Part shown: positions 1-64,000 of the stretch, piece by piece
Layout of the letters: each line of letters opens with the position of its first letter
Position numbering within the stretch: position 1 is the first letter of the stretch
Source of the DNA: Streptomyces sp. NRRL S-455
GTDB taxonomy: Bacteria > Actinomycetota > Actinomycetes > Streptomycetales > Streptomycetaceae
Length of the DNA stretch: 64,000 nucleotides
Direction of reading: 5' to 3'
Assembly (NCBI RefSeq): GCF_000717875.1
Contig: NZ_JOCT01000013.1
Span: 248,001 to 312,000, forward strand
Notes under the pieces: model-generated
What the model was told of the DNA's origin: nothing
The model's input: the letters and a program-made list of their open reading frames with translations, nothing else
Database searches by the model: none
Made by a program: the position numbers and the translations under genes

Positions 1-623
1 CGCGGCAGGACGCGGAAGCCGACACCGCCGGCGATCATCGTGGCGGCGCCGATCACCAGGAAGGTGGTCTCCGTGGCACCGGTCTCGGCGAGCTCATCGC
101 CACCGCCCGCGCTCTGGGCCTGCGGGGCCGGGGTGACGTCCGAGCCGGTGTCGGTGAGGGAGGAGGAGCCCTCCTGCTGCGGGGCGGTCCCGCCGTCGGG
201 GTCGGTGACGTTTCCGCCGCCGTTGCCGCCACCGTTGGCATTGCCACCACCGTTGGCGTTGCCGCCACCGTTGCCGCCACCGTTGCCGCCACCGTTGCCG
301 TTGCCCGGGTCGGTCGGCTGGACCGTCGGGTCCTCGGTCGGCTCGGTCGGCTCGTCCGTGGGTTCGGTCGGCTCGTCGGTGGGCTCCTCGGTCGACGGCG
401 GGTCCGTCGGGAGGTCCGTCGGCGGGTCGGTCGGGATGTCGGTCGGCACCGGCGGGGTGGTCGGCGGCGTCGGGACCGGCGACTCCTTGGCGCACAGGAT
501 GCCGAGCAGGCAGTCCTCGGCCTCGGTGGCGGATGCGGCACCCGCGGCGGTCAGCGAGGCGCCTGCGGCGATCACGGCACCGGCCGCTATCCGCGCGACA
601 CGGATCCGCGTCTTCTTCGTCAT
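1..623 (-). CDS. LAETG-motif surface protein, C-terminus cut by window edge
   Basis: This is a secreted, sortase-anchored wall protein; about 207 codons are visible and the stop lies just outside the window. The protein starts MTKKTRIRVARIAAGAVIAA, a signal peptide with an AGAASA-type cleavage site near residue 32. A short segment with two cysteines (DCLLGILC) follows. Next come a Pro/Thr/Asp/Glu stretch of PTD, PTE and EPT repeats and a run of GGGN repeats. Near the C-terminus is LAETG (bases 78-92), then a hydrophobic helix and Arg. LAxTG is the class E sortase signal used by Streptomyces chaplins. A GGGGG ribosome site lies about 10 bases before the ATG. The repeats look like a flexible stalk across the wall. 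No catalytic domain is visible. The opposite strand is also open over this repeat DNA, but only the minus strand gives signal peptide, sorting motif and membrane helix together. Confidence 0.85.
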   Translation of the reverse strand, partial: MTKKTRIRVARIAAGAVIAAGASLTAAGAASATEAEDCLLGILCAKESPVPTPPTTPPVPTDIPTDPPTDLPTDPPSTEEPTDEPTEPTDEPTEPTEDPTVQPTDPGNGNGGGNGGGNGGGNANGGGNANGGGNGGGNVTDPDGGTAPQQEGSSSLTDTGSDVTPAPQAQSAGGGDELAETGATETTFLVIGAATMIAGGVGFRVLP

Positions 624-868
624 GTGGTTGCTACCCCCAGTAGCTCATCGTCATTAGGCATCGCTCGGGGCTGTGCTCTACGGGGACAGCTGTGGTGAAA
701 AGCCCCCCGGTTCACATGCGCCCCAGAGACACGCATGCCGCGCTTTACCCTTCCCATTTTTCAAAGGCACGTCAAGGGCGTTTGCGGGCGCCATGTCCAA
801 CTACGGGGCCAATGCCGGGAGTCTGAGTCTGTGAGTGTGATGTAAAACCCAGACATGCGGGCGCGAAA

Positions 869-903
869 AAGGCAACTGCCGCACCGACGTGGGCAGTTGC
901 CTT
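869..903 (-). terminator. Intrinsic terminator of prfB
   Basis: A perfect 12-bp stem (AAGGCAACTGCC with GGCAGTTGCCTT) and an 11-base loop lie just after the prfB stop. In the minus direction a TTTTT tract overlaps and follows the 3' arm, giving a textbook Rho-independent terminator. Confidence 0.9.
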
Positions 904-912
904 ATCGACAAA

Positions 913-2019
913 TTACTTCTCCTGCTGCTTGCGCCAGCGAATTCCGGCCTCGAGGAACCCGTCGATCTCGCCGTTGAACACGGCCTCCGGGTTGCCGACC
1001 TCGAACTCGGTGCGCAGGTCCTTGACCATCTGGTACGGGTGCAGCACGTAGGAACGCATCTGGTTGCCCCAGGAGTTGCCGCCGTCGCCCTTGAGGGCGT
1101 CCATCTTGGCCTGCTCCTCCTGGCGGCGCCGCTCCAGCAGCTTGGCCTGGAGGACGTTCATGGCGGTGGCCTTGTTCTGGATCTGCGACCGCTCGTTCTG
1201 GCAGGAGACGACGATGCCGGTGGGGATGTGGGTGATGCGCACCGCGGAGTCGGTGGTGTTCACGCCCTGGCCGCCGGGGCCCGAGGACCGGTAGACGTCG
1301 ATCCGCAGGTCGCTCTCGTCGATGTCGACATGGTCGGACTGCTCGACCACGGGCAGGATCTCCACGCCCGCGAAGGAGGTCTGCCGACGGCCCTGGTTGT
1401 CGAAGGGCGAGATGCGCACGAGGCGGTGGGTGCCCTGCTCGACGGAGAGCGTGCCGTACGCGTAGGGCGCCTGGACGGCGAAAGTGGTCGACTTGATGCC
1501 GGCCTCCTCCGCGTACGACGTCTCGTAGATCTCGGTCTTGTAGCCGCGCTGTTCGGCCCAGCGCAGGTACATGCGCTGGAGCTTCTCGGCGAAGTCGGCG
1601 GCGTCGACGCCGCCCGCCTCGGCGCGGATGTTCACCAGGGCCTCACGGGCGTCGTACTCGCCGGACAGGAGGGTGCGGACCTCCATCTCGTCCAGCGCCT
1701 TGCGCACGGCGGCGAGCTCGGACTCGGCCTCGGCGCGGGTGTCCGGGTCGTCCTCCTCCTCGGCCATCTCGAAGAGGACGGCGAGGTCGTCGATACGACC
1801 GCGCAGGGCCTCGGCCTTGCGCACCTCGGCCTGGAGGTGGGACAGCTTGCTGGTGATCTTCTGCGCCTCGTCGGGGTTGTCCCACAGGGACGGCGCGGCC
1901 GCCTGCTCCTCGAGCACGGCGATGTCTGCCCTCAGCTTCTCGAGGTCCAGAACGGCCTCGATCGACTCCATGGTCGAGGAGAGGGACTTGAGCTCTTCGG
2001 ATACATCGACGACTGCCAC
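913..2019 (-). CDS. prfB: Peptide chain release factor 2 (RF2)
   Basis: RF2 recognises UGA and UAA stop codons in the ribosome A site and triggers peptidyl-tRNA hydrolysis. The 368-residue protein has the RF2 stop-recognition tripeptide SPF (in [11 protein letters not shown]) and the catalytic GGQ loop ([18 protein letters not shown]). The N-terminal helical domain runs continuously, with no in-frame UGA and frameshift site of the kind that autoregulates E. coli prfB. Start is ATG at 2019. The upstream 348-bp gap to pkaB should hold its promoter, and a strong terminator follows the gene. Family assignment is essentially certain. Confidence 0.97.
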
Positions 2020-2367
2020 GCCCTCCAGCGTAACGGCTCCGCCCGGCGGCCAGCGCCGGGCCGCCGCGGCGGGCTTTGAAGGCGCGGGCCCCCGGGTGCC
2101 CCCTCCGGGGCTCCGGCGCGCCCCAGGGGGCGAGGCGAGTGCGGGGCGGAACGCCGGGCGTCCCGGCGCCGGCCCGGCGCCGGCGGACGGAACCGGACAG
2201 CGACCGCGGCCGCCGCCCCGCGTTCACGTGCGCCCGCTCACTCGACCACACCCACCGACCGGCCCGCGCGTGGACCGCGAAAGCCCGACCGCCACCCGCC
2301 GACCGGCCCACGCGTGGACCGCGAAAGCCCGACCGCCACCCGCCGACCGACCCGCGCGTGCGCAGGG
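2020..2367. other. 348-bp gap between pkaB and prfB
   Basis: This stretch separates the pkaB stop from the prfB start, both on the minus strand. The half next to prfB is very GC-rich and should contain the prfB promoter, though I could not pick convincing -35/-10 boxes. The half next to pkaB holds a 44-bp tandem repeat, described separately. No coding sequence with protein-like features was seen. Confidence 0.6.
2257..2360. repeat. 44-bp tandem repeat, about 2.4 copies
   Basis: Unit 1 is 2257-2300 and unit 2 is 2301-2344. They differ at one base (gaccggcccG versus gaccggcccA). A third partial unit follows at 2345 to about 2360, then decays. The array lies between the pkaB stop and the prfB promoter region and is not in a recognised gene. 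Confidence 0.9.
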
Positions 2368-3615
2368 TCAGGGGGACTGCGGGGCCGAGTTCTTCGTGTC
2401 CTGGGGTGGGGTGTCCGCGTCGTCGCCCGAGGTGGACAGCCACGCTCCGACGCCGAGGGCCGCGGCCAGGACGACCGCGCCCACTCCCAGGGCCACGCGG
2501 CGCCGCCGGACGGCGGCGCGGTTGCGGGCCGAGCCCGGCCGGGGCGTGCCCGACGCGCGCGGGGCCCGGGCCGTGCCGTGGGCGCCCCCGGCCAGCTCGT
2601 CGGGCGCGGGGACGCGCATGGAGGTGTGGGTGTCCCGGTTGGAGTCGGCCGGTTTCGCGCCCGGCACCAGCGGCACCGCGCCGCGTCGCCGGGCCCGCTC
2701 ACCTGCCGGTGCCGGTCCGGCCGGCCGCTCCTCCCGGTCGGCCTCCTCGGCGGACTCGGTGTCCGGCTCGTCCACCTCCAGCGGCGGCATGCCCTTCAGC
2801 ATCGGCAGCAGCTCGCGCAGCCGCGACCCGAGCTCCGAGGCCCGCAGCCGCGAGGCGGGTGCCTTGGCGAGGCACTGGACGAGCAGCTGCCACAGCTCGT
2901 CCGGGATGCCGGGCAGCGGGACGACCGTCTCCGTGACGTGCCGCCGCAGGACCGCGCCCGGGTGGCCGCCGCCGAACGGGGTGAAGCCCGCCAGCAGCTC
3001 GTAGAGGACGGTGGCGAGCGCGTAGATGTCGACCGACGCGCGCGGGGGCAGGCCCTCGACGATCTCGGGGGCGAGGTAGTCCGGCGTGCCGATGATCTTC
3101 GTGGCCTTGGTCCGGCGCGGGGTGTCGATGAGCTTCGCCACACCGAAGTCGGTGAGCAGCGCGCGGTGGGAGCCGCCGGGGCCGAGCGGGCCCTGCATGT
3201 CCAGGAGGACGTTCTCCGGCTTCACGTCCCGGTGCACGACGCCCGCGGCGTGCGCGGCCGCCAGCCCGTCGGCGATGTCGGCCGCGATGGCGACGGCGGC
3301 CTCGGGCGCGAGGCGCCGGTCCCGGTCCAGCCGGGTCCGCAGGTCCGTGCCCCGGACGAGGTCCATGACCAGGGCCAGGTCGTTGCCGTCCACGACCAGG
3401 TCGCGTACGGACACCACGTGCGGGTGCTCCAGCCCGAGCAGTGCCGTCCGCTCCTGGACGAAGCGGCCGACGAGTTCCTGGTCGGACGCGAGGTCCTCAC
3501 GCAACAGCTTGATGGCGACGGGGCCTTCCGGTCCCTCGCCCAGCCACACCGTGCCGGCACTGCCTCGCCCGAGGATCTGGTGGGCGGTGTACCGGCTGCC
3601 GATCTTCCGTGCCAA
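2368..3615 (-). CDS. pkaB: Membrane Ser/Thr protein kinase PkaB
   Basis: Eukaryotic-type (Hanks) kinase of 415 residues. The catalytic domain fills about residues 9-270: glycine loop GRGSAGTVW, ATP-binding Lys in VAIKLL (K36), catalytic loop HRDVKPENVLL, DFGVAKLID, and a threonine-bearing activation loop ending GTPDYLAPE. A charged linker follows. One transmembrane helix (VALGVGAVVLAAALGVGAWL) lies near residue 370-390, with a short outside tail of roughly 25 residues and no PASTA or other sensor domain. It lies downstream of pkaA on the same strand. Length and position match PkaB of S. coelicolor as I recall it. Substrates are not shown by the sequence; the nearby FHA protein is a plausible partner. 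Confidence 0.93.
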   Translation of the reverse strand: MARKIGSRYTAHQILGRGSAGTVWLGEGPEGPVAIKLLREDLASDQELVGRFVQERTALLGLEHPHVVSVRDLVVDGNDLALVMDLVRGTDLRTRLDRDRRLAPEAAVAIAADIADGLAAAHAAGVVHRDVKPENVLLDMQGPLGPGGSHRALLTDFGVAKLIDTPRRTKATKIIGTPDYLAPEIVEGLPPRASVDIYALATVLYELLAGFTPFGGGHPGAVLRRHVTETVVPLPGIPDELWQLLVQCLAKAPASRLRASELGSRLRELLPMLKGMPPLEVDEPDTESAEEADREERPAGPAPAGERARRRGAVPLVPGAKPADSNRDTHTSMRVPAPDELAGGAHGTARAPRASGTPRPGSARNRAAVRRRRVALGVGAVVLAAALGVGAWLSTSGDDADTPPQDTKNSAPQSP

Positions 3616-3744
3616 GGCTGCTCCTACCGACGCGTGTTGTCGCTAAAACTACGCGTCCGAAGAGCCAACCTTCACCGCCGAGGCGGAAATCACCCGCCAG
3701 GTGTCGACAAATCACCAACACCGTAGGCGGGTTCCGGTCAGATC

Positions 3745-3785
3745 GGTCCCCGGGGCCGACGTGGTGCAAGGCCCCCGAGGGGTCC
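3745..3785 (-). terminator. Probable terminator after pkaA
   Basis: An imperfect GC-rich hairpin directly follows the pkaA stop: GGACCCCTCGGGGGCC pairs with GGCCCCGGGGACC, with a small bulge and a loop of about 12 bases. There is no clear U-tract, as is common in Streptomyces. Confidence 0.6.
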
Positions 3786-5467
3786 TAAGCGCCCCCGCTG
3801 CCGCCCAGCTTCTCGAACCAGCCGGTCACCGTGCCGAACCAGTCGGTGAGCTGGTCCCAGTAGCCCTTGCCGGTGCCGATCCACTCCTGGAGCGGGCTCA
3901 GTTCCCAGATCAGCCAGCCGGCGACGAAGAGGATGACGATCGTGAAGAGGCAGCCCTTCAGACAGCCGAGCCCGGGGATCCGCATCGGGTTGGCGCTGCG
4001 CTGCCGCGGCTGCCGTGGCTCGCGCTGGGGCCGCTGCGGCTGCTGGGGCTGGGGCGGCGGCGCGGGCGGGGCGTAGCGCTGCGGCGGCTGGGGCCGCTGG
4101 GGCTGGGGGGCGTACTGCTGGGGCTGCTGCTGCGGATGGCCGTAGCCGGGCCCGGGCGGGGGTGCCTGGCGGCGCGGGGGCTGCTGCTGCGGCCGGGCGA
4201 CCTGCCGCTGGGGGCGGCGGCGCAGCGGGTCCTCGTTCGGGTCGAGGTACTGGACCTGCGTCTGCTCGTTGCGGTCGCGGGCGGCGCGGAGCTGGTTCTG
4301 CCAGGGGTGCGGGTCCTCGGGTCCGCCCTGGCCCTGCTGGCCCGGGTGGCCGGGTGAGCCCGGCGGGACCGGTGGCATGACGGCGGTCGGGTCGGCCGCG
4401 CCGCGGTTCGGCAGCACGGCGGTGGGGTCGGCGGCGCCCGGGCCGCCGGTGTGCGGCAGGACGCTGGTCGCGCCGTTCGGGTCGTACGAGCCGGCGCCCT
4501 GCGGGAGGACCTGCGTCGGGTCGGCCGCGCCGGACGTGTCCGGCACGGGTGCCGGCGCCGGGTCGGGCATCAGGAGCGCGCCGACGCCCTCGGCGGCGGC
4601 GATCTGCGTGGAGTTCGCGTGCACCCCGATGCCCTCGGCGACGACGCGCAGGCCACGGGCGAGGTTCACGGCGCTGGGCCGCTCGTCGGGGTTCTTGCGC
4701 AGGCAGCGCTCGATGACCGTCCACAGCGGGTCGGGGACCGTGGAGGGGCGGCGCGGCTCGGCGCTGAGGTGCTGGTGCAGCACCTCGAGGGCGGAGCTGC
4801 CGGCGAACGGCGGGCGGCCGGTGACCAGCTCGTACAGCAGGATGCCGGCGCCGTAGATGTCGACGGCGGAGGTCTGCGGGCGGCCCTCGGCGGACTCGGG
4901 GGCGACGTACGCGGGCGTGCCGACGAACTCCTGGGTGCGGGTCAGGCCCGGGGAGTCGGCGAGGCGGGCGATGCCGAAGTCGGTCAGCAGCGGGTGCATC
5001 CGCCCGTCGTACTGCTGGAGCAGCACGTTCGCCGGCTTGAGGTCGCGGTGGACGACGCCGTCGGCGTGGCTGGCGGCGAGCGCGTCGGCGATCTGGGCGG
5101 TGAGCAGCGCCGCCGCGACGGGCGTGAAGGGCCCGTTCTCGCGGAGGTAGCGGTGCAGGTCGGGACCCTCGACGAGGTCCATGACCAGCGCCAGCAGCTC
5201 GCCCTCGACCACCAGGTCACGGACCCGGACGATGTTCGGGTGGGTGAGCCGGAGCAGGACGGAGCGCTCCCGGAGGAACCGCATGACGATGTCCGCGTCG
5301 CTGGCCAGCTCCTCCTTGAGGACCTTGATCGCGACGGTCTCGCCGGGCTGTCCCGGCACGGCCGCCTCGGCGCCCGCGGTCTCGCGCTGGCGGGCTCGCC
5401 AGACGGTGCCCGTGGCGCCGCGTCCGAGCGGCTCCTCGAGCAGGTACTTGCTGCCTACCGGCCGCAC
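3785..5467 (-). CDS. pkaA: Membrane Ser/Thr protein kinase PkaA
   Basis: Hanks-type kinase of 560 residues. Catalytic domain motifs: GRGATGTVW, VAIKVLKEEL, HRDLKPANVLL, DFGIARLAD, and an activation segment with TRTQEFVGTPAYVAPE. From about residue 290 to 500 the protein is low-complexity and rich in Pro, Gln and Ala, a likely interaction arm. A single membrane helix (LFTIVILFVAGWLIW) and a short extracytoplasmic tail end it. Start is GTG at 5467 with GGAG 8 bases upstream; the nearby ATG is out of frame. Transcription diverges from the FHA protein gene. Pairing with pkaB and the overall size match S. coelicolor PkaA as recalled. Confidence 0.93.
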   Translation of the reverse strand: MRPVGSKYLLEEPLGRGATGTVWRARQRETAGAEAAVPGQPGETVAIKVLKEELASDADIVMRFLRERSVLLRLTHPNIVRVRDLVVEGELLALVMDLVEGPDLHRYLRENGPFTPVAAALLTAQIADALAASHADGVVHRDLKPANVLLQQYDGRMHPLLTDFGIARLADSPGLTRTQEFVGTPAYVAPESAEGRPQTSAVDIYGAGILLYELVTGRPPFAGSSALEVLHQHLSAEPRRPSTVPDPLWTVIERCLRKNPDERPSAVNLARGLRVVAEGIGVHANSTQIAAAEGVGALLMPDPAPAPVPDTSGAADPTQVLPQGAGSYDPNGATSVLPHTGGPGAADPTAVLPNRGAADPTAVMPPVPPGSPGHPGQQGQGGPEDPHPWQNQLRAARDRNEQTQVQYLDPNEDPLRRRPQRQVARPQQQPPRRQAPPPGPGYGHPQQQPQQYAPQPQRPQPPQRYAPPAPPPQPQQPQRPQREPRQPRQRSANPMRIPGLGCLKGCLFTIVILFVAGWLIWELSPLQEWIGTGKGYWDQLTDWFGTVTGWFEKLGGSGGA

Positions 5468-5828
5468 GTCATGCGCTCCCTGGTGCTTGCCTTGCCTGCT
5501 GGCCTGTCCGACCCACTGTAGTGCCGTGCGCCCGGGACCGGAGTGTCGTCATTCTGTGGGTCTTACGTATCCGCGCCCGCGCCTGTTCGAAGAAAAGACG
5601 CTCACCTCGGTCTCGTGGTTGCCGAGAGTGAACGTGACAGATCTCAAGTGATCGCGGGTGCGGCATTTCTCAGGCACTTTTACGGGCAGAGCCGACCAAT
5701 CAAGATCACTTGTCCCTGAGCGAGGGGCGCGCTGTCAGTGGCAGGTGCGAGGATGCGTGCAGTACTGGCCGACGTGCTGGGGCGGGGTGGGGGACTCCGC
5801 GCCTGAGCAGAAGGGACCGCTGACGGCG
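5468..5828. promoter_or_regulatory. 361-bp divergent promoter region, pkaA / FHA protein
   Basis: The region separates two divergently transcribed genes, so it should hold both promoters. It contains a 9-bp inverted repeat, CAAGTGATC (5645-5653) and GATCACTTG (5704-5712), with 50 bases between the arms. The sequence around it is more AT-rich than its surroundings. I could not assign -10/-35 boxes with confidence. Confidence 0.5.
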
Positions 5829-8800
5829 ATGCAGATCCGGCTGACCGTCGTAGACCCGCAGGGCCCGACGGTGCCGGGGCGGGACCGCGCCCCACGCAGC
5901 GACGTGCTGGTCACGGCGCCCGCCGGCACGGCGCTCGCGGCGGTGGCCTCGGCGCTCGCCCAGGTGGTCCAGGGCGGCGACGGCTCGGGCTCTCCCGTGC
6001 TGTACGCCGGGGAGCAGCGGCTGGACACCCAGCGGTGCACGCTCGGCGAGCCTCCGCTGACCGACGGCGCCGTGCTGTCCGTGGGCGCTCCGGGCGAGCC
6101 GGAGCCGCATCCGGAACTTGAGGACGCCCCGGCCCAGCTCCAGGTGGTGGCCGGCCCCGACGCCGGCGGCGTCCACCTCCTGCACGGCGGCGAGATCCGC
6201 ATCGGGCGCTCCGCCGACGCCGATGTGCCGCTGGACGACCCCGACGTCTCCCGGTTGCACTGCGCGGTGACGGTCGGCGCGGACGGCCGCGTGTCGGTCG
6301 CCGACCTCGACTCCACGAACGGCACGACGCTGGACGGCACACGGGTGGGCACCCGCCAGGTCCACTTCGCCCCCGGGGCGCTGCTGCGGATCGGCGAATC
6401 GGCCCTGCGGCTGGCTCCCGCCGGGGGGCCGGGTGGCCGGGTGGACACGACACCGGACGGGGAGGGGCACGTCCGCGTGCCGGGCCCCGTCCCCCGCGTC
6501 GGTGGCGCGGAGACGGACGCGCGCGTGCCGGACCCGGCCGCCGCCGGTCCTTCGGGGCCCGCCCGGCACATGTACGGCTCGGTGTCCTGGGGCACGCAGG
6601 GCACCGCGGGCCGTGGATCCGGCGACTCGGCCGTGGTGCCCGGGCAGGGCGGGGCGCCCCGGGTCGAGGGCAGGAGGGTGAGCGCGGCCGCGCAGGCCGC
6701 ACGGGTGGGTGACACCCGCCCAGAGGACAGCGGGGGCCAGGTCCACCCGGGGGGCGGTGGGCGTCCTGGGTCCGCCGGGGGCGGGACACCGTCCGGAACC
6801 GGTGGGCGGGGGCCGTACCCGGAGCCCGCGGAAGGCGAGTCCGGCAGCGGACTCGGGGCCCCGGGGACGCGTGCGTCCCAGGCCCGGGGAGACGCGGCCG
6901 CCGTCGGCTCTCCGGACGACTCGACGCGCTCAGCAGCGCCGGACGGCGAGATCCGGACTCCGCGGCAGCGTGGCGCCGCCGGGGATCCGCCGGCCGTGAC
7001 GTCCCCCTACGGCATCACCAGCACTCCGCAGCGACGCGATGGGACGCAGTCCGGTCTCGGAGCCGGGGACACGCACGCGGTGCACGCCGTGGGCGGGGCG
7101 TTCGGCGGCGGAGGTGAGGACGGCTCCGGTCGGCGGGGCGGAGCAGCGGACGGCCTCGCGGCCGGCGCCGGCAGCCCCGGGCGCCGCGCCGGATCCGACG
7201 GCCGTCCTCCCGGTGCCGACAGCCCCGGACGCCGTGCGGGGACGGACGGCCTCGCTCCCGGTACGGACGGCTCCGGTCGGCGGGGCGGAGCAGCGGACGG
7301 CCTCGCTCCCGGTGCCGGGAGCGGGCGCAAAGGGACGCCCCTCCGGGGCACCGATCTGCCGCAGGGCACGCGCAGGCGGGGCGGGCTCGGGGCGTGGGCG
7401 CGGCGGCTGGCCGGGGGGCGTGGCGAGCAGGACACCGCGCCCGCGCGCGGGGCGTACGAGGACGAGCCGGCCGGGGTCGCGGCGGAGCGGCCGGCCGTCG
7501 CGCCGGCGGTGCCGGAGACCTGGCCGGACCCGGCCGCCGTGCTGCTGACGGCACTGGGGCCGGGGCCCCGGCTGTGGGAGCGCGGACCGGGCCACCCGGA
7601 GGCGCTCGCGGTGCGCCTCGGTACGGCCGACCGTGCGGCGCCGGACGGCTCGGGCCTGTTGCCCGCGGTGCCGGTGACCGCCGGGCTGCGCGAGGTCGGC
7701 GCGCTGGGACTGGCCGGGCCGCGGGCGCGGCTCACCGGGCTGGCCCGTGCCGTGCTGGCCCAGCTCGCCGCGCTGCACTCCCCCGACACGCTGGAGATCG
7801 TCCTGATCGCCGCGGACCGCTCCCGCCCGCTGGAGGAGCGCACCGCCGAGTGGTCCTGGCTGGGCTGGCTGCCGCATGTCCGCCCCGGGCACGGCCAGGA
7901 CTGCCGTCTGCTCCTCGCCCACGACCGTGAACAGGCCGCCGCCCGCACCGACGAGCTCCTCCGCCGTCTGGAGGACGAGCTGGCGGAAGCGGGACCGGCG
8001 GCCGGCGACGCCCCGGCGAGCACCGTCCGGCCCGGTGGAGTTCCCCGCCGTCCCTCCTGGGCCCAGGACGACCCCGCCGCGGATGCGACGGACGGCTTCC
8101 CCGGCCCGTACACCGTCCTGGTCGTGGACGGCGACCCCGGCGGTGCCGGCCTGCGCGACGCCGTGGCGCGGCTCGCGCTGGAGGGCCCCCGGGCCGGTAT
8201 CCACGTGGTGTGTCTGGCCGAGACGGCCGCCGCCTCCCCGGCGTCCCCGGTGACGGAGACCTACGAGGCGGCCTGCTCGGTGTCGCCGACGTTCCGGCAG
8301 TGCGGTGCGGTCGCCCTGCTCAGCGGGGACGTGGCGACAGCCCTGCGGCTGATGCGCGTGGCCCGGGTCGGCGCCGGTTCCGCACCGGCCGGGCCTGTGG
8401 GCCACGGCACGGTCGCCACCGTCGACGCGGTTTCGGCCGCCTGGGCCGAGCGGTTCGGGCGGGCGCTGGCGCCCCTGCGTACGGACGGCGCGTCGAGCGA
8501 GCGGCAGCCGCGCGTCTCCGCACCGCTGCCCCAGGCGGCCCGGCTGCTGGACGAGCTGGGCCTGGCGCGGGCGACCCCGGCGTCACTGATGGCGCGCTGG
8601 GCGGACGCGGCCGACGACAGTGAGGCGCTGGGCGGGCGGGTGCGCGCGGTGCTCGGCGCCGGGCCGCGCGGCCCGGTCTGCGCGGACCTCGTGGCCCAGG
8701 GACCCCATCTGCTGATCGAGGGCCCGCCGGGCAGTGGCCGGACGGAGCTGCTGCGGGCGGTCGTCGCGTCGCTGGCCGCCGCCGAGCGGCCGGATCGCCT

Positions 8801-9686
8801 GAGCGTCGTGCTGGTCGACGGCCGGGGCGGCCCCGGAGCGGGCGGCGGGGCCGGTGAGGGGCTGCGCGTGTGCACGGACGTACCGCATGTCACCACCTAC
8901 CTCACCGCCCACGATCCGGTCCGCATGCGGGAGTTCGCGCAGTCGCTGAGCGCCGAGCTGAAGCGGCGCGCGGAGTTGCTGGGACGGTCGGACTTCGCCG
9001 AGTGGCACACCGGGCGCGAGGTGTCGGGCCGTATGGTCGCGCAGCGCACGGCGATATCCCGGGGCGGCGCCCCGGTGGAGGCCGCCTCCGGTGCCGGGGA
9101 CCTCGACAGCCCGCCCAGTTCCACCATGCGGCTGCGGCCAGGAGCGGCCCGGCGGCAGCAGGAAGCGGCGCCGCCGCTGCCCCGGCTCGTCGTGGTCGTC
9201 GACGACCTGGACGCGCTGGTCTCCCCCGCGCTCGGTTCGACCGGACGGCCCGCGGCCGGATCGGTGATGCGCGCGCTGGAGGCCGTGGCCCGGGAGGGTG
9301 AGCGGCTGGGCGTGCACCTGGTGGCGGCCACCGGCCCGTGCCCGCGTACGGCGGAGACGGAACCGGCGCGCCGGGCCACCCTCCGCGTGACCCTGGACGC
9401 CCCGGCGGAGGGGCCCGACGAGCCCGCTCCGGGCCGTGGGCGCCTCGACCGCGCGGACGGGCGGAGCACCCCGTTCCAGGGCGGGCGTGTCACCGGCCGT
9501 ATCCCCCGGACGGCGACCCTGCGCCCCACGGTCGTCCCCCTCGAATGGCACCGCATGGGTGACCCTCCGGCCCGGCGTCCGGTGCGGGAACTCGGGAACG
9601 GCCCGACCGACCTGGCACTGTTGGCCAGCGCGCTGGAAAGGGCGGCGCGGGAGGTCGCGGCGGCCAAGGTGCCGTCACTTCTGTAG
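5829..9686 (+). CDS. FHA-domain protein with EccC/EssC-like ATPase region
   Basis: Large protein of about 1285 residues. Residues about 95-190 form an FHA (phosphothreonine-binding) domain with GRS, SRLH and STNGT signatures. About residues 190-560 are Gly/Pro/Arg/Ser-rich low complexity and include a duplicated 42-bp segment. The C-terminal half follows the layout of type VII secretion ATPases EccC/EssC (LWERGPGHPEALAVRLGT, then LAGPRARL and WLPHVRPG). It ends in a P-loop domain with GPPGSGRT (965-972) and VVVVDDLDAL. The P-loop Lys is Arg and the Walker B acid is Asp-Asp, so ATP hydrolysis is doubtful. No membrane helix is evident and no ESX genes adjoin. I chose the ATG at 5829 because the FHA-type N-terminus begins there and the 57 upstream codons look non-coding. 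Divergence from pkaA suggests an FHA reader of kinase output. Confidence 0.75.
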   Translation: MQIRLTVVDPQGPTVPGRDRAPRSDVLVTAPAGTALAAVASALAQVVQGGDGSGSPVLYAGEQRLDTQRCTLGEPPLTDGAVLSVGAPGEPEPHPELEDAPAQLQVVAGPDAGGVHLLHGGEIRIGRSADADVPLDDPDVSRLHCAVTVGADGRVSVADLDSTNGTTLDGTRVGTRQVHFAPGALLRIGESALRLAPAGGPGGRVDTTPDGEGHVRVPGPVPRVGGAETDARVPDPAAAGPSGPARHMYGSVSWGTQGTAGRGSGDSAVVPGQGGAPRVEGRRVSAAAQAARVGDTRPEDSGGQVHPGGGGRPGSAGGGTPSGTGGRGPYPEPAEGESGSGLGAPGTRASQARGDAAAVGSPDDSTRSAAPDGEIRTPRQRGAAGDPPAVTSPYGITSTPQRRDGTQSGLGAGDTHAVHAVGGAFGGGGEDGSGRRGGAADGLAAGAGSPGRRAGSDGRPPGADSPGRRAGTDGLAPGTDGSGRRGGAADGLAPGAGSGRKGTPLRGTDLPQGTRRRGGLGAWARRLAGGRGEQDTAPARGAYEDEPAGVAAERPAVAPAVPETWPDPAAVLLTALGPGPRLWERGPGHPEALAVRLGTADRAAPDGSGLLPAVPVTAGLREVGALGLAGPRARLTGLARAVLAQLAALHSPDTLEIVLIAADRSRPLEERTAEWSWLGWLPHVRPGHGQDCRLLLAHDREQAAARTDELLRRLEDELAEAGPAAGDAPASTVRPGGVPRRPSWAQDDPAADATDGFPGPYTVLVVDGDPGGAGLRDAVARLALEGPRAGIHVVCLAETAAASPASPVTETYEAACSVSPTFRQCGAVALLSGDVATALRLMRVARVGAGSAPAGPVGHGTVATVDAVSAAWAERFGRALAPLRTDGASSERQPRVSAPLPQAARLLDELGLARATPASLMARWADAADDSEALGGRVRAVLGAGPRGPVCADLVAQGPHLLIEGPPGSGRTELLRAVVASLAAAERPDRLSVVLVDGRGGPGAGGGAGEGLRVCTDVPHVTTYLTAHDPVRMREFAQSLSAELKRRAELLGRSDFAEWHTGREVSGRMVAQRTAISRGGAPVEAASGAGDLDSPPSSTMRLRPGAARRQQEAAPPLPRLVVVVDDLDALVSPALGSTGRPAAGSVMRALEAVAREGERLGVHLVAATGPCPRTAETEPARRATLRVTLDAPAEGPDEPAPGRGRLDRADGRSTPFQGGRVTGRIPRTATLRPTVVPLEWHRMGDPPARRPVRELGNGPTDLALLASALERAAREVAAAKVPSLL
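7118..7306 (+). repeat. Two identical 42-bp repeats inside the FHA gene
   Basis: Bases 7118-7159 and 7265-7306 are identical over 42 bp, 147 bp apart (a multiple of three). They lie in the low-complexity linker and encode repeated Gly/Arg/Ser-rich peptide (DGSGRRGGAADGLA). Confidence 0.9.
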
Positions 9687-9727
9687 CGGTCCGCAGCACT
9701 GGCCGAATGCCGACCACGTCCGTTGAT

Positions 9728-9743
9728 CAGGGACGAGTCCCTG
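9728..9743. promoter_or_regulatory. Candidate operator before the sugar-transport genes
   Basis: CAGGGACGAGTCCCTG is a 16-bp perfect inverted repeat with a 2-base centre, about 130 bases upstream of the solute-binding protein start. The arms are too close for a good RNA hairpin, so a repressor site is more likely than a terminator. No regulator gene adjoins, so this is tentative. Confidence 0.35.
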
Positions 9744-9871
9744 GTCACGACGGGGTCACGATCCCCCGCTTGACAGCCGACGCCATCTTGCCGCCCCCGC
9801 ACACCGGGCGTAGACCAGATCGCACGGGAGCGCGCTCGACGTTCGACGAGGGAACGAAGAACGGGGCAGTC

Positions 9872-11284
9872 ATGCGCATGACGAGCAGCACCATCCGGAA
9901 ACGTTGGTCGCCCGAACGGAACAAGGCGACCCCTCACAGCCGCAGGGCCACCAGAGCCGCGGCGGCCGTCGCCGCGGGAGCGCTCGCGCTCTCGCTCACC
10001 GCCTGCGGAGGCGACGACAACGGCAACAGCGGAAACACGGGCAACAGCGAGGAGACCGCCAGCCAGGTCACCCTGCCGAAGCTGGACGGGACGAGCCTGG
10101 AGATCGCCGCCGTGTGGAGCGGTACCGAACAGGCCAACTTCAAGAAGGTCCTGGAGGAGTTCGAGAAGCGCACGGGCGCCACGGTCACGTTCGTGCCCGC
10201 CCAGGACCCGATCATCAACTTCATCGGCTCGAAGGTGGCCGGCGGGCAGCCGCCGGACATCGCGATGCTGCCGCAGCCGGGCGCCATCAAGCAGGCCGTC
10301 GACCGCGGCTGGGCCAAGCCGCTCGGCTCCGAGGCGCAGAAGGAGCTCGGCGAGAACTACTCGCAGGGCTGGCAGGACATCGGAAAGGTGAACGGCAAGC
10401 AGTACGGCGTCTACTACAAGGCCGCCAACAAGTCCCTGATCTGGTACAACAACCAGGTCTTCGAGAACGCCGGGGCGAAGGAGCCCGAGACCTGGCCGGA
10501 TCTGCTCAACACGGCGCAGACGGTCTTCGACTCCGGCGTCACCCCGTTCTCCGTCGGCGCGGCCGAGGGCTGGACGCTGACCGACTGGTTCGAGAACGTC
10601 TACCTCTCCCAGGCCGGACCGGAGAAGTACGACCAGCTGGCCAAGCACGAGATCAAGTGGACGGACCCGTCCGTGAAGGACGCGCTGACCACCCTCGCGC
10701 AGGTCTGGGGCAAGCCGGACTACATCGCGGGCGGGGCGAACGGGGCGTTGCAGACCGACTTCCCGGCCTCCGTCACCCAGGTCTTCACCGGCGGGGACCA
10801 GCCGAAGGCGGCGATGGTCGCCGCGGGTGACTTCGCGCAGGTCAACATCCCGTCGAGCATGAAGATCGGCACGGACGCGAAGGTCTTCCCGTTCCCGGCC
10901 GTGGGTGACCAGGGTCCGGTGGTCTCGGGCGGCGACGCGGCCGTGATCCTCGAGGACTCCAAGGGGTCCCAGGCCCTGGCCACCTGGCTCGCCTCGCCGG
11001 ACGCGGCGCAGATCCAGGCCAAGCTGGGCGGCTACCTGTCACCGAACAAGAACGTGCCGAACTCCGCGTACCCGAACGCGGTGCAGCAGAGGATCGCCAA
11101 GGCGCTCATCGACGCCGGTGACGACTTCCGTTTCGACATGTCCGACCAGGCCCCGCAGGCCTTCGGCGGCACGCCCGGCAAGGGTGAGTGGAAGATCCTC
11201 CAGGACTTCCTGAAGAACCCGAAGGACATCGCGGGTACGCAGGCGAAGCTGGAGGCCGAAGCGGCCGCGGCCTTCGGGAACTGA
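9872..11284 (+). CDS. Carbohydrate ABC transporter solute-binding lipoprotein
   Basis: Extracellular substrate-binding lipoprotein (bacterial solute-binding family 1), 470 residues. It has a long basic N-terminus, a hydrophobic stretch (AAAVAAGALALSLTAC) with lipobox LTAC, then an Asn/Gly/Ser-rich tether. The mature part shows family features such as IAAVWSGTEQANFKKVLEEF near the start and PPDIAMLPQPG. It captures a sugar, probably an oligosaccharide such as an alpha-glucoside by similarity, and passes it to the two permeases just downstream. ATG at 9872 was chosen because the signal peptide begins there; the open frame extends further upstream without protein-like sequence. No dedicated ATPase is present, so a shared MsiK-type ATPase is likely, as for other Streptomyces sugar importers. 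Confidence 0.88.
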   Translation: MRMTSSTIRKRWSPERNKATPHSRRATRAAAAVAAGALALSLTACGGDDNGNSGNTGNSEETASQVTLPKLDGTSLEIAAVWSGTEQANFKKVLEEFEKRTGATVTFVPAQDPIINFIGSKVAGGQPPDIAMLPQPGAIKQAVDRGWAKPLGSEAQKELGENYSQGWQDIGKVNGKQYGVYYKAANKSLIWYNNQVFENAGAKEPETWPDLLNTAQTVFDSGVTPFSVGAAEGWTLTDWFENVYLSQAGPEKYDQLAKHEIKWTDPSVKDALTTLAQVWGKPDYIAGGANGALQTDFPASVTQVFTGGDQPKAAMVAAGDFAQVNIPSSMKIGTDAKVFPFPAVGDQGPVVSGGDAAVILEDSKGSQALATWLASPDAAQIQAKLGGYLSPNKNVPNSAYPNAVQQRIAKALIDAGDDFRFDMSDQAPQAFGGTPGKGEWKILQDFLKNPKDIAGTQAKLEAEAAAAFGN

Positions 11285-11289
11285 CGGAG

Positions 11290-12636
11290 ATGACGTCGGC
11301 CACGGCGGCAGGGGGCGCCAAGCCCCCTGCCGCTCCCAAGTCGCGCAAGAGCGTGACCGGCACGCGCAGGATGGTGGCGGCGCTGTTCCTGCTGCCCGCC
11401 CTCGTCCTGCTCGGCGCGCTCGTGGTGTACCCGATCGGGTACTCGGTCGTACGCAGTTTCTACGACCAGTCCGGTGACGGCTTCGCCGGAATAGACAACT
11501 ACAAGGCCCTCTTCACCGACGAGGGCATCCGCACCGCGCTGAAGAACAACATCATCTGGGTGGTGTTCGCGCCGACGATCGCGACGGCGCTCGGCCTGAT
11601 CTTCGCGGTGCTGACCGAACGGGTGCGCTGGGGCACGGCCTTCAAGCTGGTCGTCTTCATGCCGATGGCGATCTCGATGCTGGCGGCGGGCATCATCTTC
11701 CGCCTGGTGTACGACCAGGACCCGGACAAGGGCGTGGCGAACGCGGTGTGGGTGGGCGTGCACGACACGTTCGTCCAGTCGTCGGCGTTCCCGAAGGCCC
11801 ACCCGGGCCGCCAGTCGCCGCTGGAGCCGGCCGGCGGCGGCGCGTTCATCACCAAGACGCCGGTCAGCGCGGGCGAGGCCGTCTCACTGCCCCTGGTGGG
11901 TGTCGCGCCCGACCAGATGCCCGACGACGCGAAGCCCGCCGTGGCGCCGAAACCCGAGCCGGACGAGATCACCGGCACGACCTGGCAGGACTTCACGCGT
12001 GGCCAGGGCGTCGGCAAGCTCAACGGGGTCGATCCGTCGGAGCTCGGTTATGCGGGCATGAGGATCGAGGCCGTGAAGGACGGCAAGGTGGTGGCGTCGA
12101 CGACAGCCGGCGACGACGGCACCTTCACGCTGCCCGCATCGGCCGACGGAGCCCAGCTCCGGCTTCCGGCGAGCAACTTCAAGGAGCCGTACAACGGCCT
12201 GGACTGGCTCGGCCCGTCCCTGGTCACCCCGTCCATCATCGGCTCGTACATCTGGATGTGGGCGGGCTTCGCGATGGTGCTGATCGCCGCCGGGCTCGCG
12301 AGTGTGCCGCGTGAACTGCTGGAGGCGGCCCGGGTCGACGGGGCGTCGGAGTGGCAGGTGTTCAGACGGGTCACGGTGCCGTTGCTGGCACCGGTCCTCG
12401 CCGTCGTCACCGTCACCCTGATGATCAACGTGCTGAAGATCTTCGACCTGGTCTTCATCATCGCCCCCGGCTCCTCCCAGGACGACGCGAACGTCCTCGC
12501 CCTGGAGCTGTACCGCAAGGGCTTCTCCGAGGACCAGCCGGGCATCGCCAGCGCCATCTCGGTGTTCCTGCTGCTGCTCGTGATCCCGGTGATGTGGTTC
12601 AACGTGCGTCGGCTGAGGCGGGAGGTGCGGCGATGA
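11290..12636 (+). CDS. Sugar ABC permease with large extracytoplasmic insertion
   Basis: MalF/AglF-type inner-membrane permease, 448 residues. Membrane helices lie near residues 30-55 and 95-140, then from about 310 to the end. The cytoplasmic EAA loop is VPRELLEAARVDGASEWQVF. About residues 155-300 form a hydrophilic insertion between membrane helices; its later part (YAGMRIEAVKDGKVV ... GDDGTFTLPA) looks like a carboxypeptidase-regulatory-like beta-sandwich. Ordinary MalF-type permeases of this branch are nearer 300 residues. ATG at 11290 lies 5 bases after the lipoprotein stop, and the downstream permease overlaps its stop, so the three genes form one operon. Substrate is not evident. Confidence 0.85.
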   Translation: MTSATAAGGAKPPAAPKSRKSVTGTRRMVAALFLLPALVLLGALVVYPIGYSVVRSFYDQSGDGFAGIDNYKALFTDEGIRTALKNNIIWVVFAPTIATALGLIFAVLTERVRWGTAFKLVVFMPMAISMLAAGIIFRLVYDQDPDKGVANAVWVGVHDTFVQSSAFPKAHPGRQSPLEPAGGGAFITKTPVSAGEAVSLPLVGVAPDQMPDDAKPAVAPKPEPDEITGTTWQDFTRGQGVGKLNGVDPSELGYAGMRIEAVKDGKVVASTTAGDDGTFTLPASADGAQLRLPASNFKEPYNGLDWLGPSLVTPSIIGSYIWMWAGFAMVLIAAGLASVPRELLEAARVDGASEWQVFRRVTVPLLAPVLAVVTVTLMINVLKIFDLVFIIAPGSSQDDANVLALELYRKGFSEDQPGIASAISVFLLLLVIPVMWFNVRRLRREVRR

Positions 12637-13547
12637 CGGCGGACGCGGGCAGTCTGCCCGGCAAGGCGGCGCGGCCCTCCGGGCCGGTGAAGGCGAAGCA
12701 CTCGCTGGCGTCCCGGCTGGTCGAGGGGGTCAGCGGCGGACTCGTGCGGGTGTTCCTCATCCTGGTGGGCCTTTTCTGGCTGGTGCCGACCATCGGCCTG
12801 CTGTTGTCCAGTCTCCGTTCGCCGGAGGACATCGCGGCGAGCGGCTGGTGGAAGGTGTTCACCGAGCCGTCCCAGATCACCTTCGACAGCTACTCGAAGC
12901 TGCTGCAGAACGAGGACATCACCAGCAGCCTGCTGAACACCGTGTGGATCACCGTCCCGGCGACCCTGCTGGTCGTGATCATCGGCTCGCTCGCGGGTTA
13001 CGCCTTCGCCTGGATGGAGTTCCCCGGCCGGGACTGGTGGTTCCTGGGCGTGGTCGGCCTGCTGGTCGTACCGGTGCAGGTCGCGCTGATCCCGATCGCC
13101 GAGCTCTTCGGCTCCATCGGCATCTTCGGCTCGGTGCTCGGCGTGGTGCTCTTCCACGTCGGCTTCGGCCTGCCCTTCGCCGTGTTCCTGCTGCGGAACT
13201 TCTTCGCGGAGATCCCGAGAGAGCTGCTGGAGGCCGCGCGCCTGGACGGGGCGGGTGAACTGCGGCTGTTCTTCCGTGTCGTGATGCCGCTCGGGGCCCC
13301 GGCGATCGCGGCTCTCGGCATCTTCCAGTTCCTGTGGGTGTGGAACGACCTGCTGGTGGCGCTGATCTTCTCGGACTCCGGGAGCCAGCCGATCACGGTC
13401 GCGCTGCAGACGCAGGTACGGCAGTTCGGCAACAACATCGACGTGCTGGCACCCGGCGCGTTCATCTCGATGGTGGTCCCGCTGGCCGTCTTCTTCGCGT
13501 TCCAGCGCCAGTTCGTGTCCGGCGTGATGGCGGGCGCGGTGAAGTAG
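12633..13547 (+). CDS. Sugar ABC permease, MalG type
   Basis: Second permease subunit, 304 residues with about six membrane helices. It has the EAA motif IPRELLEAARLDGAGELRLF in the cytoplasmic loop that docks the ATPase. The ATG overlaps the preceding stop (ATGA), indicating translational coupling. It pairs with the upstream permease to make the channel for the sugar delivered by the lipoprotein. A hairpin just after the gene probably ends the operon. Confidence 0.88.
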   Translation: MTADAGSLPGKAARPSGPVKAKHSLASRLVEGVSGGLVRVFLILVGLFWLVPTIGLLLSSLRSPEDIAASGWWKVFTEPSQITFDSYSKLLQNEDITSSLLNTVWITVPATLLVVIIGSLAGYAFAWMEFPGRDWWFLGVVGLLVVPVQVALIPIAELFGSIGIFGSVLGVVLFHVGFGLPFAVFLLRNFFAEIPRELLEAARLDGAGELRLFFRVVMPLGAPAIAALGIFQFLWVWNDLLVALIFSDSGSQPITVALQTQVRQFGNNIDVLAPGAFISMVVPLAVFFAFQRQFVSGVMAGAVK

Positions 13548-13566
13548 CTCTCAGTACACGGCAGTT

Positions 13567-13598
13567 GAGGGGGCGGGCCGGTCGCGGTGCGCCCCCTC
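13567..13598 (+). terminator. Hairpin ending the sugar-transport operon
   Basis: A perfect 9-bp stem, GAGGGGGCG with CGCCCCCTC, with a 14-base loop, 20 bases after the last permease stop. No U-tract follows. Confidence 0.6.
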
Positions 13599-13677
13599 GG
13601 CGTTCCCCCGGATGCCGTAGCCGCCGTAACCAAGTCGGCCCACCGGCCGTTCCCGGGCCGAACGCCCGCGCCGACCG

Positions 13678-15987
13678 ATGGATGGCCTCTTGCCCAGGTT
13701 CAGTGTGATTGTCCCCGCGTACCAGGTTCAGGCGTACCTGCACGAGTGCCTCGAGTCGGTGCTCTCCCAGTCCTGTCCCGATCTGGAACTGATCGTCGTG
13801 GACGACTGCTCGCCGGACGCGTGCGGCGCGATCATCGACGAGTTCGCCGCCCGGGACGCGCGGGTCCGGCCCGTCCACCTGCCGCAGAACGTCGGCCTGG
13901 GCCCCGCACGCAACGCCGGCGTGGCGCACGCGAGCGGCGACTACCTGCTGTTCCTGGACGCCGACGACACCTTCACACCTCATGCGCTGCGGTCGATCGC
14001 GGACCGGCTGAAGGAGACGGGCGACCCGGAGGTCCTGGTCTTCGACTACGCGCGCACCTACTGGACGGGCGAGGCGGTCCGCAACCAGGTGGCCCGCCAG
14101 CTCACCGAGCAGGGCCCGGCCCCGTTCCGCCTGGAGGACCGGCCGGGCCTGCTGCGGCTGCTGATGGTCGCCTGGAACAAGGCGTACCGGCGGGAGTTCA
14201 TCGAGGAGAAGGGGTTCGTCTTCCCGCCCGGGTACTACGAGGACACCCCGTGGACGTACCCGGTGCTGATGACCGCGGAGTCGATCGCCACCCTCGACCG
14301 GGTCTGCGTGCACTACCGGCAGCGCCGGCAGGGCAGCATCCTGCGCACCACCAGCGAGCGGCACTTCGACGTCTTCGAGCAGTACGACCGGGTGTTCGCG
14401 CAGCTCGACGAGCGTCCGGAACTGGCCAGGTGGCGGCCGGCTCTCTTCCACCGCATGGTCCACCACCTGGCGATCGTGTACTCCCGCCGGGACCGGCTGC
14501 CGCACGGTTCGCGCGCGGACTTCATGCGCCGGGCCCGCGCCCATTACCGCCGTTACCGCACGCCGGGCGCACCCCTCCCTCCCTCGCTGCCGGCTTCGCT
14601 CGAGCGGGGGAACCCCCACCGCTGCCGGATCCAGCACGTCCTGATCCGCTTCGGCCTGCACCGCACCTACCGCACGCTCCAGCTGGCGTCGGCCCTGCAC
14701 CGCGCCACCGTCCGGGCCGCCGGGGGGCTGCTGCGGGGCCTGAGGTCCGCCGCGCTCAGGTGTCACTACCGCGTGCAGCGCTGTCTCCCGCTGCGCGCCG
14801 ACCGGGCCGTCTTCACCGCCTACGACGGCCGCGGCCACAGCTGCAACCCGGGTGCGCTGGAGTCGGCGTTCCGCGACCTCGCGCCGCACATCCGCACGGC
14901 GTGGATCGCCCGTCCCGAGTACCACCACACGATCCCGCCGGGCACGCGCCGCCTCGTCCCCGGCACGGCCGCCTACTGGGCGGCGCTCGCCCGGTCCGCC
15001 TACCTGGTCAGCAACACCGACTTCGACCACCGCCTGGTCAAGCGCCGGGGCCAGGTACTCATCCAGACCGGGCAGGGCACCCCACTGGGGCACATCGGCC
15101 TCGACCTGCAAGAACGCCCGGCGGCCGCCCGCGGCCGGGACTTCGCCGGGCTCCTCAGGGGCGTCGACCAATGGGACTACGTGCTGTCCGCCAACCGCCA
15201 CACGACCCTCATTCACGAGCGCGTCCACCCGGGCCGCTACACGACTCTGGAATACGGCAACCCCCGCAACGACGTGTTCCGGACGGCGACCGCGGCGGAC
15301 GTGACCCGGCTGCGTGCCTCGCTCGGCATCCCCGAGGGCACGGTGGCGATCCTGTACGCGCCGGCCCACCGCGACTACCGCCGCTCCCAGCGCCGCAGCC
15401 TCGACCTGGAGCGGATCGTGCGCCGCCTGGGCCCCCGCTTCGTCGTGCTGACCCGCTCCCACCACGCCTACGCCGCCCCGCCGGCCGGCACCTGCGGCCG
15501 GGTCCTCGACGTCAGCGACCATCCGAGCGTCCAGTCGCTGTGCCTGGCCTCGGACGCCCTGGTCACGGACTACTCGTCCCTCATGTTCGACTACGCCGGC
15601 CTGGACCGGCCGATCGTGATCCACGCCGATGACTGGGAGGCGTACGAGGCGGCCCGCGGCACCTACTTCGACCTGCGGTCCTTCCCGCCGGGCGCGGTCG
15701 CCCGCGGCGAGGACGAACTGATCGACATCTTCGCCACCGGCCACTGGCGCGGCTCCCGGTCGGCCCAGTTGCGCTCGGCGTTCCGCGAGCGGTTCTGCGC
15801 CTACGACGACGGCCGGGCCGGCGAACGGGTCGTCCGCCGGGTCGTCCTCGGGGAGTCGGACCTGCCGCCGGTCGTACCGCCCGCCGAGCGCCGTCCGGTG
15901 CCGTCGGCGGTGGCGTCCATGGCGCGCGAGCCGCTCGCCACGATTCCGCTGCCGACCGGCACCGCCGTCGTCGCCGACAGCGCATGA
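13678..15987 (+). CDS. GT2-TagF fusion protein 1 (GT2 intact, TagF His replaced)
   Basis: Two-domain wall-polymer enzyme of 769 residues. Residues about 5-260 are a GT2 glycosyltransferase with intact motifs: VVDDCSPD, NVGLGPARNAG, FLDADD (D94-D97) and the YED catalytic-base motif. Residues about 390-750 are a CDP-glycerol glycerophosphotransferase (TagF) domain with YAPAHRDYR, TRSHH and DYSSLMFDYAGLDRP. The TagF motif HGTPLK reads QGTPLG here: the His thought catalytic in TagF is Gln (Q466) and the following Lys is Gly. The linker near residues 298-315 is encoded partly by an interspersed repeat found elsewhere in the window. Start codon is uncertain: ATG 13678 has no good ribosome site, and TTG 13690 would give LPRFSV like its paralogues. 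It begins the polymer locus. Confidence 0.85.
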   Translation: MDGLLPRFSVIVPAYQVQAYLHECLESVLSQSCPDLELIVVDDCSPDACGAIIDEFAARDARVRPVHLPQNVGLGPARNAGVAHASGDYLLFLDADDTFTPHALRSIADRLKETGDPEVLVFDYARTYWTGEAVRNQVARQLTEQGPAPFRLEDRPGLLRLLMVAWNKAYRREFIEEKGFVFPPGYYEDTPWTYPVLMTAESIATLDRVCVHYRQRRQGSILRTTSERHFDVFEQYDRVFAQLDERPELARWRPALFHRMVHHLAIVYSRRDRLPHGSRADFMRRARAHYRRYRTPGAPLPPSLPASLERGNPHRCRIQHVLIRFGLHRTYRTLQLASALHRATVRAAGGLLRGLRSAALRCHYRVQRCLPLRADRAVFTAYDGRGHSCNPGALESAFRDLAPHIRTAWIARPEYHHTIPPGTRRLVPGTAAYWAALARSAYLVSNTDFDHRLVKRRGQVLIQTGQGTPLGHIGLDLQERPAAARGRDFAGLLRGVDQWDYVLSANRHTTLIHERVHPGRYTTLEYGNPRNDVFRTATAADVTRLRASLGIPEGTVAILYAPAHRDYRRSQRRSLDLERIVRRLGPRFVVLTRSHHAYAAPPAGTCGRVLDVSDHPSVQSLCLASDALVTDYSSLMFDYAGLDRPIVIHADDWEAYEAARGTYFDLRSFPPGAVARGEDELIDIFATGHWRGSRSAQLRSAFRERFCAYDDGRAGERVVRRVVLGESDLPPVVPPAERRPVPSAVASMAREPLATIPLPTGTAVVADSA
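14586..14617 (+). repeat. Interspersed GC-rich palindromic element inside a coding region
   Basis: The 25 bases 14586-14610 match the reverse complement of 47881-47905 at 22 of 25 positions; the shared core is CGGCTTCGCTCGAGC. A GGGGG-AA-CCCCC hairpin (14606-14617) follows. It sits in the linker of fusion protein 1, where the paralogues have a shorter linker, so it looks like an in-frame insertion of an intergenic-type element. Confidence 0.65.
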
Positions 15988-16080
15988 ACGCGTCTCGCAC
16001 TGCGGGGAGCCCGCCGCCGCGCCGTGTGAGGCCGCCCCGCTCCTGAAGATCTCCGACGGATCTCCGACAGAAAGAGCAGA

Positions 16081-18282
16081 ATGCCCCGCTTCAGCATCGT
16101 CGTTCCGTCCCATGGGGTGGCCGGCCGGCTGTCCCAGGCGCTGGACTCGATCCTCGGCCAGTCGTTCGGCGACTTCGAGCTGATCCCGGTGTGCGACGCC
16201 CCCGACTCACCCGCGGCGGACGTCGTGGCCGGGTACGCCGAGCGGGACCACCGGGTGACGCCGGTGGACTCCCCGCCGTCGGCCGGCCTGGCCGGGGCGC
16301 GCAACGCCGGGCTGCGGGCGGCGGTCGGCGGCCATGTGCTGTTCCTCGACGGGGACGACGTCCTGGCCCCCGGGGCGCTGGCGGCTCTGGACACCCGGCT
16401 CGGCGACACGGGCGACGTGGACGTCCTGTACTTCGAACACGAACGCACCCCCTGGTGGGAGGGCGAGCCGGCCAACCCGGCCGCGCTTCTCCTGGCCGGG
16501 GCGCCGGACGGGGCCTTCTCACCCGGCCGGGCCCCGCGGCTGACGGGCGTGGCGCTGCCGGCGTGGAGCGCGGCCTACCGCCGTTCCTTCCTCACGGAGC
16601 GGGGCATCACCTTCCCCGGGGACCACTTCACCGACGTCGGGTTCGGCGGGCTGGTGGCCCTGCGGGCGGAGCGGGCGGCGGTCCTGCGCACGGTCGTGGT
16701 CCGGCACCTGCTGCGCCGGCAGGGCAACCGCCTCAACCTCCCGGGCGAGCACCATGCCGAACTCCTCGACCAGACGGAGCTGGTACTGACGCGGGCCGGG
16801 GAGCTCGGGCTGCCGCCGGACCGGCTGACGCCGCTGTTCGAGCAGCTCTTCGCCGCCGTACTGAAGACGGCCGCCCACCCCCGGCGCCTGCCGGCCGGAC
16901 GCCGCGCGTTCTTCCGGCGGGCGAGTGGGCTCTACCGGCGCCACCGCCCCGCCGGCTACCGGCCGCCCGGCGGTAGCCTCGGCGTCCAGCACCGGCTGCT
17001 GGCGGCCGGGTCGTACGCGGCGTTCCGCACGCTGCGCGCCGCCAACCGGAGGGCGGTGCGGGCCGCCGCGCTGCTCCCCCGCCCCCGGGGGCTGCGCACC
17101 CGCCTGTGGTACGCGGCGCAGCTCCGCCGCCCGCTCGACGAGAACCTCGTCGTGTACTGCGCGTACTGGGGCCGCGGCTACGCCTGCAGTCCGGCCGCGA
17201 TCCACGCCAAGGCCCGCGAACTCGCCCCGCACCTGCGCTCGGTGTTCCTGGTGGAGCCGGAGGCGGTGCACAGCATGCCGAAGGACGTGGCGTACGCGGT
17301 GATCGGCAGCCGCACGTACTGGCAGGTGCTGGCCCGCGCCAAGTACCTCGTCAACAACGCCAACTTCGCGGACGCCGTCGTCAAGCGCCCGGGCAGCGTG
17401 CACCTCCAGACCCAGCACGGCACCCCGCTGAAGAAGATGGGGGCCGACCAGGCGACGTACCCGGTGGTGGCGGCGGCGACCGGAAGCATCGGCCGGCTGC
17501 TGGCCCGGGTCGACCGCTGGGACTACAACCTCACCTCCAACCGGCACTCCACCGAGATGTGGGAACGGGCGTTCCCCAGCGCCCACGAGATCCTCGAGTA
17601 CGGCTATCCGCGCAACGACGTGTACTACACCGCCTCCGGCGAGGACGTGGCCCGCGTGCGCAAGGAACTGGGCGTCCCGGAGGGCAAGAAGGCCCTGCTC
17701 TACGCGCCCACGCACCGCGACTACGCCACCGGCTTCTCCTCGGTCCTGGACCTGGCCGAGTTCTGCGAGGCGATCGGCGACGACTACGTGGTGCTGCTGC
17801 GCGCCCACTACTTCTACGACCAGGGGAAGGTCCGGGGCGGCGGCCGGATCATCGACGTCACCGGGCACCGCTCCTCGGAGGACGTGTGTCTGGCCGCGGA
17901 CGCGCTGATCACCGACTACTCGTCGATCATGTTCGACTACGCCAACCTGGACCGGCCGATCGTCGTGTACGCCGACGACTGGGACGTCTACCGGGAGCTC
18001 CGGGGCGTCTACTTCGACCTGATGCGGCTGCCGCCCGGCCGGGTCGCCCGTACGCCCGGGGAGCTGGCGGCCGTCTTCCGCGACGGTACGTACGCGGACG
18101 ACTCCGCCGAGGCCCTGCGCGCCGTGTTCCGGGAGCGCTTCTGCCAGTTCGACGACGGGCGGGCCGCCGAGCGCGTCGTGCGCCGGGTGCTGCTGGGGGA
18201 GCCGCCCGAGTCGATCCCGCCCGTGGTCCCGCTCGCGGAGCGCGTCCCGGCTCCCGCCGCCGTCCCCCTCGTAAGGAGCTGA
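16081..18282 (+). CDS. GT2-TagF fusion protein 2 (TagF intact, GT2 altered)
   Basis: Paralogue of 733 residues with the same GT2 then TagF order. The TagF half is canonical: LQTQHGTPLKKMG (H446), SNRHSTEMW, YGYPRNDVYY, YAPTHRDY, LLRAHYFY and TDYSSIMFDYANLDRP, so glycerol- or polyol-phosphate transfer from a CDP-activated donor is plausible. The GT2 half keeps FLDGDD but has CDA in place of the nucleotide-binding VDD, FTD in place of YED, and WSAAYRR in place of WNKAYRR, so its sugar transfer is doubtful. The start MPRFSIVV aligns with fusion 3. A 94-bp gap with a short direct repeat (gatctccgac, twice) separates it from fusion 1. Confidence 0.86.
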   Translation: MPRFSIVVPSHGVAGRLSQALDSILGQSFGDFELIPVCDAPDSPAADVVAGYAERDHRVTPVDSPPSAGLAGARNAGLRAAVGGHVLFLDGDDVLAPGALAALDTRLGDTGDVDVLYFEHERTPWWEGEPANPAALLLAGAPDGAFSPGRAPRLTGVALPAWSAAYRRSFLTERGITFPGDHFTDVGFGGLVALRAERAAVLRTVVVRHLLRRQGNRLNLPGEHHAELLDQTELVLTRAGELGLPPDRLTPLFEQLFAAVLKTAAHPRRLPAGRRAFFRRASGLYRRHRPAGYRPPGGSLGVQHRLLAAGSYAAFRTLRAANRRAVRAAALLPRPRGLRTRLWYAAQLRRPLDENLVVYCAYWGRGYACSPAAIHAKARELAPHLRSVFLVEPEAVHSMPKDVAYAVIGSRTYWQVLARAKYLVNNANFADAVVKRPGSVHLQTQHGTPLKKMGADQATYPVVAAATGSIGRLLARVDRWDYNLTSNRHSTEMWERAFPSAHEILEYGYPRNDVYYTASGEDVARVRKELGVPEGKKALLYAPTHRDYATGFSSVLDLAEFCEAIGDDYVVLLRAHYFYDQGKVRGGGRIIDVTGHRSSEDVCLAADALITDYSSIMFDYANLDRPIVVYADDWDVYRELRGVYFDLMRLPPGRVARTPGELAAVFRDGTYADDSAEALRAVFRERFCQFDDGRAAERVVRRVLLGEPPESIPPVVPLAERVPAPAAVPLVRS

Positions 18283-18290
18283 CCGAAGAC

Positions 18291-20531
18291 GTGCCCCGCT
18301 TCAGCATCATCGTCCCCGTCTACAAGGTGCAGGGCTTCCTGCGCGAGTGCCTCGACTCGGTGCTCGGCCAGTCGTACGGCGACTTCGAGGTGATCGCCGT
18401 GGACGACCGGTCGCCCGACGGCAGCGGCGCGATCCTCGACGAGTACGCCGCCCGCGACGCCCGGGTGCGGGTGCTGCACCTGCCCGAGAACGTCGGCCTG
18501 GGCCGGGCCCGCAACGCCGGGCTCGATCAGGCGGCCGGCGACTACGTCCTGTTCCTCGACAGCGACGACCACTACACGCCGGGCCTGCTGGCCGCGGTCG
18601 CCGCGCGGCTGGAGACGACCGGCGACCCGGACCTCCTGGTCTTCGACCACGTGCGCACCTACTGGTGGGGCCGGGGCGGGCGCAGTGAGGCGGCGGACCT
18701 GCTGGACGCGGCGGGCCTGGAGACGTTCCGGGTCCGGGAGAACCCCGAGTACCTGAACCTGTTCCTGGTCGCCTGGAACAAGGCCTACCGGCGGGCCTTC
18801 TTCCAGGAGCACGGCCTGAGGTACGCGCCGGGGCTGTACGAGGACGCGCCGGTCACCTACCGGTCGATGGTGCTGGCGGACCGGATCGCCTGCCTGGACC
18901 GGATCGGCGTGGAGTACCGGCAGCGCCGGCAGGGCGCGATCACCAGGACGCCGGGACGCCGGCACTTCGAGATCTTCCCGCAGTACGAGGGGCTGTTCGC
19001 GTTCCTGGAGCAGCGACCCGACCTCGACTGGGCGCGGCCGCTGCTGCTGGAGCGGGCGCTGGACCACATGCTGTTCGTGCTGGCCCGCGAGGACCGGGTG
19101 CGGCCCGCAGACCGGGGCGACTTCTACCGCGAGATCCGTTCCTTCCACCGCCGCCACCTCCCCGAGGGCGGTTTCGAGGAGCCCGGCGGCTGGCGCGGGG
19201 TCGAGATGCGGCTGCTGGCCTCGGCGCCGTACGCGTCGTACGCGGCGGTGCGTGGGCTGCGGGACCTGCGCGCGACCGCCCTGGGCGGGAAGCGGCGGGT
19301 GGTGGGGAAGGTGTCGGAGACGGCACAGCGCACCTGGTACCGGGGCCAGTCGAGGCGTCCCCTCGACCCGCACCTCGCCGTCTACTCCGCGACCCACCAC
19401 GGGGGCGTGTCCGGCGATCCGGCCGCGATCCACGCCAAGGCCCGCGAGATCGCCCCGCACATCCACGGCGTGTGGGTGGTCCGGGAGGACGCCGTGGGCG
19501 CGCTGCCGCCCGGCATCGACCATGTGACACCGGGCTCGCGCCGCTACCACGAGGTCATGGCCCGGGCCACCTACTGGGTGAACAACGTCAACTGGCCGGG
19601 CACCCTGGCCAAGCGGCCCGGCAGCGTGCACATCCACACCCACCAGGGCACGCCGCTCAAGTACATGGGCGCCGACCTGCTGACCAAGCCGGGCGCCCGG
19701 CACGGCTTCGACGTGCCGCAGATGCTGCGCCGGGCCGACCGGTGGGACTACAGCCTGGTCGCCGGGCGGCACGCGGAGCTGGCCTGGGAGCGGGCCTACC
19801 CGTGCCACTTCACCTCGCTGCGCACCGGCAGCCCGCGCAACGATGTGCTGGTGGGCGCCGGTCCGGAGCGCGGCGCGGCGGTACGCGAGCGGCTCGGTGT
19901 CCCGGCCGGTGACACGGTCGTGCTGTACGCGCCGACCCGCCGCGACTACCGGCGCGGCGGCCACGTCGACCGGTTCGACCTGGCCCGGTTCGCGGCCGAC
20001 CTCGGGCCCGGCCACACCCTCGTCGTACGCCTGCACCCCGCGCTGGCCGGGGGTGTGGCGCGCCGCCTCGGGCTGACCGACCTGCACCGGCGGGGCGTGC
20101 TGGTGGACGCGACGGACGAGCCGCACGTGGCGGATCTGATGCTCGCCTCCGACGTACTGGTCACCGACTACTCCGCCCTGATGTTCGACTACGTCCTCCT
20201 CGACCGGCCGGTCGTGGTCCACGCCGACGACTGGGGCGCGTTCGCGGCCAGCCGGGGCGCCTACTTCGACATCACGGCCGACGCGCCGGGGCACGTGTCG
20301 CGTTCCTACCGTGAGCTGACCTGGCTGTTCGCGTCCGGCACGTGGCAGGACGCGGAGGCGGCGCGGCTGCGGGCCGCCTTCCGGGAGCGGTACTGCGAGT
20401 TCGAGGACGGGCAGGCCGCCGAGCGGGTCGTGCGGCTGCTGATGCTGGGCGAGGGCAGTGGTGCGCCGCTGCCCGCGGCCCGCCGGACCCCGGGCGTGCG
20501 TGCCCGGTCCGGAGCGCTGGTCGAGCGATGA
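18291..20531 (+). CDS. GT2-TagF fusion protein 3 (GT2 intact, TagF His replaced)
   Basis: Paralogue of 746 residues. The GT2 domain is fully conserved: AVDDRSPDGSG, NVGLGRARNAG, FLDSDD (D90-D93), WNKAYRR and YEDAP. The TagF domain keeps PRNDV, YAPTRRDYRR, VRLHP and TDYSALMFDY, but the key motif reads HQGTPLKYMG, with Gln (Q452) replacing the proposed catalytic His (CAG for CAC). Start is GTG at 18291, giving MPRFSIIVPVYKVQGF; AAGGAG lies 11 bases upstream and the preceding stop is 8 bases away. The next gene overlaps its stop (ATGA). Cytoplasmic, acting on lipid-linked polymer. Whether the TagF half binds donor without catalysis is not shown. Confidence 0.87.
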   Translation: MPRFSIIVPVYKVQGFLRECLDSVLGQSYGDFEVIAVDDRSPDGSGAILDEYAARDARVRVLHLPENVGLGRARNAGLDQAAGDYVLFLDSDDHYTPGLLAAVAARLETTGDPDLLVFDHVRTYWWGRGGRSEAADLLDAAGLETFRVRENPEYLNLFLVAWNKAYRRAFFQEHGLRYAPGLYEDAPVTYRSMVLADRIACLDRIGVEYRQRRQGAITRTPGRRHFEIFPQYEGLFAFLEQRPDLDWARPLLLERALDHMLFVLAREDRVRPADRGDFYREIRSFHRRHLPEGGFEEPGGWRGVEMRLLASAPYASYAAVRGLRDLRATALGGKRRVVGKVSETAQRTWYRGQSRRPLDPHLAVYSATHHGGVSGDPAAIHAKAREIAPHIHGVWVVREDAVGALPPGIDHVTPGSRRYHEVMARATYWVNNVNWPGTLAKRPGSVHIHTHQGTPLKYMGADLLTKPGARHGFDVPQMLRRADRWDYSLVAGRHAELAWERAYPCHFTSLRTGSPRNDVLVGAGPERGAAVRERLGVPAGDTVVLYAPTRRDYRRGGHVDRFDLARFAADLGPGHTLVVRLHPALAGGVARRLGLTDLHRRGVLVDATDEPHVADLMLASDVLVTDYSALMFDYVLLDRPVVVHADDWGAFAASRGAYFDITADAPGHVSRSYRELTWLFASGTWQDAEAARLRAAFRERYCEFEDGQAAERVVRLLMLGEGSGAPLPAARRTPGVRARSGALVER

Positions 20532-22333
20532 GGACTCCCGCCACCCCCGAGGCCGTACCGTCCCTGCCCGGCCAGCGGGCCTCCTCGGCACCACCGCCGG
20601 CCGCCGTCGAACGGCTGGGGCCGGTGCACTGGTGGCACGCGGCGCTGGTCGCCGTGCCCACCGCGGTGCTGTTGGTGCTGGGCTACCGGCGGCGCTGGAT
20701 CTGCGACGACGGGCTCATCTACCTGCGTCCGGTCCGGCAGATCCTGGCGGGCAACGGGCCCGTGTTCAACGTGGGGGAACGGGCGGAGAGTTCCACCGGC
20801 ACCCTGTGGCAGTGGCTGCTCGCGCTCGGCACCTGGCTGACCGGCGAGGACCCTGCCTTTCTCGCGGTGGGGCTGGGGCTGCTGCTGAGCACCGCCGGAT
20901 TCGGACTCGCCCTGTACGCCACCTGCCGGCTGCACCGGAGCGCGCGGCTGCTGCTGCCGGCGGGCGTGTTCGTGCTGCTGGCCGTGCCGCCGTTCTGGTC
21001 GTACATGACCTCGGGTCTGGAGAGCGGCCTGGGCACCTGCTGGACCGGCCTGTCGTGGTGGCTGCTGACGTGCACCCGGCGCGGCCGGCGGACCCGGGCG
21101 ACGTACACGGCCGCGTTCGTGTTCGGGCTGGGTCCGCTGGTCCGGCCCGATCTCGCGGTGGTCACGGTGTGCTTCCTGGCGGCGCAGTGGTGGGTGCTGC
21201 GCCCGCCCCGGCGGGGCGTCGCCGCGATGCTGGCCTCGGCGGTGGCGCTGCCGCTGGCGTACGAGGTGTTCCGGGCGGGGTACTACGGGGTCCTGGTGCC
21301 GCTGCCCGCCATCGCCAAGGAGGCGAGCGCCAGCGACTGGGGCCGGGGCGCCGGCTATCTGCAGGAGACGTTCGGGCCGTACTGGCTGTGGCCCGTCGTC
21401 CCCGTGCTCGGCGCGCTGGCCGCCGCGCTGGTACGGCGCACACGCACGCGGCGGCGGGCCCGGAATCCGGAACGGGCCTCGCTCGCGGTGCTGCTGGCGC
21501 CGCTGGCCGCGGGCCTGCTGCTGGCCGGGTACGTCGTCCGTGTCGGCGGCGACTACATGCACGCGCGCATGATCCTGCCGGCCCTCCTGCTGCTGCTCCT
21601 GCCGGTCCTGGTGGTCCCCGCGACCAGGTTCACGGGCGTGGCGAGCGCGCTGCTGGTGGTGTGGCTGTGCGCGGCGGTCAGTCCGCTGCGGGAGCCGTTC
21701 GACGTACGCTCCACGCCGACGACCTTCAACGTGCGCAGCTCCGACGTGGAGGGCCTCGGCGACCACAACCCGGTACGCACGGCGACCTGGGTGGACAACT
21801 GGCCGGCGCTGCCGGAGGGGCGCGGCATGCTGGCCCGGGCCGTCGCGGCACCCCGGCCGACGCTGCTGTACTTCGACGCCGGGCGCAGGCTGCACGCCAC
21901 GCCGATGCGGGCGGACTCCCCGTACCACGTGGTGATCGTCGGACGCCATCTCGGGGTCACGGGAGCCGCCGCACCGCTCGACGCCTACGTCAACGACGCC
22001 TGGGGGCTGGCCAGTCCCGTCGGCGCGCACCTGGCGCTGGAGCGGTGGAGCTGGCCCGGGCACGAGAAGTTCCTGCGCAACCACTGGGTCTTCGCGGAGT
22101 GGGCGGCCGAACGCCCGCCCCGGGGCGACCTGCTGCGGGCGGGGACCTCGCGGGAGGCGGTCGAAGCGGCCAGAGCCGCGCTGGACTGCGGTGAGCTGGC
22201 CGAGCTGAAGGAGTCGGTGCGCGCGCCGCTCACCGCCCGGCGGTTCTGGGACAACCTCACGGGCGCCTTCGAGCGGACCGGGTTCCGGTTCGCGCGCTGG
22301 CCGGCCGCGGCCGAGCGGGCGCTGTGCGACTGA
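20528..22333 (+). CDS. AftB-like polytopic GT-C glycosyltransferase
   Basis: Membrane protein of 601 residues with about nine helices. The first outside loop carries paired acids (ICDDGLIYLRPVRQILAGNG) followed by PVFNVGERAESSTGTLW, very like the mycobacterial arabinosyltransferase AftB, a GT-C enzyme that adds the terminal arabinose from a polyprenyl-phosphate donor outside the membrane. A soluble C-terminal part has ADSPYHVVIVGRHLGVTG and DAWGLA. Streptomyces lacks arabinogalactan of the mycobacterial type, so the acceptor is probably the wall glycopolymer made by the neighbours. ATG overlaps the stop of fusion 3, so it is translationally coupled to it. Confidence 0.72.
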   Translation: MRTPATPEAVPSLPGQRASSAPPPAAVERLGPVHWWHAALVAVPTAVLLVLGYRRRWICDDGLIYLRPVRQILAGNGPVFNVGERAESSTGTLWQWLLALGTWLTGEDPAFLAVGLGLLLSTAGFGLALYATCRLHRSARLLLPAGVFVLLAVPPFWSYMTSGLESGLGTCWTGLSWWLLTCTRRGRRTRATYTAAFVFGLGPLVRPDLAVVTVCFLAAQWWVLRPPRRGVAAMLASAVALPLAYEVFRAGYYGVLVPLPAIAKEASASDWGRGAGYLQETFGPYWLWPVVPVLGALAAALVRRTRTRRRARNPERASLAVLLAPLAAGLLLAGYVVRVGGDYMHARMILPALLLLLLPVLVVPATRFTGVASALLVVWLCAAVSPLREPFDVRSTPTTFNVRSSDVEGLGDHNPVRTATWVDNWPALPEGRGMLARAVAAPRPTLLYFDAGRRLHATPMRADSPYHVVIVGRHLGVTGAAAPLDAYVNDAWGLASPVGAHLALERWSWPGHEKFLRNHWVFAEWAAERPPRGDLLRAGTSREAVEAARAALDCGELAELKESVRAPLTARRFWDNLTGAFERTGFRFARWPAAAERALCD

Positions 22334-22335
22334 CG

Positions 22336-22398
22336 GGAGCACGACGTGCTCCTGGCCGTTCCGGGTGAGGTGGCAGGTGGGCGTAGCCGCCTCACCCG
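22336..22398 (+). terminator. Two hairpins after the AftB-like gene
   Basis: GGAGCACGACGTGCTCC (22336-22352) is a 17-bp palindrome 2 bases after the stop. A second hairpin pairs CGGGTGAGG (22362-22370) with CCTCACCCG (22390-22398). Neither has a U-tract; they probably limit read-through into the next gene. Confidence 0.5.
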
Positions 22399-22448
22399 AT
22401 GAAGTGACCCGGGGTCAGGCCTGTGGCAGGGGCGGGAACATTCGGCGC

Positions 22449-24057
22449 ATGCCCGAGTCCCTCCCCCTTCCCAGCAGTCCGGCGGGCGCCGGAGTCCTTG
22501 TCCGGCGGACCGTGCGGGGTGCGACGGCGCTGCGCGGCGGCCGTCCCGGGCGGCCCACGCCGTACCAGTTCTACGGCGCCCTGTTCTGGCTGGTGATGAC
22601 GCTGGCGTACTGGCGGATCCCGCTCTGCTGCGACGCCGGACAGCACGCGGCGGTCGTCGAGCGTCTGAAGGCCGACCTGCTCCACCCGGCCCACACCATG
22701 GCCGACCTGCCGGGCGAGGGCAGCCCCTACTACGGGCCGTACGCCGTCGCCCAGGGCGCGCTGGCGCGGCTGACGGGGCTGTCCGGCTGGGAGGTCGTGA
22801 AGCTGGCGGGGCCGGTGCACCTGCTGGTGCTGCTGACGGGGATCGGCCGGTTCGTGAGGACCCTCACCGCGCGCCCCTGGGCGCCGGTCCTGGCCGTGCT
22901 GTTCATGACGCTGCTGTGGGGCACCGCGCGGATCCTGTGGAGCGGCTACCTCGGGCTGATGTCGATGACGACGAACCTGGGGTATCCGTCGGCGGCCGCG
23001 ATCGGGCTGACGTTCTGGGCGTGGGCCTGGACCTGCGGGCTCGCGCGTGCGGACACACCGGCCGTGCGGTTCGTCGGCCCGAGCGGGCTGGGCGGCTGGT
23101 GGGGGTTCGCCGCCGTCGGCGTCCTGTACGGCCTGATCCTGCTCGTCCACCCCGTCACGGCGGCCTCGACGCTCGTGGGGGCGGCGGCGATCGTGGCGGC
23201 GCGTCAGCGGGGGTGGCGCCGGCCGGTCGTGGCGCGCTGGGCGTTCGGTGTGGTGGTATGCGCGGCGGTCGCCGTGTCGTGGCCGTACTACGACGTGCTG
23301 GCGCTGGTGGGCGACACCGGCATGGACGCGATGCACCTGCGGCTGTACGAGGGGATGCTCGCCAACTCCTGGCTGGCACTGATCGGCCTGCCCGCGCTCT
23401 GGGTGCGGGCCCGCCGGTCGGTGCGCGACCCACTGGTGCTGATGTTCCTGCCGGTGTGCCTGCTGGTGGCGTACGGCTGGGTGAGCGGGCACTTCACCTA
23501 TGCCAGGACGCTGTGGGCGGCGCTGGTGCCGCTCCAGTTCGCGCTCGCGGTGGAGCTGGCGGCACCCCGGCCGTGGCGATGGGGCCGGAGGGTGCTGGGC
23601 GGGGCGGCGGCGGCCGGGGTGTGCGTCGGGTTCGTCACCGTGCACGCCGGGGCGGTCGTGCCGCGCTCGGTCGACCCGGTGGGGTTCACGCAGCCGACGC
23701 GCTGGCCGTCGTACGACTGGGCGGCGCGGCACATCGGGCCGGGCGAGGTGGTGATCACCGACGGGTACTTCGCCAGTCATTCCATCGCCGGGTACGGGCC
23801 CAACCTCGCCGCGCCCATCTGGCCCGACCCGGCACTGGAGGAGGGGGAGCGCAGACGCCGGGCGGCCGACGTCCGCGCCTACCTCGCCCCCGGCTCGACC
23901 CGCGCCGAGCGTGCCGCCGTCGTCCACCGCTACCACGTGCGCTGGCTGCTGCTGACGCGCTGGCACCCGGTGCCCGAGGAGGCCGTGGTGGTGGCGTGGA
24001 GCAGACGGACGGGGGAGGTGCTGGCGCGGGTCGGGGGTGAGGCGCGCGGCCGGGTGC

Positions 24058-24068
<11 letters not shown>
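22449..24068 (+). CDS. Polytopic membrane protein, GT-C-like, unassigned
   Basis: About 539 residues with roughly ten membrane helices and a soluble C-terminal part. The first outside loop contains CCDAGQHAAVVERLKAD, where the Asp could be the GT-C catalytic acid, but the motif differs from the two other membrane glycosyltransferases here and I do not recognise a named family. Late segments (GEVVITDGYFASHSIAGYGPN) look like a small periplasmic domain. ATG at 22449 is preceded by GGGA about 11 bases upstream. The 3' end overlaps the convergent ohr gene by 11 bp. A role in moving or transferring sugars for the wall polymer is inferred from position only. Confidence 0.6.
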
Positions 24069-24471
<403 letters not shown>

Positions 24472-24500
24472 GGAAATCCTTCCCTCTCACGTCAACGTTC

Positions 24501-24522
24501 GACGGCCCGCTTCCGGGCCGTC
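24501..24522 (-). other. Stem-loop in the ohr 5' leader
   Basis: GACGGCCCG and CGGGCCGTC form a perfect 9-bp stem with a 4-base loop, 30-51 bases upstream of the ohr ATG. It would lie in the ohr mRNA leader if transcription starts near the operator. It may affect stability; no riboswitch class is recognised. Confidence 0.5.
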
Positions 24523-24540
24523 CGACAGCCACGATTAGAG

Positions 24541-24567
24541 CACACAATTAAGTTGTGCGCAATTAAA
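24541..24567. promoter_or_regulatory. Probable OhrR operator between ohr and ohrR
   Basis: CACAATTAAGTTGTG (24543-24557) is an AT-rich near-palindrome in an otherwise GC-rich genome, followed by a further half-site-like CAATTAA. It resembles the TACAATT/AATTGTA operators of OhrR-type MarR regulators and lies between the divergent genes, where it could repress both until OhrR is oxidised. Confidence 0.75.
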
Positions 24568-24593
24568 TGGTGAGCGGGAGCTACCCTGGATCC

Positions 24594-25082
24594 ATGAACA
24601 CGCCGGACGACGACTGGCTCCGCCTGGACCAGCAGATCTGTTTCTCCCTGCACGCGGCTTCCCGCGCCTTCAACGGTGTCTACCGGGTGATCCTCAAGGA
24701 CCTCGGGCTCACCTACCCGCAGTACCTGGTGATGCTGGTGCTGTGGGAGCACGACGAGCTGCCCGTGAAGAAGCTCGGGGAGCATCTGCGCCTGGACTCG
24801 GGCACGCTGTCGCCGCTGCTCAAGCGGCTGGAGGCGGCCGGTCTCGTCCGCCGGGAACGCAGCGCCCGCGACGAGCGGTCGGTCGAGGTGCGGCTGACCG
24901 AGGAGGGCATCGCACTGCGGCAGCGGGCCCTTCAGGTGCCGCGCCGGATCGCCGCCTCGACCGGCTTCGGGCCCGACGAGGTCCGGACTCTGCGCGCCCG
25001 CCTCGACGAGCTCACGACCGCACTGGACGCGGCCGCGCTCTCGGAGACTCCGGGCGAATCGCCGGCAGCCGGGCCGTCGTAG
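24594..25082 (+). CDS. ohrR: Peroxide-sensing MarR-family repressor OhrR
   Basis: Winged-helix MarR regulator of about 162 residues. The sensing Cys is at position 16 in [14 protein letters not shown], matching the reactive N-terminal Cys of OhrR, and the family's Tyr residues occur in [21 protein letters not shown]. The DNA-binding part includes [20 protein letters not shown] and the wing [13 protein letters not shown]. It should repress ohr and itself from the intergenic operator. ATG 24594 is preferred; an in-frame ATG at 24567 would add nine residues. The last 71 bp overlap the convergent downstream gene. Confidence 0.93.
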
Positions 25083-26700
25083 CGGCGGGTGGCACGTCGG
25101 CCTGCTCCCGCCGGACAAGGAGACGCAGCACCGCCCCGCCCCGCACGTGGTGCTCCTGGACGGTGAACTCCTCCGCCAGCACGGCGAGCTTCGTCCGCTC
25201 GACCGGATCGGACGGAGACCAGCGCGGATCCAGCGCGTACGGCTCGGCGACGACCCAGACGCGGTCCACCGAGGCGAGCCTGCGCCGCAGCTCCCCGGGG
25301 GCCGCCTCAAGGCCCCACAGCGTCCCGGACCGGGGTGCGGACTCCCGCAGCGCGATGTCCCGCACCCGCCGGAACCCCTTCGGGTAGGCCAGCGCGGCGA
25401 GCCTCCCGACGGACGGCACGAACAGCACCGGGTCGCCCTGGCGCATCTGCCGGACGGCGAGCGCGGAGACGGCGGCGAGGTTGTCGGGGCGGTGGGCGGC
25501 GGAACGGTCCCGGCGGTGGTCGGGGAGCTGATGGACGAAGGTGGCGAGGACGGCGAGAACGCCGGCGGCGCCCAGCAGCGCCCGCGCCCGCCGGCCGCCG
25601 AACCGCAACCGCCGGCCGCCGAACCGCAACCGCCGACCGCCGAACCGCAACCACCGCCCCTCGCACCGCACGCGTCGCCCCTCGATCCGCACACGCCCCA
25701 GTACATCTGCCACCCGCTCGGCCCCCGCGGCCACCAGCAGCGGCGCTCCGGCCAGCGCGTAGAGCACGTAACGGTCATGGAACAGCGGCCGGACCTGCGA
25801 CACCGTCAGCAGGATCCCCGGCGGCACGAGCAGCAGTGGGAGCGCGACCGCCGCCGGCCTCCGCTCCAGAGCCCCTACGGCCATCAGCAGCAGGGCCGCC
25901 CACAACACCACCCCGGCCGGGCCGGGAGAGAAGTGCCGCACCAGCAGCTCGACCTTGTCCCACCCCGGCCTCACCAGCCACGCCACCTGCCCGGCCTGCC
26001 CCCGCGACACCCACACCAGCGGCAGCAGGAGCAGCACCACCGCCCCCGCCGCACCGCCCCAGCCGGACCACACCCTCCTCGGCACCCGCAGCACGGCCAG
26101 CGTCACCGCGTGTGCGCAGAGCACCAGCACCGCCAGCTCGTGCAACAGGCAGGTCAGGGCGACGACGGTGCCGTACGGCCACCAGGCCCGGACGGTGGCC
26201 TGGACGGTGGCCCGGACGGTGGCCGCCTCCACAGCCCTCAGGAGCAGCAGCGTCGCCCCGGCCACCCCCGCCGCGACGAGCGCGTACGACCGTCCTTCCT
26301 GGGCGTAATGGCCGGTCATCGGCGTGATCGCGTAGAGGAGACCGGCCCACAGACCGACCCGCGGCCCGGCCAGCCGAACGCCGAGGGCCGCCACCAGGCC
26401 GGCGGTGGCCGTCGCCGCGCACACCGACGGCAGACGCAGGACGACCTCGCCCGGGTGGACGGTGAGCACGGCGTGCATGAACAGGTAGTACAGGCCGTGC
26501 ACGGCGTCCACGTCGTGCAGCAGCCGCCAGATCTGCGGGACCGTGCGCTGTGCGACCAGGAAGGTGACGCTCTCGTCGCCCCACATGCCGCCGCGGTCCA
26601 CGCCCCACAGCCCGATCGAGAGCATCGCAGCCATCGGGACCGCCACGGGCCCCACGCCCGTGCAGAACCGGCCGCTCCCCGTCGACTGCCTGATCGTCAC
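25012..26700 (-). CDS. Polytopic glycosyltransferase-like membrane protein (PMT/GT39-like)
   Basis: About 562 residues with ten or so membrane helices. The first outside loop has the acidic pair WGDESVTFL and the next segment HDVDAVHGLYYLFMHAVL, typical of GT-C mannosyltransferases of the PMT/GT39 type that use polyprenyl-phosphate sugars; HYAQEGRSYAL and LFHDRYVLYALAG also fit that group. A cytoplasmic-looking basic insert contains three LRFGGRR heptads encoded by a 21-bp DNA repeat. GTG at 26700 is the assumed start; ATG codons within the first helix are alternatives. It is convergent with ohrR (71-bp overlap) and divergent from a TarS-like gene. Donor and acceptor are unknown. Confidence 0.7.
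   Translation of the reverse strand: MTIRQSTGSGRFCTGVGPVAVPMAAMLSIGLWGVDRGGMWGDESVTFLVAQRTVPQIWRLLHDVDAVHGLYYLFMHAVLTVHPGEVVLRLPSVCAATATAGLVAALGVRLAGPRVGLWAGLLYAITPMTGHYAQEGRSYALVAAGVAGATLLLLRAVEAATVRATVQATVRAWWPYGTVVALTCLLHELAVLVLCAHAVTLAVLRVPRRVWSGWGGAAGAVVLLLLPLVWVSRGQAGQVAWLVRPGWDKVELLVRHFSPGPAGVVLWAALLLMAVGALERRPAAVALPLLLVPPGILLTVSQVRPLFHDRYVLYALAGAPLLVAAGAERVADVLGRVRIEGRRVRCEGRWLRFGGRRLRFGGRRLRFGGRRARALLGAAGVLAVLATFVHQLPDHRRDRSAAHRPDNLAAVSALAVRQMRQGDPVLFVPSVGRLAALAYPKGFRRVRDIALRESAPRSGTLWGLEAAPGELRRRLASVDRVWVVAEPYALDPRWSPSDPVERTKLAVLAEEFTVQEHHVRGGAVLRLLVRREQADVPPAATTARLPAIRPESPRARPRPVRS
25591..25653 (-). repeat. 21-bp coding tandem repeat, three copies
   Basis: Units at 25591-25611 and 25612-25632 are identical; 25633-25653 differs at two bases. 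Each encodes the basic heptad LRFGGRR in the preceding membrane protein. A 21-bp unit keeps the frame, so copy number may vary between strains. Confidence 0.9.
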
Positions 26701-26791
26701 GCCCAGATTCTGGGAGGTTTCGTAGCCAATACTTGGGCTTGGTGGTGTGTTATCACTTTCATGTCATTCGCCCGGCTTACGATCCGCCGTG

Positions 26792-28510
26792 ATGAATGCC
26801 GTCGTGGATACCGCCGTGGATGCCGCCGTGAACGCCGAGAGGCCGGTCCCCGAGGTCGCCGTCGTGGTCATCGGCTACGACGACGCCGCCCATGTGACGG
26901 ACGCCGTGCGCTCGGCGCTCGCCCAGGGCCCGGCCGTGCGCGAGGTCGTGGCCGTCGACGACTGCTCGACGGACGGCAGCGCCGTCCTGCTCGACCGGCT
27001 CGCGGCGTCGGAGCGGCGCCTGAGGGTCATCCGCCGCCGGGTCAACAGCGGAGGCTGTGGCACCCCGCGCAACACCGGCCTCGCCGCGGTGACGTCGCCG
27101 TACGTGATGTTCCTGGACAGCGACGACGTGCTGCCGCCCGGTGCGGTCGACGCGCTGCTCGCGGCGGCGAGGGGCGCGCACGCGGAGGTGGCGAGCGGCC
27201 TGTGCGTGCGCCGGGAACTGCCGTCGGGACGCGAGGTGCCCTGGCAGGCACGCCTGTACGCACACCACGCCGTGGTCCCGCACCCCGCGCGGCGCCCGGG
27301 CCTGGTCCACGACACGTTGTGCGTCAACAAGCTCTACCGCACCGGCTTCCTGCGCGAGCACGGCATCCGCTTCCCCGAGGGCCGTTTCCCCTACGAGGAC
27401 GTCGTCTTCACCGCACGGGTGCTGGCCGCGGCACCGCGCGTCGCCCTGGTCCCGGACCTGGTGTACGTCTGGCACGTGCGCCGGTCCGCCGAGCGGCTGT
27501 CGATCTCGCTGGACCGGGCCGGTGCCGACAACTGGCGGGCCCGTACGGAGGCGTGCCGGCAGGCGTACGAGGTCCTGCTGGGCGCGGGTCAGAAGGAACT
27601 CGCCCGGGTGGCGCGCGCCAAGTTCCTCGACCACGATCTGCGGATGTACCTGCGCGAACTGGGGTTGCGTGACGTCACGTACCGGCGTGCGTGGTGGGAG
27701 CTCACGCGGGCGCATCTCGCGGAGTACGACGCGGCCGACTGGGCCCGCAACCCGGCCGCTCCGGGCCGGCTGGCCGGGCGGGTCGTCCTGGCCTCCCCGG
27801 AGCCGCGCGACCTGCCCCGGCTGCGGGAACTGGCGGCGCGCCCGGCCCGGCTGTACCCGCCGTACGCCCGCTCCGAGGACGGCACGCCCGTCTGGTCGGC
27901 GGACCTCCCGCAGATCTCCCTGGAGCCCCTGTTGACCCGGCCGGTGGCGGAACTGCCCCTCGCCGTCGACGCGGAACTACGACCACACGCACGCGGAACC
28001 CGGCTGCGGCTGCACCTGCACGAGCTGTACGGACGGCTGGCGCAGGCGGGTCCGAAGGCGGTGGAGGTGGAGTGGCGACACCGGGACGACGAGGACACGA
28101 CGGTCCGCGGCACGGCCGCGCTCGTGTGGTCCGCGGGGCGCACGGGGGCCGCCGGATCCGCGGAATCCACCCAATTCACCGGGCCCGCCGACGACCGCTC
28201 GGCGGAGGCGGCCGGCGGCTGGTCGGCGGAGACGGTCGTGGATCTGGCCGCATTGGCCGCGCTCGGCATGAGCACCTGGGACCTGCGCCTTCGCATCCTG
28301 TTCCGGGAGGGCGTGAGCCGCGAGGTCACAGCGCACGCCCTCACGGGCGCCGGTCTGCTGCGCCGCGGAGCCGTCCCGAGCGCCCGGCACGGTCTGGTGC
28401 TCGTACAGCCGTACGCCACCCACTCCGGCGCGCTGGCGCTGCGCGTGGCGCCCGGTGTACGCGGTGCGCTGTCCGTCGTACGCGGAAGGCTTCGCCGCCT
28501 GGTTCACTGA
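26792..28510 (+). CDS. GT2 glycosyltransferase, TarS-like, 1
   Basis: About 572 residues. The N-terminal GT2 domain has AVDDCSTDGS, NSGGCGTPRNTGL, FLDSDD and the catalytic-base motif FPYEDVVF. The middle helical linker (FLDHDLRMYLRELGLRD) and the beta-rich C-terminal part resemble TarS/TarP, which glycosylate wall teichoic acid polymers on the cytoplasmic side, with the C-terminal part assisting oligomerisation or polymer binding. A probable role is decorating the polymer made by the TagF-type enzymes before TagGH export. Start is uncertain: ATG 26792 fits the alignment of the GT2 N-terminus but has a weak ribosome site. It is followed by galE after 62 bp. Confidence 0.75.
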   Translation: MNAVVDTAVDAAVNAERPVPEVAVVVIGYDDAAHVTDAVRSALAQGPAVREVVAVDDCSTDGSAVLLDRLAASERRLRVIRRRVNSGGCGTPRNTGLAAVTSPYVMFLDSDDVLPPGAVDALLAAARGAHAEVASGLCVRRELPSGREVPWQARLYAHHAVVPHPARRPGLVHDTLCVNKLYRTGFLREHGIRFPEGRFPYEDVVFTARVLAAAPRVALVPDLVYVWHVRRSAERLSISLDRAGADNWRARTEACRQAYEVLLGAGQKELARVARAKFLDHDLRMYLRELGLRDVTYRRAWWELTRAHLAEYDAADWARNPAAPGRLAGRVVLASPEPRDLPRLRELAARPARLYPPYARSEDGTPVWSADLPQISLEPLLTRPVAELPLAVDAELRPHARGTRLRLHLHELYGRLAQAGPKAVEVEWRHRDDEDTTVRGTAALVWSAGRTGAAGSAESTQFTGPADDRSAEAAGGWSAETVVDLAALAALGMSTWDLRLRILFREGVSREVTAHALTGAGLLRRGAVPSARHGLVLVQPYATHSGALALRVAPGVRGALSVVRGRLRRLVH

Positions 28511-28572
28511 GGACCAGCACAGCACGACCACGCGACACCGGCACGGGTCGACTGACGAGGGGACGGCCGCAC

Positions 28573-29553
28573 ATGACCTGGTTGATCACCGGCGGCGCCG
28601 GCTACATCGGGGCGCACGTCGTACGGGCGATGACCGCGGCGGGGGAACGGGCGGTGGTGTACGACGACCTGTCCACCGGTATCGCCGAGCGCGTGCCCGC
28701 CGGTGTGCCCCTGGTGGTGGGCTCGACGCTGGACGGCGAGCGGCTGGCGCGCGTCCTCGCCGAGCACTCGGTCACCGGCGTCGTCCACCTCGCGGCGAAG
28801 AAGCAGGTGGGAGAGTCGGTCGAGCAGCCGCTGCGCTACTACCGGGAGAACGTCGAGGGCCTGCGGACCCTGCTGGACGCCGTGACGGCGGCGAAGGTGC
28901 CGTCCTTCGTCTTCTCCTCCTCGGCGGCGGTGTACGGCATGCCGGACGTGGACCTGGTCACGGAGGAGACGCCGTGCCTGCCGATGTCCCCGTACGGCGA
29001 GACGAAGCTGGCCGGTGAGTGGCTGGTGCGCGCGACGGGACGGGCGACCGGGCTGTCGACCGCGTCCCTGCGCTACTTCAACGTGGCCGGCGCCGCGAGT
29101 CCGGAACTCGCGGACACCGGTGTGTTCAACCTCGTCCCCATGGTCTTCGAGAAGCTCACGCAGGACGCGCCGCCGCGCGTCTTCGGCGACGACTACCCGA
29201 CCCAGGACGGCACCTGCGTACGCGACTACATCCACGTCGTGGACCTGGCCGAGGCCCATGTCGCGGCGGCCCGTGTTCTGCGCTCCTCCCCGGGCCGCGA
29301 CCTCACCCTCAACATCGGCCGGGGCACCGGTGTGTCCGTCCGCGAGATGATCGACCGCATCAACGCGGTCACCGGCTACGACCGGCCACCGACGGTGGCC
29401 CCCCGCCGCCCGGGCGACCCCGCCCGTGTCGTCGCCTCCGCCGACCGCGCCGCCGCCGAACTGGGCTGGAAGGCCCGGCTCGACGTCCAGGACATGATCA
29501 CGTCGGCGTGGGAGGGCTGGGTGCGACTCCATCCGGAGGCCGCGCGGAGCTGA
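28573..29553 (+). CDS. galE: UDP-glucose 4-epimerase GalE
   Basis: Short-chain dehydrogenase/reductase of 326 residues that interconverts UDP-glucose and UDP-galactose (or the N-acetyl forms) using tightly bound NAD. It has the NAD motif GGAGYIG, the Ser-Ser-Ser segment SSSAAVYG, catalytic YGETK, and the GalE-type FNVAGA and DGTCVRDYIHVVDLA. GAGGGG precedes the ATG. Placed between wall-polymer glycosyltransferases, it probably supplies galactose-type donors for polymer synthesis rather than for the Leloir pathway. Streptomyces often has a second galE elsewhere. Confidence 0.92.
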   Translation: MTWLITGGAGYIGAHVVRAMTAAGERAVVYDDLSTGIAERVPAGVPLVVGSTLDGERLARVLAEHSVTGVVHLAAKKQVGESVEQPLRYYRENVEGLRTLLDAVTAAKVPSFVFSSSAAVYGMPDVDLVTEETPCLPMSPYGETKLAGEWLVRATGRATGLSTASLRYFNVAGAASPELADTGVFNLVPMVFEKLTQDAPPRVFGDDYPTQDGTCVRDYIHVVDLAEAHVAAARVLRSSPGRDLTLNIGRGTGVSVREMIDRINAVTGYDRPPTVAPRRPGDPARVVASADRAAAELGWKARLDVQDMITSAWEGWVRLHPEAARS

Positions 29554-29583
29554 CCCGCGGTACCTGTTGAACCTCCCTGCGAC

Positions 29584-29605
29584 GCCTTGAGCCTCCCTAC
29601 AAGGC
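29584..29605. terminator. Weak hairpin between convergent galE and tetR-family gene
   Basis: GCCTTG and CAAGGC form a 6-bp stem around a 10-base loop at the end of the TetR-family gene, within a 43-bp convergent gap. It is weak and without a U-tract. Confidence 0.3.
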
Positions 29606-30223
29606 CTTCAACGCCTCCGCCGTGGCCCGGGTCAGCGATCCCAGATACCCCTTGGGCGGCTTCGGGCCGCGGATCACCACCGAGCGCCAGTAGAGCGGCC
29701 CGGAGATCAGGTCGAGGGCCAGGTCGTGGTCGATGTCCTGGCTGAGTTCGCCGCGCCGCACCGCCGCCGTGACGATGCCGGTGGCGACCCCGTCCTGCCC
29801 CTCGCGCAGGGCCTTCTGGAGGGCCTCGGCGATCTCGGGGTTGCGGGCCGCCTCGGCCTGGAGGTCCGGGATGATCTGCGAGGCGACGGGGTGGCGCAGG
29901 GCGCGGGACGTCACCTCGTAGAGCAGCCGCAGGTCGCCCTCCAGGGAGCCGGTGTCCGGCGCGGGCAGGCCCTGCACGGCGAGCGCCGAGACGATGTCCA
30001 GGACCAGGTGCAGTTTCGAGCGCCAGCGGCGGTACACCGCCGTTTTCCCGACACCCGCCCGGCGCGCGATCCCCTCGATGGACATCCGTGCGTAGCCGAC
30101 GGCCGCCAGCTCCTCGAACACGGCCGCCCGGATGGCTTCCGTCACGTCCTCGCGCAGCACGGCGGCCCCCGCGGGGGCCCGGCGGCGCGGACGCGGCTGG
30201 GGCTCGTCGGCGTTCGTCGTCAT
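29597..30223 (-). CDS. TetR-family transcriptional regulator
   Basis: One-component repressor of 208 residues. The N-terminal helix-turn-helix is MSIEGIARRAGVGKTAVYRRWRSK; the C-terminal ligand domain (TetR C-terminal type with PLYWRSVVIRGP) is of unknown specificity. It is divergent from the tagG-tagH exporter genes, and its upstream region contains a pair of 26-bp direct repeats, so it most likely controls itself and the exporter. ATG 30223 was chosen because the sequence upstream is the repeat-bearing promoter, although the frame stays open through it. Confidence 0.88.
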   Translation of the reverse strand: MTTNADEPQPRPRRRAPAGAAVLREDVTEAIRAAVFEELAAVGYARMSIEGIARRAGVGKTAVYRRWRSKLHLVLDIVSALAVQGLPAPDTGSLEGDLRLLYEVTSRALRHPVASQIIPDLQAEAARNPEIAEALQKALREGQDGVATGIVTAAVRRGELSQDIDHDLALDLISGPLYWRSVVIRGPKPPKGYLGSLTRATAEALKAL

Positions 30224-30243
30224 GCCGACAGCATAGGGCGTCA

Positions 30244-30317
30244 CGACGAAACGGTTGCGTTCCGACGTACGAGCGACGTACGCTCCCGTTGCGACGATAC
30301 GGTCCCGTCCCGACGTA
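30244..30317. promoter_or_regulatory. Paired 26-bp direct repeats, probable TetR-type operator
   Basis: 30244-30269 and 30292-30317 match at 22 of 26 bases with 48 bp start to start. The heptamer CGACGTA occurs three times (30263, 30274, 30311). The repeats fill the space between the divergent TetR-family gene and tagG, where an operator and promoter are expected. Confidence 0.6.
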
Positions 30318-30415
30318 AGAGGTCGCGAAGAGTCCGGTAAGAGAGCCCCGCCCCTCCCCCGGCCCTCTCCGCGACGCCACAGGCCCCAGCCCTCCCCCGA
30401 ACGAAAGCACCGGAT

Positions 30416-31342
30416 GTGAGCCAGGTCCTCGACACACCGCCCCACACCCCGGCCCCGGTCCCGGTCCCGGCCGACGACGACCTCGCGGCCCTGGCCGCCC
30501 GCCACGGCCTCTCCGTCAGCGGCGCCCGCCCCTCCCTGCCCGAGTACGTCCGGCAGTTGTGGGCCCGCCGTCACTTCATCACCGCGTTCGCCACCGCCAA
30601 GCTCACCGCCCAGTACAGCCAGGCGAAGCTCGGCCAGCTCTGGCAGGTGATGACCCCGCTGCTGAACGCGGCGGTCTACTACTTCATCTTCGGCGTGCTG
30701 CTCGGCACCAAGCACGGCGTGCCGGACTATGTCCCGTTCCTGGTCACGGGCGTGTTCATCTGGACCTTCACACAGAGCTCGATCATGGCGGGCACCCGCG
30801 CCATCTCCGGCAACCTGGGTCTGGTGCGCGCCCTGCACTTCCCGCGCGCCGCGCTGCCCCTGTCGTTCTGCCTCCAGCAGCTCCAGCAACTGCTGTTCTC
30901 GATGGCCGCCCTGGTCGTCATCCTGCTCTGCTTCGGCGTACCGGTCGGGGTGTCGTGGCTGCTGGCGCTGCCGGCACTGTTCCTGCAGTTCACCTTCAAC
31001 GCGGGCGTCTCCATGGTCATGGCCCGGATGGGCGCCAAGACCCCCGACATCGCCCAGCTGATGCCGTTCGTGCTGCGCACGTGGATGTACGTCTCGGGCG
31101 TCATGTGGAGCATCGACAAGCTGGCGGACAAGGACAGCCTGCCGCGCGTCGTGACGGTCCTGCTGGAGACCAATCCGGCCGCGATCTACATCGACCTGAT
31201 GCGCTTCGCCCTGATCGACAGCTTCCAGGCGAGCCAGCTCCCCGCCCACGTGTGGGCGATCGCCGTCGGCTGGGCACTGCTCGCCGGTGTCGGCGGCTTC
31301 ATCTACTTCTGGAAGGCTGAGGAGACGTACGGCCGTGGCTGA
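30416..31342 (+). CDS. tagG: ABC-2 type polymer exporter permease, TagG-like
   Basis: Permease of 308 residues with six membrane helices in ABC-2 style and a cytoplasmic N-terminal amphipathic segment (LPEYVRQLWARRHFI). The segment YSQAKLGQLWQVMTPLLNAAVYY is typical of teichoic-acid and O-antigen exporters. With the overlapping ATPase gene it should flip lipid-linked wall polymer to the outside. The start is GTG at 30416. Context of TagF-like and TarS-like enzymes supports wall teichoic acid-type polymer as substrate. Confidence 0.87.
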   Translation: MSQVLDTPPHTPAPVPVPADDDLAALAARHGLSVSGARPSLPEYVRQLWARRHFITAFATAKLTAQYSQAKLGQLWQVMTPLLNAAVYYFIFGVLLGTKHGVPDYVPFLVTGVFIWTFTQSSIMAGTRAISGNLGLVRALHFPRAALPLSFCLQQLQQLLFSMAALVVILLCFGVPVGVSWLLALPALFLQFTFNAGVSMVMARMGAKTPDIAQLMPFVLRTWMYVSGVMWSIDKLADKDSLPRVVTVLLETNPAAIYIDLMRFALIDSFQASQLPAHVWAIAVGWALLAGVGGFIYFWKAEETYGRG

Positions 31343-32159
31343 GCACCCGAGCGAGAAGATCCCCACCGTCGTCGCCGACGGCGTCGACATCGTCTACCGC
31401 GTCAACGGCACCGGCGGCGGACGCGGCTCCGCGACCGCCGCCCTCAACCGCATGCTGCGCCGCAAGCAGACCGAGAAGGCGGCGGGCGTACGCCGGGTGC
31501 ACGCCGTGAAGAACGTGTCGTTCGTCGCGTACAAGGGCGAGGCGATCGGCCTGATCGGCACCAACGGTTCCGGCAAGTCGACCCTGCTGAAGGCCGTCGC
31601 CGGGCTGCTCCCCGTCGAGAACGGCCGCATCCACACCGACGGCCAGCCCTCCCTGCTCGGCGTCAACGCGGCCCTGATGAACGACCTGACCGGCGAGCGC
31701 AACGTGTACCTCGGCGGCCTCGCCATGGGCATGTCCCGGGAGCAGATCAGGGACCGCTACCAGGAGATCGTCGACTTCTCGGGCATCAACGAGAAGGGCG
31801 ACTTCATCACGCTGCCCATGCGCACGTACTCCTCCGGCATGGCCGCCCGGCTGCGGTTCTCCATCGCCGCCGCCAAGGACCACGACGTGCTGCTGATCGA
31901 CGAGGCGCTGGCCACCGGCGACCGCTCCTTCCAGAAGCGCTCCGAGGAACGCATCCGCGAGCTGCGCAAGCACGCGGGCACGGTGTTCCTGGTCAGCCAC
32001 AACAACAAGTCGATCCGCGACACCTGCGACCGTGTGCTGTGGCTGGAGCGCGGCGAGCTGCTCATGGACGGGCCGACGGAGGAGGTCCTGAAGGAGTACG
32101 AGGCGTTCACCGGGGACAAGTCCGCGAAGCCCAAGCCCAAGGCCGCTGTTCCCTCGTGA
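31335..32159 (+). CDS. tagH: ABC polymer exporter ATPase, TagH-like
   Basis: ATPase subunit of 274 residues. Walker A is GTNGSGKST, the signature YSSGMAARLRF and Walker B DVLLIDEALATGD, followed by the H-loop LVSHN. SSGM in place of the usual LSGGQ is normal for teichoic acid and polysaccharide exporters of the TagH/Wzt group. There is no extra C-terminal carbohydrate-binding domain. GTG at 31335 overlaps the tagG stop by 8 bp, so the two are coupled. The stop codon lies inside a short tandem duplication. Confidence 0.9.
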   Translation: MAEHPSEKIPTVVADGVDIVYRVNGTGGGRGSATAALNRMLRRKQTEKAAGVRRVHAVKNVSFVAYKGEAIGLIGTNGSGKSTLLKAVAGLLPVENGRIHTDGQPSLLGVNAALMNDLTGERNVYLGGLAMGMSREQIRDRYQEIVDFSGINEKGDFITLPMRTYSSGMAARLRFSIAAAKDHDVLLIDEALATGDRSFQKRSEERIRELRKHAGTVFLVSHNNKSIRDTCDRVLWLERGELLMDGPTEEVLKEYEAFTGDKSAKPKPKAAVPS

Positions 32160-32188
32160 GGCTCATCCCTGTTCCCTCGTGAGGCTCA
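32146..32188 (+). repeat. Tandem duplication spanning the tagH stop codon
   Basis: A 20-base sequence (ctgttccctcgtgaggctca) occurs at 32146-32165 and again, identical, at 32169-32188, a 23-bp period. The first copy contains the tagH stop (32157-32159); the second repeats the same Pro-Ser-stop coding. Confidence 0.9.
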
Positions 32189-32262
32189 CCCCGACCGGCC
32201 CTTTTGTCACATTGATGGCACCATGACCGAATACGGTGCAGTGGCGAGAAGGAGTCCCCGTG

Positions 32263-34467
32263 ATGGCCGAGCTCAGCGTCATCCTGCACGGGCCGAACGT
32301 CCAGGACCATCTGACGGAACTCCTCGATTCCCTCGCCGCACACCCGCTGCCGGACGCCGAGCTGATCGTGGCCGCGGTGGGCGACTGGGCCCGGGAGACG
32401 GCCGAGCGGCACACCCCGGACGTCCCCGGCCTGCGGGTCCTGCCGCTGCCTGACGGCACGGGCGACGCGGCGGCCCGGGCGGCGGGCGCGGCACGGGCTT
32501 CCGGACGCTGGCTGCACTTCGTCCACGCCAAGGACGGCCTGCCCGCCGGAGCCCTCCGCACGGTCGCCGAGCGGGTGGCCGAGCTCTCCGGTGAGGTGGA
32601 CGTCCTGCTCCTCGACCACGTCCGCAGCACCTGGCGCGCCTCCGGCCTGCCCTCCCCGGACGGTTCCCTGCTCGCCCGGGCGGGCCGCGCCGACGTCCCC
32701 CTGGACGACTTCGCACCCCTGCTGCGTCTCACCCCGCTGCTCGGCACCCGCGTCCTGCGCGCGGACTTCTGGCGGGCGCACCAACAGCGGCTCACCACCG
32801 AGGACGAGCCGTACGCCGCCCTGGCCGCTCTGCTGCTCGCCGATCGCGTCGCCTGCCTTCCGCACGTCGCCTACGAGGACCGCAGGCTGCGCCCGGCGAG
32901 TCTGCCCCCGGTCACGCCCGAGCAGCGCTACGGCGTCGTCGAGCGCTACGAGTCCCTCTTCGATCTCGCCCGGGACCGCCGCGCCACCCACGCCGTGCTC
33001 TACGACGTGATGGTCCACGACTTCCTGCGCACCTTCGCGCGCGGCGGCATGACGGAGGAGGTCGCGCGGGAGTTCTTCCGCCGGGCGTCCCTGGCCGCCC
33101 TGCGCCGCCGCCCCGAGGGCTACCGGCGCCCCGCCGGTCTCGACGGGGTCCGCCGCTCCCTGCTCGAAGAGGGCGCCTACGCCAAGTACCGGGCCTTCCA
33201 GGCGGTCAACCGCACCCGCCGCACGGCCCAGTCGGCCGTACGGGCCCGGCGGCGCCAGGCCGGCGCCAGGCTCCGCGACCACCAGTACCGCAGGGCCCTC
33301 GGCCGCCCGGTCGATCCCGGCCTGGCGGTGTTCTCGGCGTACTGGAACCGCGGCGTCACCTGCAACCCCGCCGCGATCGCCGCGAAGCTCGGCGAACTCG
33401 CCCCGCGGATTCACCAGGTGTGGGTGGTCACCGCGGAGAACGCGGCCCTCCTCCCGCCCGGCACCGACCACGTCGTGCCCGGCACCCGCCGCTACTGGGA
33501 GGTGCTGGCCAGGGCCAAGTACCTCGTCAACAACGTCAACTTTCCCAACGCGGTGGTCAAACGCCCCGGCGCGATCCACGTCCAGACCCACCACGGCACG
33601 CCCCTGAAGCGCATGGGTCTGGACCAGATGGCGTACCCGGCGGCGGCCCAGGGCATGGACTTCCAGGCGCTGCTGGAACGCGTCGACAAGTGGGACTTCA
33701 GCGTCTCCGCCAACAGCCACACCACCCGCATGTGGCAGCGCGCGTACCCCTCGCACTACATCAGCCTCGACCACGGTTACCCGCGCAACGACGTCTACTA
33801 CACGGCCGGCGCCGAGGACATCCGCGCGATCCGCGACCGGCTCGGCATCGCGCCGGGCCGCCGGGCGGTCCTCTACGCGCCGACCCACCGCGACTACGAG
33901 GCCGGCTGGACCCCGCGCCTGGACCTCGCCGCCCTAGCGGACCGCCTGGGCGACGGCACGGTCCTCCTCGTCCGCGGCCACTACTTCTACGGCGGCGCCG
34001 CCTCTCCCCTCACCAACCTGCGCCGCACGGGCCGGATCATCGACGTCTCCTCCTACGACCCGGTCGAGGAGCTGTGCCTGGCGGCGGACGCCCTGGTCAC
34101 GGACTACTCCTCGATCATGTTCGACTACGCCAACCTCGACCGGCCGATCGTGATCCACGCCGACGACTGGGAGACGTACCGCACCACCCGCGGCGTCTAC
34201 TTCGACCTCATGGCCGAGGCCCCGGGCCCGGTGGCCCGCAGCCAGCAGGAGCTGACGGAGATCCTCACCACCGAGGCCTGGCACGACGAGGGCGCGGCGA
34301 AGGCCCGGGCCGTCTTCCGGCGCCGGTTCTGCGAGTACGACGACGGACGCGCCGCCGAGCGCGTCGTCCGCCGGGTCTTCCTCGGCCAGGACGAGCGGGA
34401 CCTGCCGCCGGTGCTGCCCATCGAGGAGCGCACCCCGGCCCCACCGCCGGAGGAGGCGACGGCATGA
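32263..34467 (+). CDS. tagF: GT2-TagF fusion protein 4 (TagF intact, GT2 degenerate)
   Basis: Protein of 734 residues. The C-terminal TagF domain is canonical: VQTHHGTPLKRMG (H444), ANSHTTRMWQRA, HGYPRNDVYY, YAPTHRDYE, VRGHYFY and TDYSSIMFDYANLDRP. It should transfer polyol phosphate from a CDP donor to the growing polymer. The N-terminal GT2-like domain has lost its hallmarks: the VDD position reads AAVGD and the DXD position HAKD (H88-D91); an ED pair near the usual catalytic base remains. AAGGAG lies 8 bases before ATG 32263. By position this should correspond to the S. coelicolor TagF homologue SCO2997, which I recall being linked to sporulation. The next gene overlaps its stop (ATGA). 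Confidence 0.86.
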   Translation: MAELSVILHGPNVQDHLTELLDSLAAHPLPDAELIVAAVGDWARETAERHTPDVPGLRVLPLPDGTGDAAARAAGAARASGRWLHFVHAKDGLPAGALRTVAERVAELSGEVDVLLLDHVRSTWRASGLPSPDGSLLARAGRADVPLDDFAPLLRLTPLLGTRVLRADFWRAHQQRLTTEDEPYAALAALLLADRVACLPHVAYEDRRLRPASLPPVTPEQRYGVVERYESLFDLARDRRATHAVLYDVMVHDFLRTFARGGMTEEVAREFFRRASLAALRRRPEGYRRPAGLDGVRRSLLEEGAYAKYRAFQAVNRTRRTAQSAVRARRRQAGARLRDHQYRRALGRPVDPGLAVFSAYWNRGVTCNPAAIAAKLGELAPRIHQVWVVTAENAALLPPGTDHVVPGTRRYWEVLARAKYLVNNVNFPNAVVKRPGAIHVQTHHGTPLKRMGLDQMAYPAAAQGMDFQALLERVDKWDFSVSANSHTTRMWQRAYPSHYISLDHGYPRNDVYYTAGAEDIRAIRDRLGIAPGRRAVLYAPTHRDYEAGWTPRLDLAALADRLGDGTVLLVRGHYFYGGAASPLTNLRRTGRIIDVSSYDPVEELCLAADALVTDYSSIMFDYANLDRPIVIHADDWETYRTTRGVYFDLMAEAPGPVARSQQELTEILTTEAWHDEGAAKARAVFRRRFCEYDDGRAAERVVRRVFLGQDERDLPPVLPIEERTPAPPPEEATA

Positions 34468-36110
34468 GCACACCCGACGTCACCGTGACGGTCATCGTCT
34501 ACAACGACGCCGAGCGCCTCCCCCGCGCCGTCGCCTCGGTCCGCCGGCAGACCCACGCGAACCTCGAGATCATCATCAGCGACGACCACTCGACGGACGG
34601 AACCCCGGACGTGGCACGGCGTCTGGCGGCCGAGGACCCCCGGGTCCGCCACCTCCGGCTGGAGCGGAACAGCGGCGGCTGCGGCGTGCCGCGCAACCGC
34701 GCGATGGAGATCGCCCGGGCGCCGCTGCTGATGTTCCTCGACAGCGACGACGAACTTCCCCCCAAGGCCGTCGAACTGCTGCTCGCCGCGCACCGCGAAC
34801 GCGAGATCGACTTCGCGATGGGCGCGGTGCGGCGGATCCGGGTGGACAACGGCCGCCGCTCGACATGGATGCCGCACCTGGTCGCCGAGCGCCGCACTCT
34901 CGACGGCATCGAGGCGGATCCGCGTCTGTTCTTCGAGCACCTGGCGACGAGCAAGATGTACGCCCGCGCCTTCCTCGACCGGCACGGCCTGCGCTTCCCC
35001 GAGGGCATCCACTACGAGGACCAGCTGTTCTCGGCTCAGGCGTACTGCCTGGCCGAAAGGTTCACGATCATCCCGGAACCGGTCTACCGCTGGTACGTCG
35101 CCCCGTACGCCGCCTCCGACGCGGCATCCATATCCAACCAGCGGCACAAGCTCGCCAACGTCCGCGACCGCATCCACGTCCAGCACCTCATCGACGCGTT
35201 CCTCGCCGAGAGCGGCCACGAGTCCCTCCGCGAGGACAAGGACCACAAGTTCCTCAAGCACGACTTCCGGATGTACGCCGGTGACCTGCCCTACCGGGAC
35301 GAGGAGTGGCTGTCCTCCTTCGCTGACCTGGTCACGCCGTACCTCGACACGCTCGAGCCGGACGCGTACGCGCGCCTCCCCCGCGCCGAACGCGTGGTCC
35401 TGCAGCTGATCCGCGACCGCCGTCTGCCGGAGGCCCGCTCGGCGGCCCGGGGCCTGGGCCACGGCGTGGCCCCCCGGCAGGTCACGACGGACGCGGACGG
35501 CCGCGCCTACTGGGGCGGCGAGGTCCCCTCCTCCGCATGGTCCCGCCGGGAACTGGACCTCTCGGATCTGGAACTGGAGACCTGTCCCTTCCCGAGCGCC
35601 CAGTTCCGTCACGAGATCACGGAGATCACCAGAGGCCCGGGCGCTTCCATCGACCTGGCGATCCGCACGTACGACCCGGCGCTGCGCCTCCCCGTCGGCC
35701 CCCGGCGCGCGACGCTCCTCATCGCCCCCGGCGGCCGCCGCCTGCACGTCCACTTCCGGCTCTCCCCCGTCCGCCCCGGCATCTTCGAGGGCCGCGCCCG
35801 CCTGGACCTGGCCTCGGCCGCACTCCCCCTCCACGGCTTCGCGGGCATCCGCCACCCGCTGCTCCGCCTCCACCACCAGGGCCTGACCAACACCGGCCTC
35901 CTCCTGGCTCCCCTGGCCTTCCCGGCCCTGACGACCCAGGTGCCCTCCCACCGCGTGACGGTCGAACCGGAGGGCCACGGCCCCGGCCGATTGCAGGTCC
36001 GCTGGGAGCCGGTGGGAGTGACGGCGAGGGTGATCAGACCGGTGGTACGCCGGATGGCCGGACCGAGGGTGCAGAGAGCAGTGCGACTGGTGGCAAGCGC
36101 ACTGAGATGA
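34464..36110 (+). CDS. GT2 glycosyltransferase, TarS-like, 2
   Basis: 548 residues, same architecture as the other TarS-like protein. The GT2 domain has ISDDHSTDGT, NSGGCGVPRNRAM, FLDSDDELPP and catalytic-base motif HYEDQLF; the linker contains HKFLKHDFRMYAGDLPYRD. The C-terminal third is beta-rich and hydrophobic in places, without membrane helices. Translational coupling to the TagF-type gene (ATGA overlap) suggests it glycosylates that enzyme's polymer product in the cytoplasm. Donor sugar is not evident, though galE upstream makes galactose or GalNAc possible. Confidence 0.78.
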   Translation: MSTPDVTVTVIVYNDAERLPRAVASVRRQTHANLEIIISDDHSTDGTPDVARRLAAEDPRVRHLRLERNSGGCGVPRNRAMEIARAPLLMFLDSDDELPPKAVELLLAAHREREIDFAMGAVRRIRVDNGRRSTWMPHLVAERRTLDGIEADPRLFFEHLATSKMYARAFLDRHGLRFPEGIHYEDQLFSAQAYCLAERFTIIPEPVYRWYVAPYAASDAASISNQRHKLANVRDRIHVQHLIDAFLAESGHESLREDKDHKFLKHDFRMYAGDLPYRDEEWLSSFADLVTPYLDTLEPDAYARLPRAERVVLQLIRDRRLPEARSAARGLGHGVAPRQVTTDADGRAYWGGEVPSSAWSRRELDLSDLELETCPFPSAQFRHEITEITRGPGASIDLAIRTYDPALRLPVGPRRATLLIAPGGRRLHVHFRLSPVRPGIFEGRARLDLASAALPLHGFAGIRHPLLRLHHQGLTNTGLLLAPLAFPALTTQVPSHRVTVEPEGHGPGRLQVRWEPVGVTARVIRPVVRRMAGPRVQRAVRLVASALR

Positions 36111-36119
36111 ACCGATGCA

Positions 36120-36143
36120 CCCCGGGCCGGTCATGGCCCGGGG
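36120..36143. terminator. Bidirectional terminator between TarS-like gene and gdhB
   Basis: CCCCGGGCC and GGCCCGGGG form a perfect 9-bp stem with a 6-base loop (GGTCAT), 9 bases after the plus-strand stop and about 60 bases beyond the gdhB stop. Confidence 0.75.
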
Positions 36144-36172
36144 CGCACCGGACGACATCGGCGCTATCAGAC

Positions 36173-36205
36173 GCCGTACGCGCTACTTGGCGCCGTACGC
36201 GCTAC
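36173..36205. repeat. 14-bp direct repeat overlapping the gdhB stop
   Basis: GCCGTACGCGCTAC occurs at 36173-36186 and 36192-36205, a 19-bp period. The second copy contains the gdhB stop codon (36202-36204, minus strand). Confidence 0.85.
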
Positions 36206-39200
36206 GAGTGCTGCCGCAGCAGCGTCCTCATCGTCCGCATGGCCACCGACAGATTCGCGAGGTCGAACGCCTCGGACGTCTGGATCTCCTCCAGTGTGGT
36301 GCGGGCCCGGCCGAGGATCGCCGCGTTCTTCTGCTCCCACGCCTTGTAGCGCTGCTCGGGTGTCGAAGTGCCGTTGCCCACCGCCAGGACGTCGGCGGTC
36401 AGCGCCGCGTGCGCCGCGTACAGGTCCTCGCGGATCGCCGCGCGGGCCATGGACTGCCAGCGGTCGGCGCGGGGCAGCTCGATGATGCGGTCCATGAGCT
36501 GGGTGATGCGCAGCCGGTCGGCGAGGTCGTAGTAGACCTCGGCGACGTCGAGCGGCTCCCGGCCCATGCGGTCGGCGATCGAGACGATGTCGAGCGTCGG
36601 GAAGGCGGAGGAGAAGCCGGCCACCCGGGTGGCGAGTTCGTCCGGGACGCCGGCGCCCGTCAGCTCGTCGTAGATCTTCCCGTACCACTCCAGATCGGCA
36701 CCCCGCAGCAGCTTCGGCAGCTGCGCCCAGACCTGCTCCACGCGGTCGGCGAAGAAGTCGACGGTCTCGGCCAGCTGCAGCGGCTGCGGCCGGTTGTTGA
36801 GCAGCCAGCGCGTACCGCGCTCCACCAGACGCCGCGCGTGCAGCCGGATACGGGTCTGGACCTCGGCCTCGACCTTGTTGTCGAGCGCCTCCACCCCGTC
36901 CCACACCGGGGACTGGCGGAAGATCGCCCGGGCCGCGGTCTGCGCCCGCACGATCTCCTCCAGCGACGCCCCGGTCTCCTCGCGCAGGCGGTGCAGATAG
37001 GTCGTACCGCCCGTGTTGACCGTGTCGTTGACCAGCACGGTCGTGGTGATCTCGCGGCGCAGCGGGTGGCTGACGAGGTATTCGGGGAACCGCTCGCGCA
37101 GCTCGGTCGGGAAGTACGCGTGCAGCAGGGTGCTCAGGTACGGATCGTCCGGCAGCGAGGTGTGCAGCAGCTCATCGGCGACCGTGATCTTCGTGTACGC
37201 CAGCAGCACGGCCGTCTCCGGGCCGGTCAGGCCCTGGCCCTGGGCGAGCCGCTCGCGGATCTGCCGGTCGGTGGGCAGGAACTCCAGCGACCGGTCGAGG
37301 TGGCCCTCCCTGACGAGGTGCTTCATGAAGCGCTGCTGGGCGTGGAGCATGGCGCTGGACTGGGCCAGGGCGTTGGCGATCGCCGTGTTCTGCGCGTAGT
37401 TGTTGCGCAGCACCAGCCGGCCGACCTCGTCGGTCATCTCGGCGAGCAGCTTGTTGCGCTGCTTGACGGTCATGTCGCCGTCCGCGACCAGGCCGTTGAG
37501 CAGGATCTTGATGTTCACCTCGTGGTCGGAGGTGTCCACGCCCGCGCTGTTGTCGATGGCGTCGGTGTTGATCCGGCCGCCGTGCAGCGCGAACTCGATC
37601 CGGCCCAGCTGGGTCAGGCCCAGGTTGCCGCCCTCGCCGACGACCTTGACGCGCAGGTCCTGGCCGTCGACGCGGATGGCGTCGTTGGCCTTGTCGCCGA
37701 CATCGGCGTTGGACTCGGCCGAGGACTTGACGTACGTTCCGATGCCGCCGTTCCACAGCAGGTCGACCGGGGCGTGGAGGATCGCCTTCATCAGGTCGGC
37801 CGGGGTCAGCTTGGTGACCTTGGCCTCGATGCCGAGGGCCTCGCGGATGTGTGCGTTGACCGGGATCGCCTTGGCCGTACGCGGGAAGACGCCGCCGCCG
37901 GCCGACAGCAGCTCCTTGTTGTAGTCCTCCCAGCTGGAGCGCGGCAGCTCGAACAGGCGGCGGCGCTCGGCGTAGGAGGTGGCGGCGTCCGGGTTCGGGT
38001 CGATGAAGATGTGCCGGTGGTCGAAGGCGGCCACCAGCCGGATGTGCTCGGAGAGCAGCATGCCGTTGCCGAACACGTCACCGGACATGTCGCCGATGCC
38101 GACGACCGTGAAGTCCTCGGTCTGGGTGTCCACGCCCAGCTCCCGGAAGTGCCGCTTGACGGACTCCCAGGCACCGCGGGCGGTGATGCCCATGCCCTTG
38201 TGGTCGTACCCGGCGGAGCCGCCGGAGGCGAAGGCGTCGCCGAGCCAGAAGTTGTACTTCTCGGCGACCTCGTTGGCGATGTCGGAGAAGGTGGCGGTGC
38301 CCTTGTCCGCGGCGACGACGAGGTAGGTGTCGTCCTCGTCGTGCCGGACGACGTCCGCCGGGGGCACGACCTCGCCGGCGACCATGTTGTCGGTGATGTC
38401 GAGCAGCGCCGAGATGAAGGTCTTGTAGCTCCTGATCCCCTCCGCCAGCCACGCGTCGCGGTCCACGGACGGGTCCGGCAGCTGCTTGGCGACGAAGCCG
38501 CCCTTGGCGCCGACCGGCACGATGACGGTGTTCTTCACCATCTGCGCCTTGACCAGGCCGAGGATCTCGGTGCGGAAGTCCTCACGCCGGTCGGACCAGC
38601 GCAGTCCGCCGCGCGCGACCTTGCCGAAGCGCAGGTGCACGCCCTCGACGCGCGGCGAGTACACCCAGATCTCGTACGCCGGGCGCGGCGCGGGCAGGTC
38701 GGGGATGGCCTGCGGGTCGAACTTCATGGAGACGTACTCGTGCGGCTTGCCGCCCGCCGCCTCCTGGAAGAAGTTGGTCCGCAGCGTCGCCTTGATGACG
38801 GTGAGGAAGGACCGCAGGATCCGGTCCTCGTCCAGGCTCGCGACCTGGTCGAGGGCCGCGTCGACCTCTTCGAACAGAGCGTCCACGATCTCGTGCCCCG
38901 CGCGCTGCCGGTCCGGCGACATCCGCGCCTCGAACAGGGAGACGAGCAGGCGGGTGGTGTGGACGTTGTTGCGGAGGGTGTCCTCCATGTAGTCCTGGCT
39001 GAACGTCGAGCCCGCCTGGCGCAGGTACTTGGCGTAGGCCCGCAGCACCATCGCCTGCCGCCAGGTCAGCCCGGCGCTCAGGACGAGGGCGTTGAAGCCG
39101 TCGTTCTCGGCCTTGCCGGTCCAGGTGGCCGCGAAGGCGTCCTGGAACCGTTCGCGGGCGTCGTCGCCGAAGTAGTCCCCGCCGCCGTTCTTCGAGCGGG

Positions 39201-41157
39201 GCATCCGCAGACCGAAGTCGTAGATCCAGGCCACGCTGCGGTCCGAGCAGCGCAGCTCGTACGGCCGCTCGTCGACGACCTCGACGCCGATCCGGCTGAG
39301 GACCGGCAGCACGGCCGAGAGGGAGATCGCCTCACCCGTGCGGTAGATCTTGAAGCGGCGCTCCTCGGGGGCGGCGCCCACCGGCTCGTACAGGCTGAGC
39401 GCGAAGTCCGTGCCCTCCTCGGCCTTCAGCTCTTCGAGGTGGACGAGGTCCGCGACCGCGGCACGCGGGTTGTGGTCGGCCTTGTAGCCCTCGGGGAAGG
39501 CGTGCGCGTAGCGGCGCAGCAGCTCGGCCGCGCGCTCCTCGCCGAGTTCGGCGTCGAGCGCCTCGGCGAAGGCGTCCTCCCAGGAGCGGGCGGCCTCCAC
39601 CAGCCGGGCCTCGATGCGCTCCTTGTCGAGGTCGGACAGCTCCGGCAGTTCGGTGCCCTGCGGGACCCGGACCACGAAGTGCAGCCGGGACAGGATCGAC
39701 TCGGTGTTCCACGCGGTGAAGTCGACGCTGATGCCGCCCAGTTCCTCCTTGAGGATCTCGATGATCCGCAGGCGGACGGCGGTGGTGTAGCGGTCGCGCG
39801 GGAGGTAGACGAGGGCGGAGTAGTAGCGCCCGTACTCGTCCTGGCGCAGGTAGAGGCGCAGACGCCTGCGTTCCTGGAGGTAGAGGACGGAGGTGACGAT
39901 GGACCGCAGCTCGTCGACCGGGGTCTGGAAGAGCTCGTCGCGCGGGTACGTCTCCAGGATCTGGAGCAGGTCGCGCCCGTCGTGGCTGTTGGGCGAGAAC
40001 CCGGCCTGTTCGAGGACCTCCTCGACCTTGCGCCGGATGACCGGCACCCGGCGCACCGACTCGGTGTAGGCGGCGGAGGAGAACAGTCCGAGGAAGCGCC
40101 GCTCGCCGACGACATTGCCCTCGGCGTCGAACTTCTTGACGCCGATGTAGTCCAGGTACGACGGCCGGTGCACGGTCGCCCGGCTGTTCGCCTTGGTCAG
40201 GACGAGCAGCTTGTGCTCGCGGGCCTTGGCCCGGGCGTCGGCGGGCAGCCGCTCGAAGGACGGGCTGACCGGGTGGCTCTCCTCGTCGGCGTGGTGCGGG
40301 TCGGCGCGCAGTATGCCGAGTCCGGTGCCGGGCACCGCGGCCAGCGAGTCGTCGTCGCGCAGCTGGTACTCGCGGTAGCCGAGGAAGGTGAAGTGGTCGT
40401 CGGCCAGCCAGCGCAGCAGCTCACGGGCCTCCTCGACCTGGGGGCCGGGCAGGTCACCGGGGATGGGCTCGTCCGGCAGCCCCTCCGCCAGCCGGAGCGC
40501 GGATTCCCGCATCTTGCTCCAGTCCTCGACGGCCTCCCGGGCGTCGGAGAGCACGCGCAGCAGGTCGGCGGTGATCTGCTTCAGGTCGGACCGGTCGGTC
40601 TCGCGGTCGATCTCGACGTGGATCCAGGACTCGACGTGCGCGTCGTGCGGCAGGTCGCCGGACGGCGGGGTCGGCACCACCTCGATGAGCTTGCCGGTGA
40701 CATCACGCCGCACGACGAACTGCGGGTGGACGACGACGTGGATCCCGCGCCCCTGCCGTGTCAGCTCGTTCGTCACGGAGTCGACGAGGAAGGGCATGTC
40801 GTCGGTGACGACCTCGACGACCGAGTGGCTGCACGTCCACCCGTTCTCTTCCACCGTGGGGGTGTGCACCCGCACGTTGGCCGTGCCCTGGGGGCGGTTC
40901 TCGGCAAGCCGGTAGTGCGAGACGGCGGCTCCGAAGACATCGACCGGGTCACGGTCGGTGAGGTCTTCCGGGGCCGTGTGCAGGTAGTAACGCTGGAGGA
41001 ACGAGAGGAGGGACTCGCGGTCCGGGGCCTTGTAGGCGTCTGGGGTCTCCTCGCCCGTCGACCCGGTCGGTAGGTGCCCCCCGACCGGGCTGTTCTCAGC
41101 GACCCGGGCGGCCCTCTCGAGCAACTCGGCCTTGGCTTCGTCCAGCTTGGTCTGCAT
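36202..41157 (-). CDS. gdhB: Large NAD-specific glutamate dehydrogenase (GDH180 class)
   Basis: Very long enzyme of 1651 residues that converts glutamate and NAD to 2-oxoglutarate, ammonium and NADH, mainly in glutamate catabolism. It belongs to the about 180-kDa bacterial class first described in Streptomyces clavuligerus. The N-terminal half carries regulatory ACT-like regions. The catalytic part shows RGGLRWSDRREDFRTEILGL, PVGAKGGFV with the substrate Lys, and the NAD domain segment VGIGDMSGDVFGNGMLLS. ATG at 41157 gives MQTKLDEAKAELLERAA. The gene is monocistronic here, with a terminator downstream and a 608-bp upstream region. Confidence 0.96.
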   Translation of the reverse strand: MQTKLDEAKAELLERAARVAENSPVGGHLPTGSTGEETPDAYKAPDRESLLSFLQRYYLHTAPEDLTDRDPVDVFGAAVSHYRLAENRPQGTANVRVHTPTVEENGWTCSHSVVEVVTDDMPFLVDSVTNELTRQGRGIHVVVHPQFVVRRDVTGKLIEVVPTPPSGDLPHDAHVESWIHVEIDRETDRSDLKQITADLLRVLSDAREAVEDWSKMRESALRLAEGLPDEPIPGDLPGPQVEEARELLRWLADDHFTFLGYREYQLRDDDSLAAVPGTGLGILRADPHHADEESHPVSPSFERLPADARAKAREHKLLVLTKANSRATVHRPSYLDYIGVKKFDAEGNVVGERRFLGLFSSAAYTESVRRVPVIRRKVEEVLEQAGFSPNSHDGRDLLQILETYPRDELFQTPVDELRSIVTSVLYLQERRRLRLYLRQDEYGRYYSALVYLPRDRYTTAVRLRIIEILKEELGGISVDFTAWNTESILSRLHFVVRVPQGTELPELSDLDKERIEARLVEAARSWEDAFAEALDAELGEERAAELLRRYAHAFPEGYKADHNPRAAVADLVHLEELKAEEGTDFALSLYEPVGAAPEERRFKIYRTGEAISLSAVLPVLSRIGVEVVDERPYELRCSDRSVAWIYDFGLRMPRSKNGGGDYFGDDARERFQDAFAATWTGKAENDGFNALVLSAGLTWRQAMVLRAYAKYLRQAGSTFSQDYMEDTLRNNVHTTRLLVSLFEARMSPDRQRAGHEIVDALFEEVDAALDQVASLDEDRILRSFLTVIKATLRTNFFQEAAGGKPHEYVSMKFDPQAIPDLPAPRPAYEIWVYSPRVEGVHLRFGKVARGGLRWSDRREDFRTEILGLVKAQMVKNTVIVPVGAKGGFVAKQLPDPSVDRDAWLAEGIRSYKTFISALLDITDNMVAGEVVPPADVVRHDEDDTYLVVAADKGTATFSDIANEVAEKYNFWLGDAFASGGSAGYDHKGMGITARGAWESVKRHFRELGVDTQTEDFTVVGIGDMSGDVFGNGMLLSEHIRLVAAFDHRHIFIDPNPDAATSYAERRRLFELPRSSWEDYNKELLSAGGGVFPRTAKAIPVNAHIREALGIEAKVTKLTPADLMKAILHAPVDLLWNGGIGTYVKSSAESNADVGDKANDAIRVDGQDLRVKVVGEGGNLGLTQLGRIEFALHGGRINTDAIDNSAGVDTSDHEVNIKILLNGLVADGDMTVKQRNKLLAEMTDEVGRLVLRNNYAQNTAIANALAQSSAMLHAQQRFMKHLVREGHLDRSLEFLPTDRQIRERLAQGQGLTGPETAVLLAYTKITVADELLHTSLPDDPYLSTLLHAYFPTELRERFPEYLVSHPLRREITTTVLVNDTVNTGGTTYLHRLREETGASLEEIVRAQTAARAIFRQSPVWDGVEALDNKVEAEVQTRIRLHARRLVERGTRWLLNNRPQPLQLAETVDFFADRVEQVWAQLPKLLRGADLEWYGKIYDELTGAGVPDELATRVAGFSSAFPTLDIVSIADRMGREPLDVAEVYYDLADRLRITQLMDRIIELPRADRWQSMARAAIREDLYAAHAALTADVLAVGNGTSTPEQRYKAWEQKNAAILGRARTTLEEIQTSEAFDLANLSVAMRTMRTLLRQHS

Positions 41158-41417
41158 TGTCCTCTGGCTCCTGTCGCGCGCCGTTGCGTGACGTAGAAGG
41201 AAGTACGGTCTCTGCGCTCACGACGTCACGCCGAGACACGGGGTATCCGGTCTGTTCCGACGCTATGCCGCGAGGCGAGATGAGCGGGGGTGTCTGAGCC
41301 ATTTTTGAGCTGACCCGGGGGTGTGAGGCTGCTCTCTGCGGCGCCTCGGGCCGGGTGGTGCTCGGCGTCCCGGGAGTCCTACATGTCCCGTCCCGCCCGC
41401 GAAGACCAGCGACCGCC

Positions 41418-41451
41418 GCCCGGACACGGATGTCATCCGTGCTCTCCGGGC
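41418..41451. promoter_or_regulatory. Long inverted repeat upstream of gdhB
   Basis: CACGGATGTCATCCGTG (41425-41441) is a perfect 17-bp palindrome. It is flanked by GCCCGGA (41418-41424) and TCCGGGC (41445-41451), which pair if three bases bulge. It could be an operator for gdhB or a hairpin ending upstream transcription. Confidence 0.5.
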
Positions 41452-41595
41452 GCAGGGCAGGGACGACGACGTCCCCGCGAACTATCGCGCTGATCACGCC
41501 ACCAGGCTATCGCTCCTTACAGGGGCCCCGTCATGAGCCGTATGTGTACAAAACCAAGCCCGGAAGTTTGACGTTCTGCACAGTGCGGCCACCCA

Positions 41596-41725
41596 GCTGC
41601 GGGCAGTCGTGCCGCTGGGGCGGCACGGGTGGGCGCAGCGGCACCCCGCACCACCGAGCTGCTGCGGGCAGTCGTGCCGCTGGGGCGGCACGGGTGGGCG
41701 CAGCGGCACCTCGCACCGCCGAGTT
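41596..41725. repeat. Interspersed 65-bp element, two tandem copies
   Basis: 41596-41660 and 41661-41725 agree at 62 of 65 bases. Each starts gctgcgggcagtcgtgccgc and contains a hairpin, GTGCCGC-TGGG-GCGGCAC (41609-41626; 41674-41691). A third, interrupted copy lies at 47847-47951. It has no coding capacity of its own and looks like a REP/MITE-type element. Confidence 0.85.
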
Positions 41726-41765
41726 GCGCACCCACCCGGCCTCAGCAGCAACGCCGAGATCAGGA

Positions 41766-42431
41766 CTACGCCGCCAACCGCTCCGCCTCAGCGACAGCCT
41801 CCTCCAGCGTGTCCACCACCGGCACCCCCACCGCCTCCAGACTCGCCCGACTGTGCGACCCGCCGGTATACAGCACGGCCCGCGCCCCCACATGCAGCGC
41901 GGCCACCGCGTCATCCGCCGCATCCCCGATCACCACGGTCCGCTCCGCCGCGACCCCACTCAGCGACCCCAGATGCCGCACCATGTGCTCGGCCTTGCTG
42001 CCCCCCGACGGCCCGGTCCGCCCGTCCACGCGTATGAAGTGCGGCTCGATCCCGAACCCGCGCACCAACGGCACGAGCTCCTCGTGCACGTACATGCTCA
42101 GAATGGACTGGCTACGCCCCGCCGACCGCCACCCCGACAACAGCTCCGCCGCCCCCACCGTGAGCTCACAGGCCCCCCGGTGCTCGGCGTAGTACCGGTG
42201 GAAGATGTCGTCCATGAGCTCCCACTCGGCCTCGGTCGGCAACCGCCCCATCAGCCGCTCATAGAACTTCGGCACCGGCACGCAGTACAGCTCCCGGTAC
42301 TTCTCCAGCGTCAGCGGCTCCAGGCCCAGCTCGGCGAAGGCCGCGTTCGTCGCCCCGATGATCGCGTCGATGTCGTGGAACAGCGTGCCGTTCCAGTCCC
42401 ACACGATGTGCGCGCCCGTCTTCGTCCCCAT
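41766..42431 (-). CDS. HAD-superfamily hydrolase-like protein
   Basis: About 221 residues with a HAD fold and an alpha-helical C1 cap (PVPKFYERLMGRLP). Motif I is WDWNGTLF, so the nucleophile Asp is present but the usual second Asp, the general acid/base, is Asn. Motif II is SILSM, motif III SKAEHM and motif IV VVIGDAADDAVAA. The overall pattern resembles phosphoglycolate phosphatase-like proteins; substrate is unknown and activity may be altered by the Asn. ATG 42431 was preferred because it directly precedes the conserved GTKTGAHIVWDW; in-frame GTG and TTG codons lie further upstream. Confidence 0.8.
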   Translation of the reverse strand: MGTKTGAHIVWDWNGTLFHDIDAIIGATNAAFAELGLEPLTLEKYRELYCVPVPKFYERLMGRLPTEAEWELMDDIFHRYYAEHRGACELTVGAAELLSGWRSAGRSQSILSMYVHEELVPLVRGFGIEPHFIRVDGRTGPSGGSKAEHMVRHLGSLSGVAAERTVVIGDAADDAVAALHVGARAVLYTGGSHSRASLEAVGVPVVDTLEEAVAEAERLAA

Positions 42432-42503
42432 GCCAGAGAACGTACCCGTCCCCACTGACAATCAAGAGAACGGCGCCTCAACCCGCCCCGGCCGCGATGC
42501 GGC

Positions 42504-43019
42504 TCAGTCCCCGCGCCCCACCAGGTTCGGAATCTCCTGCGTGGCGAACCACAGCAGCTCGTGATCCTCCGCACCGTCCACGACGAACTGCGCGTCGTCG
42601 TCCCCGCCGTCCGCCGCCGGCAGGGCCTCGGCCGCCGCCGTCACATCCGCCTCCGCGTCCGCCGCGTCGACATGCACGGCCGCCGCCCTGGCCAGCGCCA
42701 CGGGACCCGAGACCCGTACCTCCCCCAGCGCCCCCGGGTCGAGTCCCCGGTCGGGATCGACGCTCGCGTCCCGGTCGGGCACGTCGACCGCGATCACGAC
42801 CCGCCGCCGCGGTGCCCCGGGCTCCGCCGCCAACTGCCGCAGCGAGGCCAGTGCGGCCCGGCTCAGCGCCGCGTATTCCAGCTCCTCGATGTCGTCGGAG
42901 AGGTACCACTCGCGCAGCGCGGGCGTCACCGCGTAGGCGATGAACGGCCCCGCTCCCAGCTCACCCGTCTTGTACGCCTCGGCGAGACCGGGGAGGGTCA
43001 GGGGCACGTAGACACGCAT
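42504..43019 (-). CDS. Conserved actinobacterial protein of unknown function
   Basis: Acidic protein of 171 residues starting MRVYVPLTLPGLAEAYKTGEL. It contains ALREWYLSDDIEELEYAALSRAALASLRQL and ends near HELLWFATQEIPNLV. This pattern is conserved next to similar genes in actinobacteria (I believe DUF6912). There is no signal peptide, membrane helix or recognisable active site. It is divergent from the Rv3235-like gene and lies upstream of the HAD-like gene on the same strand, 72 bp apart. Confidence 0.75.
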   Translation of the reverse strand: MRVYVPLTLPGLAEAYKTGELGAGPFIAYAVTPALREWYLSDDIEELEYAALSRAALASLRQLAAEPGAPRRRVVIAVDVPDRDASVDPDRGLDPGALGEVRVSGPVALARAAAVHVDAADAEADVTAAAEALPAADGGDDDAQFVVDGAEDHELLWFATQEIPNLVGRGD

Positions 43020-43314
43020 GGGCTGGCCGCTTTCGTGGTCGGAGAGCTCCGGAAGTCCTTCAGGATACGTGCCGGGCGTCCCCTTTCGAGCCCCGCCCCG
43101 TGACGCCGGACGCGTCCACCCCGGGCCGGGAATTCACCCGGCACGCCCCTGCGCCCACGGCCTTGAAGCGCGCCACATCACCCGGATAAGTGAACCTCCC
43201 GGCGCCCCGACTCCGGTCCCCCGCTTCCTTGCCCCGGCCCCGGCTGTCCCCGTACAAGATCACCAACCCGAAGTTACTTGCCGGTATCCACCGGACCCAC
43301 GAAACGGGGACCCC

Positions 43315-44058
43315 ATGCACAAGGTCATGACCAGGGCACACCGCCTGCCCGCGCGCCGCGACCAGCGCACTCCCGGCACCACGACCCCACCGTCCCCGGG
43401 AGCCTCCGCATCCGCCGCGGCAACCAGCTCCCCACCGCGCGCCTCCGGCAGCACCGCCCCGCCCCGCATCCCGGGCGGAGGGCGCCGCACCCCGGCGGCC
43501 GACGGCCGTCCCCCGGCCTCCGGCCACGCCAAGCGCTCTCGGACCCGTCCTGCCGACACTCGCCCACCGACCCTCTCGGGCACCCGCCCAGCACCCCGCA
43601 GAACGGCGCACAGCAGCCACTCAGGGTCGGGGGAGACCGTCACCCCAGCATCCACACCGGCCTACCCGGATACGACCTCCCGCGTTCCTTCCCCCATCCC
43701 CCGCCGTCCGCTCCCCCGTCCCCTCCCCACCGACCTCTTCGCCGACCTCCTCCTCGCCGTGCTGAGCGGCCACCGGCCCGTCCACTCGATGCTCCGCCAC
43801 ACCCGGGGCCGTGCCTACGACGAACTGGCCTGGCTCGCCGAGCGCGGCCCCCTGCGCACCCGCGGCGCCCGCCCCGTCGTCCGCGACATCGGCTGGTGCG
43901 AACCGCGCCCCGGTGCCATCGAGGCGTTCGCCCGCATCGGAGCGGGCGACCGGCTCCGCGCCATGGCCTTCCGCCTGGAACTCGGCCAGGACCTTCGCTG
44001 GCGCTGCACGGCGGTGGAACTCGGCGGCCCCCGCCCACCCCGCGCCGAGGCCGACTGA
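43315..44058 (+). CDS. Rv3235-family protein
   Basis: 247 residues. The first 145 or so are a Pro/Arg/Ser/Thr-rich disordered region. The conserved part is the C-terminal hundred residues: FADLLLAVLSGHRPVHSMLRHT, AYDELAWL, VRDIGWCEPRPGAIEAFARI and FRLELGQDLRWRCTAVELG. That matches the Rv3235 family found beside secA in mycobacteria, and here too it is convergent with secA. Function unknown; no membrane or catalytic motif is visible. ATG 43315 was chosen for GGGGA just upstream. Confidence 0.78.
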   Translation: MHKVMTRAHRLPARRDQRTPGTTTPPSPGASASAAATSSPPRASGSTAPPRIPGGGRRTPAADGRPPASGHAKRSRTRPADTRPPTLSGTRPAPRRTAHSSHSGSGETVTPASTPAYPDTTSRVPSPIPRRPLPRPLPTDLFADLLLAVLSGHRPVHSMLRHTRGRAYDELAWLAERGPLRTRGARPVVRDIGWCEPRPGAIEAFARIGAGDRLRAMAFRLELGQDLRWRCTAVELGGPRPPRAEAD

Positions 44059-44072
44059 CGCCACCCCACGAC

Positions 44073-44106
44073 GAAGGGCCGGACACCCTGAGGTGCCCGG
44101 CCCTTC
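44073..44106. terminator. Bidirectional terminator between Rv3235-like gene and secA
   Basis: A 15-bp stem with a single A-C mismatch and a CTGA tetraloop: GAAGGGCCGGaCACC pairs with GGTGcCCGGCCCTTC. It fills the 74-bp convergent gap. Confidence 0.88.
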
Positions 44107-44132
44107 AAGCCGCTACGGTGCCGCGACCTCCG

Positions 44133-46979
<2,847 letters not shown>

Positions 46980-47259
46980 GGGGGTTGGTCTCCTTGCCGG
47001 TCGGGCCTGGGACGGTCGGTTACCACTTGACTTACTGAGCAACGGCCATCGTATGCGAGGACACCACCGCGCCGGGAGGGCCTGCCGCGACGGCGACCGT
47101 CCGCTGCTTCGTTTCTCTTTCACACTGCTTCAAAGGGAACAACGTCGGGGCCCTTCGGATAGTGCCGCATCCCCGGACCGATTCACGCGAAGCGTGACCG
47201 TCCCCTCACTCACGGCAAACAGATGGTGCCCCGCCGGGACCTCCGAGCAGAATCGGCCG

Positions 47260-47829
47260 ATGGACCCCGTCACACTGACCACGGACCGCCTTCTGCTGCG
47301 CACGGTCGGCCCCCAGGACACCGACGCGGTGTACGACGCCTGCCAGGACCCGGACATCCAGCGCTGGACCCTCATCCCCTCTCCCTACCTCCGCGAGCAC
47401 GCCGAGTCGTTCACGGAACAGATGGCCCCCGACGGCTGGGCCGACGGATCCATGTTCACCTTCGGCGTCTTCCTCCGCTCCGGGGAACTCGCCGGCATGC
47501 TCGGTATCACCATGCGCGCCCTGAGCACGGGTGAGATCGGCTTCTGGGCCACGAAGCGGCACCGCTCCAACGGCTACATCACGGAAGCCGCCCTCACCGC
47601 CTGCCGCTGGGCCTTCGTCCACGCGGCGATCGACCGTGTCGAATGGCGTGCCGAGGTGGGGAACCGGGCCTCCCTCGCGGTCGCGGAACGAGTCGGCTTC
47701 ACGATCGAAGGCACCCTGCGCTCCGCGACCACTCACAACGGCATCCGCCGAGACACCTGGATAGGCTCCCTCCTCCCCTCCGACCTGGCCCTACCCTCCA
47801 CGTCCCCGTACCTGCCTGCGCCGTCATAG
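47260..47829 (+). CDS. GNAT-family N-acetyltransferase (RimJ/RimL-like)
   Basis: 189 residues, starting MDPVTLTTDRLLLRTVGPQD, the usual beginning of RimJ/RimL-type acetyltransferases. IGFWATKRHRSNGYITEAALTACRWAF is the acetyl-CoA-binding region, though the classical Q/RxxGxG/A loop is modified, and VGNRASLAVAERVGFTIEGTLR is the conserved late motif. It transfers an acetyl group from acetyl-CoA to an amine, perhaps a protein N-terminus or a small molecule; the target cannot be read from the sequence. Divergent from secA. Confidence 0.87.
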   Translation: MDPVTLTTDRLLLRTVGPQDTDAVYDACQDPDIQRWTLIPSPYLREHAESFTEQMAPDGWADGSMFTFGVFLRSGELAGMLGITMRALSTGEIGFWATKRHRSNGYITEAALTACRWAFVHAAIDRVEWRAEVGNRASLAVAERVGFTIEGTLRSATTHNGIRRDTWIGSLLPSDLALPSTSPYLPAPS

Positions 47830-47846
47830 CTGCGGGCACCTACCTA

Positions 47847-47951
47847 GCTGCGGGCAGTCGTGCCGCTGGGGCGATGGGGGCCCCTGCTCGAGCGAAGCCG
47901 AGAGCTTGGGGGAGGGTGGGCGCAGCGGCACCTCGAACCGCCGACTTGCGC
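47847..47951. repeat. Third copy of the interspersed element, interrupted
   Basis: 47847-47873 matches the left part and 47914-47951 most of the right part of the 65-bp element at 41596. A 40-bp segment (47874-47913) replaces the four central bases. That segment contains the core shared with 14586-14610. It lies in the 215-bp gap between the acetyltransferase and glycosylase genes. Confidence 0.8.
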
Positions 47952-48044
47952 ACCGCCCGCCCTCAGCACCAAGGCCGAGCAAGAAAACAAGCAAACTCAC
48001 AGCTCACGCCGTACTGTCAGTCCCACCCCCTATCGTGCGGACCC

Positions 48045-49217
48045 ATGACCACCCCGCGCCCCACAGCAGAACTCTCCGCAGACGAGGCCCGCAGAATGGC
48101 GCTCCGCGCCCAAGGCTTCCTCGGCGCCCCCGAGCGCCGCTCCGGCGTACGCGGCATCCTCCGTCACCTGGGCGCGATACAGCTCGACACGATCTCGGTC
48201 CTGGCCCGCTCCCATGAACTCGTCCCGTACGCCCGCCTCGGCGCGGTAGGCCGGAAAACAGTCGAGAACGCGTACTGGAAGGACACGCACGCCTTCGAGT
48301 ACTGGTCCCACGCCGCCTGCATCCTCCCCATCGAGGAGTGGCCGCACTTCGCCTTCCGCCGCCGCGCCTACCGCAACCGCCCGCACTGGAACCACGAGCT
48401 CCCGGACGGCGCCTACGACCAGGTCATCAAACAGCTGCGCTCCGAAGGGCCCCTCACCGCGACGGAGTTGGGCGGCGCGAAGAAGACGAACGACTGGTGG
48501 GACTGGTCCGGCTCGAAGGTCGCGGTCGAACGCGCCCTGATGTACGGCGAGGTGGTCTGCGTGGAGCGCCGCGGGTGGAAGCGCGTCTACGACCTCGCCG
48601 AGCGCGCGATCCCGGACACCCTGTTGCACGACGAGCTGGACGACACCGAGTGTGTGCGCCGCCTGGTCCGCCTGGCAGGCCAGTCCCTCGGCGTCGGTAC
48701 CCGGGCGGACATCGCCGACTACCACCGCCTCAAGGGCGATCAGGTCGACGCGGTGATCGCCGACTCAGGGCTCGTCCCGGTCACGGTCGAGGGCTGGGGC
48801 AAGCCCGCCTGGGCCGACCCCGCGGCCCTGGAGACGCCCCCGCGCGGCCGCCATCGCACCACCCTCCTGTCGCCCTTCGACTCCCTGATCTGGGAGCGGG
48901 CCCGCACGGAGCGGATCTTCGGTTTCACGCACCGCCTGGAGGCCTACGTCCCCAAACCGAAGCGGGTGCACGGCTACTTCGCGATGCCGGTGCTGGCCGG
49001 CGGCCGGCTCGTCGGCCGTGTGGACCCGGCCCGCGAGGGCCGCACACTGGTGGCCAAGCAGGTCACGCTCGACGGTCTGAAGGCCGTTCCAGCCGTCGCC
49101 CGGGCCTTGACCGAGGCGGCGACCTGGGTGGACTGCACGGACGTCCGCGTGGAACGGGTCGACGCACCGGATCTGCACGAGCCCCTGGTGAGGGAACTCG
49201 CCCGGACGACCGCCTGA
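48045..49217 (+). CDS. YcaQ/AlkX-type DNA glycosylase (winged-helix, HTH_42)
   Basis: 390 residues of the winged-helix family that includes E. coli YcaQ and Streptomyces AlkZ, which excise alkylated bases and unhook interstrand crosslinks. The catalytic motif reads IQLD (Q-hydrophobic-D), matching the YcaQ/AlkX branch rather than the QxQ of antibiotic-specialised AlkZ. Other family segments: AFEYWSHAACILP, LSPFDSLIWERARTERIFGF and KRVHGYFAMPVL. It is probably a housekeeping repair enzyme; no natural-product cluster adjoins. ATG 48045 starts MTTPRPTAELSADEARRMAL. Confidence 0.88.
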   Translation: MTTPRPTAELSADEARRMALRAQGFLGAPERRSGVRGILRHLGAIQLDTISVLARSHELVPYARLGAVGRKTVENAYWKDTHAFEYWSHAACILPIEEWPHFAFRRRAYRNRPHWNHELPDGAYDQVIKQLRSEGPLTATELGGAKKTNDWWDWSGSKVAVERALMYGEVVCVERRGWKRVYDLAERAIPDTLLHDELDDTECVRRLVRLAGQSLGVGTRADIADYHRLKGDQVDAVIADSGLVPVTVEGWGKPAWADPAALETPPRGRHRTTLLSPFDSLIWERARTERIFGFTHRLEAYVPKPKRVHGYFAMPVLAGGRLVGRVDPAREGRTLVAKQVTLDGLKAVPAVARALTEAATWVDCTDVRVERVDAPDLHEPLVRELARTTA

Positions 49218-49240
49218 CGGCCGGACCGCCTGACCGTCAG
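49214..49240. terminator. Hairpin across two convergent stop codons
   Basis: CTGACGG (49214-49220) pairs with CCGTCAG (49234-49240). The stem spans the glycosylase stop and the response-regulator stop, 19 bp apart, and can serve both directions. Confidence 0.55.
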
Positions 49241-49986
49241 CGGATCTCGAGGATCTTCTCCCGCATCGCGTAGACCACCGCTTCCATCCTGGAGTGCAGC
49301 TGCAGCTTCTCCAGGATGTTGCGCACGTGGTTCTTCACGGTGTTCTCGGAGATGAACAACTCCTTGGCGATGTCGCGGTTGTTCTTGCCCGTCGCGACGA
49401 GCTTGAGGACTTCCAGTTCGCGGTCCGTCAGCCGAGGCGCGGGCACCAGCCGGCGCTCGTCCGTGCGCTGGATCATCGACTTGAACTCGGTGAGCAGCTT
49501 CGACGCCATGGACGGGCTGATCTGCGACTGCCCGTCGGCGACCGCTCGGATGGCCGTGGCCACCTCGTCCGTGGAGATCTCCTTGAGGAGGTAGCCGGTC
49601 GCGCCCGCCTTGATCGCGTCGTAGAGGTCGGCTTCCTCGTCGCTGATCGTCAGCATGATGATCTTGGCACTGGGCGCCACCTCCTTGATGGAGGTACAGG
49701 CCTCGATCCCGCCGCGCTTGGGCATCCGCACGTCCATCAGGACGATGTCGGGCAGCAGGTCGGCGGCCTTCTCGACAGCCTCCGCACCGTCCCCGGCCTC
49801 CCCGACGACCTGGATGTCCTCCTCGGCCGCGAGCACGATCTCCAGGCCACGACGGAACAGGGCGTGGTCGTCCACCACGAGGACTCTGATCGGTTCCTTG
49901 CGTGGAGTCTCCGTGTCCGGGCCCATGCCGACGACGCCGTCGTCGGCATCCTCGTCACGCATCGGTCCGAAGCTGTCCGCCGCCAT
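49237..49986 (-). CDS. Orphan NarL/FixJ-type response regulator
   Basis: 249 residues. After a charged 30-residue lead there is a receiver domain (VLVVDDHALFRRGL; phospho-acceptor D85 in IVLMDVRMP; LTISDEEADLYDAIKAGATGYLLKE) and a LuxR-type helix-turn-helix (LTDRELEVLKLVATGKNNRDIAKELF, ENTVKNHVRNILEKL). No histidine kinase gene adjoins, so its partner is elsewhere or it is phosphorylation-independent. ATG 49986 was chosen for GGGGAGG directly upstream. It lies downstream of hpf on the same strand with an 11-bp hairpin between, so it probably has its own promoter. Confidence 0.92.
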   Translation of the reverse strand: MAADSFGPMRDEDADDGVVGMGPDTETPRKEPIRVLVVDDHALFRRGLEIVLAAEEDIQVVGEAGDGAEAVEKAADLLPDIVLMDVRMPKRGGIEACTSIKEVAPSAKIIMLTISDEEADLYDAIKAGATGYLLKEISTDEVATAIRAVADGQSQISPSMASKLLTEFKSMIQRTDERRLVPAPRLTDRELEVLKLVATGKNNRDIAKELFISENTVKNHVRNILEKLQLHSRMEAVVYAMREKILEIR

Positions 49987-50043
49987 CGTTCCTCCCCCTG
50001 AAGGCTGTGGCCTGTGGTGGTCCTGAGCCATCGCCAACCCAGA

Positions 50044-50070
50044 GCAACGACCCACCCGTTGGGTCGTTGC
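50044..50070 (-). terminator. 11-bp inverted repeat between hpf and the response regulator
   Basis: GCAACGACCCA and TGGGTCGTTGC form a perfect 11-bp stem around 5 bases. It lies 124 bases after the hpf stop and 57 bases before the response-regulator start. It may end hpf transcription or be an operator for the regulator; there is no U-tract. Confidence 0.5.
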
Positions 50071-50194
50071 CACCATGATTTCATGCCCGGACGGCGCCGG
50101 GGCGACAGAACGGGGCGCGCAGTGGTCGCACAGGGGTGCCCCTGGGGGCGCACACGCGCTCCAGGGGCACCTGCTCCGCTGTCACCCGGCACGG

Positions 50195-50896
50195 TCAGCC
50201 GCCGAGCGCACCGCCCGCCTCGGGGGAGTGCGTCTGGGTGACCATCGTGTCCGTGCTGAGGTGGATCACGCCGTAGTCGTAGGCGTGCCGTCGGTAGACG
50301 ACACTCGGTTCCTTGGTCTCGGAGTCGACGAACAGGTAGAAGTCGTGCCCGACCAGCTCCATCTCGTAGAGAGCCTGGTCGAGGGTCATGGGCGCTGCGA
50401 CGTGGGTCTTCTCGCGGACGACGATGGGGCCGTCACCCTGCACCTCCAGCGAGCCGATCTTCTTCGTGGGGACGGCTGCCTCGGGCTCCTCCTCCGGTGG
50501 AGCCGTCGCCAGGCCGTTCCCGTTGAGCGTGGCCACGCCCGGGACGTGGTCGGCGACTTCGGCGGCCGAGATCCGGCGCGCGCCACGGCGCGAGAACCGC
50601 TTGTCGTGTTGCCTGCGCAGCCGGGCTTCCAGCTTTTCCGCCGCCAGGTCGAGCGCCGCGTACGGATCGCTCGCCGCCGCCTCCGCCCGGATCACCGGAC
50701 CACGGGAGCGGAGCGTGATCTCCACTCGGTCACAGCGGTCGGCCTGCCGCGGGTTGGGCTCCTTGGACACCTCGACGTCGAGGCTGATCACCTTGCCATC
50801 GAGCTTCTGGATCTTCTCCAGCTTCAGCTTCTCGGCCACGTGCTTCCGGAACCGCTCAGGCACCTCGGTCTTGCGGCCCTTGACGACGATGTCCAC
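50195..50896 (-). CDS. hpf: Long-form ribosome hibernation promoting factor
   Basis: 233 residues. The N-terminal domain (MDIVVKGRKTEVPERFRKHV ... ISLDVEVSKEPNP ... AALDLAAEKLEARLRR) binds the 30S decoding region and blocks mRNA/tRNA sites. A linker of about 60 residues follows. The C-terminal dimerisation domain (PMTLDQALYEMELVGHDFYLFVDSET, VVYRRHAYDYGVIHL) joins two 70S ribosomes into the 100S hibernating form. GTG at 50896 was chosen because GGAG lies 6 bases upstream and the conserved N-terminus begins there. A stem-loop lies in the leader. Confidence 0.94.
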   Translation of the reverse strand: MDIVVKGRKTEVPERFRKHVAEKLKLEKIQKLDGKVISLDVEVSKEPNPRQADRCDRVEITLRSRGPVIRAEAAASDPYAALDLAAEKLEARLRRQHDKRFSRRGARRISAAEVADHVPGVATLNGNGLATAPPEEEPEAAVPTKKIGSLEVQGDGPIVVREKTHVAAPMTLDQALYEMELVGHDFYLFVDSETKEPSVVYRRHAYDYGVIHLSTDTMVTQTHSPEAGGALGG

Positions 50897-51209
50897 GCAG
50901 AACTCCGTTCCCGGATCACTCCGCTTCGGTGCGGAGCGTCTCCCTTTTGCACCAGGTTCCGGTGAGCCCCGGAACCTCGGACTCGGTGACTTCCACCTCC
51001 TCCCCCGTGGACGAGATCTCCACTCCACCGTCGCGAGTGATGAAGAAAAACCCGCAGCACGGCATTCGGATTCGAGAGGTGTGTGGCCTGCGGCTTTCCC
51101 TCTCAACCGAACATATCTCGCCCGGACGGATGTCGTCACCCTCTACCGCGGCGTACCTCCGTTCAGGTGAATAGGCCCTCTCGTTACCTGCAACGACGCA
51201 AGATCTCAG
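50897..51209. promoter_or_regulatory. 313-bp region upstream of hpf
   Basis: The gap lies between the comF stop and the hpf start. It contains a 9-bp hairpin, AGGTTCCGG (50954-50962) with CCGGAACCT (50969-50977), in the likely hpf leader, and more AT-rich patches towards comF. Independent stress-dependent promoters would be expected for hpf, but I could not assign one. Confidence 0.45.
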
Positions 51210-52088
51210 TCAGTTCCGGTTTATTTCGAAAGAGTCCGGCGAAGCCGCGACCACAGCCGCGCCCACCACATCAACGACTCCGCCGACGCCAACCGCGCCC
51301 GCGATTACCCGCCGACCGGGCCGACCGGCCGTCCTCTCTCGCCTTGATCCGACGTTCTGTTCCTCTCTGCTTTCCCGCGTCTCTCCCTCGTACACGGCCT
51401 CGGTTCCCACAGCGTTCGAAACCAGCCCCGCCGCCCGCACGGCCCGCGCGGCCTCCGCCATGGACGCCCCCGTGGTCATCACGTCGTCGACCAGGACGAC
51501 CGGCCCCTCGGTGAGCAGCCGGGCACCGCCGGGCGCCACCGTCAGCGCGCCGGCGAGATTCTCCAGTCGCTGCCGGGAGTTGAGCTCCGCCTGGTCCGCC
51601 ACGGCCCGCCGCTGCCGCAACACGCCGAGCACCCGGGCCGGAATCCCGCTCCGCCTCAGCTCCCCCGCCGCCGCGAGCGCGATCCGCCGCACGGGGTCAT
51701 GCCCTCGGGCCCGCACGGCCCGCCGCCCGGACGGCACGGGCACGAGCAGCACGGGAGCCCCGCCACCGTGGATCCACGGCTGCTCGCCCCCGGCCCGGTG
51801 AAGCCCCGCCCGCACCGCTCCCGCCAGCGCCACCCCGAGCGGGCCCGCGAGCGCCAGAGCGCCTCGTTCCTTGTGGGCCAGTAACGTCGCCCGCGCCTCG
51901 TCCGCGTACCGAGCCGCCGCGTGCACCACGGGCAGCCCGGCCGGCTCCGGCACCGGCCGCACCCGGCTCGCCGCGGCTCCGCTCAGCACCGCACGGCACT
52001 CCTGGCACAGCACCGCACGGGTCCTCCCACAGCCCCCGCACTCGGCCGGCAGCACCAGGTCGGTGAGGTCCTGCCACCACCCCCGCAT
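51210..52088 (-). CDS. comF: ComF-family phosphoribosyltransferase-like protein
   Basis: 292 residues. The N-terminus carries a zinc-ribbon-like cysteine set (ECGGCGRTRAVLCQEC); the phosphoribosyltransferase fold ends with the PRPP loop VVLVDDVMTTGAS. ComF proteins are needed for DNA uptake in competent bacteria and are linked to handling single-stranded DNA; their role in Streptomyces is unclear. The usual family body ends near residue 230. Here the frame continues about 60 residues (RRERTAGRPGRRVIAGAVG then VVDVVGAAVVAA) with no family counterpart I recognise. ATG 52088 begins MRGWWQDLTDLVLP. Two DnaA-box-like sites lie 41-63 bases upstream. Confidence 0.87.
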   Translation of the reverse strand: MRGWWQDLTDLVLPAECGGCGRTRAVLCQECRAVLSGAAASRVRPVPEPAGLPVVHAAARYADEARATLLAHKERGALALAGPLGVALAGAVRAGLHRAGGEQPWIHGGGAPVLLVPVPSGRRAVRARGHDPVRRIALAAAGELRRSGIPARVLGVLRQRRAVADQAELNSRQRLENLAGALTVAPGGARLLTEGPVVLVDDVMTTGASMAEAARAVRAAGLVSNAVGTEAVYEGETRESREEQNVGSRRERTAGRPGRRVIAGAVGVGGVVDVVGAAVVAASPDSFEINRN

Positions 52089-52128
52089 GGCCACCACTGT
52101 GCCCACGGCGCCGCCACCCCGCCACCCC

Positions 52129-52151
52129 TGTGGACAACGGCCTGTGGACAA
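52129..52151 (-). promoter_or_regulatory. Two perfect DnaA-box-like sites upstream of comF
   Basis: TTGTCCACA, the preferred Streptomyces DnaA box, occurs on the minus strand at 52129-52137 and 52143-52151, same orientation, 14 bp apart. Each lies in a repeated GTTGTCCACAGG 12-mer. The position is between lpqB and comF, just before the comF start. Confidence 0.65.
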
Positions 52152-52266
52152 CTCATTGCTGGGCTGACCATGCCTCCCTCACACGAGTGACAGCCCACGG
52201 AGGCGCCGCGTCAGAAGCGTCCGCTGCACACGCGCACCCCGAGCCTTGCCACGGGGCCGCGACACC

Positions 52267-54093
52267 TCACCCCGGATAGACCGGCGCCGTCCCCTCCGTC
52301 ACCTTCTGCCACTGCGCGCCCGACGGCAGCCGGACGATCCCGTCCACCGAGTACGCCACCAGCGGCAGCCGGTCGTCCTCGGCGGCGGTGACGTCCTTCA
52401 CGCCGGTCAGAGCCGCGGGCGCCGGCACGTCCGGCGTGGAGCCGTCGACCTGGACGTATCGCATCTGTTCCACGCCGCCGTGCTCCCGTCCCACCACCAC
52501 GAGCCGGCTGTCCCCGGCCCACGACATGGCGGTGACCTCCTCGAGCTCCGGTGTCGCGGAGCGCAGTTCCACCACCCTGACGGTCTGCTCGCCCGGCTTC
52601 CCCTCCCGCTCGATCAGCCCGATGAGCAGGGTCTTCTTGCCGCCCTTCTCCACCACAAGCGCGATCCGCACCCCGTCGGCGGCCACCCGCACGGCCTGGA
52701 TCCGCCCGTCCAGGTGCGGTGTGCGCACCTCCAGCGGATCGCCCTTGCCCTCCTCGAGCAGGAGCAGCCGGGGGTTGTCCCGGTCACGGTCGGCGACCCA
52801 CAGGCCGTCCTGCGCGTCCCAGCTCGGCGTCGTCAGCCTGTCCTGCTCGGTCCGGCCCTGGCTGCGCAGCACCGGCTCGCCCAGCGAACCGCCCGAGACC
52901 AGCGACCCCACGTACAGCGACCTGCCGTCGAGGCCGACACCGGCCGCGGTGCGCTCGTCCCGCGACACCGCCACCGAGCGCAGTGCCGTGTCACCCTCGC
53001 CCAGCGCTCCCGGCGCCGGGTCGGGCTCGGTGTCGCTGCTGCCCGCGGGGATCCGTACCAGCCGGTGCTTGGCGTCGGCGAAGTACAGGTAGTCGGGGCC
53101 GCGCACCGTGCTCCGGAAGGCCGCCGCATCGGCCACGTCCTGCGTGAGCGAGCACAGTTCCCGCCCTTCCGCCTGCAGCTCGACCTCGTCCACCGCGGGG
53201 CTGAGGTTCTGCAGCGTGAACAGCAGCTGTGCCGCCATCTCCTGGCACCGGTTGGTGCCGATGCCCGCGGCCTTGCCGTTGAGCGGAACCGTCAGCTTGT
53301 TCCGGTCGTCGGGCGTCAGCACGCCGACGCCCTTGGCCAGCGCCGTACCGGTCGGGAAGCTCGACCTGACCACCGGTCCGAGCCACCGCGTCGGCCCGGT
53401 CAGCAGGGAGCGCACCATCTGCGTCGTGGGTTCGACCCGCCGGCGGACGTAGACGGGGTCGGCGACCGCGGTGGGCGGCGCATCCCCGGCCGCCTCGGTG
53501 TTCGAAGCGAAGTAGTACTTGTTGACGGACATGTAATTGCGCTGGAAGTCCGACTGCCCCATCACGACGCCCTGCGGCAGCGCGTCGATCCGCCACTGCC
53601 GCTTCTCGTCCTGCGTCAGGTGCACGGTCCTGCCGTACGCCCCCGTCGCCGGCGCGTACGCCTGCTGCGCGTCGACGGTGGCCACCTTGGTGCCGGTGAG
53701 GGTGTACGTGATCTCGCCGGTCTCCTCCCGGCCGCCGCTCGTGCCCTCGGCCTTGGCGCCCGGCCCGTCCGTCAGCACGGTGGTGGACACCTCCGGCCGC
53801 CAGGTCTTCGCGGCCTCGCCGGTCAGGTACTGGCGCGCCGTCTTATAGTGCGGATCGTCGCTGGTGAGCGCCTCGAGGAAGCCCTGCACGATCTCCGAGG
53901 GCGCCGCGTCCTCGCCGGGCGGCACGGCGAAAACCCGCACCTGGGTGTCCTGGCGGGGCGTGGACTCCACACCCCGCAGGTCCCCGCTGTCCGGCATCGA
54001 GGCACATCCCGCCAGCAACAGGACGCCACCGGCGGCGTACACCATGACACGGGCGGGCATACGCCGGCCGCGCCCCTCGCGGTCAGCGCCCAC
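52267..54093 (-). CDS. lpqB: Lipoprotein LpqB, MtrAB accessory
   Basis: Secreted lipoprotein of 608 residues that in actinobacteria modulates the sensor kinase MtrB. It has a basic N-terminus, a hydrophobic stretch and lipobox LLLAGC, then a GerMN-type domain (LTVPLNGKAAG ... AAQLLFTLQNL) and a C-terminal beta-propeller-like region (SVAVSRDERTAAGVGLDG; MSWAGDSRLVVVG). GTG 54093 was chosen because GGGGAGG sits 6 bases upstream; it overlaps the mtrB stop. A later ATG (MPARVMVYAAGG) is an alternative start. Gene order mtrA-mtrB-lpqB is the classical conserved arrangement. Confidence 0.94.
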   Translation of the reverse strand: MGADREGRGRRMPARVMVYAAGGVLLLAGCASMPDSGDLRGVESTPRQDTQVRVFAVPPGEDAAPSEIVQGFLEALTSDDPHYKTARQYLTGEAAKTWRPEVSTTVLTDGPGAKAEGTSGGREETGEITYTLTGTKVATVDAQQAYAPATGAYGRTVHLTQDEKRQWRIDALPQGVVMGQSDFQRNYMSVNKYYFASNTEAAGDAPPTAVADPVYVRRRVEPTTQMVRSLLTGPTRWLGPVVRSSFPTGTALAKGVGVLTPDDRNKLTVPLNGKAAGIGTNRCQEMAAQLLFTLQNLSPAVDEVELQAEGRELCSLTQDVADAAAFRSTVRGPDYLYFADAKHRLVRIPAGSSDTEPDPAPGALGEGDTALRSVAVSRDERTAAGVGLDGRSLYVGSLVSGGSLGEPVLRSQGRTEQDRLTTPSWDAQDGLWVADRDRDNPRLLLLEEGKGDPLEVRTPHLDGRIQAVRVAADGVRIALVVEKGGKKTLLIGLIEREGKPGEQTVRVVELRSATPELEEVTAMSWAGDSRLVVVGREHGGVEQMRYVQVDGSTPDVPAPAALTGVKDVTAAEDDRLPLVAYSVDGIVRLPSGAQWQKVTEGTAPVYPG

Positions 54094-56386
54094 GAGATGC
54101 CTCCCCTTGCCTGTCGACGTCCCCCGGCTCGGCGTCCCCCGGCTCGGCGTCCCGGCCCGGTGCACCGGTTCCGTTGTCCCTGTCCGCACCCCGCTGCCCC
54201 CGTGCACCCTGATCCCGTGCGGCCCCGGTCTGACCGCCTCCCTCGCCGTTGTCGGCGGAGCCCGCCGGACCGCCCGCCGTGCCGTCGTCGAACGCGTCTG
54301 CTGGAGCGTCCGCCGCACCGTTGCGAGCCGCGCCTGCCGCACCACCCACACCCTGGCCCTGAGCCGGCTGCTTCCCCGCCCCCGGGTCCTCGGCCCGTCG
54401 CGGGCCCGTGCCGGGGGCGGGCCGGGGCACGACGCGCGCGCCGTTGCCGGGCAGCGCCGTGGGGTCGGCCGTGGGCGGCGCGGTGGCCGCCCGTGGAGGT
54501 ATCGGGTCCCGGCCGGGTCCGGCCGCACCCGGCCCGTTCGCGGACTGTGCCGGCACGGTCGCCCGCTTCTGGCCGTCCCCGCCGCCGGACGGCAGGCCGG
54601 CGTCGTCGAGTCCGCGGTTGCGCCGCGAGTCCTTCGGCTCCAGCGGTATCGGCGAACCCCGCAGCGGCTCGTCCGCGGTCCTGGGCAGCGTCAGCCGGAA
54701 CTGCGAGCCGCCGCCCGGCTCGCCCCACGCCTGCAGCCAGCCGCCGTGCAGCCGCGCGTCCTCCAGGGCGATGGACAGCCCCAGGCCCGTGCCACCCGTG
54801 GTCCGTGCGCGCGCCGGGTCGGCCCGCCAGAAGCGGCTGAACACTCGCGTCGCCTCACCCGGCTTGAGCCCGACCCCGTAGTCCCGCACCGCGACCGCGA
54901 CCGCGCCACCGGCCGCGGCCAGCTTGACGACGACGTCCCTGCCCTCACCGTGCTCGACGGCGTTGACGACGAGGTTGCGCAGCACGCGCTCCACCCGCCG
55001 GGCGTCGGCCTCGGCGACAACGGGTTGCTGGTCGCCGAGGACGCGGATCTGCGTGCCCTTGCGCTCCGCGAGCGGCTCGGCGCCGCTGACCACCCGCCGT
55101 ACGACGTCCCTGAGGTCTATCGGCTCCGCCTCCAGCGCCGCGGCACCCGCGTCGAACCGGCTGATCTCCAGCAGGTCCGCGAGCAGCGACTCGAACCGGT
55201 CCAGCTGGTCGGTGAGCAGCTCCGCCGACCGCGCGGTCACCGGGTCGAAGTCCTCGCGCGCCTCGTGGATGACGTCCGCGGCCATGCGCACGGTCGTCAG
55301 CGGCGTGCGCAGCTCGTGCGACACGTCCGACACGAACCGGCGCTGCATCCGCGACAGGTCCTCCAACTGGCTGATCTTGAGCTGGAGGTTCTGGGCCATC
55401 TTGTTGAAAGCCTCGCCGAGCCGCGCGATGTCGTCCTCGCCGGTGACCTTCATACGTTCCTGCAGCCGCCCCGCGGACAGCCGCTCAGCGATCCCCGCCG
55501 CCATCCGCACCGGCGTGACCACCTGGCGCACCACGAGCCAGGCGATGGCCCCGAGCAGGACGACGACGAACAGCCCGGCCGTCGCCAGGGTCCCCTTGAC
55601 CAGGCTCAGCGACTTCTCCTCCTGGGTGAGCGGGAAGAGGTAGTAGAGCTGGTAAGGGTCTCCGTTGGGGTCGTTGACCTGCTTGCCGATGACCAGGCCC
55701 GGCTGGGATTCCTTGCTGTCGCTGTTGTAGATGATGCGGGTGTAACTCTGAGCGGCCGTCGTACTGCTGCCGACCCGCTCACGCAGGGCGGCGGGCACGC
55801 TCGTGCTCCAGTCCACCTCACCGGAGGCGCGCGGTCCGCGGCCGCCGGCGCCGTTCGTGTCGGAAGCCGGGAGCGTGACCACGTCGAAGGCACCCTGGCC
55901 GCCACTGGACAGCGAGGAGACCAGATCGCTCATCCACTGGATGACGTTCTGCGCGGGGCGGCCGTCCGCCGTGGCGACGTCGTCACCGGTGCCGCTCGCC
56001 GCCTCGTCGGCCCGCTGCTTGGCCACCGCGAATCCGCCCGTGGCCTGGCTCTGGGACGCCTTCACCTTGGCGTCCAGCAGCCCGTTGCGCACCTGCCCGA
56101 TGACGACGAAGCCCAGCAGCAGGACCACGCCCAGCGACATCAGCAGCGTCGTGGCGACGACCTTGAGCTGGATGTTGCGCCGCCACAACCGCATGACGGG
56201 CAGCAACGGCCGGCGCACCCACCGCATGAACAGACGGATGACCGGACTGCCCTGGACCCCGCCCTGGAGCAGCAGCCCACTCTCCAGGAACCGTCCCCAG
56301 CGGGACCCTGGCTTCTTCCGCCCGACAGGCCGCCCCGGGCGGGCCCCGGACCGGCCGGGCGCCGAAGCGGCACTGTCGCCGGACAT
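54083..56386 (-). CDS. mtrB: Sensor histidine kinase MtrB
   Basis: 767 residues. Two membrane helices (LKVVATTLLMSLGVVLLLGFVV and GLFVVVLLGAIAWLVVRQVV) flank an extracytoplasmic sensor of about 180 residues. A HAMP domain follows, then the phospho-acceptor SDVSHELRTPLTTV (H357) and the ATP-binding N box, DYGVGL and GGTGLGLSIA. After the kinase domain the protein continues for about 170 residues of Pro/Gly/Ala-rich disorder, absent from the shorter mycobacterial MtrB. It phosphorylates MtrA in control of cell wall, division and development. ATG 56386 lies one base after the mtrA stop; an in-frame GTG at 56416 inside mtrA is possible. Confidence 0.93.
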   Translation of the reverse strand: MSGDSAASAPGRSGARPGRPVGRKKPGSRWGRFLESGLLLQGGVQGSPVIRLFMRWVRRPLLPVMRLWRRNIQLKVVATTLLMSLGVVLLLGFVVIGQVRNGLLDAKVKASQSQATGGFAVAKQRADEAASGTGDDVATADGRPAQNVIQWMSDLVSSLSSGGQGAFDVVTLPASDTNGAGGRGPRASGEVDWSTSVPAALRERVGSSTTAAQSYTRIIYNSDSKESQPGLVIGKQVNDPNGDPYQLYYLFPLTQEEKSLSLVKGTLATAGLFVVVLLGAIAWLVVRQVVTPVRMAAGIAERLSAGRLQERMKVTGEDDIARLGEAFNKMAQNLQLKISQLEDLSRMQRRFVSDVSHELRTPLTTVRMAADVIHEAREDFDPVTARSAELLTDQLDRFESLLADLLEISRFDAGAAALEAEPIDLRDVVRRVVSGAEPLAERKGTQIRVLGDQQPVVAEADARRVERVLRNLVVNAVEHGEGRDVVVKLAAAGGAVAVAVRDYGVGLKPGEATRVFSRFWRADPARARTTGGTGLGLSIALEDARLHGGWLQAWGEPGGGSQFRLTLPRTADEPLRGSPIPLEPKDSRRNRGLDDAGLPSGGGDGQKRATVPAQSANGPGAAGPGRDPIPPRAATAPPTADPTALPGNGARVVPRPAPGTGPRRAEDPGAGKQPAQGQGVGGAAGAARNGAADAPADAFDDGTAGGPAGSADNGEGGGQTGAARDQGARGQRGADRDNGTGAPGRDAEPGDAEPGDVDRQGEASRGR

Positions 56387-56387
56387 G

Positions 56388-57077
56388 TCAGCTCGGTCCT
56401 GCCTTGTATCCGACACCGCGGACGGTCACCACGATCTCCGGCTTCTCCGGGTCCTTCTCGACCTTGGAGCGCAGCCGCTGCACGTGGACGTTGACCAGCC
56501 GCGTGTCCGCCGCGTGCCGGTAGCCCCACACCTGTTCCAGCAGCACCTCGCGCGTGAACACCTGCCACGGCTTGCGCGCGAGCGCGACCAGCAGGTCGAA
56601 CTCCAGCGGCGTCAGCGCGATCGACTGCCCGTCCCGCTTCACGGAGTGCCCGGCCACGTCGATGACCAGATCACCGATGGCGAGCTGCTCCGGAGCAGGC
56701 TCCTCCGACCTCCGCAGCCGCGCCCGGATCCGGGCCACCAGCTCCTTCGGCTTGAACGGCTTCACGATGTAGTCGTCGGCACCCGACTCCAGGCCCACGA
56801 CGACGTCGACCGTGTCGCTCTTCGCGGTGAGCATCACGATCGGCACCCCGGACTCCCCCCTGATCAGACGGCACACCTCGATGCCGTCCCGGCCGGGCAG
56901 CATCAGGTCGAGCAGCACCAGATCGGGCTTGGACTCGCGAAAGGCGGCCAGCGCCTTGTCGCCGTCGGCCACGAAAGACGGCTCGAAACCCTCACCACGC
57001 AGCACGATGCCGAGCATCTCGGCAAGTGCGGTGTCGTCGTCGACGACAAGGACTCGTCCCTTCATAAACGACATCAT
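56388..57077 (-). CDS. mtrA: Response regulator MtrA (OmpR family)
   Basis: 229 residues. The receiver domain has VLVVDDDTALAEML, phospho-acceptor D57 in LVLLDLMLPGRDG, the conserved Thr and Lys in MLTAKSD and YIVKPFKPKEL. The winged-helix output domain includes LTPLEFDLLVALARKPWQVF and VNVHVQRLRSKVEKDPEKP ending VRGVGYKAG. MtrA binds DNA and in Streptomyces controls development, wall genes and nitrogen-related genes. ATG 57077 gives the family length; two further in-frame ATGs lie at 57074 and 57065. It heads the mtrA-mtrB-lpqB set. Confidence 0.96.
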   Translation of the reverse strand: MMSFMKGRVLVVDDDTALAEMLGIVLRGEGFEPSFVADGDKALAAFRESKPDLVLLDLMLPGRDGIEVCRLIRGESGVPIVMLTAKSDTVDVVVGLESGADDYIVKPFKPKELVARIRARLRRSEEPAPEQLAIGDLVIDVAGHSVKRDGQSIALTPLEFDLLVALARKPWQVFTREVLLEQVWGYRHAADTRLVNVHVQRLRSKVEKDPEKPEIVVTVRGVGYKAGPS

Positions 57078-57283
57078 CCCATTCTCATAACAGTGGCGAA
57101 GGCAGTGGTGAGGTAGGTCACCGGCCAGTGACCATAGTCGCAGCAAGCGCTACTGTCTGCCCTCGTCCGCCCACTGTTGATCTATCGACGCACGAACGGC
57201 GAGGCCCCACCCCACGCACCAGCGGAAGGGTGCCGGAGCCCGGCCGGGCCGCCCCGTACCGCACTCCGGCAGCCGCCCGGCTC

Positions 57284-58432
57284 TCAGCCCGCCGCCACCC
57301 GCGGCGACCGGGCACACACCTCGGCGAGCGCCTCTGCGGTCACGGGGGAAACGACTCCCTCCTCCGTCACGATCGCCGTCACCAGCTCCGGCGGGGTCAC
57401 GTCGAACGCCGGGTTGTACGCCGTGGTCCCCAGCGGCGCCACCGGAATACCGCCACCCGCCTCCGCACCGGCCACCGGCGCCTGCGGCGCCACCAGCTCG
57501 GTCACCTCATGCCCGGCGCGCTGCTCGACCTCGATGGACGCCCCGTCCGGCGTGTCCAGATCCACCGTCGTCACCGGCGCCACCACGACGAACGGCACGT
57601 GGTGGTAGCGAGCCAGCACCGCCAGCGGATAGCTCCCGACCTTGTTCGCCACCGAGCCGTCCGCCGTGATCCGGTCCGCCCCGATCAGCACCGCGTCCAC
57701 ATCCCCCGCAGCGAACAGCGACCCGGCGGCGTTGTCGGTGAGCAGCGTGTACGCCATCCCGCTGCGCGCCGCCTCGTACGCCGTCAGGCGGGCGCCCTGC
57801 AGCAACGGACGCGTCTCATCCACCCACAGACGCCGGAGCCGGCCGGCACGGTGCGCGGCGAGCCCCACAGCGAAGGCCGTCCCCTCCCCGCCCGACACCA
57901 GCGAACCGGTGTTGCAGTGGGTGAGGATCCGGTACCCGCCGCCGGGCAGCAACTCGTCCAGCAGCGCCAGACCGTGCTCGGCCATCCGCGCACTGGCCTC
58001 GGCGTCCTCCCGGTGCAGCTGCCGCGCCGCCGCCAGCGCCGCCGCTGCCGCCTGCCTCACGTCACCGCCCTTGGCCAAGGCAGCCTCGTAGGCCACCTGC
58101 GCCCGGCGCACACCGACCGCCAGGTTCACCGCGGTCGGCCTGGCACTCGCCAGCGCGGCCGCCGCCTCGTCCACGTCGAAGCCCCGCACGGCGGCGAGCG
58201 CGACACCGTACGCCCCCGCGATGCCGAGCAGCGGTGCCCCGCGCACGGCGAGCGAGCGGATCGCCTCCACGAGCGCCGACGCGTCCGTACAGACCAGTTC
58301 GACCTCCTCGGCGGGCAGCCTCGTCTGGTCGAGCAGGACCAGAACCGGGCCTTCCGGTGGCTCTTCCCAACGGATCGCCGGGATCTCCGTCGGCCGCTTG
58401 TCATCGCCGCTGTACGCGTACTGATCAGCCAT
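57284..58432 (-). CDS. mtnA: Methylthioribose-1-phosphate isomerase
   Basis: 382 residues of the eIF2B/MtnA family. The enzyme isomerises 5-methylthioribose-1-phosphate to methylthioribulose-1-phosphate in methionine salvage. It has the active-site Cys in THCNTGSL and the Asp in GADRITADGSVANKVGSYPLAV, plus RGAPLLGIAGAYGVALA near the N-terminus. ATG 58432 begins MADQYAYSGDDKRPTEIPAIRW. No other salvage genes adjoin. It lies upstream of mtrA on the same strand with a 206-bp gap, and is divergent from the proline-rich membrane-protein gene. Confidence 0.95.
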   Translation of the reverse strand: MADQYAYSGDDKRPTEIPAIRWEEPPEGPVLVLLDQTRLPAEEVELVCTDASALVEAIRSLAVRGAPLLGIAGAYGVALAAVRGFDVDEAAAALASARPTAVNLAVGVRRAQVAYEAALAKGGDVRQAAAAALAAARQLHREDAEASARMAEHGLALLDELLPGGGYRILTHCNTGSLVSGGEGTAFAVGLAAHRAGRLRRLWVDETRPLLQGARLTAYEAARSGMAYTLLTDNAAGSLFAAGDVDAVLIGADRITADGSVANKVGSYPLAVLARYHHVPFVVVAPVTTVDLDTPDGASIEVEQRAGHEVTELVAPQAPVAGAEAGGGIPVAPLGTTAYNPAFDVTPPELVTAIVTEEGVVSPVTAEALAEVCARSPRVAAG

Positions 58433-58572
58433 GCGGCCAGTCTGCCCCCAACGGAGCGGACAATTGAAGGTACGCAGCCCATACCGCGGCCGGTCACTCC
58501 AAGACCACCCCATGGCACGATGGCTGCCAACCTGCCGCCGCGACCGCGGACGGGCACCGTGAAGGAGCGACG

Positions 58573-59919
58573 ATGAACGACACTCCGGGCTGGGCCTCGC
58601 CCGGATCCGCCCCGTCCGACGGGCAGAAGCCTGACGCGTCCGGCGCTGCCGAGCCCGCTGACCGTCCCGGCCCCGCGGACCAGCCGGGCCAGGCCGGTCA
58701 GGCACCCCAGGACCCCGGCTCGCAGTGGTCCAAGGAACAGCCGCCACCGGCCCAGTGGTCCGCGCCCGGCGGACAGGCCGGCCCAGGCCAGGCTCCCCCA
58801 CCCCCGCCCCCCGGGCCGGGCTGGGGCACCCAGCCCCCCGGCGGCCCCGCAGGCCATGGCGGGTACCCGGGCCCGGGCGGCCCCGGCAGCTACGGCGGCT
58901 GGGGAAGCGGCTGGGGCGGCCCCCCGCCCGCGGCCAAGCCCGGCGTCATCCCCCTCCGCCCGCTCGGCGTGGGCGAGATCCTCGACGGCGCTGTCTCCAC
59001 CATGCGCACCTACTGGCGCACGGTCCTCGGCATCTCCCTGACGGTCGCGGTCCTCACCGAGGTCATCGTCGTACTGTTCCAAGGCCTCGTCCTGGACGAC
59101 TCCAGCACCCAGGCCCTCAACGACCCGAGCGCCACCCTCAGCGAGCTGAGCCGCGCCATGGGCGACGCCATGCTCAACTCCACCGTCGTCTTCGTGATCT
59201 CCCTGGTCGGCACGGTCATCGCGACCGCGCTGCTCACCACCGTCACCAGCCGCGCCGTGCTCGGCAAGCCGGTCACCATCGGCGAGGCCTGGCGGGACGC
59301 CCGCCCTCAGGTCGTCAAACTCTTCGGCCTCATCTGCCTGTTGCTGCTCATCACCGCCGGCATCGTCACCGTGGGCGCCGTTCCCGGCATCCTCGTCTCC
59401 GTCGCCGGGAGCACCGGGCCTGGCATCGCCCTCACCGTCCTGGGCATCATCGGCGCCGGGATCGTCGCCCTGTGGCTGATGATCCGCTTCTCCCTGGCCT
59501 CGCCCGCCCTGATGCTGGAGAAGCAGGGCATCAAGAAGGCGATGAGCCGCTCCGCGAAGCTGGTCCGGGGCACCTGGTGGCGGATCTTCGGCATCCAACT
59601 GCTCGCCACGATCATCGCGAACGTCGTCGCCTCGATCATCGTCATCCCCTTCACCTTCCTCGCCGGGGCCCTCAGCGGCGACGGCATCACCGGCTGGCTC
59701 AACTCCGGGGTCGGCAGCCTCGGCTGGACCTTCCTCATCGTCAGCGGCATCGGCGCGGTGATCGGCTCCATGATCACCTTCCCGATCACTGCGGGCGTCA
59801 CCGTGCTCCTCTACATCGACCAGCGCATCCGCCGCGAGGCCCTCGACCTCGAACTGGCCCGCGCCGCCGGTCTCCAGGGCCACGGCTCCACCGCCCCCGG
59901 CGCCACCGCGGGGAGCTGA
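58573..59919 (+). CDS. Proline/glycine-rich membrane protein of unknown function
   Basis: 448 residues. The first 120 are Pro/Gly/Gln-rich and disordered. About six membrane helices follow, beginning with GVIPLRPLGVGEILDGAVSTMRTYWRTVLGI; this GEILDGA start and the helix pattern resemble the membrane domain found in some glycerophosphodiester phosphodiesterases, but no catalytic domain is attached. A cytoplasmic segment SRSAKLVRGTWWRIFGIQLLA lies between helices. AAGGAG precedes the ATG. It heads the DUF4129-DUF4350-MoxR-DUF58 operon, four bases before the next gene, so a role with those membrane proteins is likely. Confidence 0.8.
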   Translation: MNDTPGWASPGSAPSDGQKPDASGAAEPADRPGPADQPGQAGQAPQDPGSQWSKEQPPPAQWSAPGGQAGPGQAPPPPPPGPGWGTQPPGGPAGHGGYPGPGGPGSYGGWGSGWGGPPPAAKPGVIPLRPLGVGEILDGAVSTMRTYWRTVLGISLTVAVLTEVIVVLFQGLVLDDSSTQALNDPSATLSELSRAMGDAMLNSTVVFVISLVGTVIATALLTTVTSRAVLGKPVTIGEAWRDARPQVVKLFGLICLLLLITAGIVTVGAVPGILVSVAGSTGPGIALTVLGIIGAGIVALWLMIRFSLASPALMLEKQGIKKAMSRSAKLVRGTWWRIFGIQLLATIIANVVASIIVIPFTFLAGALSGDGITGWLNSGVGSLGWTFLIVSGIGAVIGSMITFPITAGVTVLLYIDQRIRREALDLELARAAGLQGHGSTAPGATAGS

Positions 59920-59923
59920 TGCG

Positions 59924-60694
59924 GTGAGCTGGGCGGGGGAAGTTCTCACACTGGCGCTGCCACGCACCGCCATACGCACGCTGCTGCGTGCCGGCGACAC
60001 CGCCGTGCTGTCGTCGGCGCGCTCCACCGACGAGCCGCCCCTCACCACCCCACGCGACCCGGCGCAGGAGGCGGCCAGGCGCGAACTGTCGAAGCGGATG
60101 TACCACGAGAACGACCCCAGCCTCTTCCAGCGCGCCCTCGACGCCTTCTGGGACTGGCTCGACAGACTCTTCAGCGCCGCCTCGACCGCCACGCCCGGCG
60201 GCACGCTGGGCCTGGTCGTCATCATCCTGGCCGTCGTCGCGCTCGTGGCCGCCCTGTGGTGGCGTCTGGGCACCCCGCGCCGCCGGCCCACCTCCTCGGC
60301 CGCCCTGTTCGACGACCGCCCTCGCAGCGCCACCGACCACCGCTCCGCCGCCGAGGCACACGCCGCCCAGGGCCACTGGAACCAGGCCGTCCAGGAACGC
60401 ATGCGAGCCCTCGTCCGTGCCCTGGAGGAACGCGCCCTCCTCGACGTCCGCCCCGGCCGCACCGCCGACGAGGCCACCGCCGAAGCCGGCCGCGCCCTCC
60501 CCGCCCACGCAGACCGGCTGCGCGCCGCCGCCCGCGACTTCGACGACGTGACGTACGGCGGCCGGACCGCGACCGAACAGTCGTACCACCGCATCGCCGA
60601 ACTCGACCGCGACCTGGAACGCACCAAGCCCCAGCTCGCCACCGGGAGCGCCCAGAGCACGGCCCCCAACACCCGCCAGGGAGCCGCCGAATGA
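59924..60694 (+). CDS. DUF4129 membrane protein
   Basis: 256 residues. An N-terminal segment (ARRELSKRMYHENDPSLFQRALDAFWDWLDRLF) precedes one membrane helix (TLGLVVIILAVVALVAALWWRL). A cytoplasmic helical DUF4129 domain follows (EAHAAQGHWNQAVQERMRALVRALEERALLD; RTADEATAEAGRAL). DUF4129 domains often occur with MoxR and DUF58 proteins or fused to transglutaminase-like enzymes; their function is unknown. GTG 59924 is the start. The stop overlaps the next start (ATGA). Confidence 0.85.
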   Translation: MSWAGEVLTLALPRTAIRTLLRAGDTAVLSSARSTDEPPLTTPRDPAQEAARRELSKRMYHENDPSLFQRALDAFWDWLDRLFSAASTATPGGTLGLVVIILAVVALVAALWWRLGTPRRRPTSSAALFDDRPRSATDHRSAAEAHAAQGHWNQAVQERMRALVRALEERALLDVRPGRTADEATAEAGRALPAHADRLRAAARDFDDVTYGGRTATEQSYHRIAELDRDLERTKPQLATGSAQSTAPNTRQGAAE

Positions 60695-61890
60695 CCACCG
60701 AGGCCACGCTCCCGTCCACCTCGGCCTCGCCCACCGCACGCCAGGTCTGGACCCGCGCGCGCGGTATCGCGCTCGCCCTCGTGGTGCTCCTCACGGGAGC
60801 CATCACCATCGCCGTGCTCCGCTCCGACGCCCGGCACGGCGAACTCGACCCGCGCTCCGCCGACCCGGGCGGCAGCCGCGCGATCGCCGAACTCCTCGCC
60901 GACCGGGGCGTGGACACCCGCGTGGTCACCACCCTGGACGAGGCAGCCACCGCGGCCGGTCCGGACACGACCCTCCTCATCGCCGTCCCCGACCTGCTGA
61001 CCCGAAGTCAGCAGTCCCGTCTGCACGACGCGTTCGCCGGCTCCGGTGGCCGCACCGTCCTCGTCGCCTCCGGCAGCGCCTCCGTCGAACGGCTCGCCCC
61101 CGGCGTCACCGCCGACCCCGCCACCAGCCTCGACTCGACACTCTCCCCCGCCTGCGACCTGCCCGCGGCACGCCGCGCCGGCACCGCCGAAACGGGCGGC
61201 GTCCGCTACACCACCACCCACCTCGACGCCGACGAGTGCTACCCCAGCGAGCGCCTGGCCACCCTGCTGCGCATCCCGGCCGAAACCGGAGACGGCGACA
61301 CCGTCGTCATCGGCGCCCCCGACATCCTCCTCAACAACCGCCTCGACAAGCAGGGCAACGCCTCGCTCGCCCTCCAACTCCTCGGCTCCCGCCCCCATCT
61401 GGTCTGGTACCTCCCCTCGCTTTCCGACACGTCGGCCACCGACACCGACGACGAACGCGGCTTCTTCGACCTGCTCCCCTCGGGCTGGCTCTGGGGCACC
61501 CTGCAGCTCTTCATCGCCGCAGCTCTGGCGGCCCTGTGGCGGGCACGCCGACTCGGCCCCCTCGTGCCCGAAAAACTCCCCGTCGCGATCCGCGCCTCCG
61601 AAACCGCCGAAGGCCGCGCCCGCCTCTACCGCAAGGCCGACGCCCGCGACCGCGCCGCGAGCGCTCTTCGCTCCACCACCCGCACCCGCCTCGCCCCCCT
61701 CGCAGGCGTCCCCGTCCCCCAGGCCCACACGCCTGAGGCCCTGCTCCCCGCCCTGTCCTCCCACCTCCACGACGGCGAGGGACAGGACCTGCACACACTC
61801 CTCTTCGGGCCACCGCCCAGCGACGACGCAGCACTCATCGCACTCGCCGACCAACTCGACGCCCTCGAAAGAGAGGTACGCCGTCCATGA
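60691..61890 (+). CDS. DUF4350 membrane protein
   Basis: 399 residues. A first membrane helix (GIALALVVLLTGAITIAVL) is followed by an extracytoplasmic domain with the DUF4350-type opening DPRSADPGGSRAIAELLADRGV and IAVPDLLTRSQQSRL. A second helix (LWGTLQLFIAAALAALWRARRLG) and a cytoplasmic tail with SETAEGRARLYRKADARDRAASALR come next. The domain resembles gliding-motility GldG-type and glutamine-amidotransferase-like folds without visible catalytic residues. Overlaps with both neighbours (ATGA each) indicate coupled translation. Confidence 0.85.
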   Translation: MTTEATLPSTSASPTARQVWTRARGIALALVVLLTGAITIAVLRSDARHGELDPRSADPGGSRAIAELLADRGVDTRVVTTLDEAATAAGPDTTLLIAVPDLLTRSQQSRLHDAFAGSGGRTVLVASGSASVERLAPGVTADPATSLDSTLSPACDLPAARRAGTAETGGVRYTTTHLDADECYPSERLATLLRIPAETGDGDTVVIGAPDILLNNRLDKQGNASLALQLLGSRPHLVWYLPSLSDTSATDTDDERGFFDLLPSGWLWGTLQLFIAAALAALWRARRLGPLVPEKLPVAIRASETAEGRARLYRKADARDRAASALRSTTRTRLAPLAGVPVPQAHTPEALLPALSSHLHDGEGQDLHTLLFGPPPSDDAALIALADQLDALEREVRRP

Positions 61891-62879
61891 TGGACCCGAC
61901 CACTGACAACGCCGGGCACACCGGGGACCCGGGCACCACCCGAGCCTCCCTGGAGGCCCTGCGCGCCGAGATCGCCAAGGCCGTGGTCGGCCAGGACCCC
62001 GCCGTCACCGGCCTCGTCGTCGCCCTGCTCTGCCGCGGCCACGTCCTCCTCGAAGGCGTCCCCGGCGTCGCCAAGACCCTCCTGGTCCGCGCCCTCGCCT
62101 CCGCCCTCGAACTCGACACCAAGCGCGTCCAGTTCACCCCCGACCTGATGCCCAGCGACGTCACCGGTTCCCTGGTCTACGACACCCGCACCGCCGAGTT
62201 CTCCTTCCAGCCCGGCCCGGTCTTCACCAACCTCCTCCTCGCCGACGAGATCAACCGCACTCCCCCCAAGACCCAGTCGTCCCTCCTGGAAGCCATGGAG
62301 GAACGCCAGGTCACCGTCGACGGCACGCCCCGCCCCCTCCCCGACCCGTTCCTGGTCGCGGCGACCCAGAACCCGGTCGAGTACGAGGGCACCTACCCCC
62401 TCCCCGAAGCCCAACTGGACCGCTTCCTCCTCAAACTCACCATCCCCCTGCCCTCCCGCCAGGACGAGATCAACGTCCTCACCCGCCACGCAGAAGGCTT
62501 CGACCCACGCGACCTCCACGCCGCCGGCGTGCGCCCCGTGGCGGGCTCGGCCGACCTGGCGGCAGCCCGCGCCGCAGTCGCCAAGACGACGGTCTCCCCG
62601 GAGATCACCGCCTACGTCGTCGACATCTGCCGCGCCACCCGCGAGTCGCCGTCCCTCACCCTCGGCGTCTCGCCCCGGGGCGCCACGGCCCTCCTGGCCA
62701 CCGCCCGCGCCTGGGCCTGGCTGACCGGCCGCGACTACGTCATCCCTGACGACGTGAAGGCCCTGGCCCTCCCCACCCTCCGCCACCGCGTCCAACTCCG
62801 CCCGGAGGCAGAAATGGAAGGCGTGACAGCCGACTCCGTCATCAACGCGATCCTCGCCCACGTCCCCGTCCCCCGCTGA
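61887..62879 (+). CDS. MoxR-family AAA+ ATPase
   Basis: 330 residues. Walker A is GVPGVAKT, Walker B LLADEINRTPPKTQSSLLEAMEE, sensor 1 VAATQNPVEYEGTYPLPEAQLDRF, and the C-terminal lid carries the sensor-2 region SPRGATALLATARAWAW. MoxR ATPases act as chaperones that mature or insert partners, usually the adjacent DUF58/VWA proteins. Here the DUF58 gene overlaps directly. The start overlaps the DUF4350 stop (ATGA). Confidence 0.94.
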   Translation: MMDPTTDNAGHTGDPGTTRASLEALRAEIAKAVVGQDPAVTGLVVALLCRGHVLLEGVPGVAKTLLVRALASALELDTKRVQFTPDLMPSDVTGSLVYDTRTAEFSFQPGPVFTNLLLADEINRTPPKTQSSLLEAMEERQVTVDGTPRPLPDPFLVAATQNPVEYEGTYPLPEAQLDRFLLKLTIPLPSRQDEINVLTRHAEGFDPRDLHAAGVRPVAGSADLAAARAAVAKTTVSPEITAYVVDICRATRESPSLTLGVSPRGATALLATARAWAWLTGRDYVIPDDVKALALPTLRHRVQLRPEAEMEGVTADSVINAILAHVPVPR

Positions 62880-64000
62880 TGGCACTCACCGGACGCGCCG
62901 CCCTCCTCGCGGCCCTGGGTTCCCTCCCCGTCGGCATCTGGGACCCCAGCTGGACGGGCATCCTGGCCGTCAACGCACCCCTGGCCGTGGCCTGCGCCTG
63001 CGACTTCGCACTGGCCGCACCGGTAGGACGCCTGGGCCTGACCCGCTCCGGCGACACGTCCGTACGTCTGGGCGACACGGCGGACGTGACCCTCACGATC
63101 ACCAACCCGTCCCGGCGGCCCCTTCGCGCCCGCCTTCGCGACGCCTGGCCCCCCAGCAGCTGGCGGCCAGGCACGGAAACGGCGGCCTCCCGCCACCGCC
63201 TCACGGTTCCTGCGGGCGAACGCCGACGCGTGACAACCCGTCTGCGCCCCACACGCCGAGGCGACCGCCAGGCCGACCGGATCACCATCCGCTCGTACGG
63301 CCCTCTCGGCCTGTTCTCCCGCCAGGGCACCCACAGAGTCCCCTGGACGGTACGCGTCCTGCCCCCGTTCACCAGCCGCAAGCACCTGCCCTCAAAACTG
63401 GCCCGCCTGCGTGAACTGGACGGCCGCACCAGCGTGCTCACCCGCGGCGAGGGCACCGAGTTCGACAGCCTGCGTGAGTACATCCCCGGCGACGACACCC
63501 GCTCCATCGACTGGCGCGCGACAGCCCGCCAGTCCGCTGTGGCGGTACGCACCTGGCGCCCGGAACGCGACCGCCACATCCTCCTGATCCTCGACACCGG
63601 CCGCACCTCGGCAGGCCGCGTGGGCGACACACCCCGCCTTGATGCCTCGATGGACGCGGCCCTGCTCCTGGCAGCCCTCGCCTCCCGCGCCGGCGACCGC
63701 GTGGACCTCCTCGCCTACGACCGGAAGACCCGCGCCCTTGTCCAGGGCCGCACCGCAGGCGACTTGCTCCCCTCTCTGGTGAGCGCGATGGCCACGCTCG
63801 AACCCGAGCTCGTCGAGACGGACGCGCGAGGCCTCACGGCCACAGCCCTGCGCACGTCCCCCCGCCGTTCCCTGATCGTCTTCCTGAGCACGTTGGACGC
63901 GGCCCCGGTCGAGGAAGGCCTTCTGCCTGTCCTGTCCCAGCTCACCCAGCGCCACACGGTCCTGCTGGCAGCGGTGGCAGACCCGCACATCGCGGACATG
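62879..64000 (+). CDS. DUF58 protein, cut by window end
   Basis: The first 374 codons are visible. Two N-terminal hydrophobic segments are followed by a beta-rich region (VRLGDTADVTLTITNPSRRPLRARL). The DUF58 signature is GTEFDSLREYIPGDDTRSIDWRATARQ, and a VWA-like fold follows (ILLILDTGRTSAGRV; ALLLAALASRAGDRVDLLAYD). DUF58 proteins are the usual partners of MoxR ATPases. ATG at 62879 overlaps the moxR stop (TGATG). The C-terminus lies beyond the window. Confidence 0.92.
   Translation, partial: MALTGRAALLAALGSLPVGIWDPSWTGILAVNAPLAVACACDFALAAPVGRLGLTRSGDTSVRLGDTADVTLTITNPSRRPLRARLRDAWPPSSWRPGTETAASRHRLTVPAGERRRVTTRLRPTRRGDRQADRITIRSYGPLGLFSRQGTHRVPWTVRVLPPFTSRKHLPSKLARLRELDGRTSVLTRGEGTEFDSLREYIPGDDTRSIDWRATARQSAVAVRTWRPERDRHILLILDTGRTSAGRVGDTPRLDASMDAALLLAALASRAGDRVDLLAYDRKTRALVQGRTAGDLLPSLVSAMATLEPELVETDARGLTATALRTSPRRSLIVFLSTLDAAPVEEGLLPVLSQLTQRHTVLLAAVADPHIADM

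Follow-up and report, generated by a model that had tools for sequence, protein, structure and literature searches.

Cps1B from Actinobacillus pleuropneumoniae carries a GT-A domain and a TagF-like domain in one chain, with corresponding catalytic residues, as do the four fusion proteins analyzed here (PMC5974469). Single-domain mutants of Cps1B complement each other in trans, and two half-dead copies restore full activity (PMC5974469). The heparan sulfate polymerase EXT1-EXT2 is a homologous two-domain pair that acts as a complex, one member containing an inactive pseudo-domain (PMC9675754). As these accounts describe them, complementary half-dead polymerases have a laboratory and a eukaryotic precedent. 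For the TagF-like protein Cps7A, it is the presence of the protein and not its activity that is needed for long chains once a primer exists, as judged from mutants, which shows that a TagF-like protein can have a role even when inactive (PMC11666461). In Streptomyces, the synthesis of wall glycopolymers is poorly understood at the enzyme level. The genes SCO2981 to SCO2983 and SCO2997 of S. coelicolor have been assigned to wall teichoic acid glycosyltransferases, in an account that, as far as it is available, contains neither a motif analysis of these proteins nor a division of labor between them (PMC3937824).

Four fusion proteins in a putative wall-polymer locus

We analyzed a stretch of 64,000 nucleotides from Streptomyces sp. 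NRRL S-455, referred to as the window, in which four genes encode proteins (F1 to F4) that each join a GT2 domain at the N terminus to a TagF domain at the C terminus. The coordinates, reading frames, and residues that the initial annotation had assigned to F1 to F4 were borne out by re-reading of the window sequence (Table 1). A whole-genome profile search of the 8.2-Mb genome retrieved four PF04464 matches, all of which are F1 to F4. The proteins closest to F4 come from other Streptomyces, S. coeruleorubidus and S. afghaniensis among them. Besides the fusion genes, the locus holds galE, two further GT2 genes, an exporter of the Wzm/TagH type, and genes for two membrane proteins whose family assignment is not firm. 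The open reading frame of the membrane protein listed in Table 1 overlaps the end of F3, and its start codon is provisional. The locus is probably a wall-polymer synthesis cluster of the teichoic acid type, whose fusions would have divided sugar transfer and polyol-phosphate transfer among them.

Table 1. Positions of the features in the window
Feature	Positions	Strand	Description
Fusion 1 (F1)	13678..15987	+	769 aa; GT2 Pfam stretch 13702-14205, intact; TagF domain 14764-15846
F1 Q466 codon	15073..15075	+	Gln at catalytic-His position (TagF H444)
Fusion 2 (F2)	16081..18282	+	733 aa; GT2 partly degraded (VCD, FTD; DXD kept); intact TagF domain 17110-18192
F2 H446 codon	17416..17418	+	Catalytic His retained
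F2 stop to F3 GTG start	18283..18290	+	8-nt gap, read from sequence
Fusion 3 (F3)	18291..20531	+	746 aa; GT2 head type A 18303-18812, fully conserved; TagF 19338-20444 without first His
F3 Q452 codon	19644..19646	+	Position of TagF H444
Membrane protein	20342..22333	+	Arabinofuranosyltransferase model NF041481 matched partially (277.5 bits; cut-off, 1050)
GT2 glycosyltransferase without TagF domain	26747..28510	+	One of two further GT2 genes near the fusions
UDP-glucose 4-epimerase GalE	28573..29553	+	Above NCBIfam cut-off; within ORF 27691-29553, start provisional
Two-gene polysaccharide/teichoic acid ABC exporter	30416..32159	+	Permease resembling Wzm, ATPase resembling TagH/Wzt; no match reached the cut-off of its model
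Fusion 4 (F4)	32263..34467	+	734 aa; dead GT2 (HAKD); intact TagF domain 33286-34380
F4 H444 codon	33592..33594	+	Catalytic His retained
GT2 glycosyltransferase directly 3' of F4	34470..36110	+	Start codon provisional

The Pfam profile PF04464 (Glyphos_transf) matched F1 to F4 with 379 to 442 bits (cut-off, 22.1), and PF00535 (GT2) matched F1 and F3 with 131 and 127 bits, F2 with 64 bits, and F4 with only 25 bits. The motif containing the first catalytic His (H444 of TagF) is HGTPLK in F2 (H446) and F4 (H444), so that the His is present in these two proteins, and QGTPLG (Q466) and QGTPLK (Q452) in F1 and F3 of the window, which lack it. The second catalytic His (R-x-H) occurs in all four proteins (RSH, RAH, RLH, and RGH in F1, F2, F3, and F4, respectively). 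In the GT2 domain, DXD, ED, and further invariant residues are complete in F1 and F3, whereas F2 has the DXD and the D without the E, and the set is not preserved in F4, whose DXD aspartates are lost too (HAKD). The motifs thus read as initially listed, and the catalytic His lies where it had been placed, since alignment with TagF structures locates H444 at that position: the Asn of the Staphylococcus epidermidis TagF H444N chains (3l7j/k/l) aligns with F2 H446 and F1 Q466, and the His mutated to Ala in 3l7m aligns with the R-x-H of F2. Compared to S. epidermidis TagF (PDB 3l7i-m), F1 and F3 lack the first His, and F2 and F4 have degraded GT2 heads. In the sequence alignment, the N-terminal part of S. 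epidermidis TagF is itself GT2-like, so that GT2-TagF fusions occur beyond this genome. None of the four window proteins combines both intact active sites in one chain (0/4). F1 and F3 are members of the TagF-like family by fold and are not counted as active transferases.

The damage previously reported for the GT2 domain of F2 is real for the glutamate (TarS E177), N167, and other invariant residues, which are lost, but does not extend to the DXD (kept in 81/81 orthologues, see below) or to the Asp of FTD (80/81). This Asp aligns with the TarS base D178; in the alignment of F3 with TarS, E and D of YED correspond to E177 and D178 (residues counted on the alignment). Replacements R75A, D91A, D93A, D94A, E177A, and H210A abolish the activity of TarS, and D178N severely reduces it (PMC5156392). 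The E-to-T change of F2 is therefore likely to be inactivating. The GT2 domain of F2 is probably inactivated, although DXD and the base aspartate remain; as these residues are kept, the domain may instead be slow or altered rather than dead. F3 and F4, modeled by AlphaFold as single chains, showed a GT-A fold, including the dead GT2 domain of F4. Among the structures most similar to the GT2 heads are TarS, TarP, and RmlT, all of which are teichoic acid decorating enzymes, in a match list from which the absence of a family does not exclude that family. If our reading is right, annotating F1 to F4 of this cluster as bifunctional would be wrong.

We had expected CDP-glycerol to be the donor. In the genome of the window, no TagD scored above the cut-off (best match, 35.9 versus 165.4 bits), three CTP_transf_like matches were found, and a ribitol-5-phosphate cytidylyltransferase/SDR fusion (L309) resembles a CDP-ribitol synthase. 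Under the rule given in PMC10299916, by contrast, a Pro in the HGTP motif speaks for glycerol phosphate. UDP-Gal is a plausible sugar donor, as judged from galE in the cluster. Since the structural matches of the GT2 heads include TarS, TarP, and RmlT, decoration by side chains is at least as likely as an alternating polymer.

Conservation of the motif states across Streptomyces

Orthologues of F2 were surveyed in the best 80 of 203 candidate loci of the named collection and in the window (n = 81), a sample in which near relatives are over-represented and for which the search patterns took in sequence flanking the catalytic residues but not those residues themselves. F3 lies directly 3' of F2 in 80/80 named loci, with a gap of 1 to 9 nt in each (starts set by alignment to the window protein). 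F2 kept HGTP and DXD and lost the GT2 glutamate in 81/81 copies. Conversely, F3 kept DXD and YED in 81/81 copies (VDD in 76 and VND in 5) and lost the first His in all of them (Q in 75, R in 3, L in 2, and E in 1), while R-x-H was kept in 79/81 (77 RLH and 2 RMH). The opposite losses proposed for F2 and F3 are accordingly fixed and co-inherited. F2 at ≥59% identity was present in 62 of 199 Streptomyces genomes drawn, and matches to F3 (E ≤ 1e-150) in 147 genomes of the order all came from one genus of five. Outside the 81 loci, one F2 copy lacks the His (L229, QGTPLT) and adjoins an F1 with HGTPLK, two diverged copies (L177 and L228) lack nearly all GT2 motif residues, and a third (L240) is a TagF-only ORF of 436 aa from which the whole GT2 domain is gone.

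The loss of GT2 motifs with retention of the His attributed to F4 was likewise consistent, since the His was kept and HAKD replaced DXD in 120/120 close orthologues including the window, which are 89 to 100% identical and hardly independent. In a wider draw (n = 29 including the window), the His was kept in 29/29 and DXD was lost in 28/28 readable copies. A swap of the GT2 head in four genomes, suggested by matches starting at about residue 236 to 241 of F4, was discarded; these copies (L312 to L315) carry the same dead head as other F4 copies, interrupted by an insertion around residue 235. F1 to F3 plus F4 resemble SCO2981 to SCO2983 plus SCO2997 in comprising three neighbors and one gene further on, a likeness of gene arrangement alone, and by this arrangement F4 is the counterpart of the TagF homologue SCO2997. 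The paper on SCO2997 is reportedly that of Kleinschnitz, from 2011. The consistency of the orthologue survey excludes chance for the motif states of F2, F3, and F4. The division of labor between F2 and F3 is well supported by these motif states, which form a real and conserved pattern that appears to be more than decay.

Among 35 further fusions, 34 keep all motifs, as do four solo F1 orthologues of the same set, the exception being L182, with a degraded GT2. Intactness is not universal, however: in later draws, five intact F1 orthologues (L232, L249, L266, L267, and L272) adjoin a fusion whose GT2 is degraded but whose His is kept. The intact set (n = 38) has 128 columns invariant at 95%. Of 36 such columns in GT2, the majority of copies lost 0 in F3, 9 in F2, 19 in F4, and 1 in F1; of 89 in TagF, the losses were 11, 5, 0, and 4, respectively. 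The TagF domain of F3 also lacks C389, Y528, and mostly S634 (F1 numbering). The F1 to F4 groups were first drawn by identity thresholds and later found to be clades, each forming one side of a branch in a tree of 92 rows, in which F1 groups with intact solo F1s and F2 plus F4 with a different intact clade. Since these placements differ, F1, F3, and the F2/F4 side lost functions separately. The single ancestral bifunctional fusion proposed at the outset stands in part: each of F1 to F4 branches among mostly intact relatives, making an intact ancestor the simplest reading, but one recent duplication does not account for F2/F4 and F1 grouping with different intact clades.

The median ratio of TagF to GT2 distances was 1.00 in the intact set, 1.34 in F1, 0.75 in F2, 0.52 in F4, and 1.03 in F3. 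The damaged domain thus clearly evolves faster in F2 and F4 and perhaps in F1, whose value is close to that of intact solo F1s (1.20; 4 rows, 6 pairs). F3 gave no rate signal, its ratio being obscured by head exchange (see below). Median dN/dS values (Nei-Gojobori; 400 pairs from 75 loci) for the damaged and the intact domain were 0.43 and 0.29 in F1, 0.37 and 0.31 in F2, and 0.35 and 0.46 in F3; owing to a strong GC3 bias, they are to be read as relative only. On these values, none of the three damaged domains evolves as a free pseudogene.

Recurrent loss in F1 and exchange of the F3 head

F1 was found in the locus for 76 of the 80 named F2 loci, one copy (L078) being a fragment. In F2 loci, F1 kept YED in 75/77 copies and the His in only 27/77, the replacements being Q (16), A (13), R (12), T (3), E (2), D (2), G (1), and P (1). 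In contrast to the initial proposal, which paired two consistently His-less with two His-bearing proteins, F1 is not a consistent His-less partner: where a His-bearing F2 is absent, the His is kept in 50 of 65 F1 orthologues, and both motif sets are intact in 44/65. Random rather than consistent loss, which had been named as evidence against the division of labor, was thus observed in part for F1 and not for F2, F3, or F4. A tree of 149 F1 copies revealed at least 11 changes in His state. This set leaves out the fragment, copies <58% identical to the window F1 (e.g., L225, L226, L247, L254, L277, and L294), L190, which shares its genome with L280, and L240, truncated by its locus; partner labels were assigned by hand, L229, whose F2 lacks the His, being entered as without partner. 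F1 lacked the His in 53/84 copies with a His-bearing F2 versus 15/65 without (Fisher p 1.2e-6; genomes related). A phylogenetic test of this association gave a median p of 1, with six independent pairs on supported branches only, too few for power. GT2 damage of F1 was rarer with F2 (1/84) than without (10/65), and four of the ten damaged copies have lost the His too. In three genomes (G028; G079, 78% complete; and G091) an F1 damaged in both motif sets is the single PF04464 match, indicating that the function is not required everywhere. We also considered that F1 keeps the His only where F4 is missing, and dismissed this because F1 of both states occurs in genomes in which no F4 was found: HGTPLK in, e.g., L060, L067, L069, L075, L084, L091, L099, L103, and L104, and loss of the His in, e.g., L053, L056, L062, L064, L065, L066, L070, L071, L094, and L095. 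F4 was present with HGTPLK in F1 in L048, L052, L063, L100, L107, and L112 (comparison excluding L081, L096, and L098). F1 therefore reads, from its motifs, as a case of recurrent, unfinished TagF loss.

A six-member F1 clade without F2 has lost both His residues (R or E at the first position and RAP at the second). Together with 11 copies in which F1 is intact, the six make up the next larger clade (n = 17), and these genomes carry a further TagF gene about 10 kb from F1. In five of the six, this partner is a TagF-only ORF of 405 to 419 aa with HGTPLK, the sixth (L274) ending on a short contig. In the 11 sisters, it has 680 to 746 aa, HGTPLK, and a weak GT2 remnant (53 to 134 bits, intact F1 heads scoring about 380). 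The TagF-only partner thus accompanies 5/5 F1 copies without both His versus 0/11 sisters. As read from these motifs, this second split is one evolutionary event independent of F2/F3, with the same predicted outcome, sugar transfer in one protein and polyol-phosphate transfer in the other. The sisters suggest that the GT2 of the partner was lost first and the TagF function of F1 later.

The F3 heads are of two types, A, as in the window (40/81), and B (41/81). The mean identity of A and B is 63% for the GT2 heads and 76% for the inactive TagF domains. An intact stand-alone fusion, L149, has a GT2 head that shares 75% identity with head A, whereas the TagF domains of reference proteins are at most 53% alike to that of F3. 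In the GT2 tree, monophyly of F3 was rejected (lnL difference, 126; AU p 1.4e-42); in the TagF tree, F3 forms one clade with full support, and placing A with the stand-alone group was rejected (difference, 253; p 4.5e-39). These are quick trees of 34 rows; F3 had been named as a group before they were built, and the A/B split and the stand-alone pairing had been seen in the identity comparison first. The disagreement between the trees indicates that GT2 heads have been exchanged on a TagF domain that stayed in place and inactive, and this exchange would give direct access to the way in which surface polymers diversify. We tentatively propose, as a possibility short of an even chance, that this domain is a docking scaffold kept by selection while the sugar head is swapped among at least two types, so that the F2-F3 machine would change its sugar with the same polymerase. 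If true, the wall-polymer synthase would be modular and made of two subunits, its glycosyl heads being exchanged on a pseudo-enzyme chassis, and this could explain the fast change of the Streptomyces surface glycans recognized by phages and toxins.

Alternative explanations and comparison with known systems

The explanation that we favor as a whole, and consider fairly likely, comprises an F2/F3 pair, F4 as a second TagF-active enzyme, and F1 as a sugar transferase losing TagF. F2 would transfer polyol phosphate through its TagF domain and F3 a sugar through its GT2 head, the inactive domain of each being kept as a folded, conserved scaffold that may dock the partner or hold the growing chain. 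Together, F2 and F3 would be two halves of a Cps1B-type polymerase. F4 would be a second polyol-phosphate transferase, GT2-dead, and F1 a sugar transferase whose TagF activity would be dispensable where partners supply it and would have been lost again and again. Motif states, conservation, co-inheritance, clades, and head exchange are read from sequence; the loss of catalysis and the physical pairing are inferred, as is any placement of the sugar in or on the chain, and the product presumably leaves through the adjoining TagGH-like ABC transporter.

Relaxed decay, in which unneeded domains of redundant paralogues rot at random and each protein works alone on separate substrates, could explain the eight different residues replacing the His of F1, with at least 11 changes on the tree of 149, the ten GT2-damaged orthologues without a His-bearing F2, four of which have also lost the His, and the three genomes left with a doubly damaged F1. 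It is rather unlikely in view of F2 and F3 states fixed over 81 copies in genes adjacent in 80/80 loci, of damaged domains that stay constrained, those of F3 and F4 being predicted to fold, and of an inactive F3 TagF domain kept while its head was exchanged. That all four proteins are still bifunctional with differing specificities, Gln replacing the function of the His in F3 and the GT2 of F2 having an altered donor site, is quite improbable. Conserved substitutions can mark a changed function, and F3 does keep R-x-H (79/81) and Gln (75/81) and F2 its DXD (81/81), but Cps1B and Cps7D no longer formed polymer once the His was replaced by Ala (PMC5974469), and the titles of the PDB entries for TagF H444N with CDP-glycerol and TarL H300N with CDP-ribitol fit a donor-binding inactive state. 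F3 has, moreover, lost C389, Y528, and mostly S634 and has four different residues in place of the His, and F2 copies exist without nearly all GT2 motif residues (L177 and L228) or without the GT2 domain (L240).

A further possibility, to which we give a nearly even chance, is that the sugar is a side branch, F2 and F4 making a polyol phosphate chain that F1 and F3 decorate in the manner of TarS, TarP, and RmlT, with no alternating polymer. Against it, Cps1B, of the same architecture, is described as making a glycosyl/polyol-phosphate or hexose-phosphate polymer in which both domains elongate (PMC5974469). This alternative is about the nature of the product, and a division of labor could hold alongside it.

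If the division of labor between F2 and F3 is right, a bifunctional polymerase has turned naturally into a system of two proteins, and since one genus holds forms that are intact, half-split, and fully split, the steps are open to testing. The literature searched, from which most subscription journals were absent, did not yield any account of a bacterial case that is natural, inherited, and reciprocal and in which heads are exchangeable. Cps7A is itself an active transferase (PMC11666461), whereas the TagF domain of F3 lacks the first His in every copy read. In EXT1-EXT2, of a family unrelated to F2/F3, only one of four domains is described as inactive in the account cited (PMC9675754), whereas the losses in F2 and F3 are reciprocal. 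Finally, Cps1B is one protein that does both jobs, and its split was made in the laboratory (PMC5974469), whereas the split between F2 and F3 is natural, inherited, and borne by adjacent genes in a Gram-positive bacterium.

Donor polyol and other genes

The genome from which the window derives encodes, in L309, a fusion of a ribitol-5-phosphate cytidylyltransferase to an SDR domain, which is a likely CDP-ribitol synthase. No TagD, the enzyme sought on the CDP-glycerol side, scored over the cut-off in this genome, and no match to the TagF domain (PF04464) was found in it outside the cluster encoding the four GT2-TagF fusions (F1 to F4). The first of two multi-pass membrane proteins of the cluster partially matched an arabinofuranosyltransferase model, with a score under the cut-off of that model, and searches of Pfam and NCBIfam matched the second to no family. 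A long minus-strand ORF encodes approximately 8 hydrophobic segments.

Coordinates of the features
Feature	Sequence	Position	Strand	Remark
Multi-pass membrane protein 1	Window	20342-22333		Cluster
Multi-pass membrane protein 2	Window	22365-24068		Cluster
Long ORF	Window	25012-26700	Minus	GC3 coding-like
Cytidylyltransferase-SDR fusion (L309)	Source genome, C11	468914-469606		

Motif loss among orthologues of the fusions

An intact F1 orthologue adjoins a fusion combining a degraded GT2 with an intact TagF His at L232, L249, L266, L267, and L272; the adjoining fusions form another lineage of putative GT2-dead partners. Orthologues of F4 (L312 to L315) contain an insertion at approximately residue 235, between the GT2 head and the TagF domain.

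In genomes G028, G079 (78% complete), and G091, the F1 orthologue (L247, L286, and L291, respectively) is the sole PF04464 match, and both its GT2 and TagF motif sets are damaged, which may reflect pathway decay or a different function.

In solo F1 orthologues (L276, L281 to L283, L299, and L300), the ED motif of GT2 is damaged and the TagF His is kept. The loss is reversed in comparison to F1 of the window, which has kept the GT2 motifs and lost the His.
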